Positions 1-64,000 of a stretch of 64,000 nt of DNA are shown in pieces. Source of the stretch: Sutcliffiella horikoshii DSM 8719 (GTDB lineage Bacteria; Bacillota; Bacilli; Bacillales; Bacillaceae_I); NCBI GenBank assembly GCA_001648575.1, contig LQXN01000066.1, positions 248,001 through 312,000 of the forward strand. Reading direction: 5' to 3'. Each line of letters opens with the position of its first letter. Positions within the stretch are counted from its first letter, which is position 1. The translations under genes and the position numbers were made by a program. The notes beneath the pieces are model-generated. The model saw nothing but the letters and a program-made list of their open reading frames with translations, was not told where the DNA came from and ran no database searches.

Positions 1-1626
1 GGGAACCTGGAAGCGAGAATCTTGTTGCGTTCTGGAAATCTGCAGATGGCGAAGAAACTTTTATTGAACAAGAAAAAAGGGGAGATTGAAGGAGCGCTTC
101 CGCAGTCACACCGAGAGACAGATTTGCTATTATCGCTTGTGGAAGCATTCATTGGCAATGCAGATCAGGCAAAGTTACTTGCAGATGCAGGGATTAAACA
201 AGGCATAAAGCTCCAGGCACCTTTCGTGGAGGCATGCGGCTGGATCCGCCTTGGGCATGCCATCCAGCTTATGGAGGTGTATGACAAGGTTCTGGCAAAG
301 GACTGTTATCAGACTGCACTTGAGATTATGGAAGATTTGAATGTTTCAAGAGGAAAAGCAGAAGCAAATATGGGGTTGTGTATTTTATATACATATCAAG
401 GTGCCTATGAGAAAGCAATATCATGCGGGGAAGAGGCATTGAAAGAAACGGAAGAGGTAAAAGATATTTGGCTGTCCGGTCTCATCTATCTCGCAATGAA
501 AATAGCTTCCATCCAGAATAACAAATGGGACAGAGTGGAATTTTATGGTGTTCGTGCGAGTAAACTTTTGCGTAAGTGTGGAGATGGATATGCAGCAATG
601 CTTTTATGCTTATGGGAATCCATCTACCATTATGAACGCCAAGAGTGGAATGGTTTCACTGATACCATAAATTCATTTTTGAATTCCTTACAAACTGGGA
701 ACTTTGAGTTTATCCTATTTAATCGAACCACTTTTGGGCCAAGCGATCTCCAAAGGTTTACTCCGCTTCTTATGGAAGCGCATAACAGAGGGATTCAGCG
801 TGAATATGTAACATCCTTATTAAATGAGTTGGGCTTCTCTGAAGTTCAGAACCATCCGGGTTATACCTTGAAAATTCAAACGCTGGGTAGTTTCAGGGTT
901 TGGCTCGGCCAAAAAGAAGTGGATGCAAAAGACTGGCAGCGGGCAAAGGCGAAAGAAATGTTGGAGTTTTTTGTTACTAAAAGAAACAAGCACGTAATGA
1001 GGGATGATATTTTTGCGGCATTGTGGCCGAATGCACTTGAAAAATCCATGACAAGGGATTTTAAGGTTGCCTTGAATGCCCTGAACAATGCCTTAGAGCC
1101 TGAAAGGAAGGCCAGAACAGAGCCATTCTTCATTCAAAGAGAAGGAAATTCCTATGGCTTGAATCCTAATAGCGGGTATATAGTAGATGCTATTGAATTT
1201 GAATCGTATGCATCTGCCGGGTTGGAAGAACAGGATCCGAACAAGGCCAAATCTTTTTTGGAAAAAGCTTTGGCTTTATATAAAGGAGATTTTCTGCCTG
1301 ACCAAAAATACGCGGATTGGTGTCTGATCGAGAGGGAACGTCTTTTAGTCTACTATTTGCGTTGCAGTGAAAAGATTGCTCAGCTCTTGGTAGCAAGAAA
1401 AGAATATGACCCCGCCATCCAATGGTGCGAGCGGGTTATAGATAAGGATCCAACTTGGGAAGAGGCTTATCGCCTGCTGATGTTTTGTTATTATCATAAG
1501 AATAATCGGTCACAGGCTATGAAGTGGTTCGCTAGGTGCAAGCAGTATCTGGAAAGTGAACTTGGTGTGGAGCCGATGTTCTCCACGAAGCAGATGTACG
1601 ATATGGTACTGGGAAAAGCAAATTAA
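1..1626 (+). CDS. SARP/MalT-like transcriptional activator with BTAD domain (5' truncated)
   Basis: The frame is open to the first base, so the N-terminus lies outside the window. The visible part begins with helical TPR-like repeats (about 200 residues). Near residue 285 comes a winged-helix OmpR/PhoB-type DNA-binding domain (starting LKIQTLGSFRVWLGQ, with a second helix-turn segment around RDDIFAALWP). The C-terminal 150 residues are a bacterial transcriptional activator (BTAD) domain ending in YLESELGVEP. This architecture is that of large MalT/LuxR-like ATP-dependent activators with a SARP-type output; the missing N-terminus would hold the ATPase. It lies directly upstream of the Liv-type importer operon. 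Candidate direct-repeat operators occur upstream of that operon and of the acyl-CoA ligase at 12641, so local control is inferred. The inducer is unknown. Confidence 0.85.
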   Translation, partial: GNLEARILLRSGNLQMAKKLLLNKKKGEIEGALPQSHRETDLLLSLVEAFIGNADQAKLLADAGIKQGIKLQAPFVEACGWIRLGHAIQLMEVYDKVLAKDCYQTALEIMEDLNVSRGKAEANMGLCILYTYQGAYEKAISCGEEALKETEEVKDIWLSGLIYLAMKIASIQNNKWDRVEFYGVRASKLLRKCGDGYAAMLLCLWESIYHYERQEWNGFTDTINSFLNSLQTGNFEFILFNRTTFGPSDLQRFTPLLMEAHNRGIQREYVTSLLNELGFSEVQNHPGYTLKIQTLGSFRVWLGQKEVDAKDWQRAKAKEMLEFFVTKRNKHVMRDDIFAALWPNALEKSMTRDFKVALNALNNALEPERKARTEPFFIQREGNSYGLNPNSGYIVDAIEFESYASAGLEEQDPNKAKSFLEKALALYKGDFLPDQKYADWCLIERERLLVYYLRCSEKIAQLLVARKEYDPAIQWCERVIDKDPTWEEAYRLLMFCYYHKNNRSQAMKWFARCKQYLESELGVEPMFSTKQMYDMVLGKAN

Positions 1627-1657
1627 ACTCCGCCTGGATGGTGGGGTTTTTTATTTT
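1624..1657 (+). terminator. Intrinsic terminator after the BTAD regulator
   Basis: A GC-rich hairpin with two G-T pairs (ACTCCGCC pairing with GGTGGGGT) overlaps the stop codon and is followed by a T-rich run. It separates the regulator from the importer operon. Confidence 0.7.
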
Positions 1658-1663
1658 GCCTGC

Positions 1664-1695
1664 TTGTAACTCGTTTGTAACCGCTGTTATATAAG
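1664..1695 (+). promoter_or_regulatory. SARP-type direct repeat and -10 box upstream of the importer operon
   Basis: Two identical heptamers TTGTAAC (1664-1670 and 1675-1681) are separated by 4 bp (TCGT), an 11-bp period. A -10-like TATAAG follows at 1690-1695, 8 bp after the second heptamer. SARP activators bind heptamer direct repeats with 4-bp spacers that overlap the -35 region about 8 bp upstream of the -10. The same pattern recurs at 12578-12611. Binding by the adjacent BTAD regulator is inferred. Confidence 0.6.
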
Positions 1696-1740
1696 CTGAA
1701 GCTACAACTTTACAAATTAATGGGTTGAGGGGGAAGGTAG

Positions 1741-2964
1741 ATGAAAAAGTGGAAGACAGGATTTTTGCTTCTGTGCATGGTGATGCTGTTTTTGGCTGGA
1801 TGCAGTGACAGTAATGCAGGGACAGAGGCAGATTCAGGTGGAGATGCTGATGAAAAGGTGATCAAAGTTGGTGTGCTCGCTTCCTTGACTGGTGCGCTTG
1901 AAACGTATGGTAAGCAGACGGTGCAAGGGTTTGAGCTTGGTCTTGAGTATGCAACGGAAGGAACGATGGAAGTAAATGGCCGCAAAATTGAGTTTGTGGT
2001 GGAGGATACGGAAACCAAACCGGAAGTAGCCATTCAAAAAGCTACAAAGCTATTGGAAGATGATAAAGTGGATTTCTTAGTTGGATCTTCAAGTTCTGGG
2101 GATACTTTGGCAGTTCTACCGCTTGCTGAGGAATATGAAAAAGTGATGCTGGTCGAGCCGGCGGTAGCAGATAGTATTACAGGAGCGGATTGGAATAAGT
2201 ATATATTCCGTACAGCAAGAAACTCTTCTCAGGATGCAGTGGCAGGGGCAGCTGCAATTGCCGGTGAAGGAGTGAAGATAGCTACATTGGCACCGGATTA
2301 TTCATTTGGGCACGATGGGGTTGCCGCCTTCAAAGAAGCTGCGTTGGAGCTTGGGGCAGAAATCGTGTTGGAAGAATACGCAGATCCGGCAGCAACCGAT
2401 TTCACCTCTAATATTCAGAAAATCCTGGATGCTAAGCCTGATTATCTGTTTGTAGTATGGGCCGGTGCAAATTCACCTTGGAATCAGATCTCAGATATGA
2501 AAGTTCAAGATAGAGGAATAAAAATTTCTACCGGAGCTCCAGATATTGCAGCTTTATATACGATGGAGCAGTTGTTAGGGATGGAAGGATTCTCGGTTTA
2601 CTATCACACACTACCAGACAATCCGGTCAATGATTGGCTGGTGGAAAAACATAAGGAGAAATTCAATGGTGAAGTTCCGGACTTATTTACTCCTGGGGGA
2701 ATGAGCGCTGCCATAGCTATTGTTGAGGCGTTGAAGAAAACAGAGGGTGATACGGATACAGACCTAATCATTGAGACAATGGAAGGGATGAGCTTTGATA
2801 CTCCGAAAGGTCAAATGACGTTCCGTGCTGAAGATCATCAGGCGCTACAAACTTTATATGCTGTGCGTCTGGAGAAAGTGGATGGTTTTGATTATCCGGT
2901 TCCTGTATTGATGAGGGAGCTGACGCCAGAGGAAACAGCGCCACCAGTTCGGAATAATCAGTAA
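1741..2964 (+). CDS. Branched-chain-amino-acid-type ABC transporter substrate-binding lipoprotein
   Basis: 407 residues. It has a lipoprotein signal with lipobox LAGC (Cys21), a short acidic/Ser-Gly linker, then a periplasmic-binding type I fold of the LivK/leucine-binding family (VIKVGVLASLTGALETYG; later SSSSGDTLAVLPLAEEYEKV). It would be anchored outside the membrane and deliver a substrate to LivHM/LivFG-like partners encoded next. Family members bind leucine/isoleucine/valine, amides, urea or aromatic acids, so the substrate is not set by the family. The co-transcribed KASIII, hydrolase and SDR genes and the acyl-CoA ligase suggest a carboxylic acid. The start ATG follows a GGGGGAAGG Shine-Dalgarno. 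Confidence 0.9.
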   Translation: MKKWKTGFLLLCMVMLFLAGCSDSNAGTEADSGGDADEKVIKVGVLASLTGALETYGKQTVQGFELGLEYATEGTMEVNGRKIEFVVEDTETKPEVAIQKATKLLEDDKVDFLVGSSSSGDTLAVLPLAEEYEKVMLVEPAVADSITGADWNKYIFRTARNSSQDAVAGAAAIAGEGVKIATLAPDYSFGHDGVAAFKEAALELGAEIVLEEYADPAATDFTSNIQKILDAKPDYLFVVWAGANSPWNQISDMKVQDRGIKISTGAPDIAALYTMEQLLGMEGFSVYYHTLPDNPVNDWLVEKHKEKFNGEVPDLFTPGGMSAAIAIVEALKKTEGDTDTDLIIETMEGMSFDTPKGQMTFRAEDHQALQTLYAVRLEKVDGFDYPVPVLMRELTPEETAPPVRNNQ

Positions 2965-3043
2965 GAAGGGGAAGGGACTTTGGGGCACTGCTCTAAGGTT
3001 CCTTCCTGTTGTAGAAAACGCTTGAAAAAAGGAGGCAGTAACA

Positions 3044-3811
3044 TTGAACCCTATTTTAGAAACAAAAGATTTAACGATAAACTTTGGTGGGCATGTGGCA
3101 GTGGACCATGTGAATTTTTCGGTCGAACCCTATCATTTCAAGTCCATCATCGGTCCCAATGGCGCTGGAAAAACAACCTTTTTCAATTTGTTGAGCGGTC
3201 AGTTGAAGCCGACGAAAGGGGAAGTGTACTGGAAAGGGGAGGACATTACAAAGCTCCCTCCCATGAAAAGGACAAGAAAGGGAATTGGCCGCTCCTTTCA
3301 AATAACCAATGTTTTTCCCAATCTGACCGTGTTGGAAAATGTCCGCCTTGCTGTTCAATCACAAAAAGGTGTCAGGTATAACATGTTTTCTCACTACCTT
3401 CACTTTAAGGATTTTGAAAAGCGGGCAATGGAGCTGTTGATGACGGTGTTATTGGAGAAGAAAGCCCATTCCATTGCCAAAAACCTTGCCCATGGCGAAA
3501 AGAGAAAGCTTGAGATTGCGATGCTCCTTGCATTGGAAACGGAAATCCTTCTCTTGGATGAACCGACTGCAGGTATGTCAATTGAGGAGGTTCCTGCAAT
3601 CTTGGAAGTTATCAAACTGATAAAAGCTAAGGGGGATCGGACCATCGTCCTGATTGAACACAAAATGGATATGATTCTGGACTTATCTGATTCTGTAACA
3701 GTGTTGTTCAACGGTAGATTGTTGGCAGACGGTACTCCTCAAGAGATTATGAATAATGAGACGGTCCAGTCTGCATATTTGGGAGGATTATATGATGACA
3801 ACGCTTCTTAA
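3044..3811 (+). CDS. LivG-type ABC transporter ATP-binding protein
   Basis: 255 residues starting at TTG, 8 bases after AGGAGG; no ATG start fits the conserved N-terminus. Walker A is GPNGAGKTT, Walker B is ILLLDEPTAGM, and the signature region reads LAHGEKRKLEIAM (the usual LSGGQ is degenerate, as in LivG proteins). The LivG-specific stretch GIGRSFQITNVFPNLTVLEN is present. It should pair with the LivF-like ATPase that overlaps its 3' end. Confidence 0.92.
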   Translation: MNPILETKDLTINFGGHVAVDHVNFSVEPYHFKSIIGPNGAGKTTFFNLLSGQLKPTKGEVYWKGEDITKLPPMKRTRKGIGRSFQITNVFPNLTVLENVRLAVQSQKGVRYNMFSHYLHFKDFEKRAMELLMTVLLEKKAHSIAKNLAHGEKRKLEIAMLLALETEILLLDEPTAGMSIEEVPAILEVIKLIKAKGDRTIVLIEHKMDMILDLSDSVTVLFNGRLLADGTPQEIMNNETVQSAYLGGLYDDNAS

Positions 3812-4502
3812 AGTGGAAAAGATCCAGACATATATCGAACAGTTTCATATCCTGCAAGGTGTCGACTTTGAAGCAAAGCAAGGAGAGGTCACCGTCCTTT
3901 TAGGCAGGAACGGGGCAGGTAAGACTACAACCCTCAGGAGTGTCATGGGGTTAAATCCTCCTCAAAAAGGCAGGGTGATTTTTGATGGAGAAGAAATTAC
4001 GGGACTTGCAACCTATGAAATTGCGAATAAAGGAATAGGCTATGTCCCTGAAGATCAAGGAGTCTTCGGCGAACTGACAGTGGAAGAAAATATGAAAGTC
4101 GCAATGAAAAGGAATGATGACACAACACGGGAGAAATTGGATTGGATTCTCGATCTTTTCCCTGATTTAAAGACATATTGGAAAAAACGTGGCGGGAATT
4201 TAAGTGGCGGACAAAAACAAATGCTGGCAATTTCCCGGGCCTATATTAATAACAGCAGGTTGTTATTAATTGATGAACCAAGTAAGGGGCTAGCTCCAAT
4301 CATGGTGGAAAAAGTGATGAACTCCATCCAGGAGATGAAGAAAGAAACGACAATCATCTTGGTGGAGCAGAATTTTTACATGGCCAGTACAATTGGAGAT
4401 TGCTTTTATATATTGGATGACGGTAGAAGCGTACATCAGGGCCTCATGCATGAACTGAAGGAGGACGAGGAGCTAAAAAGGAATTATCTTGGGATTGCAT
4501 AA
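3792..4502 (+). CDS. LivF-type ABC transporter ATP-binding protein
   Basis: About 236 residues. Two adjacent ATG codons (3792, 3795) follow GGGAGG at 3781-3786; the frame opens further upstream but without a ribosome site. Walker A GRNGAGKTT, signature LSGGQKQMLA and Walker B LLLIDEPSKGL are intact. The start overlaps livG by 20 bases, indicating translational coupling. Confidence 0.92.
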   Translation: MMTTLLKVEKIQTYIEQFHILQGVDFEAKQGEVTVLLGRNGAGKTTTLRSVMGLNPPQKGRVIFDGEEITGLATYEIANKGIGYVPEDQGVFGELTVEENMKVAMKRNDDTTREKLDWILDLFPDLKTYWKKRGGNLSGGQKQMLAISRAYINNSRLLLIDEPSKGLAPIMVEKVMNSIQEMKKETTIILVEQNFYMASTIGDCFYILDDGRSVHQGLMHELKEDEELKRNYLGIA

Positions 4503-4517
4503 TAGGAGGGGCGATAC

Positions 4518-5378
4518 GTGGAAGTATTGGTGAATCTGACAGTAAACGGATTAGCAACTGGAATGCTGATATTCTTGCTTGCTGCTGGTCTTACATTGAT
4601 ATTCGGTTTAATGGATGTATTGAACTTTGCTCATGGAGGGCTATTTGCCTGGGGGGCCTTTTCTGGAATATGGGTGTACACGGCAACAGGCAGTTTTATG
4701 ATTGGGATAATCGCAGCAATAGGTACTGGACTTATATTAGGGTTGGCGATAGAGCGTTTTATCATCCAACCTGTCTATGGGAATCACGTACAACAGATCC
4801 TGATCACGTTGGGGGTCATGCTTGTTTTAAGTGAGATGATCAAAGTGGTATTTGGCCCTAATCAGCTCAGTGCGAGAACTCCGGCTTATTTAAGTGGGAG
4901 CTGGGAATTTGGCGATATCATCATCATTAAATACCGTGTGTTCATCATTGTGATAGGGGCGCTTGTATTTGGTGTCATTTTCTATATTCTAAGAAACACG
5001 AAAATAGGTCTCATTGTTCGTGCCGGGGTTATAAATAAGGAGATGGTCCAAGCTTTGGGAATCAATATTAAAAGGGTGTTCCTGCTTGTATTCATGGTGG
5101 GGGCGGCAATGGCTGCACTAGGAGGGATGCTGCTTGGTCCCTATTCAGGAGTCATTTACGCAGAGATGGGACTTGAATTTGGGATATTGGCCTTCATTGT
5201 GGTGGTCATCGGTGGAATGGGAAGTATAACAGGCTCGGTCCTTGCAGCCATCCTGGTTGGGATAAGCGGGTCATTCATGGCTTACTACGTACCGGATTTA
5301 GCGCTGGCAGTCAACATGCTGCTTATGACCATCGTCTTGATTTTCCGTCCTCAAGGACTATTTGGAGTAAAGGGGTGA
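4518..5378 (+). CDS. LivH-type ABC transporter permease
   Basis: 286 residues with about eight hydrophobic helices. The N-terminus (NGLATGMLIFLLAAGLTLIFGLMDVLNFAHG) is the classic LivH opening. GTG start after GGAGGGG, 16 bases downstream of livF. Inner-membrane half of the importer channel. Confidence 0.92.
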   Translation: MEVLVNLTVNGLATGMLIFLLAAGLTLIFGLMDVLNFAHGGLFAWGAFSGIWVYTATGSFMIGIIAAIGTGLILGLAIERFIIQPVYGNHVQQILITLGVMLVLSEMIKVVFGPNQLSARTPAYLSGSWEFGDIIIIKYRVFIIVIGALVFGVIFYILRNTKIGLIVRAGVINKEMVQALGINIKRVFLLVFMVGAAMAALGGMLLGPYSGVIYAEMGLEFGILAFIVVVIGGMGSITGSVLAAILVGISGSFMAYYVPDLALAVNMLLMTIVLIFRPQGLFGVKG

Positions 5379-5382
5379 GCGC

Positions 5383-6381
5383 ATGAACAAATACACGGAA
5401 AAGTCAAATATTGTCTATTTAATCATTTTCCTGATGCTTCTTGCCCTCCCTTTTGTCACAGATTCTCGCACTCTCTTAATCATGTTCACGCAGATTTTCC
5501 TTTTTGCCATTTTTGCAATGAGTTATGATATCCTGCTTGGTTATACAGGGATTGTTTCATTTGGGCATGCCATGTTCTTCGGAATCGGTGCCTATTCGAC
5601 AGGAATCATTCTGAAGCAATATGATAGTACCATTGCCATGCTTTTGCTGGCAGTAATAGTGGGTGCCATCATAGCAGGCATTGTCAGTTATATCGTCGGC
5701 ATGCTTTCCCTCCGGTTGAAAAGTCATTTTTACGCGATGTTGACTCTTGCTTTCTCAGGACTGTTCTTGGTGTTGGCAGAAAAATGGCGAACGCTCACCT
5801 TTGGTAATGATGGATTTACTTTCAGCATACCTGACCCTTTAAGGGACAGATTGAATTTGTATTTGATTGCATTGATTCTTATGGTGGTTATCTTTCTTTC
5901 TTTAAAAAGATTCACACATTCTCCAGTAGGGAAGGTCCTCCAAGCAATAAGAGAAAATGAGGATCGGACAGAATCGCTAGGATATCATGTATTGCATTAT
6001 AAAGTTATAGCGAGTGTAGTGGCAGGGGTCCTTGCAAGCTTTGCCGGCAGTCTATATGTTTTGACTCTTAGATTCGTCAATACCTCCGTCTTTGCAGTGG
6101 ATGTCACACTTGATGCCTTGTTGATGACCATCATTGGTGGTGTAGGTACGTTGGTGGGTGCCATTATTGGAGCTGGATTGATTGAATTTGCACATCACTG
6201 GTTGACAGACCTTGCAAAAGTGCATTGGATATTTGAACGCTGGATCATCTTCTTTGGAATCCTCTATATCGTGGTGGTGATGTTTTTCCCGCAAGGCATT
6301 GTAGGGACCGTGAAAATGTGGTGGGGAAGAAAAAAAGGGACACAGATTAGAAGGCAAAACGAAAAGGATATTTCGGGGTGA
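5383..6381 (+). CDS. LivM-type ABC transporter permease
   Basis: 332 residues with many transmembrane helices and the LivM motif YDILLGYTGIVSFGHAMFFG near residues 47-66. It starts 4 bases after livH and partners it in the channel. The basic, hydrophilic tail (GRKKGTQIRRQNEKDISG) is cytoplasmic. The stop codon overlaps the ribosome site of the next small gene. Confidence 0.92.
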   Translation: MNKYTEKSNIVYLIIFLMLLALPFVTDSRTLLIMFTQIFLFAIFAMSYDILLGYTGIVSFGHAMFFGIGAYSTGIILKQYDSTIAMLLLAVIVGAIIAGIVSYIVGMLSLRLKSHFYAMLTLAFSGLFLVLAEKWRTLTFGNDGFTFSIPDPLRDRLNLYLIALILMVVIFLSLKRFTHSPVGKVLQAIRENEDRTESLGYHVLHYKVIASVVAGVLASFAGSLYVLTLRFVNTSVFAVDVTLDALLMTIIGGVGTLVGAIIGAGLIEFAHHWLTDLAKVHWIFERWIIFFGILYIVVVMFFPQGIVGTVKMWWGRKKGTQIRRQNEKDISG

Positions 6382-6395
6382 GAGGAGGAGAAGGA

Positions 6396-6572
6396 ATGTT
6401 CAGTCAGCCTCAAGTAGCATCCTTTATTGTACGTTGCACTAGTTTTTTGGATGCAGGACAACCGACACCTGTATGGAGGATCACAGTCAGCCATGTGCAA
6501 GGAGAAGAGGAAATAACAGTAACTTCGTTCGAAAAAGCAAGCGAATATATGAAAGAAAAATTAAGTGGGTGA
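6396..6572 (+). CDS. Small conserved-context protein of the importer/KASIII operon (unknown)
   Basis: 58 residues. The ATG at 6396 follows a strong AGGAGGAGAAGG site; an in-frame GTG at 6378 lies inside the upstream gene. The sequence suggests three beta strands and a C-terminal helix (ITVTSFEKASEYMKEKLSG). No signal peptide, membrane segment or zinc ligands are visible. I do not recognise the family. Small proteins often accompany thiolase-fold enzymes, and it sits just before a KASIII-like gene with 4 bases between them, so a role as an accessory subunit is a guess. Confidence 0.7.
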   Translation: MFSQPQVASFIVRCTSFLDAGQPTPVWRITVSHVQGEEEITVTSFEKASEYMKEKLSG

Positions 6573-6576
6573 GGTC

Positions 6577-7590
6577 ATGACAAACATTGGAATCGTCAGT
6601 GTCGGCACATTTATTCCAAAAAATATCATGACCAGCAAGGAAATTGCCGAAAAATCTGGAATACCTATAAAGGTGGTGGAAGAAAAACTTGGCATAATTT
6701 CCAAGCCTGTGGCCTCTTTTGAGGACCACACCTGTGAAATGGGGATAAAAGCGGCTCGAATAGCCTTGGAAAAGGGGAAAATCGCTCCAGAGGAAATAGA
6801 CCTGATCATCTATATCGGGGAAGAGCATAAGGAGTATCCTTTATGGACGGCAGCCCTTTATATGCAAAAACATCTTGGGGCGGTAAATGCAGTTGGATTC
6901 GATATGGCGTTGCGTTGTGGTACCACGATAATGGGGATAAAGCTGGCAAAGGACATGATGGTAGCCGATGAGTCCATTAGCACAGTCTTGCTTGCTGGCG
7001 GTTATCGGAATGAAGATTTTATTGATTACACAAACCCCCGCACCCGTTTCATGTATAACCTTGGAGCGGGAGGGGGGGCCATCCTGTTAAAAAAAGATCA
7101 TGGGAAAAATGCAGTATTGTCATCACATCTTATTACGGACGGTTCTTTTTCTGAAGATGTTGTCGTGGTTGCAGGTGGAACGAAACACCCCATCTCAGCA
7201 GAAGCTTTGGAAACAAGGAAAAATAAGCTTGATGTCCTGGATCCGGAAGGGATGAAATCAAGGTTAGAAGAAAAATCAATGATTAACTTCCTGAGAGTGA
7301 TAAGAGAGTCATTATCAAAAAGCGGCTTTACCCAAGAGGATGTAGATTATCTCGGAATTCTTCATATGAAGAAATCTGCCCATGATTATGTGCTTCAGGA
7401 ACTAGGCTTGATGGAACATCAATCTATCTATCTCGAAAACTATGGTCATATCGGTCAAATTGATCAGATTCTTTCCTTGGAGATCGCTTTGCATCAGGGA
7501 AGGATTAAAGATGGTGATATCATTGTCCTTGTCAGTGCTGGGATAGGCTATGCTTGGGGTGCAACGACTATTCAATGGGGGAAACCTTAA
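6577..7590 (+). CDS. KASIII/FabH-like thiolase-fold enzyme
   Basis: 337 residues from the ATG at 6577, preceded by GGTGAGG; a GTG at 6565 is possible but would overlap the previous gene. The fold is that of 3-oxoacyl-ACP synthase III and HMG-CoA-synthase-like enzymes. The likely triad is Cys114 (ALRCGTT), His263 (ILHMKK) and Asn288 (ENYGHIGQ). The context around Cys and Asn differs from housekeeping FabH (no ACAG-like cysteine loop, no NTSAAS-like loop), so it is probably not FabH. Within this operon it may make or cleave a beta-keto acyl thioester; direction and substrate are unknown. Confidence 0.8.
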   Translation: MTNIGIVSVGTFIPKNIMTSKEIAEKSGIPIKVVEEKLGIISKPVASFEDHTCEMGIKAARIALEKGKIAPEEIDLIIYIGEEHKEYPLWTAALYMQKHLGAVNAVGFDMALRCGTTIMGIKLAKDMMVADESISTVLLAGGYRNEDFIDYTNPRTRFMYNLGAGGGAILLKKDHGKNAVLSSHLITDGSFSEDVVVVAGGTKHPISAEALETRKNKLDVLDPEGMKSRLEEKSMINFLRVIRESLSKSGFTQEDVDYLGILHMKKSAHDYVLQELGLMEHQSIYLENYGHIGQIDQILSLEIALHQGRIKDGDIIVLVSAGIGYAWGATTIQWGKP

Positions 7591-7603
7591 AGGGGGTTCT
7601 AAA

Positions 7604-8512
7604 GTGATCGTACAAAAGCAAGTGAAACTGCCGAATGGAGAGACTTACGGTTATAGGGAGCGTGAAGGTGCAGGGGAAACTTTAATTCTCATTCATGGGA
7701 ATATGACTTCTTCTAAGCATTGGGATCTCCTGATGGAAAATATAGATTCTTCTCTCCATCTTATCGCAATGGATATGAGGGGATTCGGTGAAACCACTTA
7801 TAATGAGAAAATCTATTCCATCAAGGACTTGGCGAACGATATCAAATTGTTCGTGAAAGAGTTGGAGCTTTCAGGCTTTACGATGGCTGGATGGTCGACA
7901 GGTGGGGCAGTGGCTATGCAGTTCGTCTCCGAAAATCCAGGTTATGCAAAAAAGCTTATTTTACTTGCTTCGGCTTCCACAAGAGGTTATCCGATGTTTG
8001 AAACGGATGAAAGCGGACAACCGGATCTGGCAAAAAGGCTATCAAGCTATGAACAGGTATTGCAAGACAAGACAAGGACCATCACCATCTCCCATGCATA
8101 TGAATCACGTAATAAAGAAGTACTTAGAATGATCTGGGATTATGCCATTTACCATGACAATAAACCGGAAGCTGCACGCTATGAAGCATATTTGGATGAC
8201 ATGTTGACACAGCGTAACTATCCGGAAATTTTGCACGCACTTAATACATTCAATATCAGCACCCATCATAACGGACTGAAAGAAGGTACCGGGGAAGCAG
8301 GGAATATCAATATCCCTGTACTGGTTTTGGCAGGGGAAAAAGACCTTGTCATTTCAGAACAGATGGCAAAGGAAATAGTGGAGGATCTTGGCGAAGTGGC
8401 GACGCTTGTAACTTTGAAAGGGTGTGGACATTCTGCACAAGTAGATGATTTGCAACAACTGTTGCAAACGATTACATCATTCGTGGCAAAACAGGAGGAA
8501 CAGTACAAATGA
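7604..8512 (+). CDS. Alpha/beta-fold hydrolase
   Basis: 302 residues. GTG start at 7604, 7 bases after AGGGGG. Nucleophile elbow GWSTGG (Ser98), oxyanion-hole HGN (31-33), acid in LAGEKDLV and His in GCGHSAQVDD complete a hydrolase triad. The family includes lactonases, esterases and C-C bond hydrolases. Cytoplasmic, no signal peptide. It overlaps the next gene by 4 bases (ATGA), so it belongs to the same unit. Confidence 0.85.
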   Translation: MIVQKQVKLPNGETYGYREREGAGETLILIHGNMTSSKHWDLLMENIDSSLHLIAMDMRGFGETTYNEKIYSIKDLANDIKLFVKELELSGFTMAGWSTGGAVAMQFVSENPGYAKKLILLASASTRGYPMFETDESGQPDLAKRLSSYEQVLQDKTRTITISHAYESRNKEVLRMIWDYAIYHDNKPEAARYEAYLDDMLTQRNYPEILHALNTFNISTHHNGLKEGTGEAGNINIPVLVLAGEKDLVISEQMAKEIVEDLGEVATLVTLKGCGHSAQVDDLQQLLQTITSFVAKQEEQYK

Positions 8513-9246
8513 GATTAGAAGGAAAAGTTGCTATCATTACCGGTGCAGCTAATGGACTTGGGTTGGAAGCTGCACGACTATTTCTAAAAGAGGGAGCAAA
8601 GGTGGCCCTTGTGGATTATGACCTAACGACAGGAGAACAAAGAACAGCTGAGCTTCAAGCCGAAGGGGAGGCTGCTTTCTATCAAGTAGATGTAGCCAAT
8701 CAGGAAAAGGTTGTGGAGATGGTCTCCATGGTAAAAGAAAGATTTGGCAAGATTGATATATTGATAAACAATGCAGGCATTACTAAAGATAATATGCTTC
8801 TGAAGATGAGTGGAGAAGACTTTCAAAAGGTAATGGATGTCAATGTCAACGGTGTCTTTAACTGTACACAGGCAGTGGTCCCTCATATGCTAGAAAATGG
8901 AAAAGGTAAAATCATTAACACATCTTCAGTCAGCGGTGTCTATGGTAATGTCGGTCAGACGAATTACGCGGCATCCAAAGCAGCAGTAATAGGGATGACA
9001 AAATCATGGGCAAAGGAATTCGGCAGGAAAAATATTAATGTCAATGCCGTAGCCCCGGGCTTTGTTGATACAAATATGGTAGCAACTGTACCGGAAAAAG
9101 TTATTCAAGGATTGCTGCAGGTCATACCTATGCAAAGACTTGGAAAGCCGAGCGACATTGCGAATGCGTATCTATATTTGGCCTCGGATGAATCGGATTA
9201 TGTAAATGGAACGGTGTTGCATGTAGATGGGGGCATCATGATGTAA
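8509..9246 (+). CDS. SDR-family 3-oxoacyl reductase (FabG-like)
   Basis: 245 residues. The Rossmann motif TGAANGLG (11-18), NNAG (87-90), a Ser near 139 and YxxxK (Tyr153, Lys157) make a complete classical short-chain dehydrogenase. Length and the C-terminal NGTVLHVDGGIMM match FabG/acetoacetyl-CoA reductases. It probably reduces or oxidises the beta-keto or hydroxy acyl intermediate of the operon's pathway. Last gene before a strong terminator. Confidence 0.88.
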   Translation: MRLEGKVAIITGAANGLGLEAARLFLKEGAKVALVDYDLTTGEQRTAELQAEGEAAFYQVDVANQEKVVEMVSMVKERFGKIDILINNAGITKDNMLLKMSGEDFQKVMDVNVNGVFNCTQAVVPHMLENGKGKIINTSSVSGVYGNVGQTNYAASKAAVIGMTKSWAKEFGRKNINVNAVAPGFVDTNMVATVPEKVIQGLLQVIPMQRLGKPSDIANAYLYLASDESDYVNGTVLHVDGGIMM

Positions 9247-9266
9247 AAGATTACTATTCTGTATTG

Positions 9267-9299
9267 AACTAGATGCTGAACTGGCATCTAGTTTTTTTG
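9267..9299 (+). terminator. Intrinsic terminator ending the importer/KASIII operon
   Basis: Perfect inverted repeat AACTAGATGC / GCATCTAGTT with a 7-base loop, followed by seven T residues. Confidence 0.92.
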
Positions 9300-9440
9300 T
9301 ATACAATCTACAAGTTTTGACGAAAAAAATAACAAACACTTCAAAACATATTCATTCTTGCCAAGACTCCTACCCACACCGTATGATGAACTCATATTAA
9401 ATAGTCAAATTTGAATAATTGTGTATAGGAGGACATCCAG

Positions 9441-12400
9441 GTGTTTAATGCGCTCATCAAAAAACCGAAAGTAACATTAATTTTTCTACTATTATTGGTG
9501 GTCATTGGTTCTTTGACCTATTTCCAAATACCAAAACGGGAGATTCCTGAAATCTCACTCAATGTAGGAACCATCACAACTGTCTATCCAGGGGCATCGC
9601 CAAATGTAGTTGAACGTGATATCACGACCCCGCTTGAAAAGGAATTATTGGATATCGATGGGATGGACAGTGTCACTTCCGTCTCCGGATTAGGGATATC
9701 TAATATCGTTATGGAGCTCACAGATGATGCGGACAGGGATAAAGTATTCTCCCTTGTACAGCAAAAGGTGTCAGATGTTAGCCGGGAGTTTCCGGAAGAC
9801 GCATTTGAGCCGACAGTAAACTCGGATATTCAGATGGGAGCAATCGCATCCTATCATGTGCTTCATGAAGACCGTGCTTTATTATTGGAGCAAAAAGATG
9901 TGATTGAGGATTGGGTACCTAAGTTAGAGAAGATTGACGGAGTCCGTAAAGTCACGATAAAAGGACTTGAAGAGTCCAGTTACACACTTAATTTAGATTC
10001 TGAAAGCATGAAAGAAGAAAGAGTGCTGCTTCCGGATGTCATAACAGCCATCCAAAACGAGTTGGAAATCACTCCCCTCGGTAGTCAACAGGAAGGAAAC
10101 AAAATTTCCCAATTGACTTTTGAACATATCGAAAATATTGAAGATGTGGAATCTGTCTTTCTTAAAAAGGATGATGAAGGAAACTCCCTGTATGTGGGAG
10201 ATATTGCAAATTTGACGCAAATCCCCACAGAACAGGAAGATTACATTTTATACAATGGGACACCTGCCATTTCCTTGACGATCATGCAGGAAAAAGGAGT
10301 GGACATCCCTACACTTCATTCAAAAGTGGATGCAGAGTTGGAACGCCTCTCCAAAGATTTGCCCGATGAAGTGGAGATGGATCTTTACTATACTCAAAAT
10401 GATATTGTATCCAAGATTTTCAAAGACTTGGGAATATCATTCCTGATTTCCATCCTGGCAGTGGTATTAATAACGTTTTTCGGATTAAATGCCGTATCCG
10501 CCATTCTGGTGGCAATCTCCATTCCAATTTCAATAGCGCTCGGATTGATACCCCTTCCGTATGCAAATGTGGATTTAAATCAAATCTCCATTATCGGGAT
10601 CATCATAGCACTCGGGATCTTGGTGGATGATGCAATTGTAGTCAATGACAACATCCAACGACGTTACCAGCTTGGAGACGGTCCGCTAGAAGGTGCCATA
10701 ACAGGCACAAAAGAAGTTAGGGTATCTATCATTACCTCTACCCTGGCGATTGTCTTTACCTTTTTGCCATTGACTTTCTTAGGTGGTCCGAATGGTGCAT
10801 TCATTTCCGCACTGCCGACGGTACTAATCGCCACAATCATCGGCTCGACCATTGTCGCTTTGACCATTGTACCGATTTTCATGGCTTGGCGTCAGAAGAA
10901 AAAGAAACGTAAAAAAACAAAGGACGGTTTGCTTGGATCACAATTTGATAATGCAAGTAACTGGTATAGTTCGAAAGTTTTAACTAAAGTAGTGAAAAAA
11001 CCTTTGCTTACAGGGCTTGCAGTTCTTATTTTCTGTACCGCGAGTTACGCTCTGGTTCCGTTCATTCCTGTAGTATTTTTCCCGAGTGCAGATAGAGAAG
11101 AAGTAACAGTGTCTGTCACTTACCCTGCTGGCACACCTCTTGAGGAGACAGAGTCAAGGCTCCAACAGATGGAAGAGGGTATTAAGACAGATGAAGCAGT
11201 TAACGAAACGACCATCTTTGCAGGGAGTGGGGAACCTGGGATATTTGGTAGCACCTTGTCCAATTCAGGAGAGAATACAGGACAGATTGTCATCAGAGTC
11301 GACAGGGAGCAACAGTCTGCTGAAGAGACAGTAAACAAATGGCAGTCTAAACTGCGCGAAGATAATCCAGATGCGGTAGTCATGCTTTCCACTATTGAAG
11401 CAGGACCTCCTGTTGGAGCTCCTATCGCTCTGACGGTAGTCGGGGAAGATATAGAAGAACTGATGGAATCCGTCAATGGGATGAAAGAAGAGATTGAAAG
11501 CTTGGAAGGAAGCGGAGCTGTCATTGATGATGTAGGTTCGCCACAGCCTACCGTCAACTATGTACCTGATAGGGAAGCATTGGAGGAGCATGGCATCACT
11601 TCCCAGGAAATTAGCAATCAAATCAGGCTTGTTACAGAAGGGATTCCGGTTGGGTCTTATGAAGCAGGGCTTGAAAGAGAAACACTGACCATCATCCAAG
11701 ATTTTGTAGAGGATGGAGAAACAATTGATCTTGAAGCGTTGGAGCTTCCAAGTAAAACCGAAACTACTGAGTTTGGAGCACCGGTTCTCGTTCCGCTATC
11801 TGACCTGGTATCTCTTGAAGAAACAGAAGTGCTGCCATTGATTCCGCATAAGGACGGAGAAAGAACCATTACGGTCCGTGTGTATCCGGGGGAAGATGAC
11901 AAGCAGAAATTGGAGTCAGAAGTGAAAGATATAGCAACATCCTATGAGACAGATAGTATTTCGATTTCTGTGGGAGGCGAATCATCTGCAAGAAGCGACT
12001 TCTTCATCGAAGTAGGAAAACTGTTCCTGATCGTTATTTTCTTGATATATATCTTAATGGTTGTTCAGTTCAATTCATTAAGACTGCCATTGTTGATCAT
12101 GAGTTCCGTGTACCTGGCCATTTCAGGGGCCATGATAGGCTTATTCATCACTCAAACAGGACTCGGTTTCATGGCGATGATGGGGATCGTATCGCTTGCG
12201 GGAATAGTGGTTCGGAATGCTACAGTGTTCATTGAATTCATGGAATCCCGTTTGCAGGAGGGGGCAACTCTGAGTGAAGCGGTTATTGATTCAGGTAAAG
12301 CAAGATTGCGACCGGTCGTATTGACGGCCTTTACATCTATTGCCGCTTTACTTCCGATAGCATTCAGCGGGGATGTGTTGTTTACCCCACTTGCCATTTC

Positions 12401-12497
12401 AATCATTTCAGGGATTTTCTTCTCGACATTCTTTACATTGCTGTTTGTACCAGCATTTTATATTGTGATTAAGCGGAAGAAAGTAAAAGAAGTCTAA
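9441..12497 (+). CDS. RND-family efflux transporter permease (SwrC/AcrB-like)
   Basis: 1018 residues, GTG start 7 bases after AGGAGGAC. The N-terminus (KPKVTLIFLLLLVVIGSLTY) is the first helix; a large extracellular loop follows (YPGASPNVVERDITTPLEKEL); then a helix block containing the proton-relay motif region GIIIALGILVDDAIVVNDN. A second half repeats this pattern (SLAGIVVRNATVFIEF). Closest in kind to Bacillus SwrC (YerP), which exports surfactin-like lipopeptides and other amphiphiles. It stands alone, without a membrane-fusion gene, and lies between the KASIII operon and the acyl-CoA ligase. Confidence 0.9.
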   Translation: MFNALIKKPKVTLIFLLLLVVIGSLTYFQIPKREIPEISLNVGTITTVYPGASPNVVERDITTPLEKELLDIDGMDSVTSVSGLGISNIVMELTDDADRDKVFSLVQQKVSDVSREFPEDAFEPTVNSDIQMGAIASYHVLHEDRALLLEQKDVIEDWVPKLEKIDGVRKVTIKGLEESSYTLNLDSESMKEERVLLPDVITAIQNELEITPLGSQQEGNKISQLTFEHIENIEDVESVFLKKDDEGNSLYVGDIANLTQIPTEQEDYILYNGTPAISLTIMQEKGVDIPTLHSKVDAELERLSKDLPDEVEMDLYYTQNDIVSKIFKDLGISFLISILAVVLITFFGLNAVSAILVAISIPISIALGLIPLPYANVDLNQISIIGIIIALGILVDDAIVVNDNIQRRYQLGDGPLEGAITGTKEVRVSIITSTLAIVFTFLPLTFLGGPNGAFISALPTVLIATIIGSTIVALTIVPIFMAWRQKKKKRKKTKDGLLGSQFDNASNWYSSKVLTKVVKKPLLTGLAVLIFCTASYALVPFIPVVFFPSADREEVTVSVTYPAGTPLEETESRLQQMEEGIKTDEAVNETTIFAGSGEPGIFGSTLSNSGENTGQIVIRVDREQQSAEETVNKWQSKLREDNPDAVVMLSTIEAGPPVGAPIALTVVGEDIEELMESVNGMKEEIESLEGSGAVIDDVGSPQPTVNYVPDREALEEHGITSQEISNQIRLVTEGIPVGSYEAGLERETLTIIQDFVEDGETIDLEALELPSKTETTEFGAPVLVPLSDLVSLEETEVLPLIPHKDGERTITVRVYPGEDDKQKLESEVKDIATSYETDSISISVGGESSARSDFFIEVGKLFLIVIFLIYILMVVQFNSLRLPLLIMSSVYLAISGAMIGLFITQTGLGFMAMMGIVSLAGIVVRNATVFIEFMESRLQEGATLSEAVIDSGKARLRPVVLTAFTSIAALLPIAFSGDVLFTPLAISIISGIFFSTFFTLLFVPAFYIVIKRKKVKEV

Positions 12498-12506
12498 ACA
12501 ATTGTG

Positions 12507-12544
12507 AACGGGCATCCATCAAGGTGATGGTGCCCGTTTCTTTT
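12507..12544 (+). terminator. Intrinsic terminator after the RND gene
   Basis: AACGGGCA pairs with TGCCCGTT and an inner CCATCA/TGATGG stem extends it; a TCTTTT run follows. Confidence 0.9.
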
Positions 12545-12577
12545 GATGAATCCAACTACCGAGATATCCATCCTCCT

Positions 12578-12611
12578 CTGTAACCCTTCTGTAACTCCGA
12601 TCTCTTATAGT
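12578..12611 (+). promoter_or_regulatory. SARP-type direct repeat and -10 box upstream of the acyl-CoA ligase
   Basis: Heptamers CTGTAAC at 12578-12584 and 12589-12595 with a 4-bp spacer (CCTT), then TATAGT at 12606-12611, 10 bp downstream. It matches the arrangement at 1664-1695, including the TGTAAC core, and suggests that both units respond to the BTAD regulator at the window start. Confidence 0.58.
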
Positions 12612-12640
12612 GTTACTATCATGTAAGGTGTAGGGGAGAG

Positions 12641-14149
12641 ATGGTAGTGGAATGGAATGGTTCTTGGTTACAGAAGCGTTCACAACATTCTCCGCATAAG
12701 ATCGCAGTGATAGACGGCGAAACGGGAGAAAGGTGGAGTTATAAGCAATTATATGACCGATCAAGAGTCATGGCAGGCAGACTTCTTTCTGCAGGAATCG
12801 AAATAGGAGATCGAGTGGCTTTATTGTCTCCAAATCATATAGTGTACTTTGATTTGCTATTTGCCTGTGGAGAAATTGGAGCAACTTTTGTCCCGCTCAA
12901 TTGGAGATTGGCGGAAAAGGAATGGAACTATATAGTAAAGGATTGCAATGCTAAATGTGTGATAGTACATGATGAGTATTTGGAGGATTCAAAAGCCATA
13001 GAAAGTCAGGTATACACCGTGGAAGATTTGCCCACTAAGGAAATCCAATGGAATGGTTCATCTTCTTCAAGTACCAATGACCCGGCAGCCATCATTTATA
13101 CGGGAGGCACGACAGGGCAACCAAAAGGTGTAATCCTTACTTATGAGAACATCATATCTAATGCAATCAATACAATCGTAAGCTGGGGATTACATAAAGA
13201 GGATATCACCCTCACTTGCCTGCCTATGTTTCATACCGGCGGCTTGAATGCCTTATCCACTCCATTACTCATGGCCGGTGGGACAGTTGTCTTGATGAGG
13301 AATTTTGAAGCGGAAAAAACCATGCAATTATTGAACTTATATGAATGTACTATTACCTTAATGGTTCCGACGATGTATAGCATGCTGGTTGAGCACCCAT
13401 ATTTTCGTGAAACAGACTTCCCGACGATGAAAACATTCCTTTCGGGTGGGGCACCTTGCCCACTGGAAATATATGAAGCATTCAATCAAAAGGGAAAACT
13501 GTTTAAAGAAGGTTATGGATTAACAGAAGCAGGTCCAAATAATTTTTACATCGATTCATATGAAGCATATGGAAAAAAAGGCTCAGTAGGCAAAGCGATG
13601 TTATTCAATGAAGTTAAATTGATGATAAATGATAGCCAAGAAGCGGGTGAAGGGGAGGTCGGAGAAATCTTTATAAGAGGTTCCCATGTCTTTTCAGAAT
13701 ATTGTGGGAAAGAAGAGGAAACCAAAAAAGCCAAATGCGGTGGGTGGCTGAAAACAGGGGATTTGGGTCGCAGAGATGAAGATGGTTATTTTTATATAGT
13801 CGGCAGGACAAAGGATATGATCATATCAGGCGGAGAGAACATCTATCCTTTGGAAGTGGAACAGATTCTCTGCCAGCATGAAGCTGTAAAAGAAGCTTGT
13901 GTAATAGGTGTTCAACATGCTGTATGGGGAGAAGCGGTCATTGCCATCATCTCGCAGAAGAAGCAGACTTCTGAAAAGGAACTTCTGACCTTCTGCAAGA
14001 GGAGAATCGGAGTCTATAAAATACCTAAGAAAATAATCTTTGTACCGGAATTACCTAAGACGGCAGTGGGGAAAATAGATAAAAAACATCTACAGGATTC
14101 ATTCAGGGAACTATTCATTCAAAAGGAAAACAAGGAAGAATTAATATAA
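12641..14149 (+). CDS. Acyl-CoA synthetase (AMP-dependent ligase)
   Basis: 502 residues. The AMP-binding P-loop IIYTGGTTGQPKGVI, the GYGLTEAG motif, KTGDLGRRDEDGYFYIVGR and the C-terminal PKTAVGKIDKKHL catalytic lysine are all present, so the enzyme should adenylate a carboxylic acid and pass it to CoA. It is shorter than long-chain fatty acid ligases and near MenE/4-coumarate-ligase-like members. It is monocistronic, has its own terminator and shares a control motif with the importer operon, so the acid activated is plausibly the one imported. Confidence 0.88.
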   Translation: MVVEWNGSWLQKRSQHSPHKIAVIDGETGERWSYKQLYDRSRVMAGRLLSAGIEIGDRVALLSPNHIVYFDLLFACGEIGATFVPLNWRLAEKEWNYIVKDCNAKCVIVHDEYLEDSKAIESQVYTVEDLPTKEIQWNGSSSSSTNDPAAIIYTGGTTGQPKGVILTYENIISNAINTIVSWGLHKEDITLTCLPMFHTGGLNALSTPLLMAGGTVVLMRNFEAEKTMQLLNLYECTITLMVPTMYSMLVEHPYFRETDFPTMKTFLSGGAPCPLEIYEAFNQKGKLFKEGYGLTEAGPNNFYIDSYEAYGKKGSVGKAMLFNEVKLMINDSQEAGEGEVGEIFIRGSHVFSEYCGKEEETKKAKCGGWLKTGDLGRRDEDGYFYIVGRTKDMIISGGENIYPLEVEQILCQHEAVKEACVIGVQHAVWGEAVIAIISQKKQTSEKELLTFCKRRIGVYKIPKKIIFVPELPKTAVGKIDKKHLQDSFRELFIQKENKEELI

Positions 14150-14160
14150 TAGAAAAATTA

Positions 14161-14209
14161 ACAAAAAGATACACCTAGCATTTTTGGCAGACTAGGTGTA
14201 TCTTTTTGT
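14161..14209. terminator. Strong terminator between acyl-CoA ligase and the mifM-like gene
   Basis: 18-bp perfect stem (14161-14178 with 14192-14209), flanked by A and T runs on the two sides, so it can act in both directions. Confidence 0.92.
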
Positions 14210-14299
14210 TGTAAGGATATACTTTAGATGAAACTTATTTAATTCTGTTTCGTACAAGTAGTATCTACTATACTCACACACAAAGGTGAATGCATATAT

Positions 14300-14572
14300 A
14301 TGGAATTTTATCTTGATATACTACTCTACGCCCCATATGTAACAGCCGCGATTCTTTGTTTGATGACGTTCTGCTTTTTCGTTGATTCAAAGTATGTGGT
14401 CTGCCATCAAAACGGCTATACAACATCACTGGACCTTGAAGCCAACAAGCTGCAGTCAGTCATCGGTAAAAGAAAAAGGCTTATAACATTTATTTATAGA
14501 AAAAGGCCAACAAAAGAAACAACCTTGGATGAAGAAGATTCCTCCCTCTACTTAGCTTACATGAATCGCTAA
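14300..14572 (+). CDS. mifM: MifM-like regulatory nascent chain upstream of yidC2
   Basis: 90 residues. One N-terminal transmembrane helix (residues 7-28), then a basic segment with R60-L-I-T-F-I-Y-R-K and an acidic run DEED at 77-80, ten residues before the end. B. subtilis MifM, as I remember it, is about 95 residues, stalls the ribosome at a DEED-type run near 85-88, and needs an Arg-Ile pair about 15 residues earlier; here Ile62 also lies 15 residues before the DEED. The gene sits 27 bases upstream of a YidC2-type insertase whose Shine-Dalgarno is paired with this gene's own 3' codons (14537-14553). Role: stall when YidC activity is low, opening the yidC2 ribosome site. Identification rests on context, length and motif. 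Confidence 0.8.
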   Translation: MEFYLDILLYAPYVTAAILCLMTFCFFVDSKYVVCHQNGYTTSLDLEANKLQSVIGKRKRLITFIYRKRPTKETTLDEEDSSLYLAYMNR

Positions 14573-14595
14573 TCTTGTAAAAAGTAGGAGGAATC
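14537..14595 (+). promoter_or_regulatory. Hairpin sequestering the yidC2 Shine-Dalgarno
   Basis: GATTCCTCC (14537-14545) is the exact complement of GGAGGAATC (14587-14595), which contains the yidC2 ribosome site. TACTT (14549-14553) pairs with AAGTA (14582-14586), extending the stem past a 3-base bulge. The 5' arm begins at the Asp80 codon that ends the DEED run of the upstream ORF, so a ribosome stalled there would cover it. Confidence 0.8.
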
Positions 14596-14599
14596 AACA

Positions 14600-15370
14600 T
14601 TGAAAAAGTTTTGGACAATTAGTTTAATAATATTTCTGGTAGCTTTATTATCTGGCTGCAATATGAGCGAACCGATAACAGCTGATAGTTCAGGAGTATG
14701 GAACCATTACTTCGTTTATCCGCTATCCCTTGCATTGACCACAGTTGCCGGTTGGACAGGTGGAAGCTATGGTATCTCAATCATTCTTGTAACCATCGCC
14801 ATTCGCACGCTTATTTTACCACTGGCATTGAAGCAACAAAAAAACATGCTCGCCATGCAAAAACTTAAGCCTGAAATGGAAGCAATACAAAAGAAGTATA
14901 AAGATAAGAAGAATCCGGATGATCAAAAAAAGATGCAAACGGAATTGATGGGCTTGTATCAAACCCATAAAGTAAATCCGGCTGCAGGCTGCTTTCCGAT
15001 GTTGATCCAAATGCCCGTGATCATGGCTTTCTATTATGCAATCGGGAGAACTACGGAAATAGCCGAGCATTCTTTCTTCTGGTTCAGCTTAGGACAGCCT
15101 GATCCCTTGCATATCTTGCCGGTAGTGGCAGCTATCACCACTTTTATCCAGACAAGAGTAACCTTGACAGATGATATCCAGCCACAGATGAAGATGGTTA
15201 TGAACATCATTCCAGTCATGATTTTGATTGCAGGTTTGACGCTCCCATCCGCCCTTGCGCTATACTGGGTGGTCGGTAATATGTTTGGAATCGCCCAAGG
15301 CCTTTATTTGAAAAAACGGATGAGAACCCTGAGAGAGATAGAAGAAACAACAGCTGTGCCGAGCACATAA
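14600..15370 (+). CDS. yidC2: YidC2/OxaA2 membrane protein insertase
   Basis: 256 residues from a TTG start after GTAGGAGG. It has a lipoprotein signal with LSGC (Cys20), five or so membrane helices, the conserved groove arginine (TIAIRTLILP, Arg69) and the VNPAAGCFPMLIQMPV motif of the YidC/Oxa1 family. It inserts and folds membrane proteins. A second paralogue (SpoIIIJ) is normally elsewhere; this copy's position behind a MifM-like gene identifies it as the inducible YidC2/YqjG type. Confidence 0.93.
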   Translation: MKKFWTISLIIFLVALLSGCNMSEPITADSSGVWNHYFVYPLSLALTTVAGWTGGSYGISIILVTIAIRTLILPLALKQQKNMLAMQKLKPEMEAIQKKYKDKKNPDDQKKMQTELMGLYQTHKVNPAAGCFPMLIQMPVIMAFYYAIGRTTEIAEHSFFWFSLGQPDPLHILPVVAAITTFIQTRVTLTDDIQPQMKMVMNIIPVMILIAGLTLPSALALYWVVGNMFGIAQGLYLKKRMRTLREIEETTAVPST

Positions 15371-15375
15371 AACTC

Positions 15376-15416
15376 AAAAACCTCTAACCTCCAAAAGTGA
15401 GGGTGGAGGTTTTTTT
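15376..15416 (+). terminator. Intrinsic terminator after yidC2
   Basis: AAAAACCTC pairs with GAGGTTTTT; an inner CCTC/GAGG stem is present; a T run follows. Confidence 0.85.
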
Positions 15417-15608
15417 ATATTTTTTTGTAAAAACATGTTAATTTATCAGGGAAAAAAGGTATAGGAATAAGTAGATGATAAGTGAGTGTTAGGAATATGT
15501 ACACATGACAAAAGGTTGATTCTTGCAAAAACCATAGTTTCATCATACTCCAGTTGCAGTTCATGGGTTATTATGGAAGTGGTAATGTGTCAGAAAGGAG
15601 TTTTTGGA

Positions 15609-16028
15609 ATGAGCTTAGAGAATATTTCTGCCCAAATAAGTTCCATTCACTCTCAAATAAATGGGCTGAACCAATCGCTTCAAATAAAAAGAGAACAATT
15701 TAATCGTCTGATAAAGTGCGAGCAGGAATATCATCATATGATTGGTTCACTAGAATCAAACTACTCCTCCATCAGACAGCCTGAATTGTCAGGAGAGACT
15801 TGGACTGGCAGTAATGCTGATGAATTCAGAAGAATAAGGGAACAGGAAATCATCCAATCTTTCAAAGATATCCTGGATGTTCAATCAAATCAGATTGAAA
15901 GTCGACTATCGGATAAAATCAATCAATTGCGAATGGAAGTAGGAGCATTGGAGAGTCAGATATCTTATCAAAGATCAAGGCTTTACAACCTTCAATCGGA
16001 GAGGAGGACATTGATAGCAAATGGGTAA
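15609..16028 (+). CDS. YwqH-like (DUF5082) LXG-operon coiled-coil protein
   Basis: 139 residues. ATG at 15609, 8 bases after AAAGGAG; the frame is open further upstream but that part has no ribosome site and reads as noise. Two long helices with heptad pattern flank a central W-T-G turn (SGETWTGSNADEF), as in WXG100-like partners. In B. subtilis ywqH-ywqI precede the LXG toxin gene ywqJ and act as its targeting partners for type VII secretion; the same order is seen here. No signal peptide. Confidence 0.8.
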   Translation: MSLENISAQISSIHSQINGLNQSLQIKREQFNRLIKCEQEYHHMIGSLESNYSSIRQPELSGETWTGSNADEFRRIREQEIIQSFKDILDVQSNQIESRLSDKINQLRMEVGALESQISYQRSRLYNLQSERRTLIANG

Positions 16029-16308
16029 AGAGATAAAAGTTATGCAGGAGGAAGTGAACGCGGCGTTATCACAGACGTTGACTTCCGTTCAAGCGGTCAA
16101 AGTGAATGCTCCTCCAACTGTGGCAGGAAGGAGCCAGCTTTCTTCCCTGGATGAAATGGAAAAACTACTTCAGGATTTATTAACAGCTACTACATCCTAT
16201 CAAACCCTCCTTACAGACCAGCTTCAAAAGACAAAAACACTCACTGACAGTATGGTGGAAAAAGATCAGGCATTAGCGACTGGTATCAGCAGAGGTGATT
16301 ATCGTTGA
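16021..16308 (+). CDS. YwqI-like (DUF5344) small helical T7SS partner
   Basis: 95 residues, helical, Gln/Ser/Thr-rich, starting at an ATG that overlaps the previous gene by 8 bases. Size and position match YwqI, the second small partner of LXG toxins. The stop overlaps the LXG start (TTGA), so all three are translationally coupled. Confidence 0.75.
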   Translation: MGKEIKVMQEEVNAALSQTLTSVQAVKVNAPPTVAGRSQLSSLDEMEKLLQDLLTATTSYQTLLTDQLQKTKTLTDSMVEKDQALATGISRGDYR

Positions 16309-17897
16309 AAACACTTGATGCAAGGCAAATTGATTCTTTGGTAGTGGGCATGGCCCAGTTTTTCACAACACAAAAAGAGGACATGAGAAAATTGCGGGAT
16401 GACCTCACTTCATTTAGCAACCTGAATCACGCTTTAACGGGCGAGGGCGGGGATGCCATCAAATTATTCTATAGGGAGAACCATTTACCTCTGTTACTAC
16501 TCTATGAAACTACTGTAAACCAGTTTGTGTCGTTTTTAAACGAGTATAATCAAGCGAGGCAAGGGTTCGATTCTTCTAATGCGGCATTTATCAGTTCATC
16601 ATTTGTGGAGGAAGAAATTCCATCGAGCCTACAGATGCTCCGTACAAAGGTGACAGATATGGTGGACAGCATAAACAATAACTCAAGGAACGTATCTGAC
16701 ATCGTCCACCTTCCAAACCTAGTGGATGACAGATTTGTAAGCGGCACACAGCTTGCGATCAACAAAAGCAGGGAAACGGGGCGTGAACTTCATCAATTCG
16801 ACCAGCAACAGCTCAATAGGCTATCAGCCATTCACCAAGATATCTCCGTTTTTAATCAATATATCAATAGCTTATCCAATGCAGTCAGGGTTTCTGGTTT
16901 CTCCATCAGTGAGTATGTGAGCGGAAAGTGGGCAAAAGAGGAGTGGTCCAATAACCTTTACACGACACTGAATAGCAGGGCAGGGGAATACCTGTCAGAT
17001 GTGGATCAGAAAGAATGGAAAAATGCACAAGTGCTTCATAATATGAATAGTGTTCTGGATTATTTTACTTCCATAAAGGATAGGTTCAGTAATGCAGATC
17101 AATTCCTTATTGGTTCACGTTTTGCATTAACGATGTATTCTGTGGTACTGGCAAGACAGGTGAAAATTCATTACCCTAAAGGAAAACCAACCTTGGTGGA
17201 CCGCTTTAAGAGAAATTATAACTTTACTGTAAGGGCAAATAAGAGCTGGCTGGCTTCATCCGGCTATTCCAATCCTCTAGCAAAATTTGTCCGTAATATG
17301 CAAAAGGGGCCAGTGCCTAATAATGCTGTCATGAAGCAGATGGCAGAAGGTCTGAAGAAATATACCACGCCATCAAGCTTCCTCAAGCATGTCGCTGGCT
17401 TCGAAAAAAATCGCACAGTGTCACAAACAGTCCAAAAACAGGCAAACTATACCTTCGATAGAACAAAGAAGGGCGTCAAGGAAGTGGCATCCAAAGCATT
17501 AGATGCCAAAGGGATGAAAGGCGTCGCAAAAGGGATACCGATTGTTGGAAATGCTGTGACGGTCGCATCGAACTTTCAAGAGTTCACAGATCCAGCAAAT
17601 GCAGATAAATCTACCGTAAATAAAGCAGGTAGATTTGTAGCTGGAACGGCAACAGATTTAGCAGCTGCAGCGACCGGCGCAAAAATAGGTGCGACAATCG
17701 GAAGTGTAGGTGGTCCTGTAGGAATTGTAGTTGGTGGAGCTGTGGGGGCACTTGTTGGGGTAACGATCAGTTCAAAGGTCGGTGGGAAAATCAAGGAAAT
17801 TGGTGGAAACGCCCTTGAAGGTGCAGTGAATGTTGGAAAGGATCTGGCGGACAAGGCTGGGAAAACTTTTAAATCTATTGGTTCATGGTTCAGTTAG
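16305..17897 (+). CDS. LXG-domain polymorphic toxin with glycine-zipper C-terminus
   Basis: 530 residues, TTG start. Residues 1-200 form the LXG domain (LTGEGGDAIKLFYRENHLPLL at 43-63), which directs export by the type VII (Yuk/Ess) machine. Residues about 370-500 are the variable toxin end: a basic region, then alternating Gly/Ala hydrophobic helices (KIGATIGSVGGPVGIVVGG and ALVGVTISSKVGGKI) with repeated GxxxG spacing. This resembles pore-forming or membrane-depolarising LXG effectors rather than the deaminase-type YwqJ. No catalytic motif is visible in the C-terminus. Toxicity is inferred. Confidence 0.82.
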   Translation: MKTLDARQIDSLVVGMAQFFTTQKEDMRKLRDDLTSFSNLNHALTGEGGDAIKLFYRENHLPLLLLYETTVNQFVSFLNEYNQARQGFDSSNAAFISSSFVEEEIPSSLQMLRTKVTDMVDSINNNSRNVSDIVHLPNLVDDRFVSGTQLAINKSRETGRELHQFDQQQLNRLSAIHQDISVFNQYINSLSNAVRVSGFSISEYVSGKWAKEEWSNNLYTTLNSRAGEYLSDVDQKEWKNAQVLHNMNSVLDYFTSIKDRFSNADQFLIGSRFALTMYSVVLARQVKIHYPKGKPTLVDRFKRNYNFTVRANKSWLASSGYSNPLAKFVRNMQKGPVPNNAVMKQMAEGLKKYTTPSSFLKHVAGFEKNRTVSQTVQKQANYTFDRTKKGVKEVASKALDAKGMKGVAKGIPIVGNAVTVASNFQEFTDPANADKSTVNKAGRFVAGTATDLAAAATGAKIGATIGSVGGPVGIVVGGAVGALVGVTISSKVGGKIKEIGGNALEGAVNVGKDLADKAGKTFKSIGSWFS

Positions 17898-17911
17898 GAG
17901 GTTGGAGAATA

Positions 17912-18721
17912 ATGGAGAGTTTCATTTCATTGACAGTGGAAGAGTTAACGGTTCTTTTAAGCACAGCAGATTTTCCTGAAGAGGCACGGACACTCATCCA
18001 GGAACGCCTCAATACCGAGGACGTCCGTATATTTGAGGCTGTATTTCAAGCTGCAGTAAATCAGTTGCGCGTTAAGAAAATATGGAATGTGGAAAAAGAA
18101 AGACAAGGCGTCAACCCGATTGATGCAAAAGTGATGGACTTTATTACGATGCTAGCAACGAGTGAGTTTATGATCAGAGCCACTAACCAAAAAAAGAATA
18201 ATACCCTTGTTCTTCATTACCTTAGTCTGGACTCGTGGCTCTACCAGCATATTGAAGATGGGGTGATCCATGAGTTTGCCTTTGTAGAAAAAAAGGAAAT
18301 TCCGACTTTACTGAATGAGTTTTATTCAGTGGATTTCGCGGAAAATAGCGAGTCTAAAAGCTTCAGGCTTACGGATGAGCAATTTGATTCGTTGAAAAAC
18401 CCTGAAAATGAGCTGACTATTAGAAATCAGGTGCAAAGCTCGTCAGGGGAAACTCAAGCGTTCACCCATTTCATGAAAGCTCTATCTCAAAATGATTATA
18501 AACTGGATAATATCTCCGTGTTTTCAATCGATAAAGAGAGGCAGCTTTACTTGGAGAACCTGGTGTTCTTCTGCCATACGGATGGTGAGACTTGGCTAGC
18601 AAGTTATGATAATTCACATGAAAAATCGGTAAGCATCAAAAAGGTACGAGGCGAAGCATGGAAAGATAACATAGAAGGTATACTCGATTTTTCTTATGAT
18701 CTCCTCTACAATAGAAACTAA
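17912..18721 (+). CDS. Unrecognised protein of the LXG operon (candidate immunity or chaperone)
   Basis: 269 residues. ATG at 17912, after AGGAGG (17896-17901) and a second GGAG; the frame is open 27 bases further upstream but into the LXG stop. No signal peptide or membrane helix. The N-terminus (FISLTVEELTVLLSTADFPEE) followed by mixed alpha/beta is loosely like ESX chaperones of the EspG kind, but I cannot assign a family. The short gap (14 bases) after the toxin gene indicates co-transcription. A soluble protein is not the expected immunity type for a membrane-acting toxin, so chaperone is as likely. Confidence 0.65.
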   Translation: MESFISLTVEELTVLLSTADFPEEARTLIQERLNTEDVRIFEAVFQAAVNQLRVKKIWNVEKERQGVNPIDAKVMDFITMLATSEFMIRATNQKKNNTLVLHYLSLDSWLYQHIEDGVIHEFAFVEKKEIPTLLNEFYSVDFAENSESKSFRLTDEQFDSLKNPENELTIRNQVQSSSGETQAFTHFMKALSQNDYKLDNISVFSIDKERQLYLENLVFFCHTDGETWLASYDNSHEKSVSIKKVRGEAWKDNIEGILDFSYDLLYNRN

Positions 18722-18770
18722 ATGAAGAGGGGAAATAACTAACTAGACAAAACCTTCAAAAGGAGTATGT

Positions 18771-19076
18771 ATGCTTGAAATAATCAAATTAATTATCTAT
18801 ATGCTGCTTGGAGCGCAAGCCGCTTATTTCATTGTTCTTTTTTTAATTGGTTCCTGGGCCATGGAATGGTACGAATGGGGAACATTTGAAAATCCGGACA
18901 ATTTATTTAAGAAAATTGTCAATTTTTTCACCATCTCGATATTTGGCCTAGCATATTGGGTTGGCCGTAAAGTTCAAAATAAAAATTTTTTAATGAGGAA
19001 AGTGATAATCCTCATTTGTGGTTTCCTGTATTTTATCGTAATGATTATCCTTATAGCTGTTATTGACCCTTTATGA
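18771..19076 (+). CDS. Small membrane protein, candidate immunity factor
   Basis: 101 residues with three hydrophobic helices (about 5-27, 47-64, 75-98). ATG at 18771 after AAGGAG; the overlapping ATG at 18767 hits a stop at once. It lies 49 bases downstream of the previous gene in the same orientation. Immunity proteins for pore-forming LXG toxins are small membrane proteins, so this is the better immunity candidate by type; there is no direct proof. Confidence 0.65.
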   Translation: MLEIIKLIIYMLLGAQAAYFIVLFLIGSWAMEWYEWGTFENPDNLFKKIVNFFTISIFGLAYWVGRKVQNKNFLMRKVIILICGFLYFIVMIILIAVIDPL

Positions 19077-19164
19077 GTTTTTATTTTCGCCTATGCATTT
19101 CTATATTTGTTGTAATAATATTTCTCATACCGTTGATAGATGCTATCTAATGCAACAGAACATG

Positions 19165-19192
19165 AACAGCCTCTCCTCTTGGAAGGGTTGTT
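19165..19192 (+). terminator. Left (degenerate) hairpin copy flanking repeat copy A
   Basis: 28-base imperfect palindrome AACAGCC...GGGTTGTT. It is a near copy of the terminator at 19403-19430 on the other side of the repeat element; differences lie mainly in one arm. Confidence 0.7.
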
Positions 19193-19402
19193 CAGTGTGC
19201 AGACAAAGCTAAAATAATGAAATTCCCTAGTTGATCGTAGTGGAAGGCGCGCAGACTTCTGCGGGAGGAAGGGACAGGGAAGACCCCGCAGGGCGTAAGC
19301 CCGAGGTGGCTTCCGGACCGCCCGCGAAAAGCGAAGCGCCTGCAACGGAGATCAACTGTTCCAACAGATAACCTAATTAACTTATAGTTTGTCAACAGTC
19401 TG
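19193..19402 (-). repeat. 210-bp dispersed repeat, copy A (reverse orientation)
   Basis: Runs from CAGTGTGCAGACAAAG to TTTGTCAACAGTCTG. Read on the minus strand it matches copies B and C end to end, with the same 210-base length. The core GTTGAT...ATCAAC holds nested complementary arms (AGGCGC/GCGCCT, GGAAG/CTTCC, GGGC/GCCC). It is flanked by two copies of a hairpin. No coding capacity; the intervening 387-base gap between genes is filled by this element and its flanks. Confidence 0.85.
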
Positions 19403-19434
19403 GCAGCCCTCTCCTTTTGGAAGGGCTGTTTTTT
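19403..19434. terminator. Right hairpin copy flanking repeat copy A (functional terminator)
   Basis: CAGCCCT pairs with AGGGCTG around a short inner stem and TTTT loop, followed by six T residues on the plus strand. It sits between converging genes (18771-19076 and the MFS gene). Confidence 0.85.
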
Positions 19435-19463
19435 AGTTAGTGAGTTAATAAAATAGTTCATAC

Positions 19464-20606
19464 CTAAGCATCTTTCTTAATCCTAGTAATCATCAAGCAG
19501 TTGAGCAGGAACCATATTCCCAAAATGACTAATGCAGAATGAAAACGGAAGGTGTGGCTTATTAATGGACTTAAAGCAGTTCCAATCAATAAAGTGAAAG
19601 AATAAAGGGAGATCGCACTCCCCCGGTATTTTGCTCCGAGGACCCCGATAAAAATGATGATGGCAGGCAGGAAAAAGGAGATGGCTGCAACATAAATTAT
19701 GGATAATGCACCTATCAAGAACAGATTATCTCTGAATAGCATCATTAAAAAGAATGTAACGGAAATAGTCAAAGAGCAAAAGAAAATGAGCCGCTTGGTC
19801 CCGATATGCTTAATAAGAGTTTCCGAAAACAGGCAAGCGGCCGTGCCAATCAACCCGATGGAACGGACCAATAAAAATGACTGGTCAGGAAATTCCTTGG
19901 ATAAATATTGAAAAAGACTATCATAAAAAGTCACGAAAGAAAGCAATAAGGAAAAAACAATGAGATACAGAAATCTAAGATCACGGTCCGCCAAGAGGGT
20001 GAAAAAATTCCGCCAAGGCCATTGCCACGCATTATCCAGTGGATTTGATGATTTTAAAACAAGGAGTGCGAATAAAAACAATAAGAAATATAAGTATGCA
20101 AAGAGCACATAGACTCCGTCCCATTGATAATAAAAAGACACTTTCTCACTTATCATCGGTCCGAATATACCGGACAGGAGAAATCCGGCATTGATGAGGG
20201 AAATTGTATACGTACGAAGGGTTTGCGTGAAGTGATCAAAGCAGTAGGCGAAAGCTACAGGAGCAAAGCAGCCTAATGCAAACCCTTGGATGGAGCGGGT
20301 AAGATATAAAAAAGAAATATTGGTGGATTGGGAGACAAGTATTGTGGTAAGGGCGGAAAAGAGAAACCCGTAGCTGATGATGTTTTTTCTACCGAATCTA
20401 TCAGACAGTGGTCCGAACGTGAGCAGACCAATGGAATAGAAGATGCTAAAGAAGCTGCTTGCAAGTATTACCTTGCCAGTTGATACACGCCATTCCATAC
20501 TGATTTGGTCATAAAGCGGAATCAATGTGTACAGGTTGCAGACCACCAAAAACCCCATGATAATTAATAATGTTGCTGAAAAATAATGGTTATTTTTCAC
20601 TCCCAT
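19464..20606 (-). CDS. MFS transporter (drug/metabolite exporter type)
   Basis: 380 residues, 11-12 hydrophobic helices. The loop 2-3 signature appears as FGPLSDRFGRKNIISYG. ATG at 20606 in the context GGATGGGAGTG. Short MFS proteins of this kind are proton-driven exporters; the substrate cannot be told. No operon partner; it is divergent from addB. Confidence 0.88.
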   Translation of the reverse strand: MGVKNNHYFSATLLIIMGFLVVCNLYTLIPLYDQISMEWRVSTGKVILASSFFSIFYSIGLLTFGPLSDRFGRKNIISYGFLFSALTTILVSQSTNISFLYLTRSIQGFALGCFAPVAFAYCFDHFTQTLRTYTISLINAGFLLSGIFGPMISEKVSFYYQWDGVYVLFAYLYFLLFLFALLVLKSSNPLDNAWQWPWRNFFTLLADRDLRFLYLIVFSLLLSFVTFYDSLFQYLSKEFPDQSFLLVRSIGLIGTAACLFSETLIKHIGTKRLIFFCSLTISVTFFLMMLFRDNLFLIGALSIIYVAAISFFLPAIIIFIGVLGAKYRGSAISLYSFTLLIGTALSPLISHTFRFHSALVILGIWFLLNCLMITRIKKDA

Positions 20607-20696
20607 CCTACATCACCTGCCCATTCCACCTTATGCACCAAAGGTTTGACCGGTTCCGCACATGATTGAAACAGCCGTTTGAACAAGGTCAAGACA

Positions 20697-20726
20697 TTGG
20701 CAAATATGCTAGTTTTTCAGTACAAT
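20697..20726 (+). promoter_or_regulatory. Sigma-A-type promoter of addB
   Basis: TTGGCA, 18-bp spacer, TACAAT, about 65 bases upstream of the addB start. Confidence 0.6.
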
Positions 20727-20790
20727 AGAACCAGAAGAAGAACATAAGTGCGCATTTAATTTCTGCAAATTATAAAATGGGGGAAATCTT

Positions 20791-23700
20791 GTGTCTATAC
20801 GATTTTTATTAGGAAGAACAGGCAGTGGAAAAACAACATGGTTCCATGAACAGATCCTACATAAACTAAGGGAAAATCCTCAAGGCCCCCCTGTAGTGTA
20901 CCTTGTGCCGGAGCAGATGACATTTCAATCGGAATACCGCATTGTGCAGTCGCCGGATGTGGAGGGGATGATAAGGGCCCAGGTTTTCAGTTTTACCCGC
21001 CTTGCCTGGAGGATCTTGCAGGAGGTAGGTGGAATAAGCCGTTTCCATATCGACCAGACAGGCATACACATGATTCTTCGCAAAGTGATCGAAGAGCATA
21101 AAAATGAGTTTCATGTGTTCGGGAGGTCGGCGGAGCAGTTTGGATTTATTGAACAGATGGAAAGCATGATAACCGAATTTAAACGTTACTGCGTCACCCC
21201 GGATATATTGCAGGATGAAATTGTCCGAATTGGAGAAGACGCTTCTATATCAGAACATGAAAAAATGCTTGCGAAAAAACTGACAGATATTCTGGTAGTC
21301 TATCGTCAACTTGAACAAAGCCTGGAAGGTAAGTACTTGGATGGCGAGGACTATTTACAGCTATTAGCAGAAAAGTTGGGTCGATCCCGTTACATTCAAA
21401 AAGCCGATATTTTAATAGATGGTTTCCACAGCTTCACTCCTCAGGAAATGGAAGTACTGAAGGAATTGATGAAGCATGCAAACTCCGTTACCATCGCATT
21501 GACGGTAGATAAACCATATGATGAGCAAGCACCATATGATCTTCACTTGTTCCGAGAAACTGGGACAACCTATCAAAAGCTGAAAAAGCTTGCATTGGAA
21601 GAAGGGTGCTATGTCGAGGAACCTTTCTATTTGGAGGGGGCTCCTCGTTTTCATACTGATTCCCTATCCCATTTGGAACGATATTTTGATGTTCGTCCGA
21701 CGGTAAGCTATCAAGGCAATCCAGATGTCTCGATACTGCAAGCTGTTAACAGGCGGGCGGAAATAGAAGGGATTGCAAGGGAAATTGTCACTTTGGTACG
21801 TGATCATGGCAACCGCTATAAGGATATCGCCATCATCGTAAGGAACGCTGAATCCTATATAGATTTAGTTAATACGATTTTCAAAGATTATGAAATTCCT
21901 TTTTTCGTAGATCAAAAGCGGACAATGCTTCATCATCCTCTAGTGGAGCTGTTACGTTCAAGCCTAGAGGTTATTACAAGAAACTGGCGCTATGAATCGG
22001 TTTTCCGTTGTGTGAAGACGGACTTTTTCTATTCGATGGAGCAGGATATCAGCGAAATGCGAGAAAAAACGGACAAGCTTGAGAACTATTGTTTGTCTTA
22101 TGGGATCCAAGGGCACAGATGGACTTCTAAGGAGCCTTGGAAATATCGCCGTTTCTTCAGTGTGGATACAGATGGGCCATATGTGCAAACAGATGAAGAG
22201 CTTGCCTATGAAAAGGAAATCAATAAACTCAGAGAAATGATTGTCGGACCACTTCATATGCTTGAAAAGCGTTGGAAACGAGCAAAAACCATGGAAGGTT
22301 ATTGCAAGGCCCTTTATGAGTACATGGAAGATCTAGATATCCCGCAAAAGCTGGAAGCGAGGATGAGAAAGGCGGAAGAGGAAGGGGATCTTGCCGCTGC
22401 AAAAGAAAACGAGCAAGTCTGGAAGGCGATCATTCAGATGCTGGATCAAATGGTTGAATTACTCGGGGATCACCCGCTCTCTATGAACTTGTTTACAAAA
22501 ATGGTCGAAAGTGGATTGGAAAGTCTCCGCTTTAGTCTTGTCCCGCCTTCCATTGATCAGGTGATTGTCGCCAACTTTGATCTTTCAAGATTGTCAGATA
22601 TTAAGCATAGCTTTGTGATAGGGGTTAACGACGGGGTGATTCCCGCGAAAATAAAGGACGAGGGATTCGTGTCAGAAGAAGAAAGGGAGCTTCTGGCTAA
22701 CTATGGGATGGAACTCGCTCCAACAAGTATGGAAAGGTTACTTGGAGAACATTTCCTTGTTTACTCATCCTTTTTATGTCCGTCCCATCAGCTGTACATC
22801 AGCTATGCGCTCGCCGATGAAGAAGGGAAAACGTTGCTGCCATCTTCTTATATCAAAAGGATAAAGGAGATGTTCCCAGATCTAAGGGAAAAGCTTCTTT
22901 TTAACGAACCCGCAGAGCTTTCTCAAGAGGAACAGCTGATGTTCGTGCATACCCCTTCCACCACCCTCTCGAATCTGGCAGTCCAGCTTCAAGCTTGGAT
23001 GAAGAAATATCCGATTGAACCAATTTGGTGGGATGTATATAATGCGCTTCTTGATAGTGAAAAGTGGCAAGGGCAAACAGAGCAGGTATTAAGAAGTTTA
23101 TTTTATAAAAATGAAGCAAGGAAGCTTGAACAAAAGGTTAGCAGAGAACTATATGGAAGCCATATGGAAGCAAGTGTCTCAAGAATGGAAAAGTTCAGTG
23201 CGTGCGCATTTTCACACTTTGCTTCCCATGGATTGAAACTTAAGGATAGAAAAATCTATCGGTTGGAAGCCCCAGATATAGGGGAGCTCTTTCACGCCGC
23301 GTTGAAACATATTTCTGATAATTTAAGAAAAAGGGGCAGTGATTGGAAGCACTTGACGAAGCAGGAATGCGAGGTGCTTGCCAAAGAAGCGGTGCATCTG
23401 CTTGCCCCGAGATTACAAGGGGAAATTCTCCTGAGCTCCAACCGTTTTCAATATATCAAACGGAAGCTGGAAACGATTATTACGAGAGCATCCCAGATTT
23501 TGAGCGACCATTCCAAAGCAAGTAAATTCACACCTGTTGGACTGGAGCTTGGGTTTGGAAAGAAAGAAGAGCTGCCACCGATTCAGATTACTCTGCCAAA
23601 CGGGGTCACTATGGAGCTTGTGGGCAGGATCGACCGGGTGGATAAAGCAGAGGGAACCAATGGCGTGCTGCTTAGAATTATCGACTATAAGTCAAGCAAC

Positions 23701-24303
23701 AAAGCACTGGATTTAACGGAAGTCTATTATGGATTGGCATTGCAGATGCTGACCTATCTGGATATTGTTATCTCCCATTCACAAGGTTGGCTGGGAACTG
23801 AAGCGACTCCTGCTGGTGTGCTCTATTTCCATGTGCACAATCCGATGATCAAAACAAATGGAATGGCACCGGAGGATATAATCGAAGAAGAAATCTTCAA
23901 GAGCTTTAAGATGAAGGGTCTTTTACTTGGAGATGAGGAATCAGTCAAGCTGATGGATCAGACACTTGAGAGCGGCCATTCCAAAATAGTATCTGCAGCC
24001 CTTAAAAAAAATGGCGGTTTCCAGGCTAACTCTTCGGTTGCAAGTGAGGAAGAATTTACGCAGTTGCGGACCTATGTAAGAAAAACATTCGAAGATATCG
24101 GCATGAAAATATCAGAAGGGGAAACGAGTATTTCACCATATAAACTTAAGAATCAAATACCATGCACGTTTTGTTCTTTTAAATCTTTTTGCCAGTTTGA
24201 TACATCACTAGACGAGAATGAATACAGGCTCTTGACAAATATCCCGAAAAACGAAGTCATTCCGTCAATGAAAAGAAAAATGGAAGGAGGCGAGGAAGGA
24301 TGA
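20791..24303 (+). CDS. addB: AddB, ATP-dependent helicase/nuclease subunit B
   Basis: 1170 residues, GTG start. Walker A GRTGSGKT at 8-15; the rest of the helicase domain is degenerate, as usual for AddB. The C-terminal RecB-type nuclease has IDYKSSNKALDL and QMLTYLD. Four cysteines placed as in AddB iron-sulphur enzymes are Cys805, Cys1125, Cys1128 and Cys1134. With AddA it resects double-strand ends to Chi for recombination. It overlaps addA by 4 bases. Confidence 0.97.
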   Translation: MSIRFLLGRTGSGKTTWFHEQILHKLRENPQGPPVVYLVPEQMTFQSEYRIVQSPDVEGMIRAQVFSFTRLAWRILQEVGGISRFHIDQTGIHMILRKVIEEHKNEFHVFGRSAEQFGFIEQMESMITEFKRYCVTPDILQDEIVRIGEDASISEHEKMLAKKLTDILVVYRQLEQSLEGKYLDGEDYLQLLAEKLGRSRYIQKADILIDGFHSFTPQEMEVLKELMKHANSVTIALTVDKPYDEQAPYDLHLFRETGTTYQKLKKLALEEGCYVEEPFYLEGAPRFHTDSLSHLERYFDVRPTVSYQGNPDVSILQAVNRRAEIEGIAREIVTLVRDHGNRYKDIAIIVRNAESYIDLVNTIFKDYEIPFFVDQKRTMLHHPLVELLRSSLEVITRNWRYESVFRCVKTDFFYSMEQDISEMREKTDKLENYCLSYGIQGHRWTSKEPWKYRRFFSVDTDGPYVQTDEELAYEKEINKLREMIVGPLHMLEKRWKRAKTMEGYCKALYEYMEDLDIPQKLEARMRKAEEEGDLAAAKENEQVWKAIIQMLDQMVELLGDHPLSMNLFTKMVESGLESLRFSLVPPSIDQVIVANFDLSRLSDIKHSFVIGVNDGVIPAKIKDEGFVSEEERELLANYGMELAPTSMERLLGEHFLVYSSFLCPSHQLYISYALADEEGKTLLPSSYIKRIKEMFPDLREKLLFNEPAELSQEEQLMFVHTPSTTLSNLAVQLQAWMKKYPIEPIWWDVYNALLDSEKWQGQTEQVLRSLFYKNEARKLEQKVSRELYGSHMEASVSRMEKFSACAFSHFASHGLKLKDRKIYRLEAPDIGELFHAALKHISDNLRKRGSDWKHLTKQECEVLAKEAVHLLAPRLQGEILLSSNRFQYIKRKLETIITRASQILSDHSKASKFTPVGLELGFGKKEELPPIQITLPNGVTMELVGRIDRVDKAEGTNGVLLRIIDYKSSNKALDLTEVYYGLALQMLTYLDIVISHSQGWLGTEATPAGVLYFHVHNPMIKTNGMAPEDIIEEEIFKSFKMKGLLLGDEESVKLMDQTLESGHSKIVSAALKKNGGFQANSSVASEEEFTQLRTYVRKTFEDIGMKISEGETSISPYKLKNQIPCTFCSFKSFCQFDTSLDENEYRLLTNIPKNEVIPSMKRKMEGGEEG

Positions 24304-27300
24304 GTATGGAACTTCTTCCTAAACCGGCAGACGCCCAGTGGACCGAAGACCAGTGGAAAGCCATTGTCGCTTCCGGAAGGGATATTTTGGTTGCCGCAGC
24401 TGCAGGTTCCGGTAAAACAGCAGTCCTTGTAGAAAGGATGATTCATAAAATTGTGGAGGAGCATGTTGATGTGGACAGGCTGTTAGTCGTGACCTTCACA
24501 AATGCTTCCGCAGCAGAAATGCGTCATCGAATAGGGGAAGCGTTGGAAAAGCAGCTGGAGAAAAAGCCTGCCTCCCTTCATTTACGACGCCAGTTAAGTC
24601 TGCTTAATCGTGCTTCCATCTCGACCATCCATTCCTTTTGCCTGGACGTGATACGGAAATATTACTATTTGATTGATATCGACCCGAGTTTTCGGATAGC
24701 AGATACAACGGAAATCCAGTTGATGCAAGAGGAAGTGCTCGAGAATGTGTTTGAAGAGGAGTACGGAACTGAGGGGAATGATGGATTTTTTGAATTGGTT
24801 GACCGTTATACAAATGACCGATCAGATGGTGCCCTTCAACATCTCGTGCTTGACCTACATGAGTTTTCGCGGGCAAATCCCAATCCAGAAACATGGCTGG
24901 ATGGAATTGTGTCATTTTATCAGTCTACCAGTACGTTATCTATGGATGACCTCCCTTTTATTGAAACGTTAAAGAAGGAAATGCATTTGCAATTCCTCGG
25001 TGCGGAAAGTCTGTTGAAAAAGGCAATGGCGCTGACCCTGGACCCTGGAGGGCCTGCACCGCGTGCCGAGAACATTGAATTGGATCTAGCTCAACTTCAC
25101 AAACTTCAAGCAGCGTTGGATTCATCTTGGGACGAATTGTTTGCAGTGATGCAGGAGCTGGATTTCTCAAGGGCGAAAACATGTCGTGGTGATGAATATG
25201 ACAAAGAGTTGATCGAAAGATGGACCAAGCTGAGAAACAACGCCAAAGCAATGGTTCAAGGAATAAAAGATGAATTGTTTTCAAGGCGTCCGGAATCTTT
25301 CCTGAAGGATATGGAGGAACTTGCCCCTGTCATGGGAACCCTTGTGAATCTTGTGAAGAAGTATGGACGGGAATTCAGCCTGATGAAACAAGATAAGGGC
25401 TTGGTGGATTTTTCTGATCTTGAACATTTATGTCTGGCAGTCCTTACACATTATGAAAATGGGAAGTTAGATCGGTCAGAGGCAGCGATCCGATATCAGT
25501 CCACGTTCAAGGAAGTGATGGTGGATGAATACCAGGATACAAACATGGTGCAGGAAGCAATTTTGAAGCTTGTGACCAATGAGAACGAAGAATATGGAAA
25601 TATGTTCATGGTGGGGGACGTTAAGCAGTCCATCTATCGTTTCCGCCTTGCCGAACCGTTTCTATTCTTAAGCAAGTACAAACGATTTAACACGTCCGGC
25701 GAGAATACAGGACTGCGTATCGATTTGAATAAGAACTTTCGCTCGCGGCCAGAAGTTTTAGACGCAACAAATTTTATCTTCAAGCAGATCATGGGGGAAA
25801 CGGTTGGGGAGATCGATTATGACGATGAAGCAGAATTGAAATTCGGAGCCGCCTATTATCCGGAAGCGTCCAACAGGGAAGCGGAACTGCTTCTGCTTGA
25901 CCGCAGTGACTCTCAAGTAAGTGGAGAGGAGTTTTCGGAAGAAGCTGAAGAGCAAGTCGCACAGACAGGTTTTGATAAAGTGGAGCTTGAAACGGCACAG
26001 GTTGAAGCAAAGATGATAGCGCAGAAAATCAAGCACCTCGTTCAATCCGGATACGAAATTTATGATAAGGACAAAAAAGCAATGCGTGCGATCACTTACA
26101 GGGATTGTGTGATCTTGATGCGTTCTATGCCATGGGCTCCGCAATTCATGGAGGAGTTTAAACAAGAGGGACTGCCATTATATGCAAATCTGAGCACCGG
26201 TTATTTCGAAGCGACAGAAGTGGCTATTTTAATATCTTTACTAAAAATAATCGATAACCCGTATCAGGATGTACCACTGGCGTCTGTATTGAGATCTCCG
26301 ATTGTCGGATTAGATTCCAATGATTTGGCAACCATCCGCATTCAACAAAAAAGAGGATCTTACTATGAAGCATTGATGGCATTTTTGAAAAAAACACCGG
26401 ATTCATTGGAAGAAAGCAATCTTGTAAAAAGAGTGGGTTTATTTTTCGAGATGCTTCAGACCTGGAGAAGTTTCGCTCGTGAAGGTGCATTGTCTGAACT
26501 GATCTGGAAGGTCTATCAAGATACCCACTTTTTCGATTTTGTCGGGGGAATGCCTGGTGGGAAGCAACGACAGGCTAATCTAAGGGCGCTTTATGACCGT
26601 GCAAGACAGTATGAATCCACTTCGTTCAGGGGGCTATTCCGCTTTTTGCGGTTTATAGAAAGGATGCAGGACCGCGGGGAAGATCTTGGGGCTGCAAGAG
26701 CGCTCGGGGAACAGGAGGATGTTGTCAGGTTGATGACCATCCACTCCAGTAAGGGGCTTGAATTTCCTGTCGTCTTTGTTGCTGGACTGTCGAAACAGTT
26801 TAATATGATGGACTTAAACAGCAGCTACTTGTTAGATAAGGAGTTGGGTTTTGGCTCTAAGTATGTCAATGCAAAATTACGGATCACCTATCCTACCATC
26901 CTTCAGCTGGCATTGAAGCGAAAAGCAAAAGCACAACTCATTGCCGAGGAGATGCGAGTCTTATATGTAGCACTGACAAGAGCGAAAGAAAAACTTTACC
27001 TTGTAGGCACGGTAAAGGACTTTGAGAAATCGCAGGCGTTATGGAATGAGCATGCCAGTCATGAAAGCTGGTTGCTGCCGGACTATGCCAGGGCAGGGGC
27101 GAAATCCTATATGGACTGGGTTGGCCCGGCCCTCATTCGTCATATAGATGCAGAGGAATTGAGGGAAAATGGTTTATCCGGATTGGTTCCGGAAGACATA
27201 ACCAATCACCCTGCCTCATGGAAAGTATCTGTTACCAACGTGCATCAACTTTTGGAAGAATTGGAAACTGAACGGCATGAAGAAAACCATATTCTCGAAA

Positions 27301-28076
27301 AAGTGAAGCATGGGGTGCCGGTAGAGATAGAGAGCCCTTATAACACGAGAGTACGAGAGCAATTGAATTGGGAGTATCGATTTAAAGAAGCAAGCGTCCA
27401 TCGCTCCAAGCAATCAGTCTCAGAGATTAAAAGAATGCGGGAGCAACAAGATCCTTACGCGGATAATACACTCGTGAAAGTGGAAAGTGGATTTTTTCTA
27501 GATCGTCCAGCATTCTTGCAAAGAAAGAAACTATCACCTTCTGAAATTGGAACAGCGATGCATGCTGTGATGCAAAACTTGGATTTATCGGCTGAGACAA
27601 TTAATAGGGAATATATCCAAGCACAAGTTTTAAAAATGGTTCAAAATGAGCTGATAACACCAGAACAGGCAGAAGTAATAGACTTTGAAGCTATCGGGGC
27701 CTTTTTTTCCAATCCTGTAGGGAAACGGATGCTGAAGGCGGAACATATCCATCGGGAGGTTCCATTCAGTTATGCGCTTCAAGGAGATGAACTTGGGGAA
27801 AAGACAGATTTAGAACAAGAAACGATCCTTGTTCAAGGGGTTATTGATTGCCTCTTGGAGGATGAAGAGGGACTCGTGTTGATCGACTATAAGACAGACA
27901 CCATCACCGGGCGATTCCCTGAAGGTTTTTCAGAAGCGGAAACGATACTTAAAAACCGGTACAAGGAGCAGATTTCCTTATATGGAAAGGCTGTTGAGGG
28001 AATTTGGAAGAAGACCCTGAAGGAAAAATATTTATACTTCTTTGATGGGAACCATTTTGTGAAAATGGATGAATAA
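24300..28076 (+). CDS. addA: AddA, ATP-dependent helicase/nuclease subunit A
   Basis: 1258 residues. UvrD/Rep helicase with Walker A AAAGSGKT (33-40), motif II VDEYQDTN, motif V/VI regions (MTIHSSKGLEFPVVFVAGL; RVLYVALTRAKEKLYL), and a C-terminal nuclease domain with LIDYKTDTI (Asp1196, Lys1198). The 3'-to-5' motor and one nuclease of AddAB. The ATGA overlap with addB couples subunit synthesis. Confidence 0.97.
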   Translation: MSMELLPKPADAQWTEDQWKAIVASGRDILVAAAAGSGKTAVLVERMIHKIVEEHVDVDRLLVVTFTNASAAEMRHRIGEALEKQLEKKPASLHLRRQLSLLNRASISTIHSFCLDVIRKYYYLIDIDPSFRIADTTEIQLMQEEVLENVFEEEYGTEGNDGFFELVDRYTNDRSDGALQHLVLDLHEFSRANPNPETWLDGIVSFYQSTSTLSMDDLPFIETLKKEMHLQFLGAESLLKKAMALTLDPGGPAPRAENIELDLAQLHKLQAALDSSWDELFAVMQELDFSRAKTCRGDEYDKELIERWTKLRNNAKAMVQGIKDELFSRRPESFLKDMEELAPVMGTLVNLVKKYGREFSLMKQDKGLVDFSDLEHLCLAVLTHYENGKLDRSEAAIRYQSTFKEVMVDEYQDTNMVQEAILKLVTNENEEYGNMFMVGDVKQSIYRFRLAEPFLFLSKYKRFNTSGENTGLRIDLNKNFRSRPEVLDATNFIFKQIMGETVGEIDYDDEAELKFGAAYYPEASNREAELLLLDRSDSQVSGEEFSEEAEEQVAQTGFDKVELETAQVEAKMIAQKIKHLVQSGYEIYDKDKKAMRAITYRDCVILMRSMPWAPQFMEEFKQEGLPLYANLSTGYFEATEVAILISLLKIIDNPYQDVPLASVLRSPIVGLDSNDLATIRIQQKRGSYYEALMAFLKKTPDSLEESNLVKRVGLFFEMLQTWRSFAREGALSELIWKVYQDTHFFDFVGGMPGGKQRQANLRALYDRARQYESTSFRGLFRFLRFIERMQDRGEDLGAARALGEQEDVVRLMTIHSSKGLEFPVVFVAGLSKQFNMMDLNSSYLLDKELGFGSKYVNAKLRITYPTILQLALKRKAKAQLIAEEMRVLYVALTRAKEKLYLVGTVKDFEKSQALWNEHASHESWLLPDYARAGAKSYMDWVGPALIRHIDAEELRENGLSGLVPEDITNHPASWKVSVTNVHQLLEELETERHEENHILEKVKHGVPVEIESPYNTRVREQLNWEYRFKEASVHRSKQSVSEIKRMREQQDPYADNTLVKVESGFFLDRPAFLQRKKLSPSEIGTAMHAVMQNLDLSAETINREYIQAQVLKMVQNELITPEQAEVIDFEAIGAFFSNPVGKRMLKAEHIHREVPFSYALQGDELGEKTDLEQETILVQGVIDCLLEDEEGLVLIDYKTDTITGRFPEGFSEAETILKNRYKEQISLYGKAVEGIWKKTLKEKYLYFFDGNHFVKMDE

Positions 28077-28150
28077 AAGGATAGGGCTCAGGCATTAGTC
28101 AGGAAAGATTGATTCATGCTTGGGCTTCTTGTATGGAAGGGAAGAGGAAG

Positions 28151-29329
28151 ATGCGAATACTTCATACTGCGGATTGGCACTTAGGTAAAACACTTGAAGG
28201 AAGAAGCCGGTTGCCGGAGCAGGCGCAATTTTTGAAAGAACTTTTACAGATAGTGGAGGAAGAAAAGGTGGATGTCATTTTGATGGCAGGGGATGTATAT
28301 GATACAGTCAACCCCCCGGCCCAGGCAGAAATGCTTTTTTATGAATCCCTTCAGCAACTTTCAAACAATGGGAAAAGGCCGGTTGCAGTCATTGCCGGGA
28401 ACCATGATAATCCAGACCGTCTATCTGCTTCAAGCCCCTTGGCAAACGCACATAGTATCTCTTTGCTTGGATACCCCACAATGGACGTTCAAAGCATTTA
28501 TGTCCCTACTACAGAAGAAACGCTTAAACTTGCTTCCTTGCCGTATCCTTCAGAGTCTAGATTGAATGAAGTACTTTCCGAAGAATTTGAGGAGAAGGTG
28601 CTCAGAAATCATTATGACGAGCGAATCCGTCAGTTCTTCGGAAAAATGTGTGAGCAATTTAAGGATGATACGGTGAATATTGCAATGAGCCATCTGTTTG
28701 TGGCTGGCGGAAACTCAACAGATTCAGAACGCCCGATAGAAGTTGGCGGAGCATTCACAGTCGCTGCAGAAAGCTTGCCTCAACAAGCCCAGTATGTGGC
28801 ACTTGGACATCTCCATCGCCCGCAGACCATTAAACGAGCCAAAACAGTTGCCAGGTATTCTGGTTCTCCGCTTTCTTATAGTTTTTCAGAAGCAGGTTAC
28901 ACCAAAAGTGTGACAATTATCGATGCCAAGCCAGGTGCAGAGGTGGAAACGAAAGAAGTCTATCTGTCTAGTGGAAAGCCGCTTGAAAAATGGAAAGCAA
29001 CTGAAGGGGTTCAGCAAGTGTTCGGCTGGCTGGACGAAAAGAAGGACGTCAACGCTTGGGTGGACCTTGAAATCCATGTGACCCATGCTCTTTCCATGGA
29101 GGAAATTCATCGTATCCGTAAGCACCATGACGGCATCCTGCATATAAGGCCGATTTTCCCTGAAATGGCGGAGGAAAGGAAAGCTGTGAAAATGGACAGT
29201 GTTCCGATTGAAGAGCTGTTTATTAAGTTCTATGAAAAGCAATCAGGTGGTGCGCAGCCAGAAGAGGAATTGGTCCGGTTATTCCTTACTTTGCTGCAGG
29301 ACGAAACGGTGAAGGAGGGACAAGCATGA
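28151..29329 (+). CDS. sbcD: SbcD, Mre11-type nuclease subunit
   Basis: 392 residues from the ATG at 28151 after GAAGAGGAAG; the frame is open 42 bases upstream but the conserved protein begins MRILHTADWHLGKTL. Metallophosphatase motifs DWH, GDVYD, GNHD and ALGHLHRPQ are complete. With SbcC it opens hairpins and protein-blocked ends. 4-base overlap with sbcC. Confidence 0.96.
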   Translation: MRILHTADWHLGKTLEGRSRLPEQAQFLKELLQIVEEEKVDVILMAGDVYDTVNPPAQAEMLFYESLQQLSNNGKRPVAVIAGNHDNPDRLSASSPLANAHSISLLGYPTMDVQSIYVPTTEETLKLASLPYPSESRLNEVLSEEFEEKVLRNHYDERIRQFFGKMCEQFKDDTVNIAMSHLFVAGGNSTDSERPIEVGGAFTVAAESLPQQAQYVALGHLHRPQTIKRAKTVARYSGSPLSYSFSEAGYTKSVTIIDAKPGAEVETKEVYLSSGKPLEKWKATEGVQQVFGWLDEKKDVNAWVDLEIHVTHALSMEEIHRIRKHHDGILHIRPIFPEMAEERKAVKMDSVPIEELFIKFYEKQSGGAQPEEELVRLFLTLLQDETVKEGQA

Positions 29330-32300
29330 AACCAATATCATTAACGGTTGCTGGATTGCATAGTTTCCGTGAAAAACAAGTTATTGACTTTGAATCACTC
29401 TGTGAAGGAGGTGTATTCGGGATTTTCGGGCCGACCGGAAGCGGAAAATCCTCTATACTTGACGGCATGACGCTAGCTCTTTATGGGAAAGTGGAGCGTG
29501 CTTCCAATAATACACAAGGGATTATGAATCATGCGGAAAACCTGGTGCAAGTTGGCTTCTTATTTGAATTAGAGAATGCCAATGGAAAGCAACGTTTCAA
29601 TGTGGAGAGGACCTTTAAACGTACGGATGAAATTCGTGTCAAAACGGGAATATCAAGGTTAACGGAAGTGAAGGACGGCGAGCATACCGTCATTGCTGAT
29701 AAAGCAAGTGAAGTCAATCAAGCAATCCAGGAGATCCTCGGACTTACTATTGATGACTTTACCCGTGCAGTCGTGTTGCCTCAAGGTAAATTTGCAGAGT
29801 TTCTATCCTTGAAAGGGGCCGATAGAAGGCAGATGCTACAACGCCTTTTTCAGCTGGAGAAGTACGGCGATCAGCTTTCCCGGAAGATAAAAGAAGAGCT
29901 GCAGGAGAAGACTAAACTGCTGGGTGAAATACATGCTGAGCAGTTGGGATTGGGCAATGCTTCCGACATGGCTGTAAGAGAAGCGGAAAAAGCCTATAAA
30001 GAAGTACTTTCTATTGTTGGCAAGGCAGAAAATACGCTTCAAGAAATGGAGCTAGTTTTTGAACAAAAGAAGAAACAATGGGAATGGCAGAAGGAAAGGG
30101 AACAGGTGGAAGAAAAGCTTCAGACATTCCTAGTGGAGGAAGTCTCTATCAAGGAGCTTGAAGCTACGTATACGTTGGCTGAACAGGCAGAAACCTTAAA
30201 ACCTTTATTGGATGATTTAAAAGAAGTGGAAAAAGCTTTAGCGCAATGGAGGCAAAAAAGTGAGCAAGACCAGGCTGCAAATGTAGCTGCAAAAGAGTCT
30301 ATGCAAAATTCTGTGGTCGTCTATGAAACAGCAAGAAAGAAGAAAGAAGCGGAATTACCTGTATTGCTGTCCAAAAAAGAAAAATTAGATCGCGCAAAAA
30401 AGCTTAAAGAGGGCTTGACCGCCCAACAAGTAAAGGCAGTGGAAATAAAAAATTCTTTAGCGTTAAAGAAAGATACTCTTTCAAAAATTGAATTAAAAGA
30501 AGATAAAGCTAAAAGCATGTATGCAAAGGCAATTCAAAAGCAGAAAGAACTAAAGGAAGAGCTTGCATCCCATTCTTACACCTCCGCTCGCCTCGAGCTG
30601 CTTCAAAAAGCATATGAGAGAAAACAGGAAATTGTACATGTGGAGAAAAAAGCGGTGGAAAATGGGGCAGAAGTGGAGAGCCTGGATAAAAAGTTTTTGG
30701 AGTTTCAAGAGGAAAATAAAAAAGCAGATGAAAATTTAAAAAAGGGAAAAGAAACCCTGGTGGAAATTTTCGAGAATACAGATAAGCATTATGACCATGC
30801 CTCACAGATCTCCCTATCACTTGATTGGCTGGAGAGACAGACAGAACAATACTTACTGGCAGAACAAAAGCTTGCAGAGGATGCCAAGATACATCAGCTA
30901 GCAATGGAATTGGCAAGTTCCCTTGAAGAAGGGGAAGCATGTCCAGTTTGTGGTTCTACAAATCATCCAGCCCTTCCCACACATCAAAGTTTAAAAGAGG
31001 TGGCAAGCAGCAAAGAAGAGAATGGGTTGGGAAAACTACCTTCTGCATTATCTCTCCAAAAGCAGGAAAACCTGAAAATCAAGCTCAGATTGGAACAGTT
31101 AGCTTCAGAGCTTCATCGTGATCTTGAAGGCTCGAAAGAATTGCCTGCTCCAAAAGAATCTTTTGAGAAAGTGGATAAATGGGACAAGGAAATGAATGAA
31201 TCTGATGATACTGCCGGGTTACTTCTAGAAAAATACCACAAAATCACGGCAGATCAAAAGGCATTGATACAGGATATAATCCAGTTGCAGGAAAAGAAGG
31301 GGAAAGTTGATCGTTTCCTTAAATCATGGACTGATAAATTTAATGAAACAACTAAGCTTTCAGTGACTTATAAAGAACAGCGTGATAGTTGGAATCAACG
31401 TAAGGAAGCTTCCATTGCGGAACTTAAGGATAAAAAGGACCAGTGGGAAAGAACGTTTAAAAATGAGATATATGAAGAAGTCGACCAGAGCTACAAGGCA
31501 GCAAAAGAGGCTGAAAAGCTAAGAGGGGAACTGCAGGAACGAATCAATAAAAGTGTGGATTATATAGAGGCAAAAGAGAAAGAATTAAGAGAAGCGCAAG
31601 AACAGAAAATGGAAGTTGAAAAGGCTGTATACCAAGAGGGTCTTGGTCTGGAACAAATTCTCAACCGGATAAAAGAAGCCGAGGAAGAAATAAGGGGCAT
31701 TGTAGGTGAAAAGAAAGTCGAGGATGAGTTTGAACAACTTCGTCTTACAATGGAAGACCTGAATGTGCAGGAAAGGGAAAGCTATCAACGATGGACTTCC
31801 TCTCAGCAATATTCTCAGGAAAAAGAGAAGGCTGCTTCCCAGAGTGAACAGATGGTCAGGGAGACAGGAGTCCGCTTGGAGAACATTGAAGGGAAATGGA
31901 ATCTTGCTCTTGAAGCGTCCATTTTCACCTCAATTGATGAGGTAGAGAAGTCAATGTTAAGTATAGAGTCCAAAGGTCAATGGAAAAAGCGAATAAATCA
32001 ATACTGGGAAGATAGAAAAACTGTGGAAAAAGATATGGCACGATTGAATGCCCTTATCGGAACCGCATTGCTCGAGAGAACCGAGTGGATGGAATTGCAA
32101 GAACAGCTGCAATCTGCACGCAAGGTCCTGCGTGAGGAAATCGAGAAAAAGAGTGCACTACAGCAGAATCTCCAATCTCTAAAAGAACGAAATGAACGTT
32201 TCAGAGCTTTAGAGGAGAAAAAAGAGAAGCTGACAGAGGAAACGCAAGCGTATCAAAAACTTCAGGCTGTTTTTAAAGGGAACAGTTTTGTGGAATATTT

Positions 32301-32751
32301 AGCAGAGGAACAGCTTCTGCAAATAAGCAGGGATGCATCAGAGAGACTGGGTCACCTGACGAGACAAAGATATGCATTGGAAATGGATTCACAAGGTGGG
32401 TTCATCATTCGTGATGATGCGAACGGTGGTGTGAGAAGGCCGGTTTCCACTTTGTCCGGTGGCGAAACCTTCTTGACTTCCTTGGCACTTGCATTGTCCC
32501 TATCAGCGCAAATTCAGCTGCGTGGGGAATATCCATTACAATTCTTCTTCCTTGATGAGGGGTTTGGAACATTGGACTCCGAATTGCTGGATGCAGTCGT
32601 TACCGCATTAGAGAAGCTTCAATCCAATCACCTTGCTGTGGGTGTTATCTCTCACGTCCAAGAACTAAGAGCCCGCTTGCCAAGACGATTAGTGGTTACC
32701 CCAGCTCAGTCTACGGGCAAAGGTTCTGTAGTGACATTAGAGAATTTGTAA
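29326..32751 (+). CDS. sbcC: SbcC, Rad50-type ATPase subunit
   Basis: 1141 residues. Walker A GPTGSGKSS (about 35-43); long coiled coils interrupted by the zinc hook CPVC (Cys539 and Cys542); C-terminal signature STLSGGETF and Walker B FFLDEGFGTLD. SMC-like partner of SbcD. Final gene of the addBA-sbcDC run. Confidence 0.96.
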   Translation: MKPISLTVAGLHSFREKQVIDFESLCEGGVFGIFGPTGSGKSSILDGMTLALYGKVERASNNTQGIMNHAENLVQVGFLFELENANGKQRFNVERTFKRTDEIRVKTGISRLTEVKDGEHTVIADKASEVNQAIQEILGLTIDDFTRAVVLPQGKFAEFLSLKGADRRQMLQRLFQLEKYGDQLSRKIKEELQEKTKLLGEIHAEQLGLGNASDMAVREAEKAYKEVLSIVGKAENTLQEMELVFEQKKKQWEWQKEREQVEEKLQTFLVEEVSIKELEATYTLAEQAETLKPLLDDLKEVEKALAQWRQKSEQDQAANVAAKESMQNSVVVYETARKKKEAELPVLLSKKEKLDRAKKLKEGLTAQQVKAVEIKNSLALKKDTLSKIELKEDKAKSMYAKAIQKQKELKEELASHSYTSARLELLQKAYERKQEIVHVEKKAVENGAEVESLDKKFLEFQEENKKADENLKKGKETLVEIFENTDKHYDHASQISLSLDWLERQTEQYLLAEQKLAEDAKIHQLAMELASSLEEGEACPVCGSTNHPALPTHQSLKEVASSKEENGLGKLPSALSLQKQENLKIKLRLEQLASELHRDLEGSKELPAPKESFEKVDKWDKEMNESDDTAGLLLEKYHKITADQKALIQDIIQLQEKKGKVDRFLKSWTDKFNETTKLSVTYKEQRDSWNQRKEASIAELKDKKDQWERTFKNEIYEEVDQSYKAAKEAEKLRGELQERINKSVDYIEAKEKELREAQEQKMEVEKAVYQEGLGLEQILNRIKEAEEEIRGIVGEKKVEDEFEQLRLTMEDLNVQERESYQRWTSSQQYSQEKEKAASQSEQMVRETGVRLENIEGKWNLALEASIFTSIDEVEKSMLSIESKGQWKKRINQYWEDRKTVEKDMARLNALIGTALLERTEWMELQEQLQSARKVLREEIEKKSALQQNLQSLKERNERFRALEEKKEKLTEETQAYQKLQAVFKGNSFVEYLAEEQLLQISRDASERLGHLTRQRYALEMDSQGGFIIRDDANGGVRRPVSTLSGGETFLTSLALALSLSAQIQLRGEYPLQFFFLDEGFGTLDSELLDAVVTALEKLQSNHLAVGVISHVQELRARLPRRLVVTPAQSTGKGSVVTLENL

Positions 32752-32820
32752 TATCAGGAAGGTTATTCTAAGGTGGAGTGCTGTCCGTCCAATGAATTTG
32801 ATAGGGGAGTGTAGGCTGAA

Positions 32821-33129
32821 ATGGGAAAGAAGAAGCGGGATATTGGAACCTGTGAGCTGTGTGAAAGGGGAGGCGTGGATATAACAGTCCATCACCTCAC
32901 GCCTAAGGAAATGGGAGGAACCTTCCTTCCAACGGCAAACCTATGTATTCCCTGCCATAAACAAATACACGCCTTATACACAAATGAAGAACTGGCCATC
33001 CGTCTGAATACAATCCTTCTTCTCAAGGATGATCCAAAGATAGCCTCCTTCATCAAATGGATCCAAAAACAGCCATCCACCAGAATACCATTGACACGCA
33101 AATCAAACCAACGCAAACAAAAACGCTAA
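32821..33129 (+). CDS. yisB: HNH-type zinc protein (YisB-like)
   Basis: 102 residues. CELC (14-17 or so), the VHHLTP core and LCIPCHKQIH form the zinc sites and the His-His/His of an HNH nuclease fold. Lys/Arg-rich tail. In B. subtilis yisB lies between sbcC and gerPF, the same place. Nuclease activity is not established for the family member. Confidence 0.88.
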   Translation: MGKKKRDIGTCELCERGGVDITVHHLTPKEMGGTFLPTANLCIPCHKQIHALYTNEELAIRLNTILLLKDDPKIASFIKWIQKQPSTRIPLTRKSNQRKQKR

Positions 33130-33199
33130 AACTCGAAAACAACAAGAGAAAACAGGAGGCAACAAGAAAAAACAAGAGAAAAATAACAATAGAAAACCG

Positions 33200-33234
33200 A
33201 AACCCGTGCCACTTGCGTTGGCACGGGTTTTGTG
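33200..33234. terminator. Intrinsic terminator between yisB and gerPF
   Basis: AAACCCGTGCC pairs with GGCACGGGTTT (9-base loop), then TTTTG on the plus strand. It lies between converging genes. Confidence 0.88.
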
Positions 33235-33282
33235 ATATTTCGACGTTGAAGGGGGAATTCCTAGAGGGGTCTGACCCCCTTT

Positions 33283-33501
33283 TTAATTATTCGCCACAAT
33301 ATCCTGGTCGTTGATGTCAGGGTCGATGGTGTTGGTGGCGGATAGACCGTTGTTGGTGATGATGAAGTTTCCGGTGTTTAGGGCACCGGATCCTGCTGAG
33401 GTTTTGGAGGCGGATTTGGGAGATATATAGAAGGAATCCCCGAAATTGATGACGCCTCCGCCTACGCTGTTGATTGCAACCGGACCTACGATAGCTGGCA
33501 T
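33283..33501 (-). CDS. gerPF: GerPF-like spore germination protein, second copy
   Basis: 72 residues starting MPAIVGPVAINSVGGG; an in-frame ATG three codons earlier lies inside the ribosome site (AAAGGATG). It is close to the GerPF encoded at 33627-33845: same length, NFGDSFYISPK motif, TNTIDPD and DQ near the end. GerP proteins sit in the spore coat and let germinants through to the inner membrane receptors. This copy is 125 bases downstream of the first and has its own candidate sigma-K promoter, so it looks like a tandem duplicate. Confidence 0.88.
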   Translation of the reverse strand: MPAIVGPVAINSVGGGVINFGDSFYISPKSASKTSAGSGALNTGNFIITNNGLSATNTIDPDINDQDIVANN

Positions 33502-33589
33502 GTAGAACATCCTTTTCGTTGTTGGCTATAAAGATATGTGTGGTAGCGTTTTACTGCAATACTCTAGATAGCCTTCTTTTTGATACTTA

Positions 33590-33617
33590 CACTATATGAT
33601 TTCCCGCCTAAAAGGTG
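33590..33617 (-). promoter_or_regulatory. Candidate sigma-K promoter of the second gerPF
   Basis: On the minus strand CACC, 15 bp, CATATAGTG. The same CACC-15-CATA layout is found upstream of gerPA. The -10 departs from CATAnnnTA at the last base. Confidence 0.4.
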
Positions 33618-33626
33618 AACGAATGA

Positions 33627-33845
33627 TTAGCTGTTTCCACTTACGTTTTGATCTGTCACATCAGGATCTATTGTATTGGTTGCGTTCAGTCCGTTATTTG
33701 TATTGATTACATTACTGGTATTGGCTCCGCCTGAACCTAGGGAGGCCTTTCCGGTTCCTTTAGGGCTGATATAGAAGGTGTCCCCAAAGTTGATGATTCC
33801 CCCACTGACACTAGTCACTTTTACAGGTCCGATAATTGAAGGCAT
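33627..33845 (-). CDS. gerPF: GerPF spore germination protein
   Basis: 72 residues, MPSIIGPVKVTSVSGGIINFG...; typical GerPF/GerPA-type beta-rich small protein. It follows gerPE by 3 bases, the last gene of the six-gene gerPA-PF operon order known in B. subtilis. Confidence 0.92.
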   Translation of the reverse strand: MPSIIGPVKVTSVSGGIINFGDTFYISPKGTGKASLGSGGANTSNVINTNNGLNATNTIDPDVTDQNVSGNS

Positions 33846-33848
33846 AAG

Positions 33849-34265
33849 CTAATCCTCCTCACTTTTTACACTAGCTGTTGGAATAACCATCGCTCGATGA
33901 ATTTCTGGACCTAATAGTTGCCTAGTATGCTTGATTCTTACCTCTGCACAAATGGTTTGGGAGGACCCGACCTGCAGAACAGAGGAGGAGGAGACCCCTT
34001 TAACTTTGATATGATTGACAAAAATATTTGGATTCGGATTGGAAACAGACATGTTAACCCTTTCCGTTATGACAGGCATAGGGTATTGCATGCTGAAAAT
34101 AGGAAATTCAGAGAAATTTCCTTCCTTCCCATAAAATCGCGGAAACTCCCGTTTAACTGCAAGCGCCCGTGATTTAGCATTTATAAAATAGGAATCACCG
34201 ATGTGAAAATAAGAACTGAAAGACAATGAATGCAGGTTGATATCGTTCACTCTGGATATTCTCAT
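33849..34265 (-). CDS. gerPE: GerPE spore germination protein
   Basis: 138 residues, starting MRISRVNDINLHSLSFSSYF, with HIGDSYFINAKSRALAVKRE and a second GerP-type segment VSSSSVLQVGSS. Length is close to the known GerPE (about 130). It starts 3 bases after gerPD. Confidence 0.9.
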   Translation of the reverse strand: MRISRVNDINLHSLSFSSYFHIGDSYFINAKSRALAVKREFPRFYGKEGNFSEFPIFSMQYPMPVITERVNMSVSNPNPNIFVNHIKVKGVSSSSVLQVGSSQTICAEVRIKHTRQLLGPEIHRAMVIPTASVKSEED

Positions 34266-34268
34266 CGG

Positions 34269-34445
34269 CTATTCCGTAGTAAGCGGAACAAACGGTCCGA
34301 TTATGAGCGCTTCAGGAGGTGTATCGAAATAAGAAGACAGACAGATATTCTGTGTATCCCCAACTAAAAGAATGGAAGAAGAAGAGACCCCAAGAATGTT
34401 GATATTGTCCACTTGTAGGTTATGGTTTGTTACTTGAAAATTCAT
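34269..34445 (-). CDS. gerPD: GerPD spore germination protein
   Basis: 58 residues, MNFQVTNHNLQVDNINILGV, then SSSSILLVGDTQNICLSSYF and the end ALIIGPFVPLTTE. The VGDTQ segment is the GerPB/GerPD hallmark, and position between gerPC and gerPE fits. The ATG at 34445 is 17 bases after the gerPC stop. Easily missed because of its size. Confidence 0.9.
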   Translation of the reverse strand: MNFQVTNHNLQVDNINILGVSSSSILLVGDTQNICLSSYFDTPPEALIIGPFVPLTTE

Positions 34446-34462
34446 AGGTTAACACCACTCAA

Positions 34463-35083
34463 TTATTTATTTTGATGGGGGAGGCTCTGGATAAATGCTG
34501 CAAAGGCTTTATCCATATCCCCTTGAAGCTGCTGGATGGTGATCTCTTTGATTTTTTCATCACTATATCCCTTTTGGACAGCTTCAGAAGTAATCGTATT
34601 CAAAGTATGATTGACTCTGGATAGTAACTGTTTGTTCACATCTTGAATCATAAAATCATAATAATGTTCTTCAAGTGTCCTGCCCTGCTCTTTAGCAATT
34701 TGTTTAATTTTGGCTTCGCCGTTTTTATCTAAATACTCCCGCAAATCTGCTTCAATTCCTTTTGCAAGATCTTGGTTTCTTTGTGGGACCGGAACTTCCA
34801 GGTTGTTTTTAGTAACAATAAAGTCTTCGATGTCACCCGATGAACCAGGTGTCAAACCGATGTTTAATGTACCTTCCAGTGTTTCCACTTTCAATTGATC
34901 AAACTTATACTCGATTCTTTCGATATTCATACTTGGCTTTTCTTTTAACTGGACGATCTCCTTTTGCATTAGCTTTACCAGCTCTTCGAGGGTGGAGATC
35001 TGTTTTGTCTGGTTTTCTACTATCTGCTGCAGTTGCTGTATCTGTTGCTGTGATTGGTAAAAATACTGATAGTTATTATACAT
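34463..35083 (-). CDS. gerPC: GerPC spore germination protein
   Basis: 206 residues from MYNNYQYFYQSQQQ, 5 bases after AGAGGTGG; an in-frame ATG six codons upstream lacks a site. Gln-rich N-terminal coiled coil (residues about 8-50), then a globular domain. Length matches known GerPC (about 205). Confidence 0.92.
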   Translation of the reverse strand: MYNNYQYFYQSQQQIQQLQQIVENQTKQISTLEELVKLMQKEIVQLKEKPSMNIERIEYKFDQLKVETLEGTLNIGLTPGSSGDIEDFIVTKNNLEVPVPQRNQDLAKGIEADLREYLDKNGEAKIKQIAKEQGRTLEEHYYDFMIQDVNKQLLSRVNHTLNTITSEAVQKGYSDEKIKEITIQQLQGDMDKAFAAFIQSLPHQNK

Positions 35084-35179
35084 TCGATCCACCTCTTTCA
35101 TAGGTTTGCTAAGGTCTTGAGAATCATCTCTAATACTCTATGCAATCTCCTGGAGATGGGTGAATGCCCAGAAATTAAA

Positions 35180-35425
35180 TTACGTAGATCCTTTTAACGG
35201 AACAAATGGTCCGGCACTGCTTGATAGGTCGCCGCCTTGTTGACTTTGCGCTATCTCCGCACTACTGACCGGTGCAGGTTCAACAAAGCCCCCAGTGTTA
35301 TATAGATTAGATAAAGACTTTATGACGCCTGCACTACCTATTTGAAAAACAGAGGAATTCGTGATCCCGCCTATTTTCAGATGATGAATGACAATGTTTT
35401 GATTGACGTAGAAATTGGAAGCCAT
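35180..35425 (-). CDS. gerPB: GerPB spore germination protein
   Basis: 81 residues. Start MASNFYVNQNIVIHHLKIGG, 8 bases after AAGGAGG; the frame is open 7 codons further but without support. Contains SSVFQIGSAGVIKSLSN and ends with GPFVPLKGST, like the end of GerPD. Confidence 0.92.
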   Translation of the reverse strand: MASNFYVNQNIVIHHLKIGGITNSSVFQIGSAGVIKSLSNLYNTGGFVEPAPVSSAEIAQSQQGGDLSSSAGPFVPLKGST

Positions 35426-35504
35426 TAGGGATTCCTCCTTAAACAATATTAGTCGGGGTAAAATGAGCCTCTATCCTCTAGTTGTCTTGCCCTTGCTTTT
35501 CTTG

Positions 35505-35726
35505 TTACATATTCAATGCCACTGGTTGGTCATTGACGTCCTGGTCATAGGTGTTGGTCTGGCTGTTGGTGTTACTTATGGAAATTGTGTCTCCGGTATT
35601 GAAGCTTCCGGCACCTGCAAATGTTTTGGCAGAACTGACCGGGGACATCTGAAACACATCACCTATATGAAAAATTCCGGAGTTACCGATGCTATTAACA
35701 CTTACAGCTCCGACGATTGCTGGCAT
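35505..35726 (-). CDS. gerPA: GerPA spore germination protein
   Basis: 73 residues, MPAIVGAVSVNSIGNSGIFH, with HIGDVFQMSP, FNTGDT and TNTYDQDVNDQP, all GerPA features. First gene of the operon after AAAGGAG; sigma-K-type promoter at 35759-35786. Confidence 0.94.
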   Translation of the reverse strand: MPAIVGAVSVNSIGNSGIFHIGDVFQMSPVSSAKTFAGAGSFNTGDTISISNTNSQTNTYDQDVNDQPVALNM

Positions 35727-35758
35727 AAACGTTAACTCCTTTTCTGTGCGCTATGCTA

Positions 35759-35786
35759 TATCCTATGACATTAGCCCGGTATGGTG
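35759..35786 (-). promoter_or_regulatory. Sigma-K-type promoter of the gerP operon
   Basis: Minus-strand CACC, 15 bp, CATAGGATA. The -10 fits the sigma-K consensus CATAnnnTA. gerP of B. subtilis is transcribed late in the mother cell by sigma-K. Confidence 0.65.
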
Positions 35787-36095
35787 AGTGTACATTTTTT
35801 ATCAAAAAAATAGGTTTTTGATTTACGAAAACAACTTAAAAAAATGAGGATTGGACGATAGGAATATATAGGTAAAAGAGCTATAATCTTTATGTTAGGC
35901 TCTTTTCTTAAAGATTGTTGCTTTTTACTAGTAAAAAGTCGTGGATTGGACTTTTTAAAACTTAGAAACACCAAAATAGGCATGCAGTCTATTCATTTCA
36001 GCCAAGAAAAGAACACAAAAGCAAGTTAGTTGAAGCAGGGATTAAATCTATGAAAGCAGCATTAATGAGAATAATGAGAGAAGAGGGGGAAATGG
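35787..36095. other. Intergenic region between gerPA and the DUF418 gene
   Basis: AT-rich, about 310 bases. I see no gene, terminator hairpin or repeat I can support. A minus-strand open frame at 35771-35983 has no ribosome site and no recognisable features. The promoter of the DUF418 gene must lie here. Confidence 0.6.
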
Positions 36096-37274
36096 ATGCA
36101 AGCTGCACCGATACAAGAAAGAGAGAGAATTGTAGCATTGGATATTATTAGAGGGATTGCAATATTAGGCATTTTTTTAGTGAATATGCCTTCCTTTTTT
36201 TCGCCGATGCTTTATGTGGATATGAAATCATATTGGACGGAAACTAGGGACATAGTTGTAATGAATGGAGTGGACATCTTTGCCCAGGCAAGCTTTTACA
36301 CTCTATTTTCGTTTTTATTTGGGTATGGGTTTATTATTTTCACAAATAGAGTAGCAGAAAAGAATCTATCTGTACCAAAATATTTTTCTAGAAGACTTGT
36401 TGTATTGTTGATAATTGGAGTGATTCATGCTTTTTTAATATGGCATGGTGATATTCTTATTACATATGCATTATGCGGGTTTATTTTATTGGTTATGAGG
36501 AAGATGTCACCAAAGGCAATGGTGTGGACTGCACTTTTAATTATTGTGATACCGACCACACTGATGTCTTTAATGATGTTACTGGTGACGATGACAATGG
36601 GTGATGCCAATATCTATTCTACATTGGAAGTCTATGCTGCGCAGTCTTTAGAAGTGTATGCAAATGGGACATTCATGGAGATCACCAATCAACGCATTTC
36701 TGATTGGTCATTCGTTAACATTGCAAACTTCTTTTTTATTGTGCTTTCTGTTTTGCCGATGTTTCTATTCGGAGCAGCAGCGGCTAAATCGAATTGGCTT
36801 GAAAAAGTGGAAGAGAATCTCTCTGGGATGAAAAAGCTTTGGGTAATAACGTTTATTTTGGCGTTGATATTTAAGTTGCTGCCATATTACACAGAACATA
36901 ATTTTGCGACGGAGTATCTACAGGATGGGATCGGTGGACCTGCAAGTGCGGTATTCTACTTCTTAACGGTTGTATTGATGACTAGAAAAAGAATGGGGCT
37001 TATGCTTTTATCTCCTTTCCAGTATGTCGGGAAAATGAGCTTGAGCAACTATTTGTTCCAATCTGTTGTATGTTCCCTTATTTTTTACAGTTATGGACTT
37101 GGATTATATGGATCCTTTACCCCGTTCCAAGGAATATGGTTGGTACTGGGTATCTACATCTTCCAGATCATCATAAGTAAAGTCTGGGTATCCAATTTCC
37201 ACTATGGCCCTATGGAATGGATTTGGAGAGCAGGAACGTATGGAAGCAGACCTAAATTTAAAAGACTTTCGTAA
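36096..37274 (+). CDS. DUF418/YeiB-type multi-pass membrane protein
   Basis: 392 residues. It opens with RIVALDIIRGIAILGIFLVNM, the DUF418 N-terminus, followed by about eight helices and the C-terminal DUF418 region (SPFQYVGKMSLSNYLFQSVV; GPMEWIWRAGTYG). Function of the family is unknown; transport or envelope roles are proposed. ATG at 36096, six bases after GAGGGGG. Confidence 0.88.
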   Translation: MQAAPIQERERIVALDIIRGIAILGIFLVNMPSFFSPMLYVDMKSYWTETRDIVVMNGVDIFAQASFYTLFSFLFGYGFIIFTNRVAEKNLSVPKYFSRRLVVLLIIGVIHAFLIWHGDILITYALCGFILLVMRKMSPKAMVWTALLIIVIPTTLMSLMMLLVTMTMGDANIYSTLEVYAAQSLEVYANGTFMEITNQRISDWSFVNIANFFFIVLSVLPMFLFGAAAAKSNWLEKVEENLSGMKKLWVITFILALIFKLLPYYTEHNFATEYLQDGIGGPASAVFYFLTVVLMTRKRMGLMLLSPFQYVGKMSLSNYLFQSVVCSLIFYSYGLGLYGSFTPFQGIWLVLGIYIFQIIISKVWVSNFHYGPMEWIWRAGTYGSRPKFKRLS

Positions 37275-37342
37275 GCTTTGATACTCTCTCATATATAAGA
37301 AACAACCGTTCTATTCGTGACACATTTAAAGAAAAATATAAA

Positions 37343-37369
37343 AAGATGTGAGCATGTGCCTCACATCTT
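37343..37369 (-). terminator. Terminator of the Spo0E-like gene
   Basis: Ten-base perfect stem AAGATGTGAG / CTCACATCTT with a 7-base loop; on the minus strand it runs into a T-rich tract (37325-37342). Confidence 0.85.
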
Positions 37370-37371
37370 AG

Positions 37372-37551
37372 TCATTGTGCAAAGGAATATTTATTTTGGC
37401 TTTCAATTAAACGGACTTGCTGTCGTGATTGTTTGTTCAACAGTACATCTAATTCTTGACTGCATTTAACTGTCTGGGATGCAGTAAATCCGTATTCTTT
37501 TGCGCAATGAATCATTTGTTGTCTTTTCAGTTCAATTTTTAAGGCCAACAT
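37372..37551 (-). CDS. yisI: Spo0E-like Spo0A~P phosphatase (YisI type)
   Basis: 59 residues, two-helix hairpin: MLALKIELKRQQMIHCAKEY and a second helix with the family signature SQELD (31-35). Spo0E-family proteins dephosphorylate Spo0A~P and delay sporulation. B. subtilis yisI lies in the same place, near gerPA and yisK. GGAG precedes the ATG by 9 bases. Too short to show in usual length-limited scans. Confidence 0.88.
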   Translation of the reverse strand: MLALKIELKRQQMIHCAKEYGFTASQTVKCSQELDVLLNKQSRQQVRLIESQNKYSFAQ

Positions 37552-37708
37552 TTTCTTCTACTCCATTATGATAAGATTAAGAAAGCAACAGGTTGTCCTT
37601 ATTATGGCATGCCTTTTACAAGAAAAAAAGCACTTCGCTAAAACAAGTCATAATATAACAAATTACTACATAAACCACTCTGGTCAGAGAGAGGAGTATT
37701 GAGGAAAA

Positions 37709-38614
37709 ATGCATTTTGTAACAATGGAAATTCAAGATAAGATAAAAATAGGATTAACTGATGAGGCTCAACGATATGTGCTTGACCTAGATAGAGCATA
37801 TAAAGAGCTGGGAGATGGAGGTCCTTGGCCATCCTCCCTCTTGGAAGGAATTGAACAAGGGGAGCCTTTTATTGATAGTGTTTCCAGGTTAAGGGATGCG
37901 GTGTTCATGCAAAGGGACTCGGAGTCTTATTTTTATCCGATGGAGGAAGTTCGTCTTCTTGCCCCCATACCAAGACCGCATAAAAATATTTTCTGTGTTG
38001 GTAAGAATTATCGTGACCATGTATTGGAGATGGGAAATGAAGGGGATATCCCGGAACATATCATGATTTTTACAAAGGCACCGACTTCTGTAATTGGCCC
38101 GGGAGCCTTCATAGATAGTCACGAGGCCCTGACTGCCCAGCTTGATTATGAAGGGGAACTGGCTATTGTTATCGGGAAGCATGGGAAGGGCATCTCAATA
38201 GAAAATGCCCTGGATCATGTATTCGGATATACCATTGTCAATGATGTGACAGCAAGGGATCTGCAAAAGCAGCATAAGCAATTTTTCCTGGGGAAAAGTC
38301 TGGATGGATCCTGTCCGATGGGCCCTGCTATCGTTCATAAATCGTTTATTGATGATCCACAAAGTTTGATTGTGGAAACGAAAGTAAATGAAGAAGTAAG
38401 ACAACATGCTTCTACAGAACTGATGATGTTTTCCATTCCTGAAATCATCTCAACCTTATCTAAGGGAATGACGTTGGAACCGGGGGACATTATCGCAACG
38501 GGAACTCCTTCAGGTGTAGGAAAAGGCTTTGTGCCACCACGGTTTTTGAAAAAAGGAGATGTGGTGGAGGTCAGTGTGGAAAAAGTGGGAAGCTTAAGGA
38601 ATGTAGTTGTTTAA
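37709..38614 (+). CDS. yisK: YisK, fumarylacetoacetate-hydrolase-fold oxaloacetate decarboxylase type
   Basis: 301 residues, the length I recall for B. subtilis YisK. FAH-domain motifs: NYRDHVLEMG, IMIFTKAPTSVIGPG, DYEGELAIVIGKHGKGI, and GYTIVNDVTARDLQ with the metal-binding acidic residues. A short N-terminal domain precedes the FAH fold, as in YisK. Alone in its transcription unit. Confidence 0.92.
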   Translation: MHFVTMEIQDKIKIGLTDEAQRYVLDLDRAYKELGDGGPWPSSLLEGIEQGEPFIDSVSRLRDAVFMQRDSESYFYPMEEVRLLAPIPRPHKNIFCVGKNYRDHVLEMGNEGDIPEHIMIFTKAPTSVIGPGAFIDSHEALTAQLDYEGELAIVIGKHGKGISIENALDHVFGYTIVNDVTARDLQKQHKQFFLGKSLDGSCPMGPAIVHKSFIDDPQSLIVETKVNEEVRQHASTELMMFSIPEIISTLSKGMTLEPGDIIATGTPSGVGKGFVPPRFLKKGDVVEVSVEKVGSLRNVVV

Positions 38615-38656
38615 AAGAAAGGCATGGGATTTATTTGCCTTTTACTAATGGTGAAA

Positions 38657-38699
38657 AAAAGCTGCCCAGGAGGTTTCACTCAACCTTTGGGCAGCTTTT
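38657..38699. terminator. Bidirectional terminator between yisK and rocD
   Basis: AAAAGCTGCCC pairs with GGGCAGCTTTT, with an inner AGGTT/AACCT stem. It serves the converging genes on both sides. Confidence 0.92.
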
Positions 38700-38709
38700 G
38701 CAGTATTTA

Positions 38710-39906
38710 TTAAAGAGATAATACTTTCTTCACTTTTCCAATTGCCCAATCCAGATCTTCCTTGGATATAACCAATGGAGGCGCAAAACGGATCACCGAT
38801 TCATGTGTTTCCTTGCACAATAATCCTTCTTCCTTTAACTTTTCACAATAAGGTCGAGCTGCCTCTGTCAGTTCGACACCGATAAAGAGACCGCGACCGC
38901 GTACTTCTTTAATGATAGGATTATTGATGGTACGTAATTCTTCCATCATATAGTTCCCCAGTTCAAAGGATCGTTCAACCAACTCTTCTTCCTCGAGGAC
39001 TTCCAGTGATGCCATCGAAACGGCACATGCTAAAGGATTTCCGCCAAAAGTGGAGCCGTGGGATCCTGGATTGAATACACCGAGGATTTCTTTATTCGCT
39101 GCAACGCAGGAAATCGGGAACACTCCTCCGCCAAGCGCTTTTCCTAATATGTACATGTCAGGCTCTACATTTTCCCAGTCACACGCAAAAAGTTTACCTG
39201 AGCGGCCAAGACCTGCCTGAATTTCATCTGCTACATATAACACGTTATTGGCTTTACATACATCATATGCTTCCGAAAGGAAACCTTCAGCAGGGATATT
39301 GATTCCGGCCTCACCTTGGATCGGTTCAAAAATGAAAGCTGCAGTGTTAGGTGTAATGGCACCTTTTAGAGCTTCGATACTGCCATAAGGAATCACCTTG
39401 ATACCTGGAAGCATAGGACCGAAACCTTGCTGATACTCTTCACTTGAAGACATGGATACAGCTGTCATGGTACGGCCATGGAAATTGTCTTCACAGACGA
39501 TGATTTCTGCTTGGTTGACTGGTACATCTTTTACATCATATGCCCAGCGGCGCACAGCCTTAACCGCTGTTTCCACCGCTTCCGCACCAGTATTCATTGG
39601 AAGGACCATGTTTTTCTTCGTTATGGAAGCCATTTTTTCATACCAAGGCCCAAGCTGGTCATTATGGAAAGCACGTGAAGTCAGCGTTATTTTATCTGCC
39701 TGGTCTTTTAATGCTTGTATGATTTTGGGGTGGCGATGCCCTTGGTTCACAGCGGAATAGGCACTTAACATATCCATGTATTTGTTGCCTTCCGGATCTT
39801 CCACCCAAACACCCTCTGCTTTTGAGATGACGATCGGAAGCGGATGATAGTTATTGGCACCGAATTTCTCTGTCATACTGATGATGTCGTGCGTTTTCGT
39901 TGTCAT
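38710..39906 (-). CDS. rocD: Ornithine aminotransferase RocD
   Basis: 398 residues. Class III aminotransferase; PLP lysine in [32 protein letters not shown] and [11 protein letters not shown] motifs are those of ornithine-oxo-acid transaminase. It converts ornithine to glutamate semialdehyde in arginine catabolism. A plus-strand ATTATA at 39951-39956 gives TATAAT on the minus strand, so a sigma-A promoter is possible; I see no clear -12/-24 sigma-L element. In B. subtilis rocD is with rocEF elsewhere, so its place between yisK and yisL is a lineage feature. Confidence 0.95.
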
Positions 39907-40116
39907 ATATGAAATACCTCCATCTAATCAATGTAATGGCTTTCAAGGGTATTATATCATTGTTGCTGTATATTTTCGAAAAATTTGTTGTTCTTGCCTA
40001 TAATCAATCTAGTAGTTATATATTTAGTGCTACCACACTCAGGTGGAAAATTTCTTTTAAATAAGTCAAAATCTTAATAAAAGGATTATTTACTTAGTTT
40101 TTTTCCAGCTCTATGG

Positions 40117-40122
40117 TATGAT
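40117..40122 (+). promoter_or_regulatory. Extended -10 of yisL
   Basis: TGG-TATGAT about 36 bases upstream of the start; -35 is weak. Confidence 0.4.
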
Positions 40123-40158
40123 ACAAGTAGTTTTGAGTTGAAAGAGGAGGTAGAAAAA

Positions 40159-40497
40159 ATGACACATGCGCATATTTCCACATGGGCAATCGCACTTATT
40201 CTGTTTGTTGTTGTGCTTGTTTTGACAAAGATAGGGAAAGAAAAAGCTGCTAAAATCACTTCGATGGTATTGAGATTGTTCTACATACTGATTGTTGTAA
40301 CAGGATTACAGCTTGGCTGGGGCTGGATTACAAACGGACAATATGTATTAAAAATGGTACTAGGTATCGTGGTCATCGGTTTGATGGAAATGATCTCTGT
40401 CCGCACACGAAAAGGAAAGTCCACTGTTGTGTTATGGGTAGTATTTGTATTGGCTTTAGCTTATATCATCCATCTGGGCTTTAGTTTACCGATGTAA
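40159..40497 (+). CDS. yisL: YisL-like DUF1516 membrane protein
   Basis: 112 residues with four hydrophobic helices, starting MTHAHISTWAIALILF. ATG at 40159, 9 bases after GAGGAGG. Position before yisN and asnO and sequence type match B. subtilis YisL. Function unknown. Confidence 0.9.
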   Translation: MTHAHISTWAIALILFVVVLVLTKIGKEKAAKITSMVLRLFYILIVVTGLQLGWGWITNGQYVLKMVLGIVVIGLMEMISVRTRKGKSTVVLWVVFVLALAYIIHLGFSLPM

Positions 40498-40516
40498 TAA
40501 AATTATGATTTTTTCG

Positions 40517-40561
40517 AGGCATGGGCCCTTCAGATGAAATGGGATCCATGCCTTTTCTTTT
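40517..40561 (+). terminator. Terminator after yisL
   Basis: GGCATGG...CCATGCC with an inner GCCC/GGGA stem, then TTTTCTTTT. Confidence 0.82.
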
Positions 40562-40657
40562 GGAAGGGATCTCAAACTCATGGAAATGGGGGGGGAATCA
40601 CATAGAATGTGCCTGACCGCCCAATTCCTTTCCAAAACCCAAAAGGTAACAAATAAA

Positions 40658-40684
40658 CCGAAACTCTCATAACGAGAATTTCGG
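40658..40684 (-). terminator. Terminator after yisN
   Basis: CCGAAA/TTTCGG with inner TCTC/GAGA; on the minus strand followed by TTTATTTGTT. Confidence 0.65.
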
Positions 40685-40695
40685 AGTTAGACACC

Positions 40696-41274
40696 TTATT
40701 CTGCTTTTTTTCGCTCCATATTTGTGAACATATACCTTTTCCCTGTCTGAAGTGTGTATTCAAAACGATCTGTCATAGATTTCCCCCGAGTAAAATGGTG
40801 CTGAACGGAACAGATGAATGTTTCATTATCATATACCAAGAAATTCACACCTGAAGGTTCTTTTACATGATCCATGAACTGCATTGTATTGTGGCAGTAG
40901 ATGCAGTCATAAAGTGAAATGTTGGATTTATTTAAAAGTGTGGTGAATTTCGTGAATGCCTCTTCAGAAAGCTCCTCTAGTAATTCCAAGTATGGTTGTG
41001 GGAGTCTTTTGCGGACACGGACTGCATCTCCGTTGCCCAACTCATATAGATGTTTCGTATGTAAGATTACTTGCCCTGTTTCCAGAAGCACGCCTGGTAC
41101 CCACTCATTGGAAAAAAGGATTTCTATTCCCTCTTCAGAAATTTCTTCTAGTAAAAATGCTTCATCATCCTCTGCCTCAAAAAAAATCCATTGGTCATTT
41201 ATATTTTCAATAGTACCGCAAGTAAAGGAGCGCTTTTGTTCATAGATGATGCTTTTCCGTTTTTGAAGATTCAC
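40696..41274 (-). CDS. yisN: YisN-like DUF2777 protein
   Basis: 192 residues, GTG start at 41274 eight bases after GGAGG. Soluble, with an SH3-like N-terminal part (FTCGTIENINDQWIFFEAED) and a C-terminal region with CIYCHN. Family function unknown. Divergent from asnO, as in B. subtilis. Confidence 0.85.
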   Translation of the reverse strand: MNLQKRKSIIYEQKRSFTCGTIENINDQWIFFEAEDDEAFLLEEISEEGIEILFSNEWVPGVLLETGQVILHTKHLYELGNGDAVRVRKRLPQPYLELLEELSEEAFTKFTTLLNKSNISLYDCIYCHNTMQFMDHVKEPSGVNFLVYDNETFICSVQHHFTRGKSMTDRFEYTLQTGKRYMFTNMERKKAE

Positions 41275-41509
41275 AATAGTTTCCTCCAGTTACTATGAAG
41301 TTAGGTTTTCTGCCATTCTTCCCTTCTTTCCACCCCTTTAAACGGAAAGTTTAAAGTTCGGAATGGGAAATAAATCCTTTTGCTTGATTGGAAGGAAGAC
41401 TAACACGAAATCGACAGTGAAACCTTTCCGCTAATTCATGGTATAAGCACTCCTGGCATAGTATAGAACAGCCGTAGTTTGCTTAAAGCAGAGGAGTGGA
41501 TTGTACAAT

Positions 41510-43360
41510 ATGTGCGGTATTACAGGATGGATCGATTATAGAAGAGAAATTAAGGACCAAAAAGAAATAGTGAAGAAAATGGCAGAAACTTTATCGTTTC
41601 GTGGCCCTGATGATACAAATATCTGGATGGACCGTCATGTTGGATTTGGACATAAACGATTGGCGGTTGTCGACTTAGAGGGCGGCAAGCAGCCAATGAC
41701 AAGAACGAAAGCAGAAAAGAATTATACGATTTGTTACAATGGCGAGCTATATAATACAGAAGATATCAGGAAAGAGCTTCTCAGGAGAGGGTATTCTTTC
41801 CGAGGGCATTCTGATACAGAGGTATTACTGACTGCTTATATGGAATGGAAGGAAGAATGTGTCCATCATTTAAATGGCATTTTTGCCTTTGCGATATGGG
41901 ATGAAGAGAAACAGCAATTATTCATCGGGAGGGACCGGCTAGGGGTGAAGCCATTATTCTTTCATGAATCAAATGGAAAACTCATTTTCGGGTCGGAATT
42001 AAAAGCACTCCTTGCACATCCTGAAGTATCAAGCCAGGTTGGTTACGATGGGCTGGCAGAAATTTTTGGACTTGGGCCATCCCGGTCACCGGGACACGGT
42101 TTGTTCCATGATATTAAAGAGCTCCGGCCAGCTCACCTTCTCGTATTTTCCAAAAGCGGCGGGTTGAAAATTAAGCGTTATTGGAATGTGGAGAGCAAGC
42201 CGCATGCGGATACGCTTGATGAAACAGTAGAAAAGGTGCGTGATTTATTTACCGATGCCGTGACTAGACAGCTGGTTTCCGATGTTCCCGTGTGTACGTT
42301 ACTTTCAGGAGGGCTTGATTCCAGTGCAATAACAGCCATTGCTGCCAATGCATTCAAAAGTGAAGGAAAACCGCCGTTAAACACGTATTCCATAGATTAC
42401 GAAGAAAACGATAAATATTTCAAAGCGAATGAATTCCAACCGAACTCTGATGAAAAATGGATCAGGAAGATGACCGAAACCTTTGGCACGATACATCATC
42501 GCTCTGTCATTTCCCAGACGAATCTCGCTGCTTACTTAAAGGAAGCAGTCCTTGTGCGAGACCAACCGGGAATGGCCGATATTGATTCCTCGCTATTATG
42601 GTTTTGCCGAGAAATAAAACAAAACTATGTGGTGAGCCTTTCGGGGGAATGTGCCGATGAGATCTTTGGGGGGTATCCGTGGTTCCATCGACCAGAGGAC
42701 TTAGCATCGAGCAATTTCCCTTGGATGCGCTCGACACAGGCAAGGATGGAGCTGCTCCGGCCGGAATGGAGTAGAAAGCTAAAGCTGGATGAATATATTA
42801 CTTCTAAATTTGAAGAAACGGTAAAGGAGACTCCAAGATTAGAAGGGGAAAGTTTCGTTGAGTCAAGAAGACGGGAACTATTCTATCTGAATATGATATG
42901 GTTCATGACAACCTTGCTTGATAGAAAAGACAGAATGAGCATGGGCGCAAGCCTTGAGGTCAGAGTGCCTTTTGCGGACCACAGATTAGTCGAATATGTT
43001 TGGAACATCCCGTGGGAAATGAAGATGCATGGGAATAGGGAAAAAGGAATCTTAAGAAAGGCGTTGGAAGGTATATTGCCAGAAGAAGTTCTCTATCGCA
43101 AGAAAAGTCCGTATCCAAAGACACATCATCCTGTTTATACGAAACTCGTCAAAGATTGGATGGAAGAAATTCTGCAGGATAATACAAGTCCGTTGCTTGA
43201 GTTTTTCGAGAAAAAGAAGCTTCAGGACATTGTATCTTCAGAAGGAAAAGCCTTTCAGGTACCTTGGTTTGGTCAATTGATGTCAGGTCCTCAGCTTCTC
43301 GCACATCTGGCACAAATTCATGTATGGTTCACCCATTATGGAGTAACAATAAAGGAATAA
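41510..43360 (+). CDS. asnO: Asparagine synthetase, glutamine-hydrolysing (AsnO/AsnB)
   Basis: 616 residues from ATG 41510, so that the catalytic Cys follows Met (MCGITGWIDY). The N-terminal class II glutaminase has RLAVVDLEGGKQPM and NGELYN; the synthetase domain has the PP-loop LLSGGLDSSAI and ECADEIFGGYPWF. The best-placed ribosome site (AGAGGAG) is nearer an in-frame TTG at 41501, which would add three residues before MetCys; see findings. The position next to yisN identifies the sporulation-linked AsnO orthologue. Confidence 0.92.
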   Translation: MCGITGWIDYRREIKDQKEIVKKMAETLSFRGPDDTNIWMDRHVGFGHKRLAVVDLEGGKQPMTRTKAEKNYTICYNGELYNTEDIRKELLRRGYSFRGHSDTEVLLTAYMEWKEECVHHLNGIFAFAIWDEEKQQLFIGRDRLGVKPLFFHESNGKLIFGSELKALLAHPEVSSQVGYDGLAEIFGLGPSRSPGHGLFHDIKELRPAHLLVFSKSGGLKIKRYWNVESKPHADTLDETVEKVRDLFTDAVTRQLVSDVPVCTLLSGGLDSSAITAIAANAFKSEGKPPLNTYSIDYEENDKYFKANEFQPNSDEKWIRKMTETFGTIHHRSVISQTNLAAYLKEAVLVRDQPGMADIDSSLLWFCREIKQNYVVSLSGECADEIFGGYPWFHRPEDLASSNFPWMRSTQARMELLRPEWSRKLKLDEYITSKFEETVKETPRLEGESFVESRRRELFYLNMIWFMTTLLDRKDRMSMGASLEVRVPFADHRLVEYVWNIPWEMKMHGNREKGILRKALEGILPEEVLYRKKSPYPKTHHPVYTKLVKDWMEEILQDNTSPLLEFFEKKKLQDIVSSEGKAFQVPWFGQLMSGPQLLAHLAQIHVWFTHYGVTIKE

Positions 43361-43424
43361 ATTGCTAATAGCCATTTAGTGTGTTTACATTAGATAAGAT
43401 AATGCTTTATTGATTTAGAGAGAT

Positions 43425-43449
43425 AAAAACTCCTTGATTAGGAGTTTTT
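43425..43449 (+). terminator. asnO terminator, left duplicate flanking repeat copy B
   Basis: 25-base palindrome: AAAAACTCC, 7-base loop, GGAGTTTTT. All 25 bases recur at 43660-43684 on the far side of the repeat. Confidence 0.9.
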
Positions 43450-43659
43450 CAGACTGTTGACAAACTATCTAGCAGATAAGGTTATTGGATGGAACAGTTG
43501 ATCTCCGTTGCAGGAGCTACGCTTTCCTGCGGGCGGTCCGTAAGCCTCCTCGGCTACGCCTGCGGGGTCTTACATGTCCCTTCCTCCCGCGGGAGTCTTC
43601 GCTCCTTCCACTGCGATCAACTAGGGAATTTCATTATTTTAAGCTTTGTCTACACACTG
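43450..43659 (+). repeat. 210-bp dispersed repeat, copy B
   Basis: Begins CAGACTGTTGACAAAC and ends GCTTTGTCTACACACTG; ends are imperfect inverted repeats. The structured core is 43497-43621, with arms AGGAGC (43512-43517) / GCTCCT (43601-43606) and GTAAG (43540-43544) / CTTAC (43569-43573). The arm pair AGGAGC/GCTCCT replaces AGGCGC/GCGCCT of the other copies. The gap 43361-43857 between asnO and crtN holds this element, its duplicated flanks and the crtN promoter. Confidence 0.88.
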
Positions 43660-43684
43660 AAAAACTCCTTGATTAGGAGTTTTT
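43660..43684 (+). terminator. asnO terminator, right duplicate flanking repeat copy B
   Basis: Identical in all 25 bases to 43425-43449. Confidence 0.9.
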
Positions 43685-43769
43685 ATTCCAGTAATAAATG
43701 AGACAAGCTGTTATTTTCGTTTCAAAATATCCTGTAAAGGTATCTTAATACATAACAGAGAGTTACCGA

Positions 43770-43798
43770 TTGTAAGATTAAAAGATATTATGTATAAT
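43770..43798 (+). promoter_or_regulatory. Sigma-A-type promoter of the crtN-crtN-crtM operon
   Basis: TTGTAA, 17 bp, TATAAT. A second TATAAT-like box (43804-43809) follows 11 bp later. Confidence 0.7.
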
Positions 43799-43857
43799 GT
43801 TTGTATAATATTTGTTTAATTATTGAGCGTGGGTTTTGGATGAGGAGGCGTACTGAA

Positions 43858-45384
43858 ATGAGCAAGAAAATAATAGTGGTTGGTGCAGGTCCAGGTGGTT
43901 TGGCAGCTGCAATGATGCTTACTGCCAATGGCTATCAGGTGACCGTAATAGAAAAGCAGCAATATGTCGGGGGAAGGAACTCTGCCATTAAAATTGGTGA
44001 GTTTACTTTTGACATGGGCCCAACCTTTCTGGGTATGCCTCAAATCGCAGAAGAGATATTTCTAGAATCTAAGCGGAACTTACATGACTATATGGAAATG
44101 AAAGAATTAAAAGACATGTATGAATTGGTGTTCCCGGATAAAACATTCATGATGACCCGTGATCAAGAAAAAATGAAACAGACAATTGAAAAATATTTTC
44201 CTGGTGATGTAATAGGATATGAGCGTTTCATGGAGGAAACGGAAAAAAAGATGGAAGCTCTTACTCCCATTCTTCAAGGAAAGATGGATCGTTTCTATCA
44301 TTATTTTCAATGGAAGGTGATTAAAGCCCTTCCACAATTAAGTATAGGAAGCAGCCTTTATGACCAAATGAGTAAATACTTTCGTGATGAACAACTGAAG
44401 ATTGCTTTTACATTTCAGTCTAAATATATCGGAATGTCCCCTTGGGAATGCCCTGGTGCTTTTTCTATCCTTTCTTGGATGGAGCATGCTTATGGGATCT
44501 ATCATCCCATCGGTGGTGTAAATCAGCTTTCTGAGAGCATGGCTAAGGTCGTTGAAGAACACGGAGGTACAGTAAGTCTTGGCAATGGTGTGAAAAAGCT
44601 GTGGCTTGAAGGACGTAAAGTGGTGGGGGTCATTTTAGAAGACGATACAAAGGTAGAAGCTGATGAAGTGGTGGTCAATGGGGATTTCGCACATGTCATG
44701 ACAAATCTTGTTGATGATAATGTATTGAAAAAGTACAGCAAAAGAAGATTGGAAAAGAAAAAATATTCGTGTTCTACCTTTATGATCTACCTTGGACTAG
44801 ATAAAGTGTACGACCTTCCTCATCACAACATAATATTTGCAGAAGATTATAAGAAGAATGTGGAAGAAATTACGAAAACAAAAATACTTTCTAAAGACCC
44901 TTCCATATATGTACAGAATGCCTCGGTTACAGATGCTACATTGGCTCCGAAGGGGAAATCTGCTCTTTATATTCTTGCTCCTGTTCCTAACAATTTCAGT
45001 GAAATAGATTGGCAGGAGAACAACGAGGAGTTCAGGAGTCTGGTTTTTGACACACTGGAAAAGAAAAGTGGATTCAAAGATCTTAGAAAACATATTGAAG
45101 TAGAAAAGATAATTACTCCGCAAGATTGGGAGAAAGAGATCCTTGTATACAAAGGGGCTACATTTAATCTTGGCCATCAGCTCAATCAAATGATGGTGCT
45201 TCGTCCACACAACAATTTTGAAGAATTGGAAAACTGCTGGCTTGTAGGAGGAGGGACCCACCCTGGAAGCGGCCTGCCCACCATCTTGGAGTCAGCACGC
45301 ATCACAACTCGATTAGTTCGTGAAAAATATGAAAAACAGCCACCGAAAAGTTTCCAAGCCAAAAGATTGGAGAATGCTCAATGA
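43858..45384 (+). CDS. crtN: CrtN-family carotenoid desaturase/oxidase (first)
   Basis: 508 residues from the ATG at 43858, 9 bases after GAGGAGG. N-terminal FAD motif VVGAGPGGLAAAMML (7-21), VGGRNSAIKIGEFTFDMGPT, and C-terminal GGGTHPGSGLPTILESAR, all of the CrtI/CrtN family. It is one of three such enzymes in the cluster. It resembles the CrtN (diapophytoene desaturase) side more than CrtP, but which desaturation or oxidation step it does is not clear. It overlaps the next gene by 4 bases. Confidence 0.85.
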   Translation: MSKKIIVVGAGPGGLAAAMMLTANGYQVTVIEKQQYVGGRNSAIKIGEFTFDMGPTFLGMPQIAEEIFLESKRNLHDYMEMKELKDMYELVFPDKTFMMTRDQEKMKQTIEKYFPGDVIGYERFMEETEKKMEALTPILQGKMDRFYHYFQWKVIKALPQLSIGSSLYDQMSKYFRDEQLKIAFTFQSKYIGMSPWECPGAFSILSWMEHAYGIYHPIGGVNQLSESMAKVVEEHGGTVSLGNGVKKLWLEGRKVVGVILEDDTKVEADEVVVNGDFAHVMTNLVDDNVLKKYSKRRLEKKKYSCSTFMIYLGLDKVYDLPHHNIIFAEDYKKNVEEITKTKILSKDPSIYVQNASVTDATLAPKGKSALYILAPVPNNFSEIDWQENNEEFRSLVFDTLEKKSGFKDLRKHIEVEKIITPQDWEKEILVYKGATFNLGHQLNQMMVLRPHNNFEELENCWLVGGGTHPGSGLPTILESARITTRLVREKYEKQPPKSFQAKRLENAQ

Positions 45385-46880
45385 GTAAACATATCGCAAT
45401 TGCAGGAGCAGGGATAGGCGGAATGATCACGGCGCTACTTTTAAAGAAGCAGGGGTTTAACGTAAGCATCTATGAAAAAGAAAAACAAGCAGGAGGTCGC
45501 CTTTCTTTTGTAGAAAGAGAAGGTTATCGGATTGACAAAGGTCCAACCATCGTCCTCCTGCCCGAGATGTTGAAGAGCATATTGGATGAGGCCGGGGTCC
45601 CTGTTGATGCTTGGGAGATGTTAGGCCTTGAAACCCTTTATTCCATAAACTTTAAAGACGGTAAAAAATACAGGAAATTCAAAGACAAAGAAAAGCAGTT
45701 AAAGGAATTGTCTCAAGAATTTCCTGGTGAAGAAGAAGGTTTCAAACAGTATATGGAAGAAATGAAAGCAAACTTTGAAATAGGACAGTCCTCCTTCCTG
45801 GAGAAATCTTTTACAAGAAAACGAGATTTCTGGACTGGTAAAAACATGACATCCTTAATCAGGTTAAAGGCTTATCAATCCACAAAAAAAATTTCCGGGT
45901 TTTATTTCAAAGATGAACGCCTCCGGGAAGCCTACTCTTTACAAACTTTATATATTGGTGGGCATCCACAAACTGCCCCGGCCATGTACAGCCTGATCCC
46001 TTACAGCGAGCATGAACATGGTATCCATTATATCAAAGGGGGGTATGCCTCCCTCGTGAAAGTGCTGACAGATACATTGGAGCAAAAGGGCATCCCCCTT
46101 TATGTGGACAGCAAGGTGGAAGATATTAAAAAGATTAACGGTCGTGTGGAATCGATCCAGGTTAGAGGCCGTACAATTGATGTAGACGGTCTTGTCTGGA
46201 ATGGCGACTTCCCTACTGCTGCACATTTGCTTAATGATAAGCGAAACTATGAACCATCAAGTGGATGTGTACTTTTCTATTTCGGAATAGACGGAGTATA
46301 TGAGGAATCAGATGTTCATCAATTTTTTATGGGTGGAGATTTTGAGCGGCACATGAAGGAAGTGTTTGAGGAAAAGAAGGTGCCAACTGATCCATCCTTC
46401 TATGCCTTTAATCCTGCTTTGATAGATTTTACCTTGGCGCCAGAAGGGAAAAGTACATTATACGTATTGGTTCCTGTACCTTCTGGAAGTCATATCGATT
46501 GGAGCCAAGAACAAGGGTTTTTGGATAAGATGTTGAAGAATATCGAAGCAAGGGCTTTTCCGGGTTTAAGTGAGAAGATGGAATGGATGGAAGTAAGGAC
46601 GCCAAACGACGCTGAACAGGATGGATTATTTCAAGGGGGTAGTTTCGGCATCGCCCCAAGCTTATTCCAATCCGGAGTGTTCCGACCTCAAGCAAAACCG
46701 ACCGCGCTTGAAAATGTTTATGCAACTGGTGCTTCTGTTCATCCAGGGGGAGGCATACCAATTGTCATGCAAAGTGCCAAGCTTGCAGCAAATCAAATAA
46801 TCCTTGATTTTGCCCAACATTCATCTACAAAGGATGTGAATCTCAATGACCGACTTAATGAAAGCATATCAACATTGTGA
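45381..46880 (+). CDS. crtN: CrtN-type 4,4'-diapophytoene desaturase (second)
   Basis: 499 residues. FAD motif IAGAGIGGMITALLL; AGGRLSFVEREGYRIDKGPTI; LQTLYIGGHP and GIHYIKGG; C-terminal YATGASVHPGGGIPIVMQSAK. The LQTLYIG and HFIKGG/HYIKGG and HPGxGxPIV stretches are as in Staphylococcus CrtN, so this is the better candidate for the C30 phytoene desaturase. It overlaps crtM by 35 bases. Confidence 0.87.
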   Translation: MSKHIAIAGAGIGGMITALLLKKQGFNVSIYEKEKQAGGRLSFVEREGYRIDKGPTIVLLPEMLKSILDEAGVPVDAWEMLGLETLYSINFKDGKKYRKFKDKEKQLKELSQEFPGEEEGFKQYMEEMKANFEIGQSSFLEKSFTRKRDFWTGKNMTSLIRLKAYQSTKKISGFYFKDERLREAYSLQTLYIGGHPQTAPAMYSLIPYSEHEHGIHYIKGGYASLVKVLTDTLEQKGIPLYVDSKVEDIKKINGRVESIQVRGRTIDVDGLVWNGDFPTAAHLLNDKRNYEPSSGCVLFYFGIDGVYEESDVHQFFMGGDFERHMKEVFEEKKVPTDPSFYAFNPALIDFTLAPEGKSTLYVLVPVPSGSHIDWSQEQGFLDKMLKNIEARAFPGLSEKMEWMEVRTPNDAEQDGLFQGGSFGIAPSLFQSGVFRPQAKPTALENVYATGASVHPGGGIPIVMQSAKLAANQIILDFAQHSSTKDVNLNDRLNESISTL

Positions 46881-47679
46881 ATCTATAATTAAAGAACATT
46901 CCAAAACATTCTACAAGGCGTTCATGCTATTGCCAAAAGAAAAGAAACAGGCAGTCTGGGCTGTATATGCTTTCTGTCGGCAAGTGGATGATATAGTGGA
47001 TGAAGGAACGGACCCTAAAGAGGAGTTATTTGTGTTTAAGCAGTCCTTTGCTGAATTTCTTGACGGTAACTTGCCATCAACCGATCTGATGTGGACTGCG
47101 CTTCAGGATGTATTCCGAAAATATGAAATGGATGTGCAAGCCTTTCATGATATGGTCACTGGCCAGGAAATGGATTTGTATAAGAAACACTATTATACAG
47201 AGGAAGAAGTACTTCATTATTCATACCATGTTGCAAGTACGGTCGGATTGATGTTGCTTCCCATCTTGGCGCCGAATAATAAAGATGCACTGCGAGAGGA
47301 TGCCATTGCACTTGGTCAGGCCATGCAAATAACCAATATCCTACGGGATATCGGGGAAGACCTTGAACGGGGAAGGATTTATTTTCCGATTGAAAAGCTT
47401 GAACAGGCGGGGTATTCTGTTGCTGAGCTCGAGATGCATATAGTGAATGATAAGTTCATTTCGGTTTGGGAGGACATGGCTGAAGAGGCGGAGAAATTAT
47501 ATGACCAGGCGATGAGTTCCCTTGACCTTTATCCCCTTCATTCCAGGACACCCGTAAAGGGAGCGGCATATTTGTATCGTGCAATTCTTGGGTCGATCAG
47601 AAAGAAAGGTTACTCGGTCTTTAAAACAAAGCATTATGTTAGTAGTGAAGAAAAGCGGGAGATTATTTCGCAAATATAG
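46846..47679 (+). CDS. crtM: CrtM-type 4,4'-diapophytoene (dehydrosqualene) synthase
   Basis: 277 residues. Trans-isoprenyl synthase with both Mg-binding aspartate motifs: DDIVD (48-52) and DIGED (168-172). It condenses two farnesyl diphosphates to a C30 precursor. In B. subtilis the related gene yisP follows asnO, so this gene occupies the yisP place but keeps both aspartate motifs. Confidence 0.9.
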   Translation: MTDLMKAYQHCESIIKEHSKTFYKAFMLLPKEKKQAVWAVYAFCRQVDDIVDEGTDPKEELFVFKQSFAEFLDGNLPSTDLMWTALQDVFRKYEMDVQAFHDMVTGQEMDLYKKHYYTEEEVLHYSYHVASTVGLMLLPILAPNNKDALREDAIALGQAMQITNILRDIGEDLERGRIYFPIEKLEQAGYSVAELEMHIVNDKFISVWEDMAEEAEKLYDQAMSSLDLYPLHSRTPVKGAAYLYRAILGSIRKKGYSVFKTKHYVSSEEKREIISQI

Positions 47680-47717
47680 AAAATCACCACGGTGGATGTA
47701 CACTGTGGTGATTTTTT
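47680..47717. terminator. Terminator between the converging crt operons
   Basis: AAAATCACCAC pairs with GTGGTGATTTT (14-base loop), T run after; A run before, so it may serve both strands. Confidence 0.9.
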
Positions 47718-47773
47718 GATGTGAGGGGTATCATTTTCTAGCGCTGGCGTACGCGCCCTTTCCATTAATGCAC

Positions 47774-49246
47774 TCAAATTTTATAGCTGTTTGCAATGAC
47801 TTTACCTACATTCAACCCTGATAGGGTGACCATCGGGGAGCCTCCGCCAGGGTGGGTGGAGCCGCCCACAAAGTAAAGGTTTGCGATATCGGCAGATTTG
47901 TTTCTTGGGCGGAAGAAGGCATCCATTTTACGGTTGGAAGCCACTCCGTATAGTGCGCCTTTAAAGGCGCCGAACATCGATTGAATATCGCTTGGGGAGA
48001 TGACCTTATCAACTAAGACATCTTCCTTAAGAGACAGGCCCTTTTCAGTCAAGGAATTGTATATCAGCTCTTTATAAGTTTCAGACCCCATGGAAGATTC
48101 CCCTCCGGTTGCTGGAGCATTCACCAAAATAAATAGATTATCCCCGTTAGGGCTTTTTTCTTTTTCAGTAAAAGAAGAGTTACTGAGATAGATGGTGGGG
48201 TCCTTTGCATATTGCCTGTCCTCAAACAAACTCTTAAATTCCATTTGGTAATCTTTTGAAAAGAAAACAGTGTGGTGGAGAAGCTTTGAATGCCTTTTGT
48301 TCATCTCGGCAAGAACAACATATGCTGATATTGATGGTTCATAACCAGCTGCTTTTTTATCGGTAAAGTGTGGCCTGTCCACTTCATTGACAAGCTCTGG
48401 GTATGCAACCAACAGGTCTGCGTTCATGACAATTATGTCTGCCATATACCGCTCGCCGTCTTCGGTTGAAACGGACACGGCCTGCTTGTTTTTTACTTCA
48501 ATACTCGTAACCTTGCAGTTTGTTCTTATGGATACACCTATCTTTTTGGCAACCTCTTCAAAACCTGTTGCGATATTCGTATTCCCGCCTTTTGTATAGT
48601 AAACACCATCCACAAGTTCCAAATATGCGATTAACCCAAAAGTCGCTGGTGAGACATAGGGAGATGATCCAATATAGGTTGCATAACGGTCCAAAGCCTG
48701 AATGACAAAAGGATTGTTGAAAAATTTTCGGTGTAAGCTGTGTAATGATTGCAAAGGACGTACTTTGCTGAAGGAAAAGCCCAGCGCAGGTGATAAATAA
48801 TCAGAAGTGGACGTAAAGGTCCTGCGGAAAAACTGTGCCTCTCCCAGCCTGTATAATCTAGTAACCTCTTTTAGGAAAGCTTCGTAGTTCTTTGCACTGG
48901 TTGGGTCTAAAATTGCAAGTTGTTCCTTCATCTTTTCTTTTTCGGAACTGAAGTCGAGAATTGTCCCATCAGGAAAATAATTTCTTGTATGGTTAGGAAG
49001 TTTCATAAAGCTAAAATAGTCTTCTGGATCTTCGCCTGTTTGTGAAATGACCTCTTTAAAAACATCTGGCATGGTAATGGTATTTGGCCCAAAATCGAAA
49101 GATGCCTGTCCTAATTGAACGGGCATCAGTTTGCCGCCTAAATGTTTATTTTTTTCGAGTAAGGTTACGTCAAAACCGTTAGAGGCAAGGGTAATGGCAG
49201 CTGAAAGCCCACCAAGGCCTCCACCAATGACAATCACTTTTTTCAT
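47774..49246 (-). CDS. crtP: CrtP-type diapolycopene oxidase (CrtNb)
   Basis: 490 residues. FAD motif VIGGGLGGLSAAITL, GGKLMPVQLGQASFDFGPNT, YIGSSPYVSPA and C-terminal LYFVGGSTHPGGGSPMVTLSG. These follow Staphylococcus CrtP, which oxidises the terminal methyl group of the C30 carotenoid to an aldehyde/acid. Last gene of the minus-strand crt operon; overlaps the glycosyltransferase by 4 bases. Confidence 0.85.
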   Translation of the reverse strand: MKKVIVIGGGLGGLSAAITLASNGFDVTLLEKNKHLGGKLMPVQLGQASFDFGPNTITMPDVFKEVISQTGEDPEDYFSFMKLPNHTRNYFPDGTILDFSSEKEKMKEQLAILDPTSAKNYEAFLKEVTRLYRLGEAQFFRRTFTSTSDYLSPALGFSFSKVRPLQSLHSLHRKFFNNPFVIQALDRYATYIGSSPYVSPATFGLIAYLELVDGVYYTKGGNTNIATGFEEVAKKIGVSIRTNCKVTSIEVKNKQAVSVSTEDGERYMADIIVMNADLLVAYPELVNEVDRPHFTDKKAAGYEPSISAYVVLAEMNKRHSKLLHHTVFFSKDYQMEFKSLFEDRQYAKDPTIYLSNSSFTEKEKSPNGDNLFILVNAPATGGESSMGSETYKELIYNSLTEKGLSLKEDVLVDKVISPSDIQSMFGAFKGALYGVASNRKMDAFFRPRNKSADIANLYFVGGSTHPGGGSPMVTLSGLNVGKVIANSYKI

Positions 49247-50352
49247 TTATAGGCACGCCCCTTCCAGATATAATGTTGATTCTTCAAAGACTTCCACATG
49301 GAAGCGTGCATGATGACAAGGAAAGCAAGGGCGCTAAGGGGCATAAACAAAAATAGGTATGAAGCTTGCCCCGTCTTCAAGTCAATATAAAGTTTTTGCG
49401 CCCAGACAAGCAAAAGGGGCACGAGGAACCATATCCCGTAAAAGGGGGTCAAAAAGGCTAAAATGAGAGGAAGTACATATAACAAACTGTAATAGATGGT
49501 TAAAAAAGTGACCATAATAGGGGATTTCCCTATTCCAATGTAGATATTTTTCAAAAACCCATTCCAGACCTCTGCATTGGTTTCATACATGTGACAGGTG
49601 ACAAAAGGGGTCGCATTAATCAATTTCACTTTGAAACCGTGCTCCTTCATGACTCTTGCTAAATGAACATCCTCCACGATACTGGATTTTACGGCAACGT
49701 GTCCATCCACAAAATCATAGGCACTTCGCTCAAAAAACATAAAAGCTCCATGTGCAGCACTTGCTGGTTTGAAGGAGCTGTAATTGGCCAAGGCTAATGG
49801 GAGGTGAAGCCAGATGACAAAATGCTGCATCGGTACCAACAATTTACTTAACCATGATGTTATCGGAAAATGGGGGAAACCAGTGACAAGACCTACATTT
49901 TCATCCTTAAAAAAAGGCAGCATGCTTTCAATGGTGTTCTCCTTTAAACGGGCATCCGCATCAAGGAAAAGAAAATAGTCTCCATTTGCGGCATGAGAGA
50001 GTTGATGGCAAGCGTGTACTTTACCTGCCCATCCTTTTTTCAAAGGGGCACCCTGGATAAGGGAGAAGCGACTGTCCATTTTTGTTAGCTCCAGCGCCTT
50101 GGAGTAAGTTTCGTCAGAGGAATGGTCATCCAGCAGAACGATCTCCAGGTTCGGAAAGGTGAGATGTTTCAAGTTTTCAATAAGTGGTTGAACGTTGCGC
50201 TCTTCATCACGCATCGGAATGAGAATGGAAACAAGAGGAGTTGGTGAAAGTTTGGATGGATTTTGGTAGCTTGGGTAGAATTGACCATTGATGACAATCC
50301 AAAGGAAAGAAACGGCCAGGGTGGCAGAAAGCAGATAGATGAATAATTCCAT
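49243..50352 (-). CDS. crtQ: CrtQ-type membrane glycosyltransferase (GT2)
   Basis: 369 residues. N-terminal helix, then GT2 domain (PLVSILIPMRDEERNV, LDDHSSDET, FLDADARL, VEDVHLARVMKEHG) and three C-terminal helices. In staphyloxanthin synthesis CrtQ glucosylates the carotenoid acid. ATG after GGAGGAAACC. Confidence 0.87.
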   Translation of the reverse strand: MELFIYLLSATLAVSFLWIVINGQFYPSYQNPSKLSPTPLVSILIPMRDEERNVQPLIENLKHLTFPNLEIVLLDDHSSDETYSKALELTKMDSRFSLIQGAPLKKGWAGKVHACHQLSHAANGDYFLFLDADARLKENTIESMLPFFKDENVGLVTGFPHFPITSWLSKLLVPMQHFVIWLHLPLALANYSSFKPASAAHGAFMFFERSAYDFVDGHVAVKSSIVEDVHLARVMKEHGFKVKLINATPFVTCHMYETNAEVWNGFLKNIYIGIGKSPIMVTFLTIYYSLLYVLPLILAFLTPFYGIWFLVPLLLVWAQKLYIDLKTGQASYLFLFMPLSALAFLVIMHASMWKSLKNQHYIWKGRAYK

Positions 50353-50376
50353 AACGGTTTCCTCCTTTGTGGTTTA

Positions 50377-51042
50377 TTATAGTAAGGGACTGTAGCTAGC
50401 AGTATTTTGGTCTATCACGTCCTGTTTCAGCCTATCAAGAAGATTCGTATAATGGTCTTCTAGATTTTGATTCTTTTCTTTAGATGAAGTCCCTTCAAGC
50501 TGGGAATAAAAAATAGGCTTACTGAGCTTAATGTATACTTCAGGTTTCCTCTCACCTGTAAACGAATAATACAGACAAACGGGGATGATTGGAATATCGG
50601 TGTTCTTCACGATATGAACAGCTCCTGGCAGGAATGCAAGCGGGCGGATTTCGAGGTGGCGTTCATCACCTTGAGGAAAAAGCCACAAAGTTTTTCCGTC
50701 TTTCAATCTATCCTTCGCATAATTCATGGAGCGGATGATATCCTTTGGATTCTCCCTATTCACCGAGAATCCCCCTATTTTACGGAAAAAAGGGAATTCT
50801 TTGATGCCTTTCTCGTGCATCATGACATAGCTCTCCTGTTTAATTACAAGCTGATTCAAATGGAAAACGACCAGCGCATCCCACCATGTGCTATGGTTGA
50901 CGATGAATAAAGCAGGGGAGCCTACCAAGGAAACACTTTCTTCCGCTGCAATATGTATCCCTCTGAAATGGAACCGTAGAAAGTGCTTGTTGAATTGATG
51001 AAAAAAGAAGTCAAACCGTTTGCTTTTTTTTGCTGGAATCAT
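50377..51042 (-). CDS. PlsC-type acyltransferase (CrtO-like role)
   Basis: 221 residues. HX4D acyltransferase motif NHSTWWDAL, then FPQGDERH and a VCLYYS strand, as in 1-acylglycerol-phosphate acyltransferases. Within this operon it likely esterifies the sugar of the glycosylated carotenoid with a fatty acid, the job CrtO does in Staphylococcus; sequence type differs from CrtO, so the assignment is by context. Confidence 0.82.
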   Translation of the reverse strand: MIPAKKSKRFDFFFHQFNKHFLRFHFRGIHIAAEESVSLVGSPALFIVNHSTWWDALVVFHLNQLVIKQESYVMMHEKGIKEFPFFRKIGGFSVNRENPKDIIRSMNYAKDRLKDGKTLWLFPQGDERHLEIRPLAFLPGAVHIVKNTDIPIIPVCLYYSFTGERKPEVYIKLSKPIFYSQLEGTSSKEKNQNLEDHYTNLLDRLKQDVIDQNTASYSPLL

Positions 51043-51802
51043 GCGCGAGCTCCTTTGAATTGAGAGTAGCCCAATATAATATAAGGGTAGGGATAATCGT
51101 TACGGTCAAAGCCAAATATAGCTTAGCTGATAAAGCTATCATACAAAACATGGCAATCATCAGGCCATATAATAGGTACATATTCTTTTCCCAATAAGCA
51201 TTTTCCTTTGAAGTAACGTCTTTTGAAAAATATAATATAAACAGATGGAATAATAACGACAACCCAAACCAACTATAGAAGTTGAACATCGGAATATCAT
51301 AATAGATGCTGGTGCCTTCCCATATCCAATATTCCTTTGCAAGAAAAGCTACGGGATCAATGATTAAGTCCAGTACAACTGTTGCAAATGCAGCAAGTAT
51401 CGCTTTTATGATCAGGGGTGCATGAGGGATTGCCCTCAGTGCTATCACATGAGATGTCGAAATGACCAATACCCAAGCGAAACCTATTGTGATGGGGACG
51501 TCAAAAAGCTTTGGGCCAAAATAGGAATTATAGTAATAGTCGCCAAAAAGGAAGCCGTATTTCACACCGTAATGTTCAGCAGCCATGGAAACGGTGAAGA
51601 CAATAGCTGTAAAGAGAGCACCGATGACACGGTAGTTTTTTATAAAGTAAATCGCCCCAAGAGTTCCGGCTGTAACAAGAAACACGACATTTGCCCATTC
51701 CAGCCATGGTGGCAGGAGGTCAAACGTCAGCAGTACGACACCGCATATGTACCAAATAATGAAGAATTTAAAAATCATTTTTTCCCATCTGCCAGTAGTC
51801 AT
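51011..51802 (-). CDS. CruF-like carotenoid biosynthesis membrane protein (DUF422)
   Basis: 263 residues from the ATG at 51802 (RBS AGAGGTG). About seven hydrophobic helices; HYGVKYGFLFGDYYYNSYFG and the acidic DLIIDPVAFLAKEYWIW are DUF422 features. Characterised relatives hydrate a terminal double bond of carotenoids (1,2-hydratase CruF, bisanhydrobacterioruberin hydratase). First gene of the minus-strand crt operon; the 3' end overlaps the acyltransferase by 32 bases. Confidence 0.82.
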   Translation of the reverse strand: MTTGRWEKMIFKFFIIWYICGVVLLTFDLLPPWLEWANVVFLVTAGTLGAIYFIKNYRVIGALFTAIVFTVSMAAEHYGVKYGFLFGDYYYNSYFGPKLFDVPITIGFAWVLVISTSHVIALRAIPHAPLIIKAILAAFATVVLDLIIDPVAFLAKEYWIWEGTSIYYDIPMFNFYSWFGLSLLFHLFILYFSKDVTSKENAYWEKNMYLLYGLMIAMFCMIALSAKLYLALTVTIIPTLILYWATLNSKELAHDSSKKKQTV

Positions 51803-51866
51803 GTTAATCACCTCTAGGTGGAATTATACCATTATAGTTAAATGATTGTATAGGTTTTGTATATGT

Positions 51867-51907
51867 AAAAAAGCGATCCGATGGGCTCAGCCATGGATCG
51901 CTTTTTT
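51867..51907 (-). terminator. Terminator after amtB
   Basis: AAAAAAGCGATCC pairs with GGATCGCTTTTTT (15-base loop); T run on the minus strand. Confidence 0.9.
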
Positions 51908-51945
51908 CCTATATCCATTATGGACACGGGTGAATGGGTTTAAAC

Positions 51946-53319
51946 TTAATTTGCTTCCGCTTTTTTTGAAGGGCTTTCTAGGTTGTTGAGTCGGTGGACA
52001 AGTCCGGTTCCGAATTCAGGTGCAGAGCTGTTATCGGAGAATACAGACTCTCTTAATTCGTAGGCTGCAGAACCATGTTCTACAAAATCGAGACCTGAAA
52101 TCTCTTCTTCCTTTGTTACACGGATGGTAGTGAATCTGGTGACAATGAAAAGGAATGTGCTGACAGCAGCTACTGTCCATGCTGAAACTGCTAGCACCCC
52201 AATCGCTTGCACGCCAAGTTGAGTGATGCCGCCACCGTAAAATAACCCTGTTGAAGTAGAGAATAAACCAACGGCAAGTGTACCCCAGATTCCACAGACA
52301 CCGTGAACTGCTATTGCTCCTACCGGGTCGTCAAGTTTCACTTTTCTATCAATGAATGTAACTGCTTCTACAAGAAGAACTCCTGCAATGAGACCGATAA
52401 TAATGGCACCAAAAGGTGATACGTCCCCTGTACCAGCTGTTATGCCGACCAACCCTGCCAAAGCGCCATTGAGTGTTAATGATGCATCAACTCTTTTGAA
52501 CCGTATATTCGTGTAAAATGCAGATGCCAATACTCCTCCTGAAGCAGATAACAAAGTGGTCGTAATCACATGAGGGATAAGCGACGGATCTGCTGCCAAT
52601 GTACTTCCGCCGTTGAATCCAAACCACCCAAACCATAAGATGAATACTCCAAGAGCACCTAATGGAATGTTGTGGCCGGCAATAACATTGACTTTCCCCT
52701 TTGAGTATTTTCCAAGACGCGCACCCAAGAACTTAACAGCAACCACTGCCCCGAGAGCGCCTGTGAGATGAACAACAGTCGAACCGGCAAAATCAGTGAA
52801 ACCGAGTTCAGCTAACCAACCGTCTCCCCAAACCCAATGTCCGACAATCGGATAAATGACTGCGGTCATGGCAACCGTCAACAAAATATAACTGGAAAGC
52901 TTCATGCGTTCAGCGACTGCACCTGAGATGATTGTGGCACAGGTTGCAGCGAACATTGCCTGGAATACGAAGAAACCGATTTGATCCTCATGGCCAGTTA
53001 AGAAAAATCCGTCCATCCCGGTAAAGCCTGCAATGGAACTCCCGAACATGAGCGCATAACCTAGTGCCAAATATAGGATGGCGGCAGTAGAAATGGTCAA
53101 GAAGTTTTTCATTAAGATATTGAGGGCGTTCTTTGATCGTGTAAAACCTGATTCCACCATCGCGAACCCTGCATGCATGAAAAATACTAAAAGTGCTGCA
53201 ACCATAATCCAAACCATATCAAGGGATACACTTAAACCTTCAACTGTAGGTGCTTGGGCATGTGCTGTGGAACTCACTAGTAATCCACCGGTGACAAGTA
53301 ATCCAATTTTTTTCTTCAA
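51946..53319 (-). CDS. amtB: Ammonium transporter AmtB
   Basis: 457 residues: signal-like N-terminus, 11 helices, ammonium-channel motifs (GHWVWG, STVVHLTGALGAVVAVKF, HNIPLGALGVFILWFGWFGFN). Longer C-tail than the B. subtilis protein. It follows glnK by 25 bases; the PII protein blocks the channel when nitrogen is ample. In B. subtilis the gene order is the reverse (nrgA-nrgB). Confidence 0.95.
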   Translation of the reverse strand: MKKKIGLLVTGGLLVSSTAHAQAPTVEGLSVSLDMVWIMVAALLVFFMHAGFAMVESGFTRSKNALNILMKNFLTISTAAILYLALGYALMFGSSIAGFTGMDGFFLTGHEDQIGFFVFQAMFAATCATIISGAVAERMKLSSYILLTVAMTAVIYPIVGHWVWGDGWLAELGFTDFAGSTVVHLTGALGAVVAVKFLGARLGKYSKGKVNVIAGHNIPLGALGVFILWFGWFGFNGGSTLAADPSLIPHVITTTLLSASGGVLASAFYTNIRFKRVDASLTLNGALAGLVGITAGTGDVSPFGAIIIGLIAGVLLVEAVTFIDRKVKLDDPVGAIAVHGVCGIWGTLAVGLFSTSTGLFYGGGITQLGVQAIGVLAVSAWTVAAVSTFLFIVTRFTTIRVTKEEEISGLDFVEHGSAAYELRESVFSDNSSAPEFGTGLVHRLNNLESPSKKAEAN

Positions 53320-53344
53320 TTATTATCATCCTTTCTATTATTGG

Positions 53345-53686
53345 TTAAATAATGGCGAGCTTTCCGCTTTCACCAGTTCGGATCCGGATGGCATCTTCAA
53401 TCGGATAGATAAAGATTTTTCCGTCCCCGACGGTGTTGCTTGAACAGATTTCTTGAATAATCTGTACAATTTCATCCACAAACTCACTTTCAACCACCAT
53501 TTCTACTTTTACTTTCGGAAGCAGTTTAATTTCGAATGTATTTCCTCTGAATAAACCTTGTTGTCCTTTCTGCTGACCGCATCCCGCGACTTCGGATACA
53601 GTGAGACCGTTGATTCCGACTTCTTCCAGTTTTTCGCGAAGAGCTCGGAATGTTTCCGGCCTGACGATGGCTTCTACTTTTTTCAT
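53345..53686 (-). CDS. glnK: PII signal protein GlnK
   Basis: 113 residues, standard PII length; VEMVVESEFVDEIVQIIQ and VGDGKIFIYPIEDAIRIRTGE are the conserved B- and C-loop segments. In the T-loop both Tyr46 and Tyr51 of the E. coli proteins are Phe (LFRGNTF), so uridylylation is impossible and control must be by 2-oxoglutarate and nucleotide alone. Confidence 0.95.
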   Translation of the reverse strand: MKKVEAIVRPETFRALREKLEEVGINGLTVSEVAGCGQQKGQQGLFRGNTFEIKLLPKVKVEMVVESEFVDEIVQIIQEICSSNTVGDGKIFIYPIEDAIRIRTGESGKLAII

Positions 53687-53708
53687 CGATACATCTCCTT
53701 TATCTTTG

Positions 53709-53725
53709 TGTTATATTTCCTAACA
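53709..53725. promoter_or_regulatory. GlnR/TnrA-type box inside the glnK leader
   Basis: TGTTATATTTCCTAACA fits TGTNA-N7-TNACA exactly. It lies about 20 bases downstream of the predicted start of transcription and 22 bases before the glnK codon, where binding would repress. Confidence 0.6.
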
Positions 53726-53743
53726 TCTGTAGTTATGTTTTAT

Positions 53744-53772
53744 ATCATATTTCATATTTAGATGACTTGCAA
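53744..53772 (-). promoter_or_regulatory. Promoter of glnK-amtB
   Basis: Minus-strand TTGCAA (53767-53772), 17 bp, TATGAT (53744-53749). Confidence 0.6.
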
Positions 53773-53795
53773 TAGGAATTATCGAAAAATTCAGT

Positions 53796-53809
53796 CGAAA
53801 GCGCTTACT
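53796..53809. promoter_or_regulatory. cre-like site upstream of glnK
   Basis: CGAAAGCGCTTACT matches 13 of 14 positions of the CcpA consensus TGWAARCGYTWNCW. About 25 bp upstream of the -35. Confidence 0.45.
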
Positions 53810-53813
53810 AGTT

Positions 53814-53830
53814 TGTAAGGAAATCTTACA
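53814..53830. promoter_or_regulatory. GlnR/TnrA-type box upstream of the glnK promoter
   Basis: TGTAAGGAAATCTTACA is a near-perfect palindrome fitting TGTNA-N7-TNACA, about 40 bp upstream of the -35. Confidence 0.62.
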
Positions 53831-53861
53831 TCTTGTCATTAAGAAATGCGTATATATAAAA

Positions 53862-53884
53862 AAGAACCCTCAGAGAGAGTTCTT
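53862..53884 (-). terminator. MATE-gene terminator, distal duplicate flanking repeat copy C
   Basis: 23-base palindrome (AAGAAC...GTTCTT, one mismatch) with T residues following on the minus strand. Identical in all 23 bases to 54095-54117. Confidence 0.88.
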
Positions 53885-54094
53885 CAGACTGTTGACAAAC
53901 TAAAAATAGTTAAGTTGTCTGTTGGAACAGTTGATCTTTGTTCCAGGCGCTTCGCTTTCCTGCGGGCGGTCCGTAAGCCTCCTCGGCTTACGCCTGCGGG
54001 GTCTTACATGTCCCTTCCTCCCGCGGGAGTCTTCGCGCCTTCCACTGCAATCAACTAGGGATTTTTATCATATTTGAACTTTGTCTATACACTG
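53885..54094 (+). repeat. 210-bp dispersed repeat, copy C
   Basis: Begins CAGACTGTTGACAAAC and ends CTTTGTCTATACACTG. Same length and layout as copies A and B, flanked by identical 23-base hairpins. It lies between the MATE gene and its terminator, in the 468-base gap shared with the glnK control region. Confidence 0.88.
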
Positions 54095-54117
54095 AAGAAC
54101 CCTCAGAGAGAGTTCTT
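54095..54117 (-). terminator. MATE-gene hairpin, proximal duplicate flanking repeat copy C
   Basis: Identical to 53862-53884, but here the minus-strand sequence after the hairpin is the repeat element, not T residues, so it is the weaker terminator of the pair. Confidence 0.85.
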
Positions 54118-54154
54118 AGTGTGTAGGAAAAATAATAAAACGTCTTTTGAATTT

Positions 54155-55507
54155 TTAGGATGCTTGCTTTTGAACAAAAGATTTATTTACCCAAACACGG
54201 GATTTCCAACGGAACAACATGAGGATACCTCTCAGCCATTCATCCAATATCATGGCAATCCAAACACCGACTAACCCGAATCCGAAATGAATGCCTAAAA
54301 TATAGGAAACAGTAACGCTCACACCCCACATGGAACAAATGCCAATATAAACGGGGAACTTAACATCACCTGCAGCTCGTAAGGCATTGATGACTACAAG
54401 GTTGAATGAACGCCCTGGTTCAAGGATGACTGTAAAAAGAATCAAGGTTCCACCTAATGCGATAATATCAGGATTTGATGTGAAGAAACCCAATAAAGTA
54501 TCAGAGAAAATGGCAAAAGGTATAGCAGTCGCAACAGAAATCAATATTGCCAGTCTCAAACTTTTTAGGCAGCGTTTATAGGCTTCCTCGACCTGCCCTG
54601 CGCCAATCTGATGCCCGATCATGATCTGGGTCCCTTGGCTGATTGCCAGACTGAAAAGGAATATGAACATCATCAGGCTCTGAGTATAGACTTTGGTAGT
54701 CAATGCTTCTGTGCCCATCATGACGATGAAGTAGGTGATAACGATCTGGGAAGTGTTATAGGATAGATGTTCACCAGCAGATGGGACACCGATTTTCAAT
54801 AAGTTTTTCAAGTGTTCGATAGGTAAGCGGAACATTCTATTGAAAGGCAATGGCTCCTCGATTCTTTTAAATAGTAATATGGTGATTACAATTAAACCCA
54901 AAGAGCGGCTAAAGACTGTTGAAATTGCCACGCCATCAACACCAAGAACTGGAATGCCGAATGGTCCAAAGATGAAAAGGTAGTTTCCGATTACATTGAT
55001 GATATTCATTCCGATGGTGACATACATGGCATCCCTGGTGAAGCCGTAACTTCTGATGGTAGCACCGATTGTGATCACCAAGGCTTGGATAAAGGAGAAT
55101 ACTCCAACCACCTTTAAATAAGAATCCGCCTCTGAAAGTAGCTCGGGGGGGAGGTCCATCATTAATAATAGTCTTGAGCTAAATAAGAAAACGATAATAC
55201 TGATGGCTACGCTGAATAGCAGGTTGGCACCAATAGATACGACGGTCACTTCTGCCGCAAGCCCCCTATTCTTGGCTCCAAGGTATTGCGCGACCAGAAT
55301 GGAGGTACCGGTGGCTATAAAGCCGAACATGACTATCAGCATGAACAATATCTGATTTGCAACTCCGACGGCTGCCACAGAATCATCGGAGTACTGGCTC
55401 AGCATCAGAATATCCGCGTTGCCCATCAGCATGTGCAAGAGAACTTCTATGAATATAGGCCATGTTAAGGCGAAAAGTGTCAATTTTTTTGTATTTGTTT
55501 CTTTCAT
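54155..55507 (-). CDS. MATE-family multidrug exporter
   Basis: 450 residues, 12 helices in two similar halves (first begins TWPIFIEVLLHMLMGNADILMLSQYSDD). The pattern is NorM/YeeO-like; cation-driven drug or metabolite export. Single-gene unit; divergent from the AraC-type regulator. Confidence 0.88.
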   Translation of the reverse strand: MKETNTKKLTLFALTWPIFIEVLLHMLMGNADILMLSQYSDDSVAAVGVANQILFMLIVMFGFIATGTSILVAQYLGAKNRGLAAEVTVVSIGANLLFSVAISIIVFLFSSRLLLMMDLPPELLSEADSYLKVVGVFSFIQALVITIGATIRSYGFTRDAMYVTIGMNIINVIGNYLFIFGPFGIPVLGVDGVAISTVFSRSLGLIVITILLFKRIEEPLPFNRMFRLPIEHLKNLLKIGVPSAGEHLSYNTSQIVITYFIVMMGTEALTTKVYTQSLMMFIFLFSLAISQGTQIMIGHQIGAGQVEEAYKRCLKSLRLAILISVATAIPFAIFSDTLLGFFTSNPDIIALGGTLILFTVILEPGRSFNLVVINALRAAGDVKFPVYIGICSMWGVSVTVSYILGIHFGFGLVGVWIAMILDEWLRGILMLFRWKSRVWVNKSFVQKQAS

Positions 55508-55626
55508 GTTGTTACTCCTTTTGATGAATCCGACATTTTACCATTTCCCAGTTTAAACGCATTTCATTATAATAGAAAGAGATGATTTCGATACTTATTG
55601 GAATATAACGACTTGAGGTGTAAAGA

Positions 55627-56499
55627 ATGTCAATGATAGCAATGTCCATTCCGCCCTTTCCAACTTTCATCAGGGGAGGGGATTATACATTTCATAAAGG
55701 AGAACGCCACTTCTCCCGGGTCTTTACCGTCTTTGATTTGCTGTATGTAAAAAAAGGGACTTTATTTATGCAAGAGGGCAAGAAAAAATATGATGTAAGG
55801 GAAGGACAATATGTCATTTTGGTCCCCGGAGAAAGGCATGAAGGATATGCGGATTGCGTGGAACAGACCGATTACTACTGGCTCCACTTTGTCATTCCTG
55901 GAAATGTGTATCAAATGGTGGAAGATAAAGAACTTGATTGGTCTTTTGTGTATAAAAAAGAACCAACGTTTACAGAGGCTGGACACTATCAATTTCACTT
56001 GCCTCAGTTTGGTGAGGTGAACCGCAGGGAGATTGTCGAGCAGCAGTTAGAAACTCTGTTAAGTATCAGAGATGGAAATACGCATGTGCCGGACGATTAT
56101 TTGCGGCAGCAGATTCAATTCTCTGAATTTGTCATTCAGCTCCAAAAAGAGGCTTTTTCCATCCCGAGCGCAACGGAAAAGGTTTGTGAAAGTGCGATGA
56201 AATACATACAAGAGAATTATAAAAAACAGGTAAATATGAGTGTGCTGAAAGAGGAGTTGAATTATCATCCGGATTATCTGACTCGTTGTATGCAGAAAAC
56301 GATAGGGATCAGTCCCATTCAATATTTGACTCATTACCGACTGAACCAGGCAAAAAGGCTGCTGGCTGAAACTGAGTTTAAGGTCTCTGCCATTTCACGC
56401 GAGGTAGGGATTGAGGATGTTACTTATTTTTCGAAGTTGTTCAAAAAGTTGGAGGGAACAACGCCGATGGAATATAGGAGACTGGTGCATAGGAAGTAA
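55627..56499 (+). CDS. AraC-family transcriptional regulator
   Basis: 290 residues. N-terminal cupin-like sensor domain (GTLFMQEGKKKYDVREGQYV; DYYWLHFVIPG) and C-terminal double HTH of AraC type (NMSVLKEELNYHPDYLTRCM; VSAISREVGIEDVTYFSKLFKKLEGTTPMEYRR). Family members sense sugars or similar ligands. Targets are unknown; the neighbouring MATE gene and the maltodextrin genes are candidates. Confidence 0.9.
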   Translation: MSMIAMSIPPFPTFIRGGDYTFHKGERHFSRVFTVFDLLYVKKGTLFMQEGKKKYDVREGQYVILVPGERHEGYADCVEQTDYYWLHFVIPGNVYQMVEDKELDWSFVYKKEPTFTEAGHYQFHLPQFGEVNRREIVEQQLETLLSIRDGNTHVPDDYLRQQIQFSEFVIQLQKEAFSIPSATEKVCESAMKYIQENYKKQVNMSVLKEELNYHPDYLTRCMQKTIGISPIQYLTHYRLNQAKRLLAETEFKVSAISREVGIEDVTYFSKLFKKLEGTTPMEYRRLVHRK

Positions 56500-56524
56500 T
56501 ATTTGACTGAGCTCCTAAAAAAAT

Positions 56525-56557
56525 GAAATGCCCGCTAAATGTGTCAGCGGGCATTTC
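56525..56557 (+). terminator. Terminator of the AraC-type gene, abutting repeat copy D
   Basis: 12-base perfect stem GAAATGCCCGCT / AGCGGGCATTTC with a 9-base loop; its last base is the first base of the repeat. No second copy is seen on the far side. Confidence 0.85.
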
Positions 56558-56727
56558 AAACTGTTGACAAACTATGAATTAGCTAGGTTATTTGTTGGAA
56601 CAGTTGATCTCCGTTACAGGCGCTTCGCTTTCCTGCGGGCGGTCCGTAAGCCTCCTCGGCTATGCCTGCGGGGTCTTACATGTCCCTTCCTCCCGCGGGA
56701 GTCTGCGCGCCTTCCACTCCAATCAAC
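56557..56727 (+). repeat. Dispersed repeat, copy D (truncated at the right end)
   Basis: Begins CAAACTGTTGACAAAC and follows the family to the ATCAAC that closes the core, then loses the last ~39 bases, including the TTTGTC...CTG end, and the flanking duplicate. Confidence 0.85.
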
Positions 56728-57110
56728 AAAGTGGATCCATTCACAAAAGAAGTTGAAAAACCTTTCTGCCAAAGAGATGGAAATAACCGTTAACCTCACT
56801 TATTTCAGTCTTTTTAGCTGTGGATTGGAGCAAATGGCGAAGACTCCTTGGAAATGCGAGAATTTTCTGCGTGCTGTATCGCTGCCGCAGCCTTCCTTGT
56901 CCTGCGGGGGAGTAGCGGCAATCTGAGCCCCCCAAGCGTTGTGAGGAGGCTTAAGGTCGCCCCGCGGAAAGCGAGCTATTTGCGGAAAGGAACAGCGGCG
57001 TATAACTAACCATGAAGTTTTAAAGGACCGGGGGGTTATTGCCCGGTTGTTCTTATTAGGCTCTTTCAACGAAGATAATTACTATTTATAAGAACTACAG
57101 TAATCGAAAA
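56728..57110. other. Intergenic region with a diverged relative of the repeat
   Basis: Between 56818 and 57008 lie segments like the repeat core in the opposite direction to copy D: GGAGCAAATGGCGAAGACTCC-like left part and GAGGAGGCTTAAGG, CCCGCGGAAAGCGAG, TATTTGCGGAAAGG on the right. Ends and pairing are too degenerate to set borders. A weak hairpin at 57027-57047 (ACCGGG/CCCGGT) may end the GH13 gene. I see no gene. Confidence 0.55.
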
Positions 57111-59084
<1,974 letters not shown>

Positions 59085-59161
59085 TCAAGGGTTACATTCA
59101 ATCATATTATAAGGTTGTTTATAAAATCGATTCCTAAATTAAAATTTTTGAAAAAAACTGG

Positions 59162-59189
59162 TTGTCAATTGGGCGAATACATGTATAAT
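59162..59189 (+). promoter_or_regulatory. Sigma-A promoter of malEFG
   Basis: TTGTCA, 16 bp, TATAAT, 122 bases upstream of malE. Operators follow in the leader. Confidence 0.8.
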
Positions 59190-59204
59190 AAAAAGTGAAA
59201 GTTG

Positions 59205-59270
59205 TGCAATCGTTTTCATTAAAAATGTAAGCGCTACATGATTTCGCTTTCATTTATGCAATCGTTTGTG
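59205..59270 (+). promoter_or_regulatory. Two MalR-type operators and a cre in the malE leader
   Basis: TGCAATCGTTTTCA (59205-59218) and TGCAATCGTTTGTG (59257-59270) share their left half with the palindrome at 58897. Between them TGTAAGCGCTACAT (59226-59239) matches 13 of 14 cre positions. Downstream of the promoter, so repression by a LacI-family regulator and by CcpA is expected. The regulator gene is not in the window. Confidence 0.65.
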
Positions 59271-59310
59271 CTCTTAGTAGAAAGATTATTCAAATGACGG
59301 AGGGGTCAAA

Positions 59311-60600
59311 ATGAAAAAGTTTTTTGCAATGCTAATGATTGCTGTACTGACATTAGGCGTTCTTGCAGCTTGTGGTCCACAACGAGGAACTGACAATGCC
59401 GGTGGCAACAGTGGAGATGAAGGCGAAGGCACTACAACAGAAGGTGTAGACAAGCCGGAAAGCCTAAAAGTATGGGTAAATGATGACGAAAACCAAAAAG
59501 AAGCTTTGGATCAAATCTTTAAAGCTTATGAAGAAGAAACTGGAATTAAAGTAGAAGCTTCCGGTATGGATATGTTAACACAAATTGAAGCATTAGCTCT
59601 TGATGCTCCAGCTGGTAAAGGTCCAGATCTTTTCTTCCAACCACATGATCGTATTGGAGATATCGTTCTTCGTGGACTTGCAGATCCTGTCGATTTAGGT
59701 GAAGATGTGAACCTATATAGTGAAACAGCAATTAACGCTGTAACTGTAGACGGAGAAGTTTATGGTGTACCACAGGTTCTTGAAACTTATGGAATGTTTT
59801 ATAACAAAGATTTAGTTACTCCTGAAGAAATTTCAACAATGGAAGGCCTTATGAAAGTGGCTGAAGAGCAAACAGATGCTGGCCAAGATAAGTTTGGCTT
59901 CTTGATGGAAGCAACAAACTTCTATTTCATCTATCCTTTCTTCGCTGGTAACGGTGGTTATGTTTTCAATAACGATGGTTCTGGTTTCGATGCGTCTGAT
60001 ATCGGTCTTGCTAACGAAGGTGCTGTTCAAGGTGGAGAACTAGTTCAATCTTGGTTTGACAATGGATACATCCCTAAAGAAATCAACGGAGACATCATGA
60101 GTGGCTTGTTCACTGATGGTAAAGTTGCGACAGTACTTACAGGTCCTTGGAACATTGCAACTTATAGAGAGGCTCTTGGAGACAAATTAGGTACTGCGAC
60201 ATTACCTACACTTGAAAATGGAGATGTTCCAAAATCATTTGTCGGTGTTAAAACTTGGTTGATGAGCTCTTATTCTGAAAATCAAGAATGGGCAATTGAT
60301 TTAATGAAATTCATCACAAAATATGAGAATGCAATGAAGTACTATGAAATTGCTGGTGAAATGCCTGCACTTCAAGAAGCGTTAGATAGCGACGAAATCG
60401 CTAACGATGAGCTCATCGGTGCATTCGCTGAGCAAACTCAATATGGTGAGCCAATGCCAAACATTCCACAAATGCAACAAGTTTGGGATCCAATGGGTAG
60501 CGCGCTTCAATTCATCGCTAACGGAGACGATGTTGGTGAAGTTTTAGAAGAAGCTGTTCAACAAATCGAAGATAATATTGCAGCGAGTGGAGCTCAATAA
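59311..60600 (+). CDS. malE: Maltodextrin-binding lipoprotein MalE/MdxE
   Basis: 429 residues. Lipobox LAAC (Cys21), acidic Gly/Glu linker, then a type-1 extracellular solute-binding fold (SLKVWVNDDENQKEALDQIF; GKGPDLFFQPHDRIGD; VATVLTGPWNIATYR), characteristic of maltose/maltodextrin binding proteins. Delivers oligosaccharide to MalFG. Codon use looks more biased than in its neighbours, as expected for a highly expressed gene. Confidence 0.94.
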   Translation: MKKFFAMLMIAVLTLGVLAACGPQRGTDNAGGNSGDEGEGTTTEGVDKPESLKVWVNDDENQKEALDQIFKAYEEETGIKVEASGMDMLTQIEALALDAPAGKGPDLFFQPHDRIGDIVLRGLADPVDLGEDVNLYSETAINAVTVDGEVYGVPQVLETYGMFYNKDLVTPEEISTMEGLMKVAEEQTDAGQDKFGFLMEATNFYFIYPFFAGNGGYVFNNDGSGFDASDIGLANEGAVQGGELVQSWFDNGYIPKEINGDIMSGLFTDGKVATVLTGPWNIATYREALGDKLGTATLPTLENGDVPKSFVGVKTWLMSSYSENQEWAIDLMKFITKYENAMKYYEIAGEMPALQEALDSDEIANDELIGAFAEQTQYGEPMPNIPQMQQVWDPMGSALQFIANGDDVGEVLEEAVQQIEDNIAASGAQ

Positions 60601-60619
60601 TTATTACCGATTGAACCTG

Positions 60620-60654
60620 GTGGGTAGACTAAGCTTCCATGCTAGTCTATCCAC
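60620..60654 (+). other. Stem-loop between malE and malF
   Basis: GTGG-G-TAGACTA pairs with TAGTCTA-T-CCAC. No T run follows, so it is probably an mRNA-stabilising or processing hairpin that keeps malE message in excess, not a full terminator. Confidence 0.6.
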
Positions 60655-60681
60655 TATATTTCTTTAAGAGGAGGATCTGCT

Positions 60682-61974
60682 ATGTCCAGCACTGCAACTG
60701 ATAAAATGCGCTCCCACAATCCAACATTAGCGATGATCCTTTCCATAGCTTTTGCTGGGTTAGGTCAACTCTATAACCGCAGGTATGCGAAGGGTATTAC
60801 ATTCATAATCATTGAAGCCGCATTTTTAATTACGTTCTTTGAGTTTCTTAACATTGGTTATTGGGGACTATTCACACTTGGTGAAATTCCACGTGTTGAC
60901 CACTCCATCTTCTTACTTATACAAGGACTAATTTCTGTTATTATCACTGTGTTTGCAGTGGCCTTATACTACCTCAACGTTGTGGATGCAAGAAATAATG
61001 CAATCGACATGAAATTGGGAAAACAAAAGCCTACTGTAAAAGAAGCTTTTAAAAACTTTTACGATACTGGTTTTCCTTATTTAATGGTAATCCCAGGATT
61101 GATTTTACTTTTATTTGTTGTCGTTCTTCCATTAATGTTCATGGTTTCCTTGGCTTTTACCGATTACAACTTATATAACACGCCGCCAAGAGCATTATTA
61201 AACTGGGTAGGATTCGAGAACTTTACAAGTCTGGTATCGATTCCACTTTGGAAATCTACTTTCGTAAGTGTATTTGCTTGGACAATTGTTTGGACCGTCT
61301 GTGCAACTACAGGACAAATTGCCTTAGGATTATTTTTAGCATTGCTAGTTAATGACCCCCGTATAAAATATAAACGCTTTATCCGTACAATCCTGATTTT
61401 ACCTTGGGCAGTTCCTGCATTCGTTACCATCTTGATTTTTGCAGCGATGTTCAATGATCGTTTCGGTGCTATCAACCGTGACATTCTAAGTACGATCGGT
61501 GTAGCACTGCCATGGTTAACCGATCCTTTCTATACGAAGATAGCGATCATCATGATTCAAACTTGGCTCGGATTCCCATTTGTTTTTGCGCTATTCACTG
61601 GAGTGCTGCAAAGTATTTCAAAAGATTGGTATGAAGCAGCAGATGTCGATGGTGGAACTCGTTTCCAAAAATTCCGTTTCATCACGATGCCTCACCTTTT
61701 ATATGCAACTGCTCCATTACTAATCATGCAGTATGCAGGAAACTTTAATAACTTTAACATCATTTATCTGTTCAACCAGGGTGGTCCCGCAGTTCGTGGA
61801 CAGAATGCCGGTGGGTCTGACATCCTGATTTCATGGGTTTATAAATTGACGTTCGATACGAGTAACTACAACATGGCTGCAGCAATATCCATCATACTCG
61901 GACTAATTGTAGCAGGATTTGCCTTCTTCCAGTTCCGTCGTACTCGTTCGTTTAAAGAGGAGGGTAATATTTAA
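60682..61974 (+). CDS. malF: Maltodextrin ABC transporter permease MalF/MdxF
   Basis: 430 residues. N-terminal hydrophobic extension (NPTLAMILSIAFAGLGQLYNRRYAKG) then the MalF core with the EAA loop YEAADVDGGTRFQKFRFITMP. ATG after AGAGGAGG; overlaps malG by one base. Confidence 0.94.
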   Translation: MSSTATDKMRSHNPTLAMILSIAFAGLGQLYNRRYAKGITFIIIEAAFLITFFEFLNIGYWGLFTLGEIPRVDHSIFLLIQGLISVIITVFAVALYYLNVVDARNNAIDMKLGKQKPTVKEAFKNFYDTGFPYLMVIPGLILLLFVVVLPLMFMVSLAFTDYNLYNTPPRALLNWVGFENFTSLVSIPLWKSTFVSVFAWTIVWTVCATTGQIALGLFLALLVNDPRIKYKRFIRTILILPWAVPAFVTILIFAAMFNDRFGAINRDILSTIGVALPWLTDPFYTKIAIIMIQTWLGFPFVFALFTGVLQSISKDWYEAADVDGGTRFQKFRFITMPHLLYATAPLLIMQYAGNFNNFNIIYLFNQGGPAVRGQNAGGSDILISWVYKLTFDTSNYNMAAAISIILGLIVAGFAFFQFRRTRSFKEEGNI

Positions 61975-62816
61975 TGAACACTAAAACAAAATCCAAGATC
62001 GAAGTTTCATTGATCTATTTATTCTTAGGCTTCATGTTCATCATTATTGCCTATCCGCTTTTATGGACTATCGGTTTATCTCTCAACCCGGGAACAAGTC
62101 TTTATTCTGCATCAATGATTCCGGAGAACTGGTCGCTTGTTCATTATAAATGGCTGTTCACAAGTCCACAGAGTGATTACTTGACGTGGTATAAGAATAG
62201 TATCATGGTTGCAGTAGCAAACTCATTTTTCTCTGTTTTCATTACCGCGATAGTTGCTTATGCATTTTCTCGCTACCGTTTTATAGGTCGGACATACGGG
62301 CTATATGCCTTCCTTCTATTACAAATGTTCCCTGCATTGATGGCGATGGTTGCTATCTATATCATGCTGAACATGGTCGGTTTATTGGATTCATTAGTAG
62401 GTTTGACAATTGTGTATATCGGTGGTCAGATTCCATTTAATGCATGGCTTGTAAAAGGTTATTTCGATACGATTCCTAAAGAATTGGATGAAGCAGCCCG
62501 AATGGACGGAGCGGGACACTTCGGAGTATTTTTCAAAATCATGCTTCCTTTAGCAAAGCCAATTCTAGCGGTAGTTGCACTGTTTAACTTCATGGCACCA
62601 TTTACAGATTTCATCCTGCCGAGGATTGTCTTGAGAAGTCCGGAGAATTTCACTTTAGCACTAGGACTATTCAATTTTATCAATGATCAGTTCGCTAACA
62701 ACTTCACTCGCTTTGCGGCAGGTTCCATCCTGATAGCCATTCCGATTGCATTGATGTTCCTGTTCTTGCAGCGTTATTTGATTGCAGGACTAACTGCAGG
62801 TGGAACAAAGGGATAA
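61974..62816 (+). CDS. malG: Maltodextrin ABC transporter permease MalG/MdxG
   Basis: 280 residues, six helices, EAA loop DEAARMDGAGHFGVFFKIMLP. Forms the channel with MalF. No ATPase gene is in the operon, so the transporter probably uses a shared MsmX-type ATPase encoded elsewhere. Confidence 0.94.
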   Translation: MNTKTKSKIEVSLIYLFLGFMFIIIAYPLLWTIGLSLNPGTSLYSASMIPENWSLVHYKWLFTSPQSDYLTWYKNSIMVAVANSFFSVFITAIVAYAFSRYRFIGRTYGLYAFLLLQMFPALMAMVAIYIMLNMVGLLDSLVGLTIVYIGGQIPFNAWLVKGYFDTIPKELDEAARMDGAGHFGVFFKIMLPLAKPILAVVALFNFMAPFTDFILPRIVLRSPENFTLALGLFNFINDQFANNFTRFAAGSILIAIPIALMFLFLQRYLIAGLTAGGTKG

Positions 62817-62904
62817 TAATAGTATATAATCGTTTATGGAAAGCAAGGGTTCATTGAACAAAAGCTAGACTACTAAAACGATTTAAGGGAGGGAAGCGGA
62901 ATTG

Positions 62905-64000
62905 ATGAAAAGAGTGATGGGGCTCATTATCGTTCCGTTTCTTCTTTTTTCTGCATGGTTTGTTCCACCCGTTCAACCTGTTAACGCTGAAAAAGAAGAA
63001 CACGCATGGCAAGATGAGATAATTTATTTTATAATGATTGACCGATTCAATAATGGAGATACTTCGAATGACTTTGAGGTGGATCGAAATGATCCAAAGG
63101 CTTATCACGGAGGGGATTTCCGTGGAATAATCGAGAAATTGGATTACTTGAAAGATATGGGATTCACCGCCCTGTGGCTGACTCCTATTGTTCAGAATGA
63201 GGAAAAAGGATACCATGGCTATTGGACAGAGGACTTTTATAAAACAGAAGAACATTTTGGCACATTAGAGGAATTTAAAGAATTGGTACAAGAAGCACAT
63301 AAAAGAGACATGAAAATCATCGTGGACCTCGTAGTCAATCATACAGGTTACCAGCATGCCTGGCTGAATGAAGAGGATAAAGAAGATTGGTTCCATCCAG
63401 ATGAACCAATCCGCAATTGGGATGACCAAGAGCAAGTAGAAAACGGCTGGATCTACGGTCTGCCAGATTTAAATCAGGATAATCCTGAGGCAAGGGAATA
63501 TCTTTTGGATATGGCCAAATGGTGGATTGAAGAAACCGATATCGATGGGTACAGACTTGATACCGTCAAACATGTTCCTAAAGATTTCTGGGAAGAGTTT
63601 TCCAGGGAAGTCAAGTCAGTAAAAGAGGACTTTTTCTTGATCGGGGAAGTCTGGCATGATAATCCAGAGTATGTTGCAGGCTACCAGGAAACGGGTATCG
63701 ACTCGTTTGTTGATTTCCCGACATACAACGAATTAACTCGTGTATTTTCTGGACCTGATGAATCATTGGGAAGGTTGGATACTTTGTTTCAACACAACCA
63801 AAATCTTTATGACAACCCATATGTCCTCGGAACATTCCTGGACAATCACGATGTGGAACGCTTCACAAGAGCTGCCATCAAAAAGAGACAGCATCCACCG
63901 ACGAGGCTGAAGCTGGCTCTTGCTTATATGTATACTGCACCTGGAATTCCTATTGTGTATTACGGTACAGAGATTGCTTTGGATGGTGGGGAAGATCCTG
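62905..64000 (+). CDS. Secreted GH13 alpha-amylase (3' truncated by window end)
   Basis: 365 codons visible. ATG at 62905 (or TTG 62902) after GGGAGG. Sec signal peptide MKRVMGLIIVPFLLFSAWFV, cleavage near VNAEKEE. GH13 motifs: DLVVNHTG, DGYRLDTVKH (Asp219), LIGEVWHD (Glu248), LDNHDVERF (Asp316). It lies 88 bases after malG and degrades starch outside the cell to feed the importer. Confidence 0.93.
   Translation, partial: MKRVMGLIIVPFLLFSAWFVPPVQPVNAEKEEHAWQDEIIYFIMIDRFNNGDTSNDFEVDRNDPKAYHGGDFRGIIEKLDYLKDMGFTALWLTPIVQNEEKGYHGYWTEDFYKTEEHFGTLEEFKELVQEAHKRDMKIIVDLVVNHTGYQHAWLNEEDKEDWFHPDEPIRNWDDQEQVENGWIYGLPDLNQDNPEAREYLLDMAKWWIEETDIDGYRLDTVKHVPKDFWEEFSREVKSVKEDFFLIGEVWHDNPEYVAGYQETGIDSFVDFPTYNELTRVFSGPDESLGRLDTLFQHNQNLYDNPYVLGTFLDNHDVERFTRAAIKKRQHPPTRLKLALAYMYTAPGIPIVYYGTEIALDGGEDP

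Follow-up and report, generated by a model that had tools for sequence, protein, structure and literature searches.

A 210-bp repeat of Sutcliffiella horikoshii lies between two copies of a site-specific hairpin and is probably moved by an IS1182-family transposase

The window, a stretch of 64,000 nt of the Sutcliffiella horikoshii DSM 8719 draft genome (67 contigs) corresponding to positions 248001–312000 of contig C4, contains three elements of 210 bp apiece, named A, B and C, each placed between two copies of a hairpin (Table 1). The elements run from CAG to CTG, and in copy B the termini read CAGACTGTTGACAAAC and, as reverse complement, CAGTGTGTAGACAAAG. The names of the asparagine-synthase-like and efflux-like genes were given from their translations alone. 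The original prediction had described three such copies with imperfect inverted ends, flanked by hairpins that are identical at B and C and diverged at A; the coordinates, the ends of copy B and the hairpin pairs were all confirmed. The copies in the window do not all conform to this arrangement, since the copy at 56557 has only one end and one hairpin. An Rfam search of the whole window returned nothing above the gathering score of any family.

Table 1. Hairpin copies and elements in the window (window coordinates).
Feature	Positions	Strand	Remarks
Left hairpin copy at A	19165–19192	+	21/28 bases match the right copy, 19403–19430
Element A, MITE-like, 210 bp	19193–19402	+	As BLAST query, 47 matches in the host genome
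Right hairpin copy at A, followed by T-tract	19403–19430	+	From the sequence
Left hairpin copy at B	43425–43449	+	25-mer identical to 43660–43684 (25/25); orthologous empty site with a single hairpin
Element B, 210 bp	43450–43659	-	3' of asparagine-synthase-like gene, 41501–43360
Right hairpin copy at B	43660–43684	+	Same 25-mer as 43425–43449
Hairpin copy at C, distal to the upstream gene, with T-tract	53862–53884	-	23-mer identical to 54095–54117 (23/23); terminator-like
Element C, 210 bp	53885–54094	-	3' of efflux-like gene, 54155–55507 (minus strand)
Hairpin copy at C, beside the upstream gene, without T-tract (lost)	54095–54117	-	Same 23-mer as 53862–53884
One-ended decayed copy	56557–56764	-	Other end lost; single hairpin, 56526–56556, directly to the left

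As RNA, filled site B folds with its two hairpin copies paired to one another in a single long stem (z −6.8 at −101.8 kcal/mol), and a scan of this site with a simple terminator pattern called neither copy. At site C, the pattern scan called only the distal copy, at 53885–53861, as terminator-like, one such match being found against 0.6 expected by chance. There the T-tract is kept by the far copy and is missing from the one nearest the gene, so termination may survive insertion of the element.

For a survey of the host genome, elements were located by both ends, allowing at most three mismatches in each and five in total; elements with a flank shorter than 45 nt were dropped and left uncounted. 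The resulting sample of 68 comprises everything found on contig C4, where the finder counted 19 elements, and 49 loci picked for their BLAST similarity or an exactly matching right end. With at most one mismatch, the right end alone has 145 matches on both strands together, and the reversed pattern has none. A flanking direct repeat with a score of at least 12 is present in 64 of the 68 elements, compared with 10 of 5000 shuffled pairings, in which the left flank of one copy was matched with the right flank of another. A hairpin with a score of at least 6 is found at the left junction in 62 of the 68, at the right junction in 65 and at either in 67; the corresponding control is 5.2% of 1000 random positions on contig C4, or about 10% for either of two junctions. 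A chance origin of the flanking repeats and junction hairpins is excluded by these controls. Direct repeat and hairpin occur together in 63 of the 68 elements, and the arrangement is general in this genome.

Of the 64 direct repeats in the host, which are 15–38 bp long, 57 abut the left side of the element and 55 its right side. Their two copies are identical in 25 of the 64 elements and have diverged in the remainder. Of the five elements that do not combine direct repeat and hairpin, the one at C52:22237–22456 has differing left and right hairpins, which suggests recombination between two copies. The elements at C14:53674 and C4:70801 have a hairpin on a single side, and those at C52:2973 and C4:715 fall marginally below a threshold. 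DNA resembling the element is present in 38 of the 61 genomes of the set of relatives, including all 16 of the genus.

Taking open frames of at least 90 codons to stand in for genes, 38 of the 67 short elements are in a tandem, 26 in a convergent and two in a divergent context, one context being incomplete. Stop codon and element are separated by a median of 37 nt, enough for scarcely more than a hairpin. In the tandem cases the orientation of the element is the same in 21 and opposite in 17. Four pairs of neighbouring elements, with the same orientation within each pair, are spaced by 24–28 bp, the length of one hairpin; a crude estimate gives about 1.1 pairs expected within 80 bp. These pairs do no more than suggest that a doubled hairpin is reused, tandem duplication being also compatible with them.

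The element is bordered by two copies of a site-specific hairpin, and its empty sites hold one. Comparison with relatives at four sites (B, C, D and E), in which the hairpins of empty sites were counted by eye, gave one hairpin where the element is absent and two in the host. At site B, 13 of the 14 paired relatives lack the element, and nine of these 13 have a single hairpin that is clearly orthologous to that of the host. Three more distant ones (G004, G005 and G009) have a single hairpin of different sequence, and in G010 no hairpin was visible by eye. The fourteenth relative, G015, is filled and has two hairpins around a longer, nested element. At site C, with 15 paired relatives, G015 and G012 have a single hairpin of the same type, without any repeat, and the distant G004, G005, G010 and G014 have one different hairpin and no repeat. 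The other nine bear other GC-rich repeats at this site, among them G002, with two hairpin-like copies around its repeat.

At site D (C66:99034), the two flanks of the filled site finish on one shared hairpin in seven of the nine paired relatives, overlapping by 30–33 nt; of the other two, G015 is filled and has two hairpins, and G005 aligns poorly. At site E (C3:205309), all ten paired relatives have one hairpin, with alignments that end before the junction. Sites D and E were searched individually. A comparison of contig C4 with 400-kb stretches of G015, in which the finder counted six elements, and of G002 gave ortholog pairs just at B and C, that is for two of the 19 elements, probably because gene order is not kept along the contig. 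Together with the direct repeats in the host genome, the single hairpins of the empty sites support the original proposal of a non-autonomous element for which the hairpin is the target duplication.

A larger element with CAG and CTG ends, which the original prediction had recommended searching for, does exist, carries a transposase and duplicates a hairpin likewise. In the host it is found at C4:393188–394685, as a 1498-bp IS with a broken transposase gene, sitting between two unequal hairpin copies; its ends differ from those of the MITE by two positions at each end. The statement that no transposase is encoded therefore stands for the three elements themselves, the only full-length IS of this kind found in the draft genome being decayed and located outside them. 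Outside the short fragments at the ends of contigs C49, C57 and C67, a search of the host draft turned up no intact IS with such ends. An intact relative of the host IS (L171, 89% DNA identity) is present in G001 and is bordered by two identical 30-bp palindromes. L171 and L400 are 1513 bp long, with imperfect terminal inverted repeats CAGCTTGTAG...CTACGGTCTG. Members of the IS1182 family are one-gene elements of about 1.3–2 kb. The 445-residue transposase of L171, which carries DDE-transposase Pfam domains, matches the NCBIfam IS1182 model NF033551 with 477.4 bits, and that of L179 with 485.6 bits, against a cut-off of 270. Over its 445 residues the G001 transposase is identical to one on an S. 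horikoshii plasmid. The right end of the MITE, CAGACTGTTGACAAA, was also found at the end of an IS in G005 (L172). The parentage of the MITE is argued from end similarity and shared behaviour, since only the ends are common to MITE and IS. Other matches to PF13751 in the host (C67:29426, C31, C53 and the start of C4) belong to another IS, which has different ends.

Full-length IS1182-family elements with the same type of ends are bordered by perfect palindromic repeats. A scan of genome contigs found relatives of the transposase encoded in at least 561 stretches, of which the best 80, all Bacillota by title, were taken; six lie at contig ends, leaving 74 assessable loci. In 60 of these 74 (30 genomes by title) a perfect direct repeat, 14 bp or longer, abuts the CAG end, a count that demands this end and is uninformative on IS with other types of end, and in which the loci are not independent, up to nine coming from one genome. 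Palindromes make up 57 of the 60 repeats, compared with 0.5% of shuffles, and the other three are weaker palindromes. Among these best 80 of at least 561 loci the repeats are 19 to 42 bp long, and for 46 of the 57 palindromic ones the two edges of the repeat are precisely the base of the stem. The remaining 14 of the 74 assessable loci, including all three of Thermoanaerobacter wiegelii, have no such repeat. Within one IS length, the length of the repeat varies in step with the hairpin: eight copies of a 1553-bp IS in Neobacillus drentensis have repeats of 22–30 bp, and ten copies of a 1738-bp IS, nine of them from Bacillus sp. OV166, have repeats of 24–33 bp. A record annotated as ISEfa7 has a 23-bp palindromic duplication and CAGACTGTAGACAA ends, and an IS of 45% identity, carried by a plasmid of Klebsiella pneumoniae, shows the same behaviour, with a duplication of 20 bp.

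A DDE enzyme joins the two 3' ends of its transposon to opposite strands of the target, and the spacing of the two joints becomes the length of the duplication; for most DDE transposases this length is fixed and is set by the geometry of the enzyme. Judging from the ends, junctions and empty sites, the 210-bp repeat is very probably a MITE moved by an IS1182-family DDE transposase whose own element has CAG...CTG ends, the whole target hairpin being duplicated through attack at the 5' feet of a folded target. The duplication tracks the hairpin, differing between IS copies of equal length, and this speaks for a target read in folded form. The target would be recognised as a cruciform, or as a hairpin exposed through supercoiling, replication or transcription. 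The 3' ends of the transposon would then join the stem at its two 5' feet, one on each strand, after which repair of the gaps would copy the stem-loop on either side, giving a duplication as long as the hairpin. Terminators may be targeted as the most frequent strong palindromes of intergenic DNA, and termination could go on because the distal hairpin copy retains its T-tract.

The same end product would arise if a symmetric transposase dimer read the palindrome in linear duplex DNA and cut at its outer edges, making extrusion unnecessary. Symmetric targets and the even orientation of the elements in tandem cases are in line with this reading, which we nevertheless consider rather unlikely: the repeats range from 19 to 42 bp, and over 22–30 or 24–33 bp within one IS length, where most DDE enzymes have a fixed stagger, and the hairpins, judged by eye, have no sequence in common. 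Insertion at random, with selection keeping the copies at gene ends and a long duplication incidentally holding the terminator, would explain why 64 of the 66 classified elements are at such positions. Yet 46 of the 57 palindromic IS repeats have both their edges exactly at the stem base, which speaks strongly against it, because positional selection would not align a cut with the foot of a stem, and we regard this explanation as very improbable.

Two other readings concern the origin of the second hairpin. Both hairpins might have pre-existed, or the second might have been added by later recombination or gene conversion; the four neighbouring element pairs spaced by one hairpin and the two hairpin-like copies around another repeat at site C of G002 could be read in this way, but the single hairpin in element-less relatives at B, C, D and E makes it scarcely credible. 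Replacement of the stem-loop, with deletion of the target hairpin as for IS1272, has in its favour that the family of the transposase and the kind of target are the same (passages of PMC5678879 and PMC4923244). As the hairpin is doubled at filled sites and single at empty ones, and none is lost, this too has next to nothing to recommend it. Attack by an IS1182-family transposase at the 5' feet of an extruded hairpin, or cruciform, is the reading that we prefer for the movement of the MITE.

Some members of the IS1182 family are known to target palindromes, and IS1272 and TnSha1, of Staphylococcus, insert at stem-loops or terminators without sequence consensus and delete the hairpin (passages of PMC5678879 and PMC4923244). 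The latter two share family and stem-loop targets with the system described here; in their case the hairpin is deleted or replaced, whereas here it is duplicated. In the model for IS1272, as far as the passage in PMC5678879 goes, attack at the 3' feet leads to loss of the hairpin, and attack at the 5' feet, with duplication, is drawn as a hypothetical pathway b. The genomic joints seen here fit this pathway. The known targeting of palindromes and this drawn pathway are precedents for the behaviour; the original prediction had known of no described element that shows it, but did mention elements with a preference for terminators or palindromes. Transposases related to IS1182 are described as acting with or without target duplication or deletion, on sequence or on structure (passage of PMC12056078), and for ISPse1 the direct repeat is apparently 4 bp (passage of PMC3281130). 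The family includes ISEfa7 of Enterococcus faecium; the transposase described here scores over the family cut-off and its IS, like the ISEfa7 record, has a palindromic duplication, although the passages on IS1182 and ISEfa7 in PMC5678879 and PMC4923244 hold no data on duplication of a whole hairpin.

In its size of about 210 bp, lack of a transposase, ends shared with an IS and many intergenic copies, the repeat resembles the prokaryotic MITEs of PMC10969869, but the passages of that review consulted describe no duplication equalling a terminator hairpin, and a word search of the review for IS1182 gave no match. Among the papers listed by searches of one open-access library, none was found that shows a whole hairpin as the duplication or links a MITE to such a duplication. 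Entries for the IS1182 family in ISfinder have direct repeats as long as about 60 bp, so duplication of whole hairpins may already be partly recorded there. Palindrome targeting by IS1182 and hairpin deletion by IS1272 and TnSha1 are thus already known, and what appears to be new is the duplication of the whole hairpin at real sites and the MITE tied to it. REP elements are associated with a Y1 transposase (RAYT, a tyrosine transposase); the IS with similar ends found here differs from these in coding for a DDE transposase.

A duplication that follows the hairpin is unlike the fixed stagger of most DDE enzymes, and opens the reading of a folded target to direct test. It also suggests a route to high copy number in a compact genome, as insertion would break no gene and the terminator hairpin would be given back. 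For such repeats and ends, an annotation rule is supplied. With somewhat less confidence, we propose that some DDE transposases, found among Bacillota and on one or more plasmids of enterobacteria, form a group that recognises DNA secondary structure and lacks a stagger of its own. The size of the duplication would be dictated by the four-way junction, and each insertion would turn one target into two, so that copies could stack in tandem with termination intact.

In a transposase tree of 40 rows, in which long branches meet, four label changes are required to account for the duplicating set, and well-supported branches force three of these; 58% of the bootstrap trees place the non-duplicating rows on one side. 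IS1182 lineages of the genus with other ends (L401, L402, L404, L405, L406 and L409–L411) showed no such repeat. Two of these IS, L401 and L409, have ends like GAGGCTGGGACA...TGTCCCAGCCTC and no direct repeat; we take these ends to resemble those of IS1272. Duplicating and IS1272-like modes may coexist in one genus.

The 210-bp element itself looks modular. Its inner GC-rich core, from about base 38, is 94–98% identical among copies with unlike outer arms (L011, L012, L022 and L042), and a related core without CAG ends occurs as a separate repeat in relatives, for instance at site C. Ends like CCACTGAAAAA...TTTTTCAGTGG mark a second repeat, which lies within the GC-rich repeats of L141 (site B of G015) and L121 (site C of G007), and L020 has a similar end. 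Ends of this second type resemble those beside another IS1182-type IS of the genus (L405 and L411). In L171 and L046, an inverted copy of the left terminal repeat, together with a T-run, follows that repeat (AGCTTGTAGAC...GTCTACAAGCTTTTTTT in L171), and the right end has a strong stem next to it. These structures could shield the transposase gene against transcription from outside.
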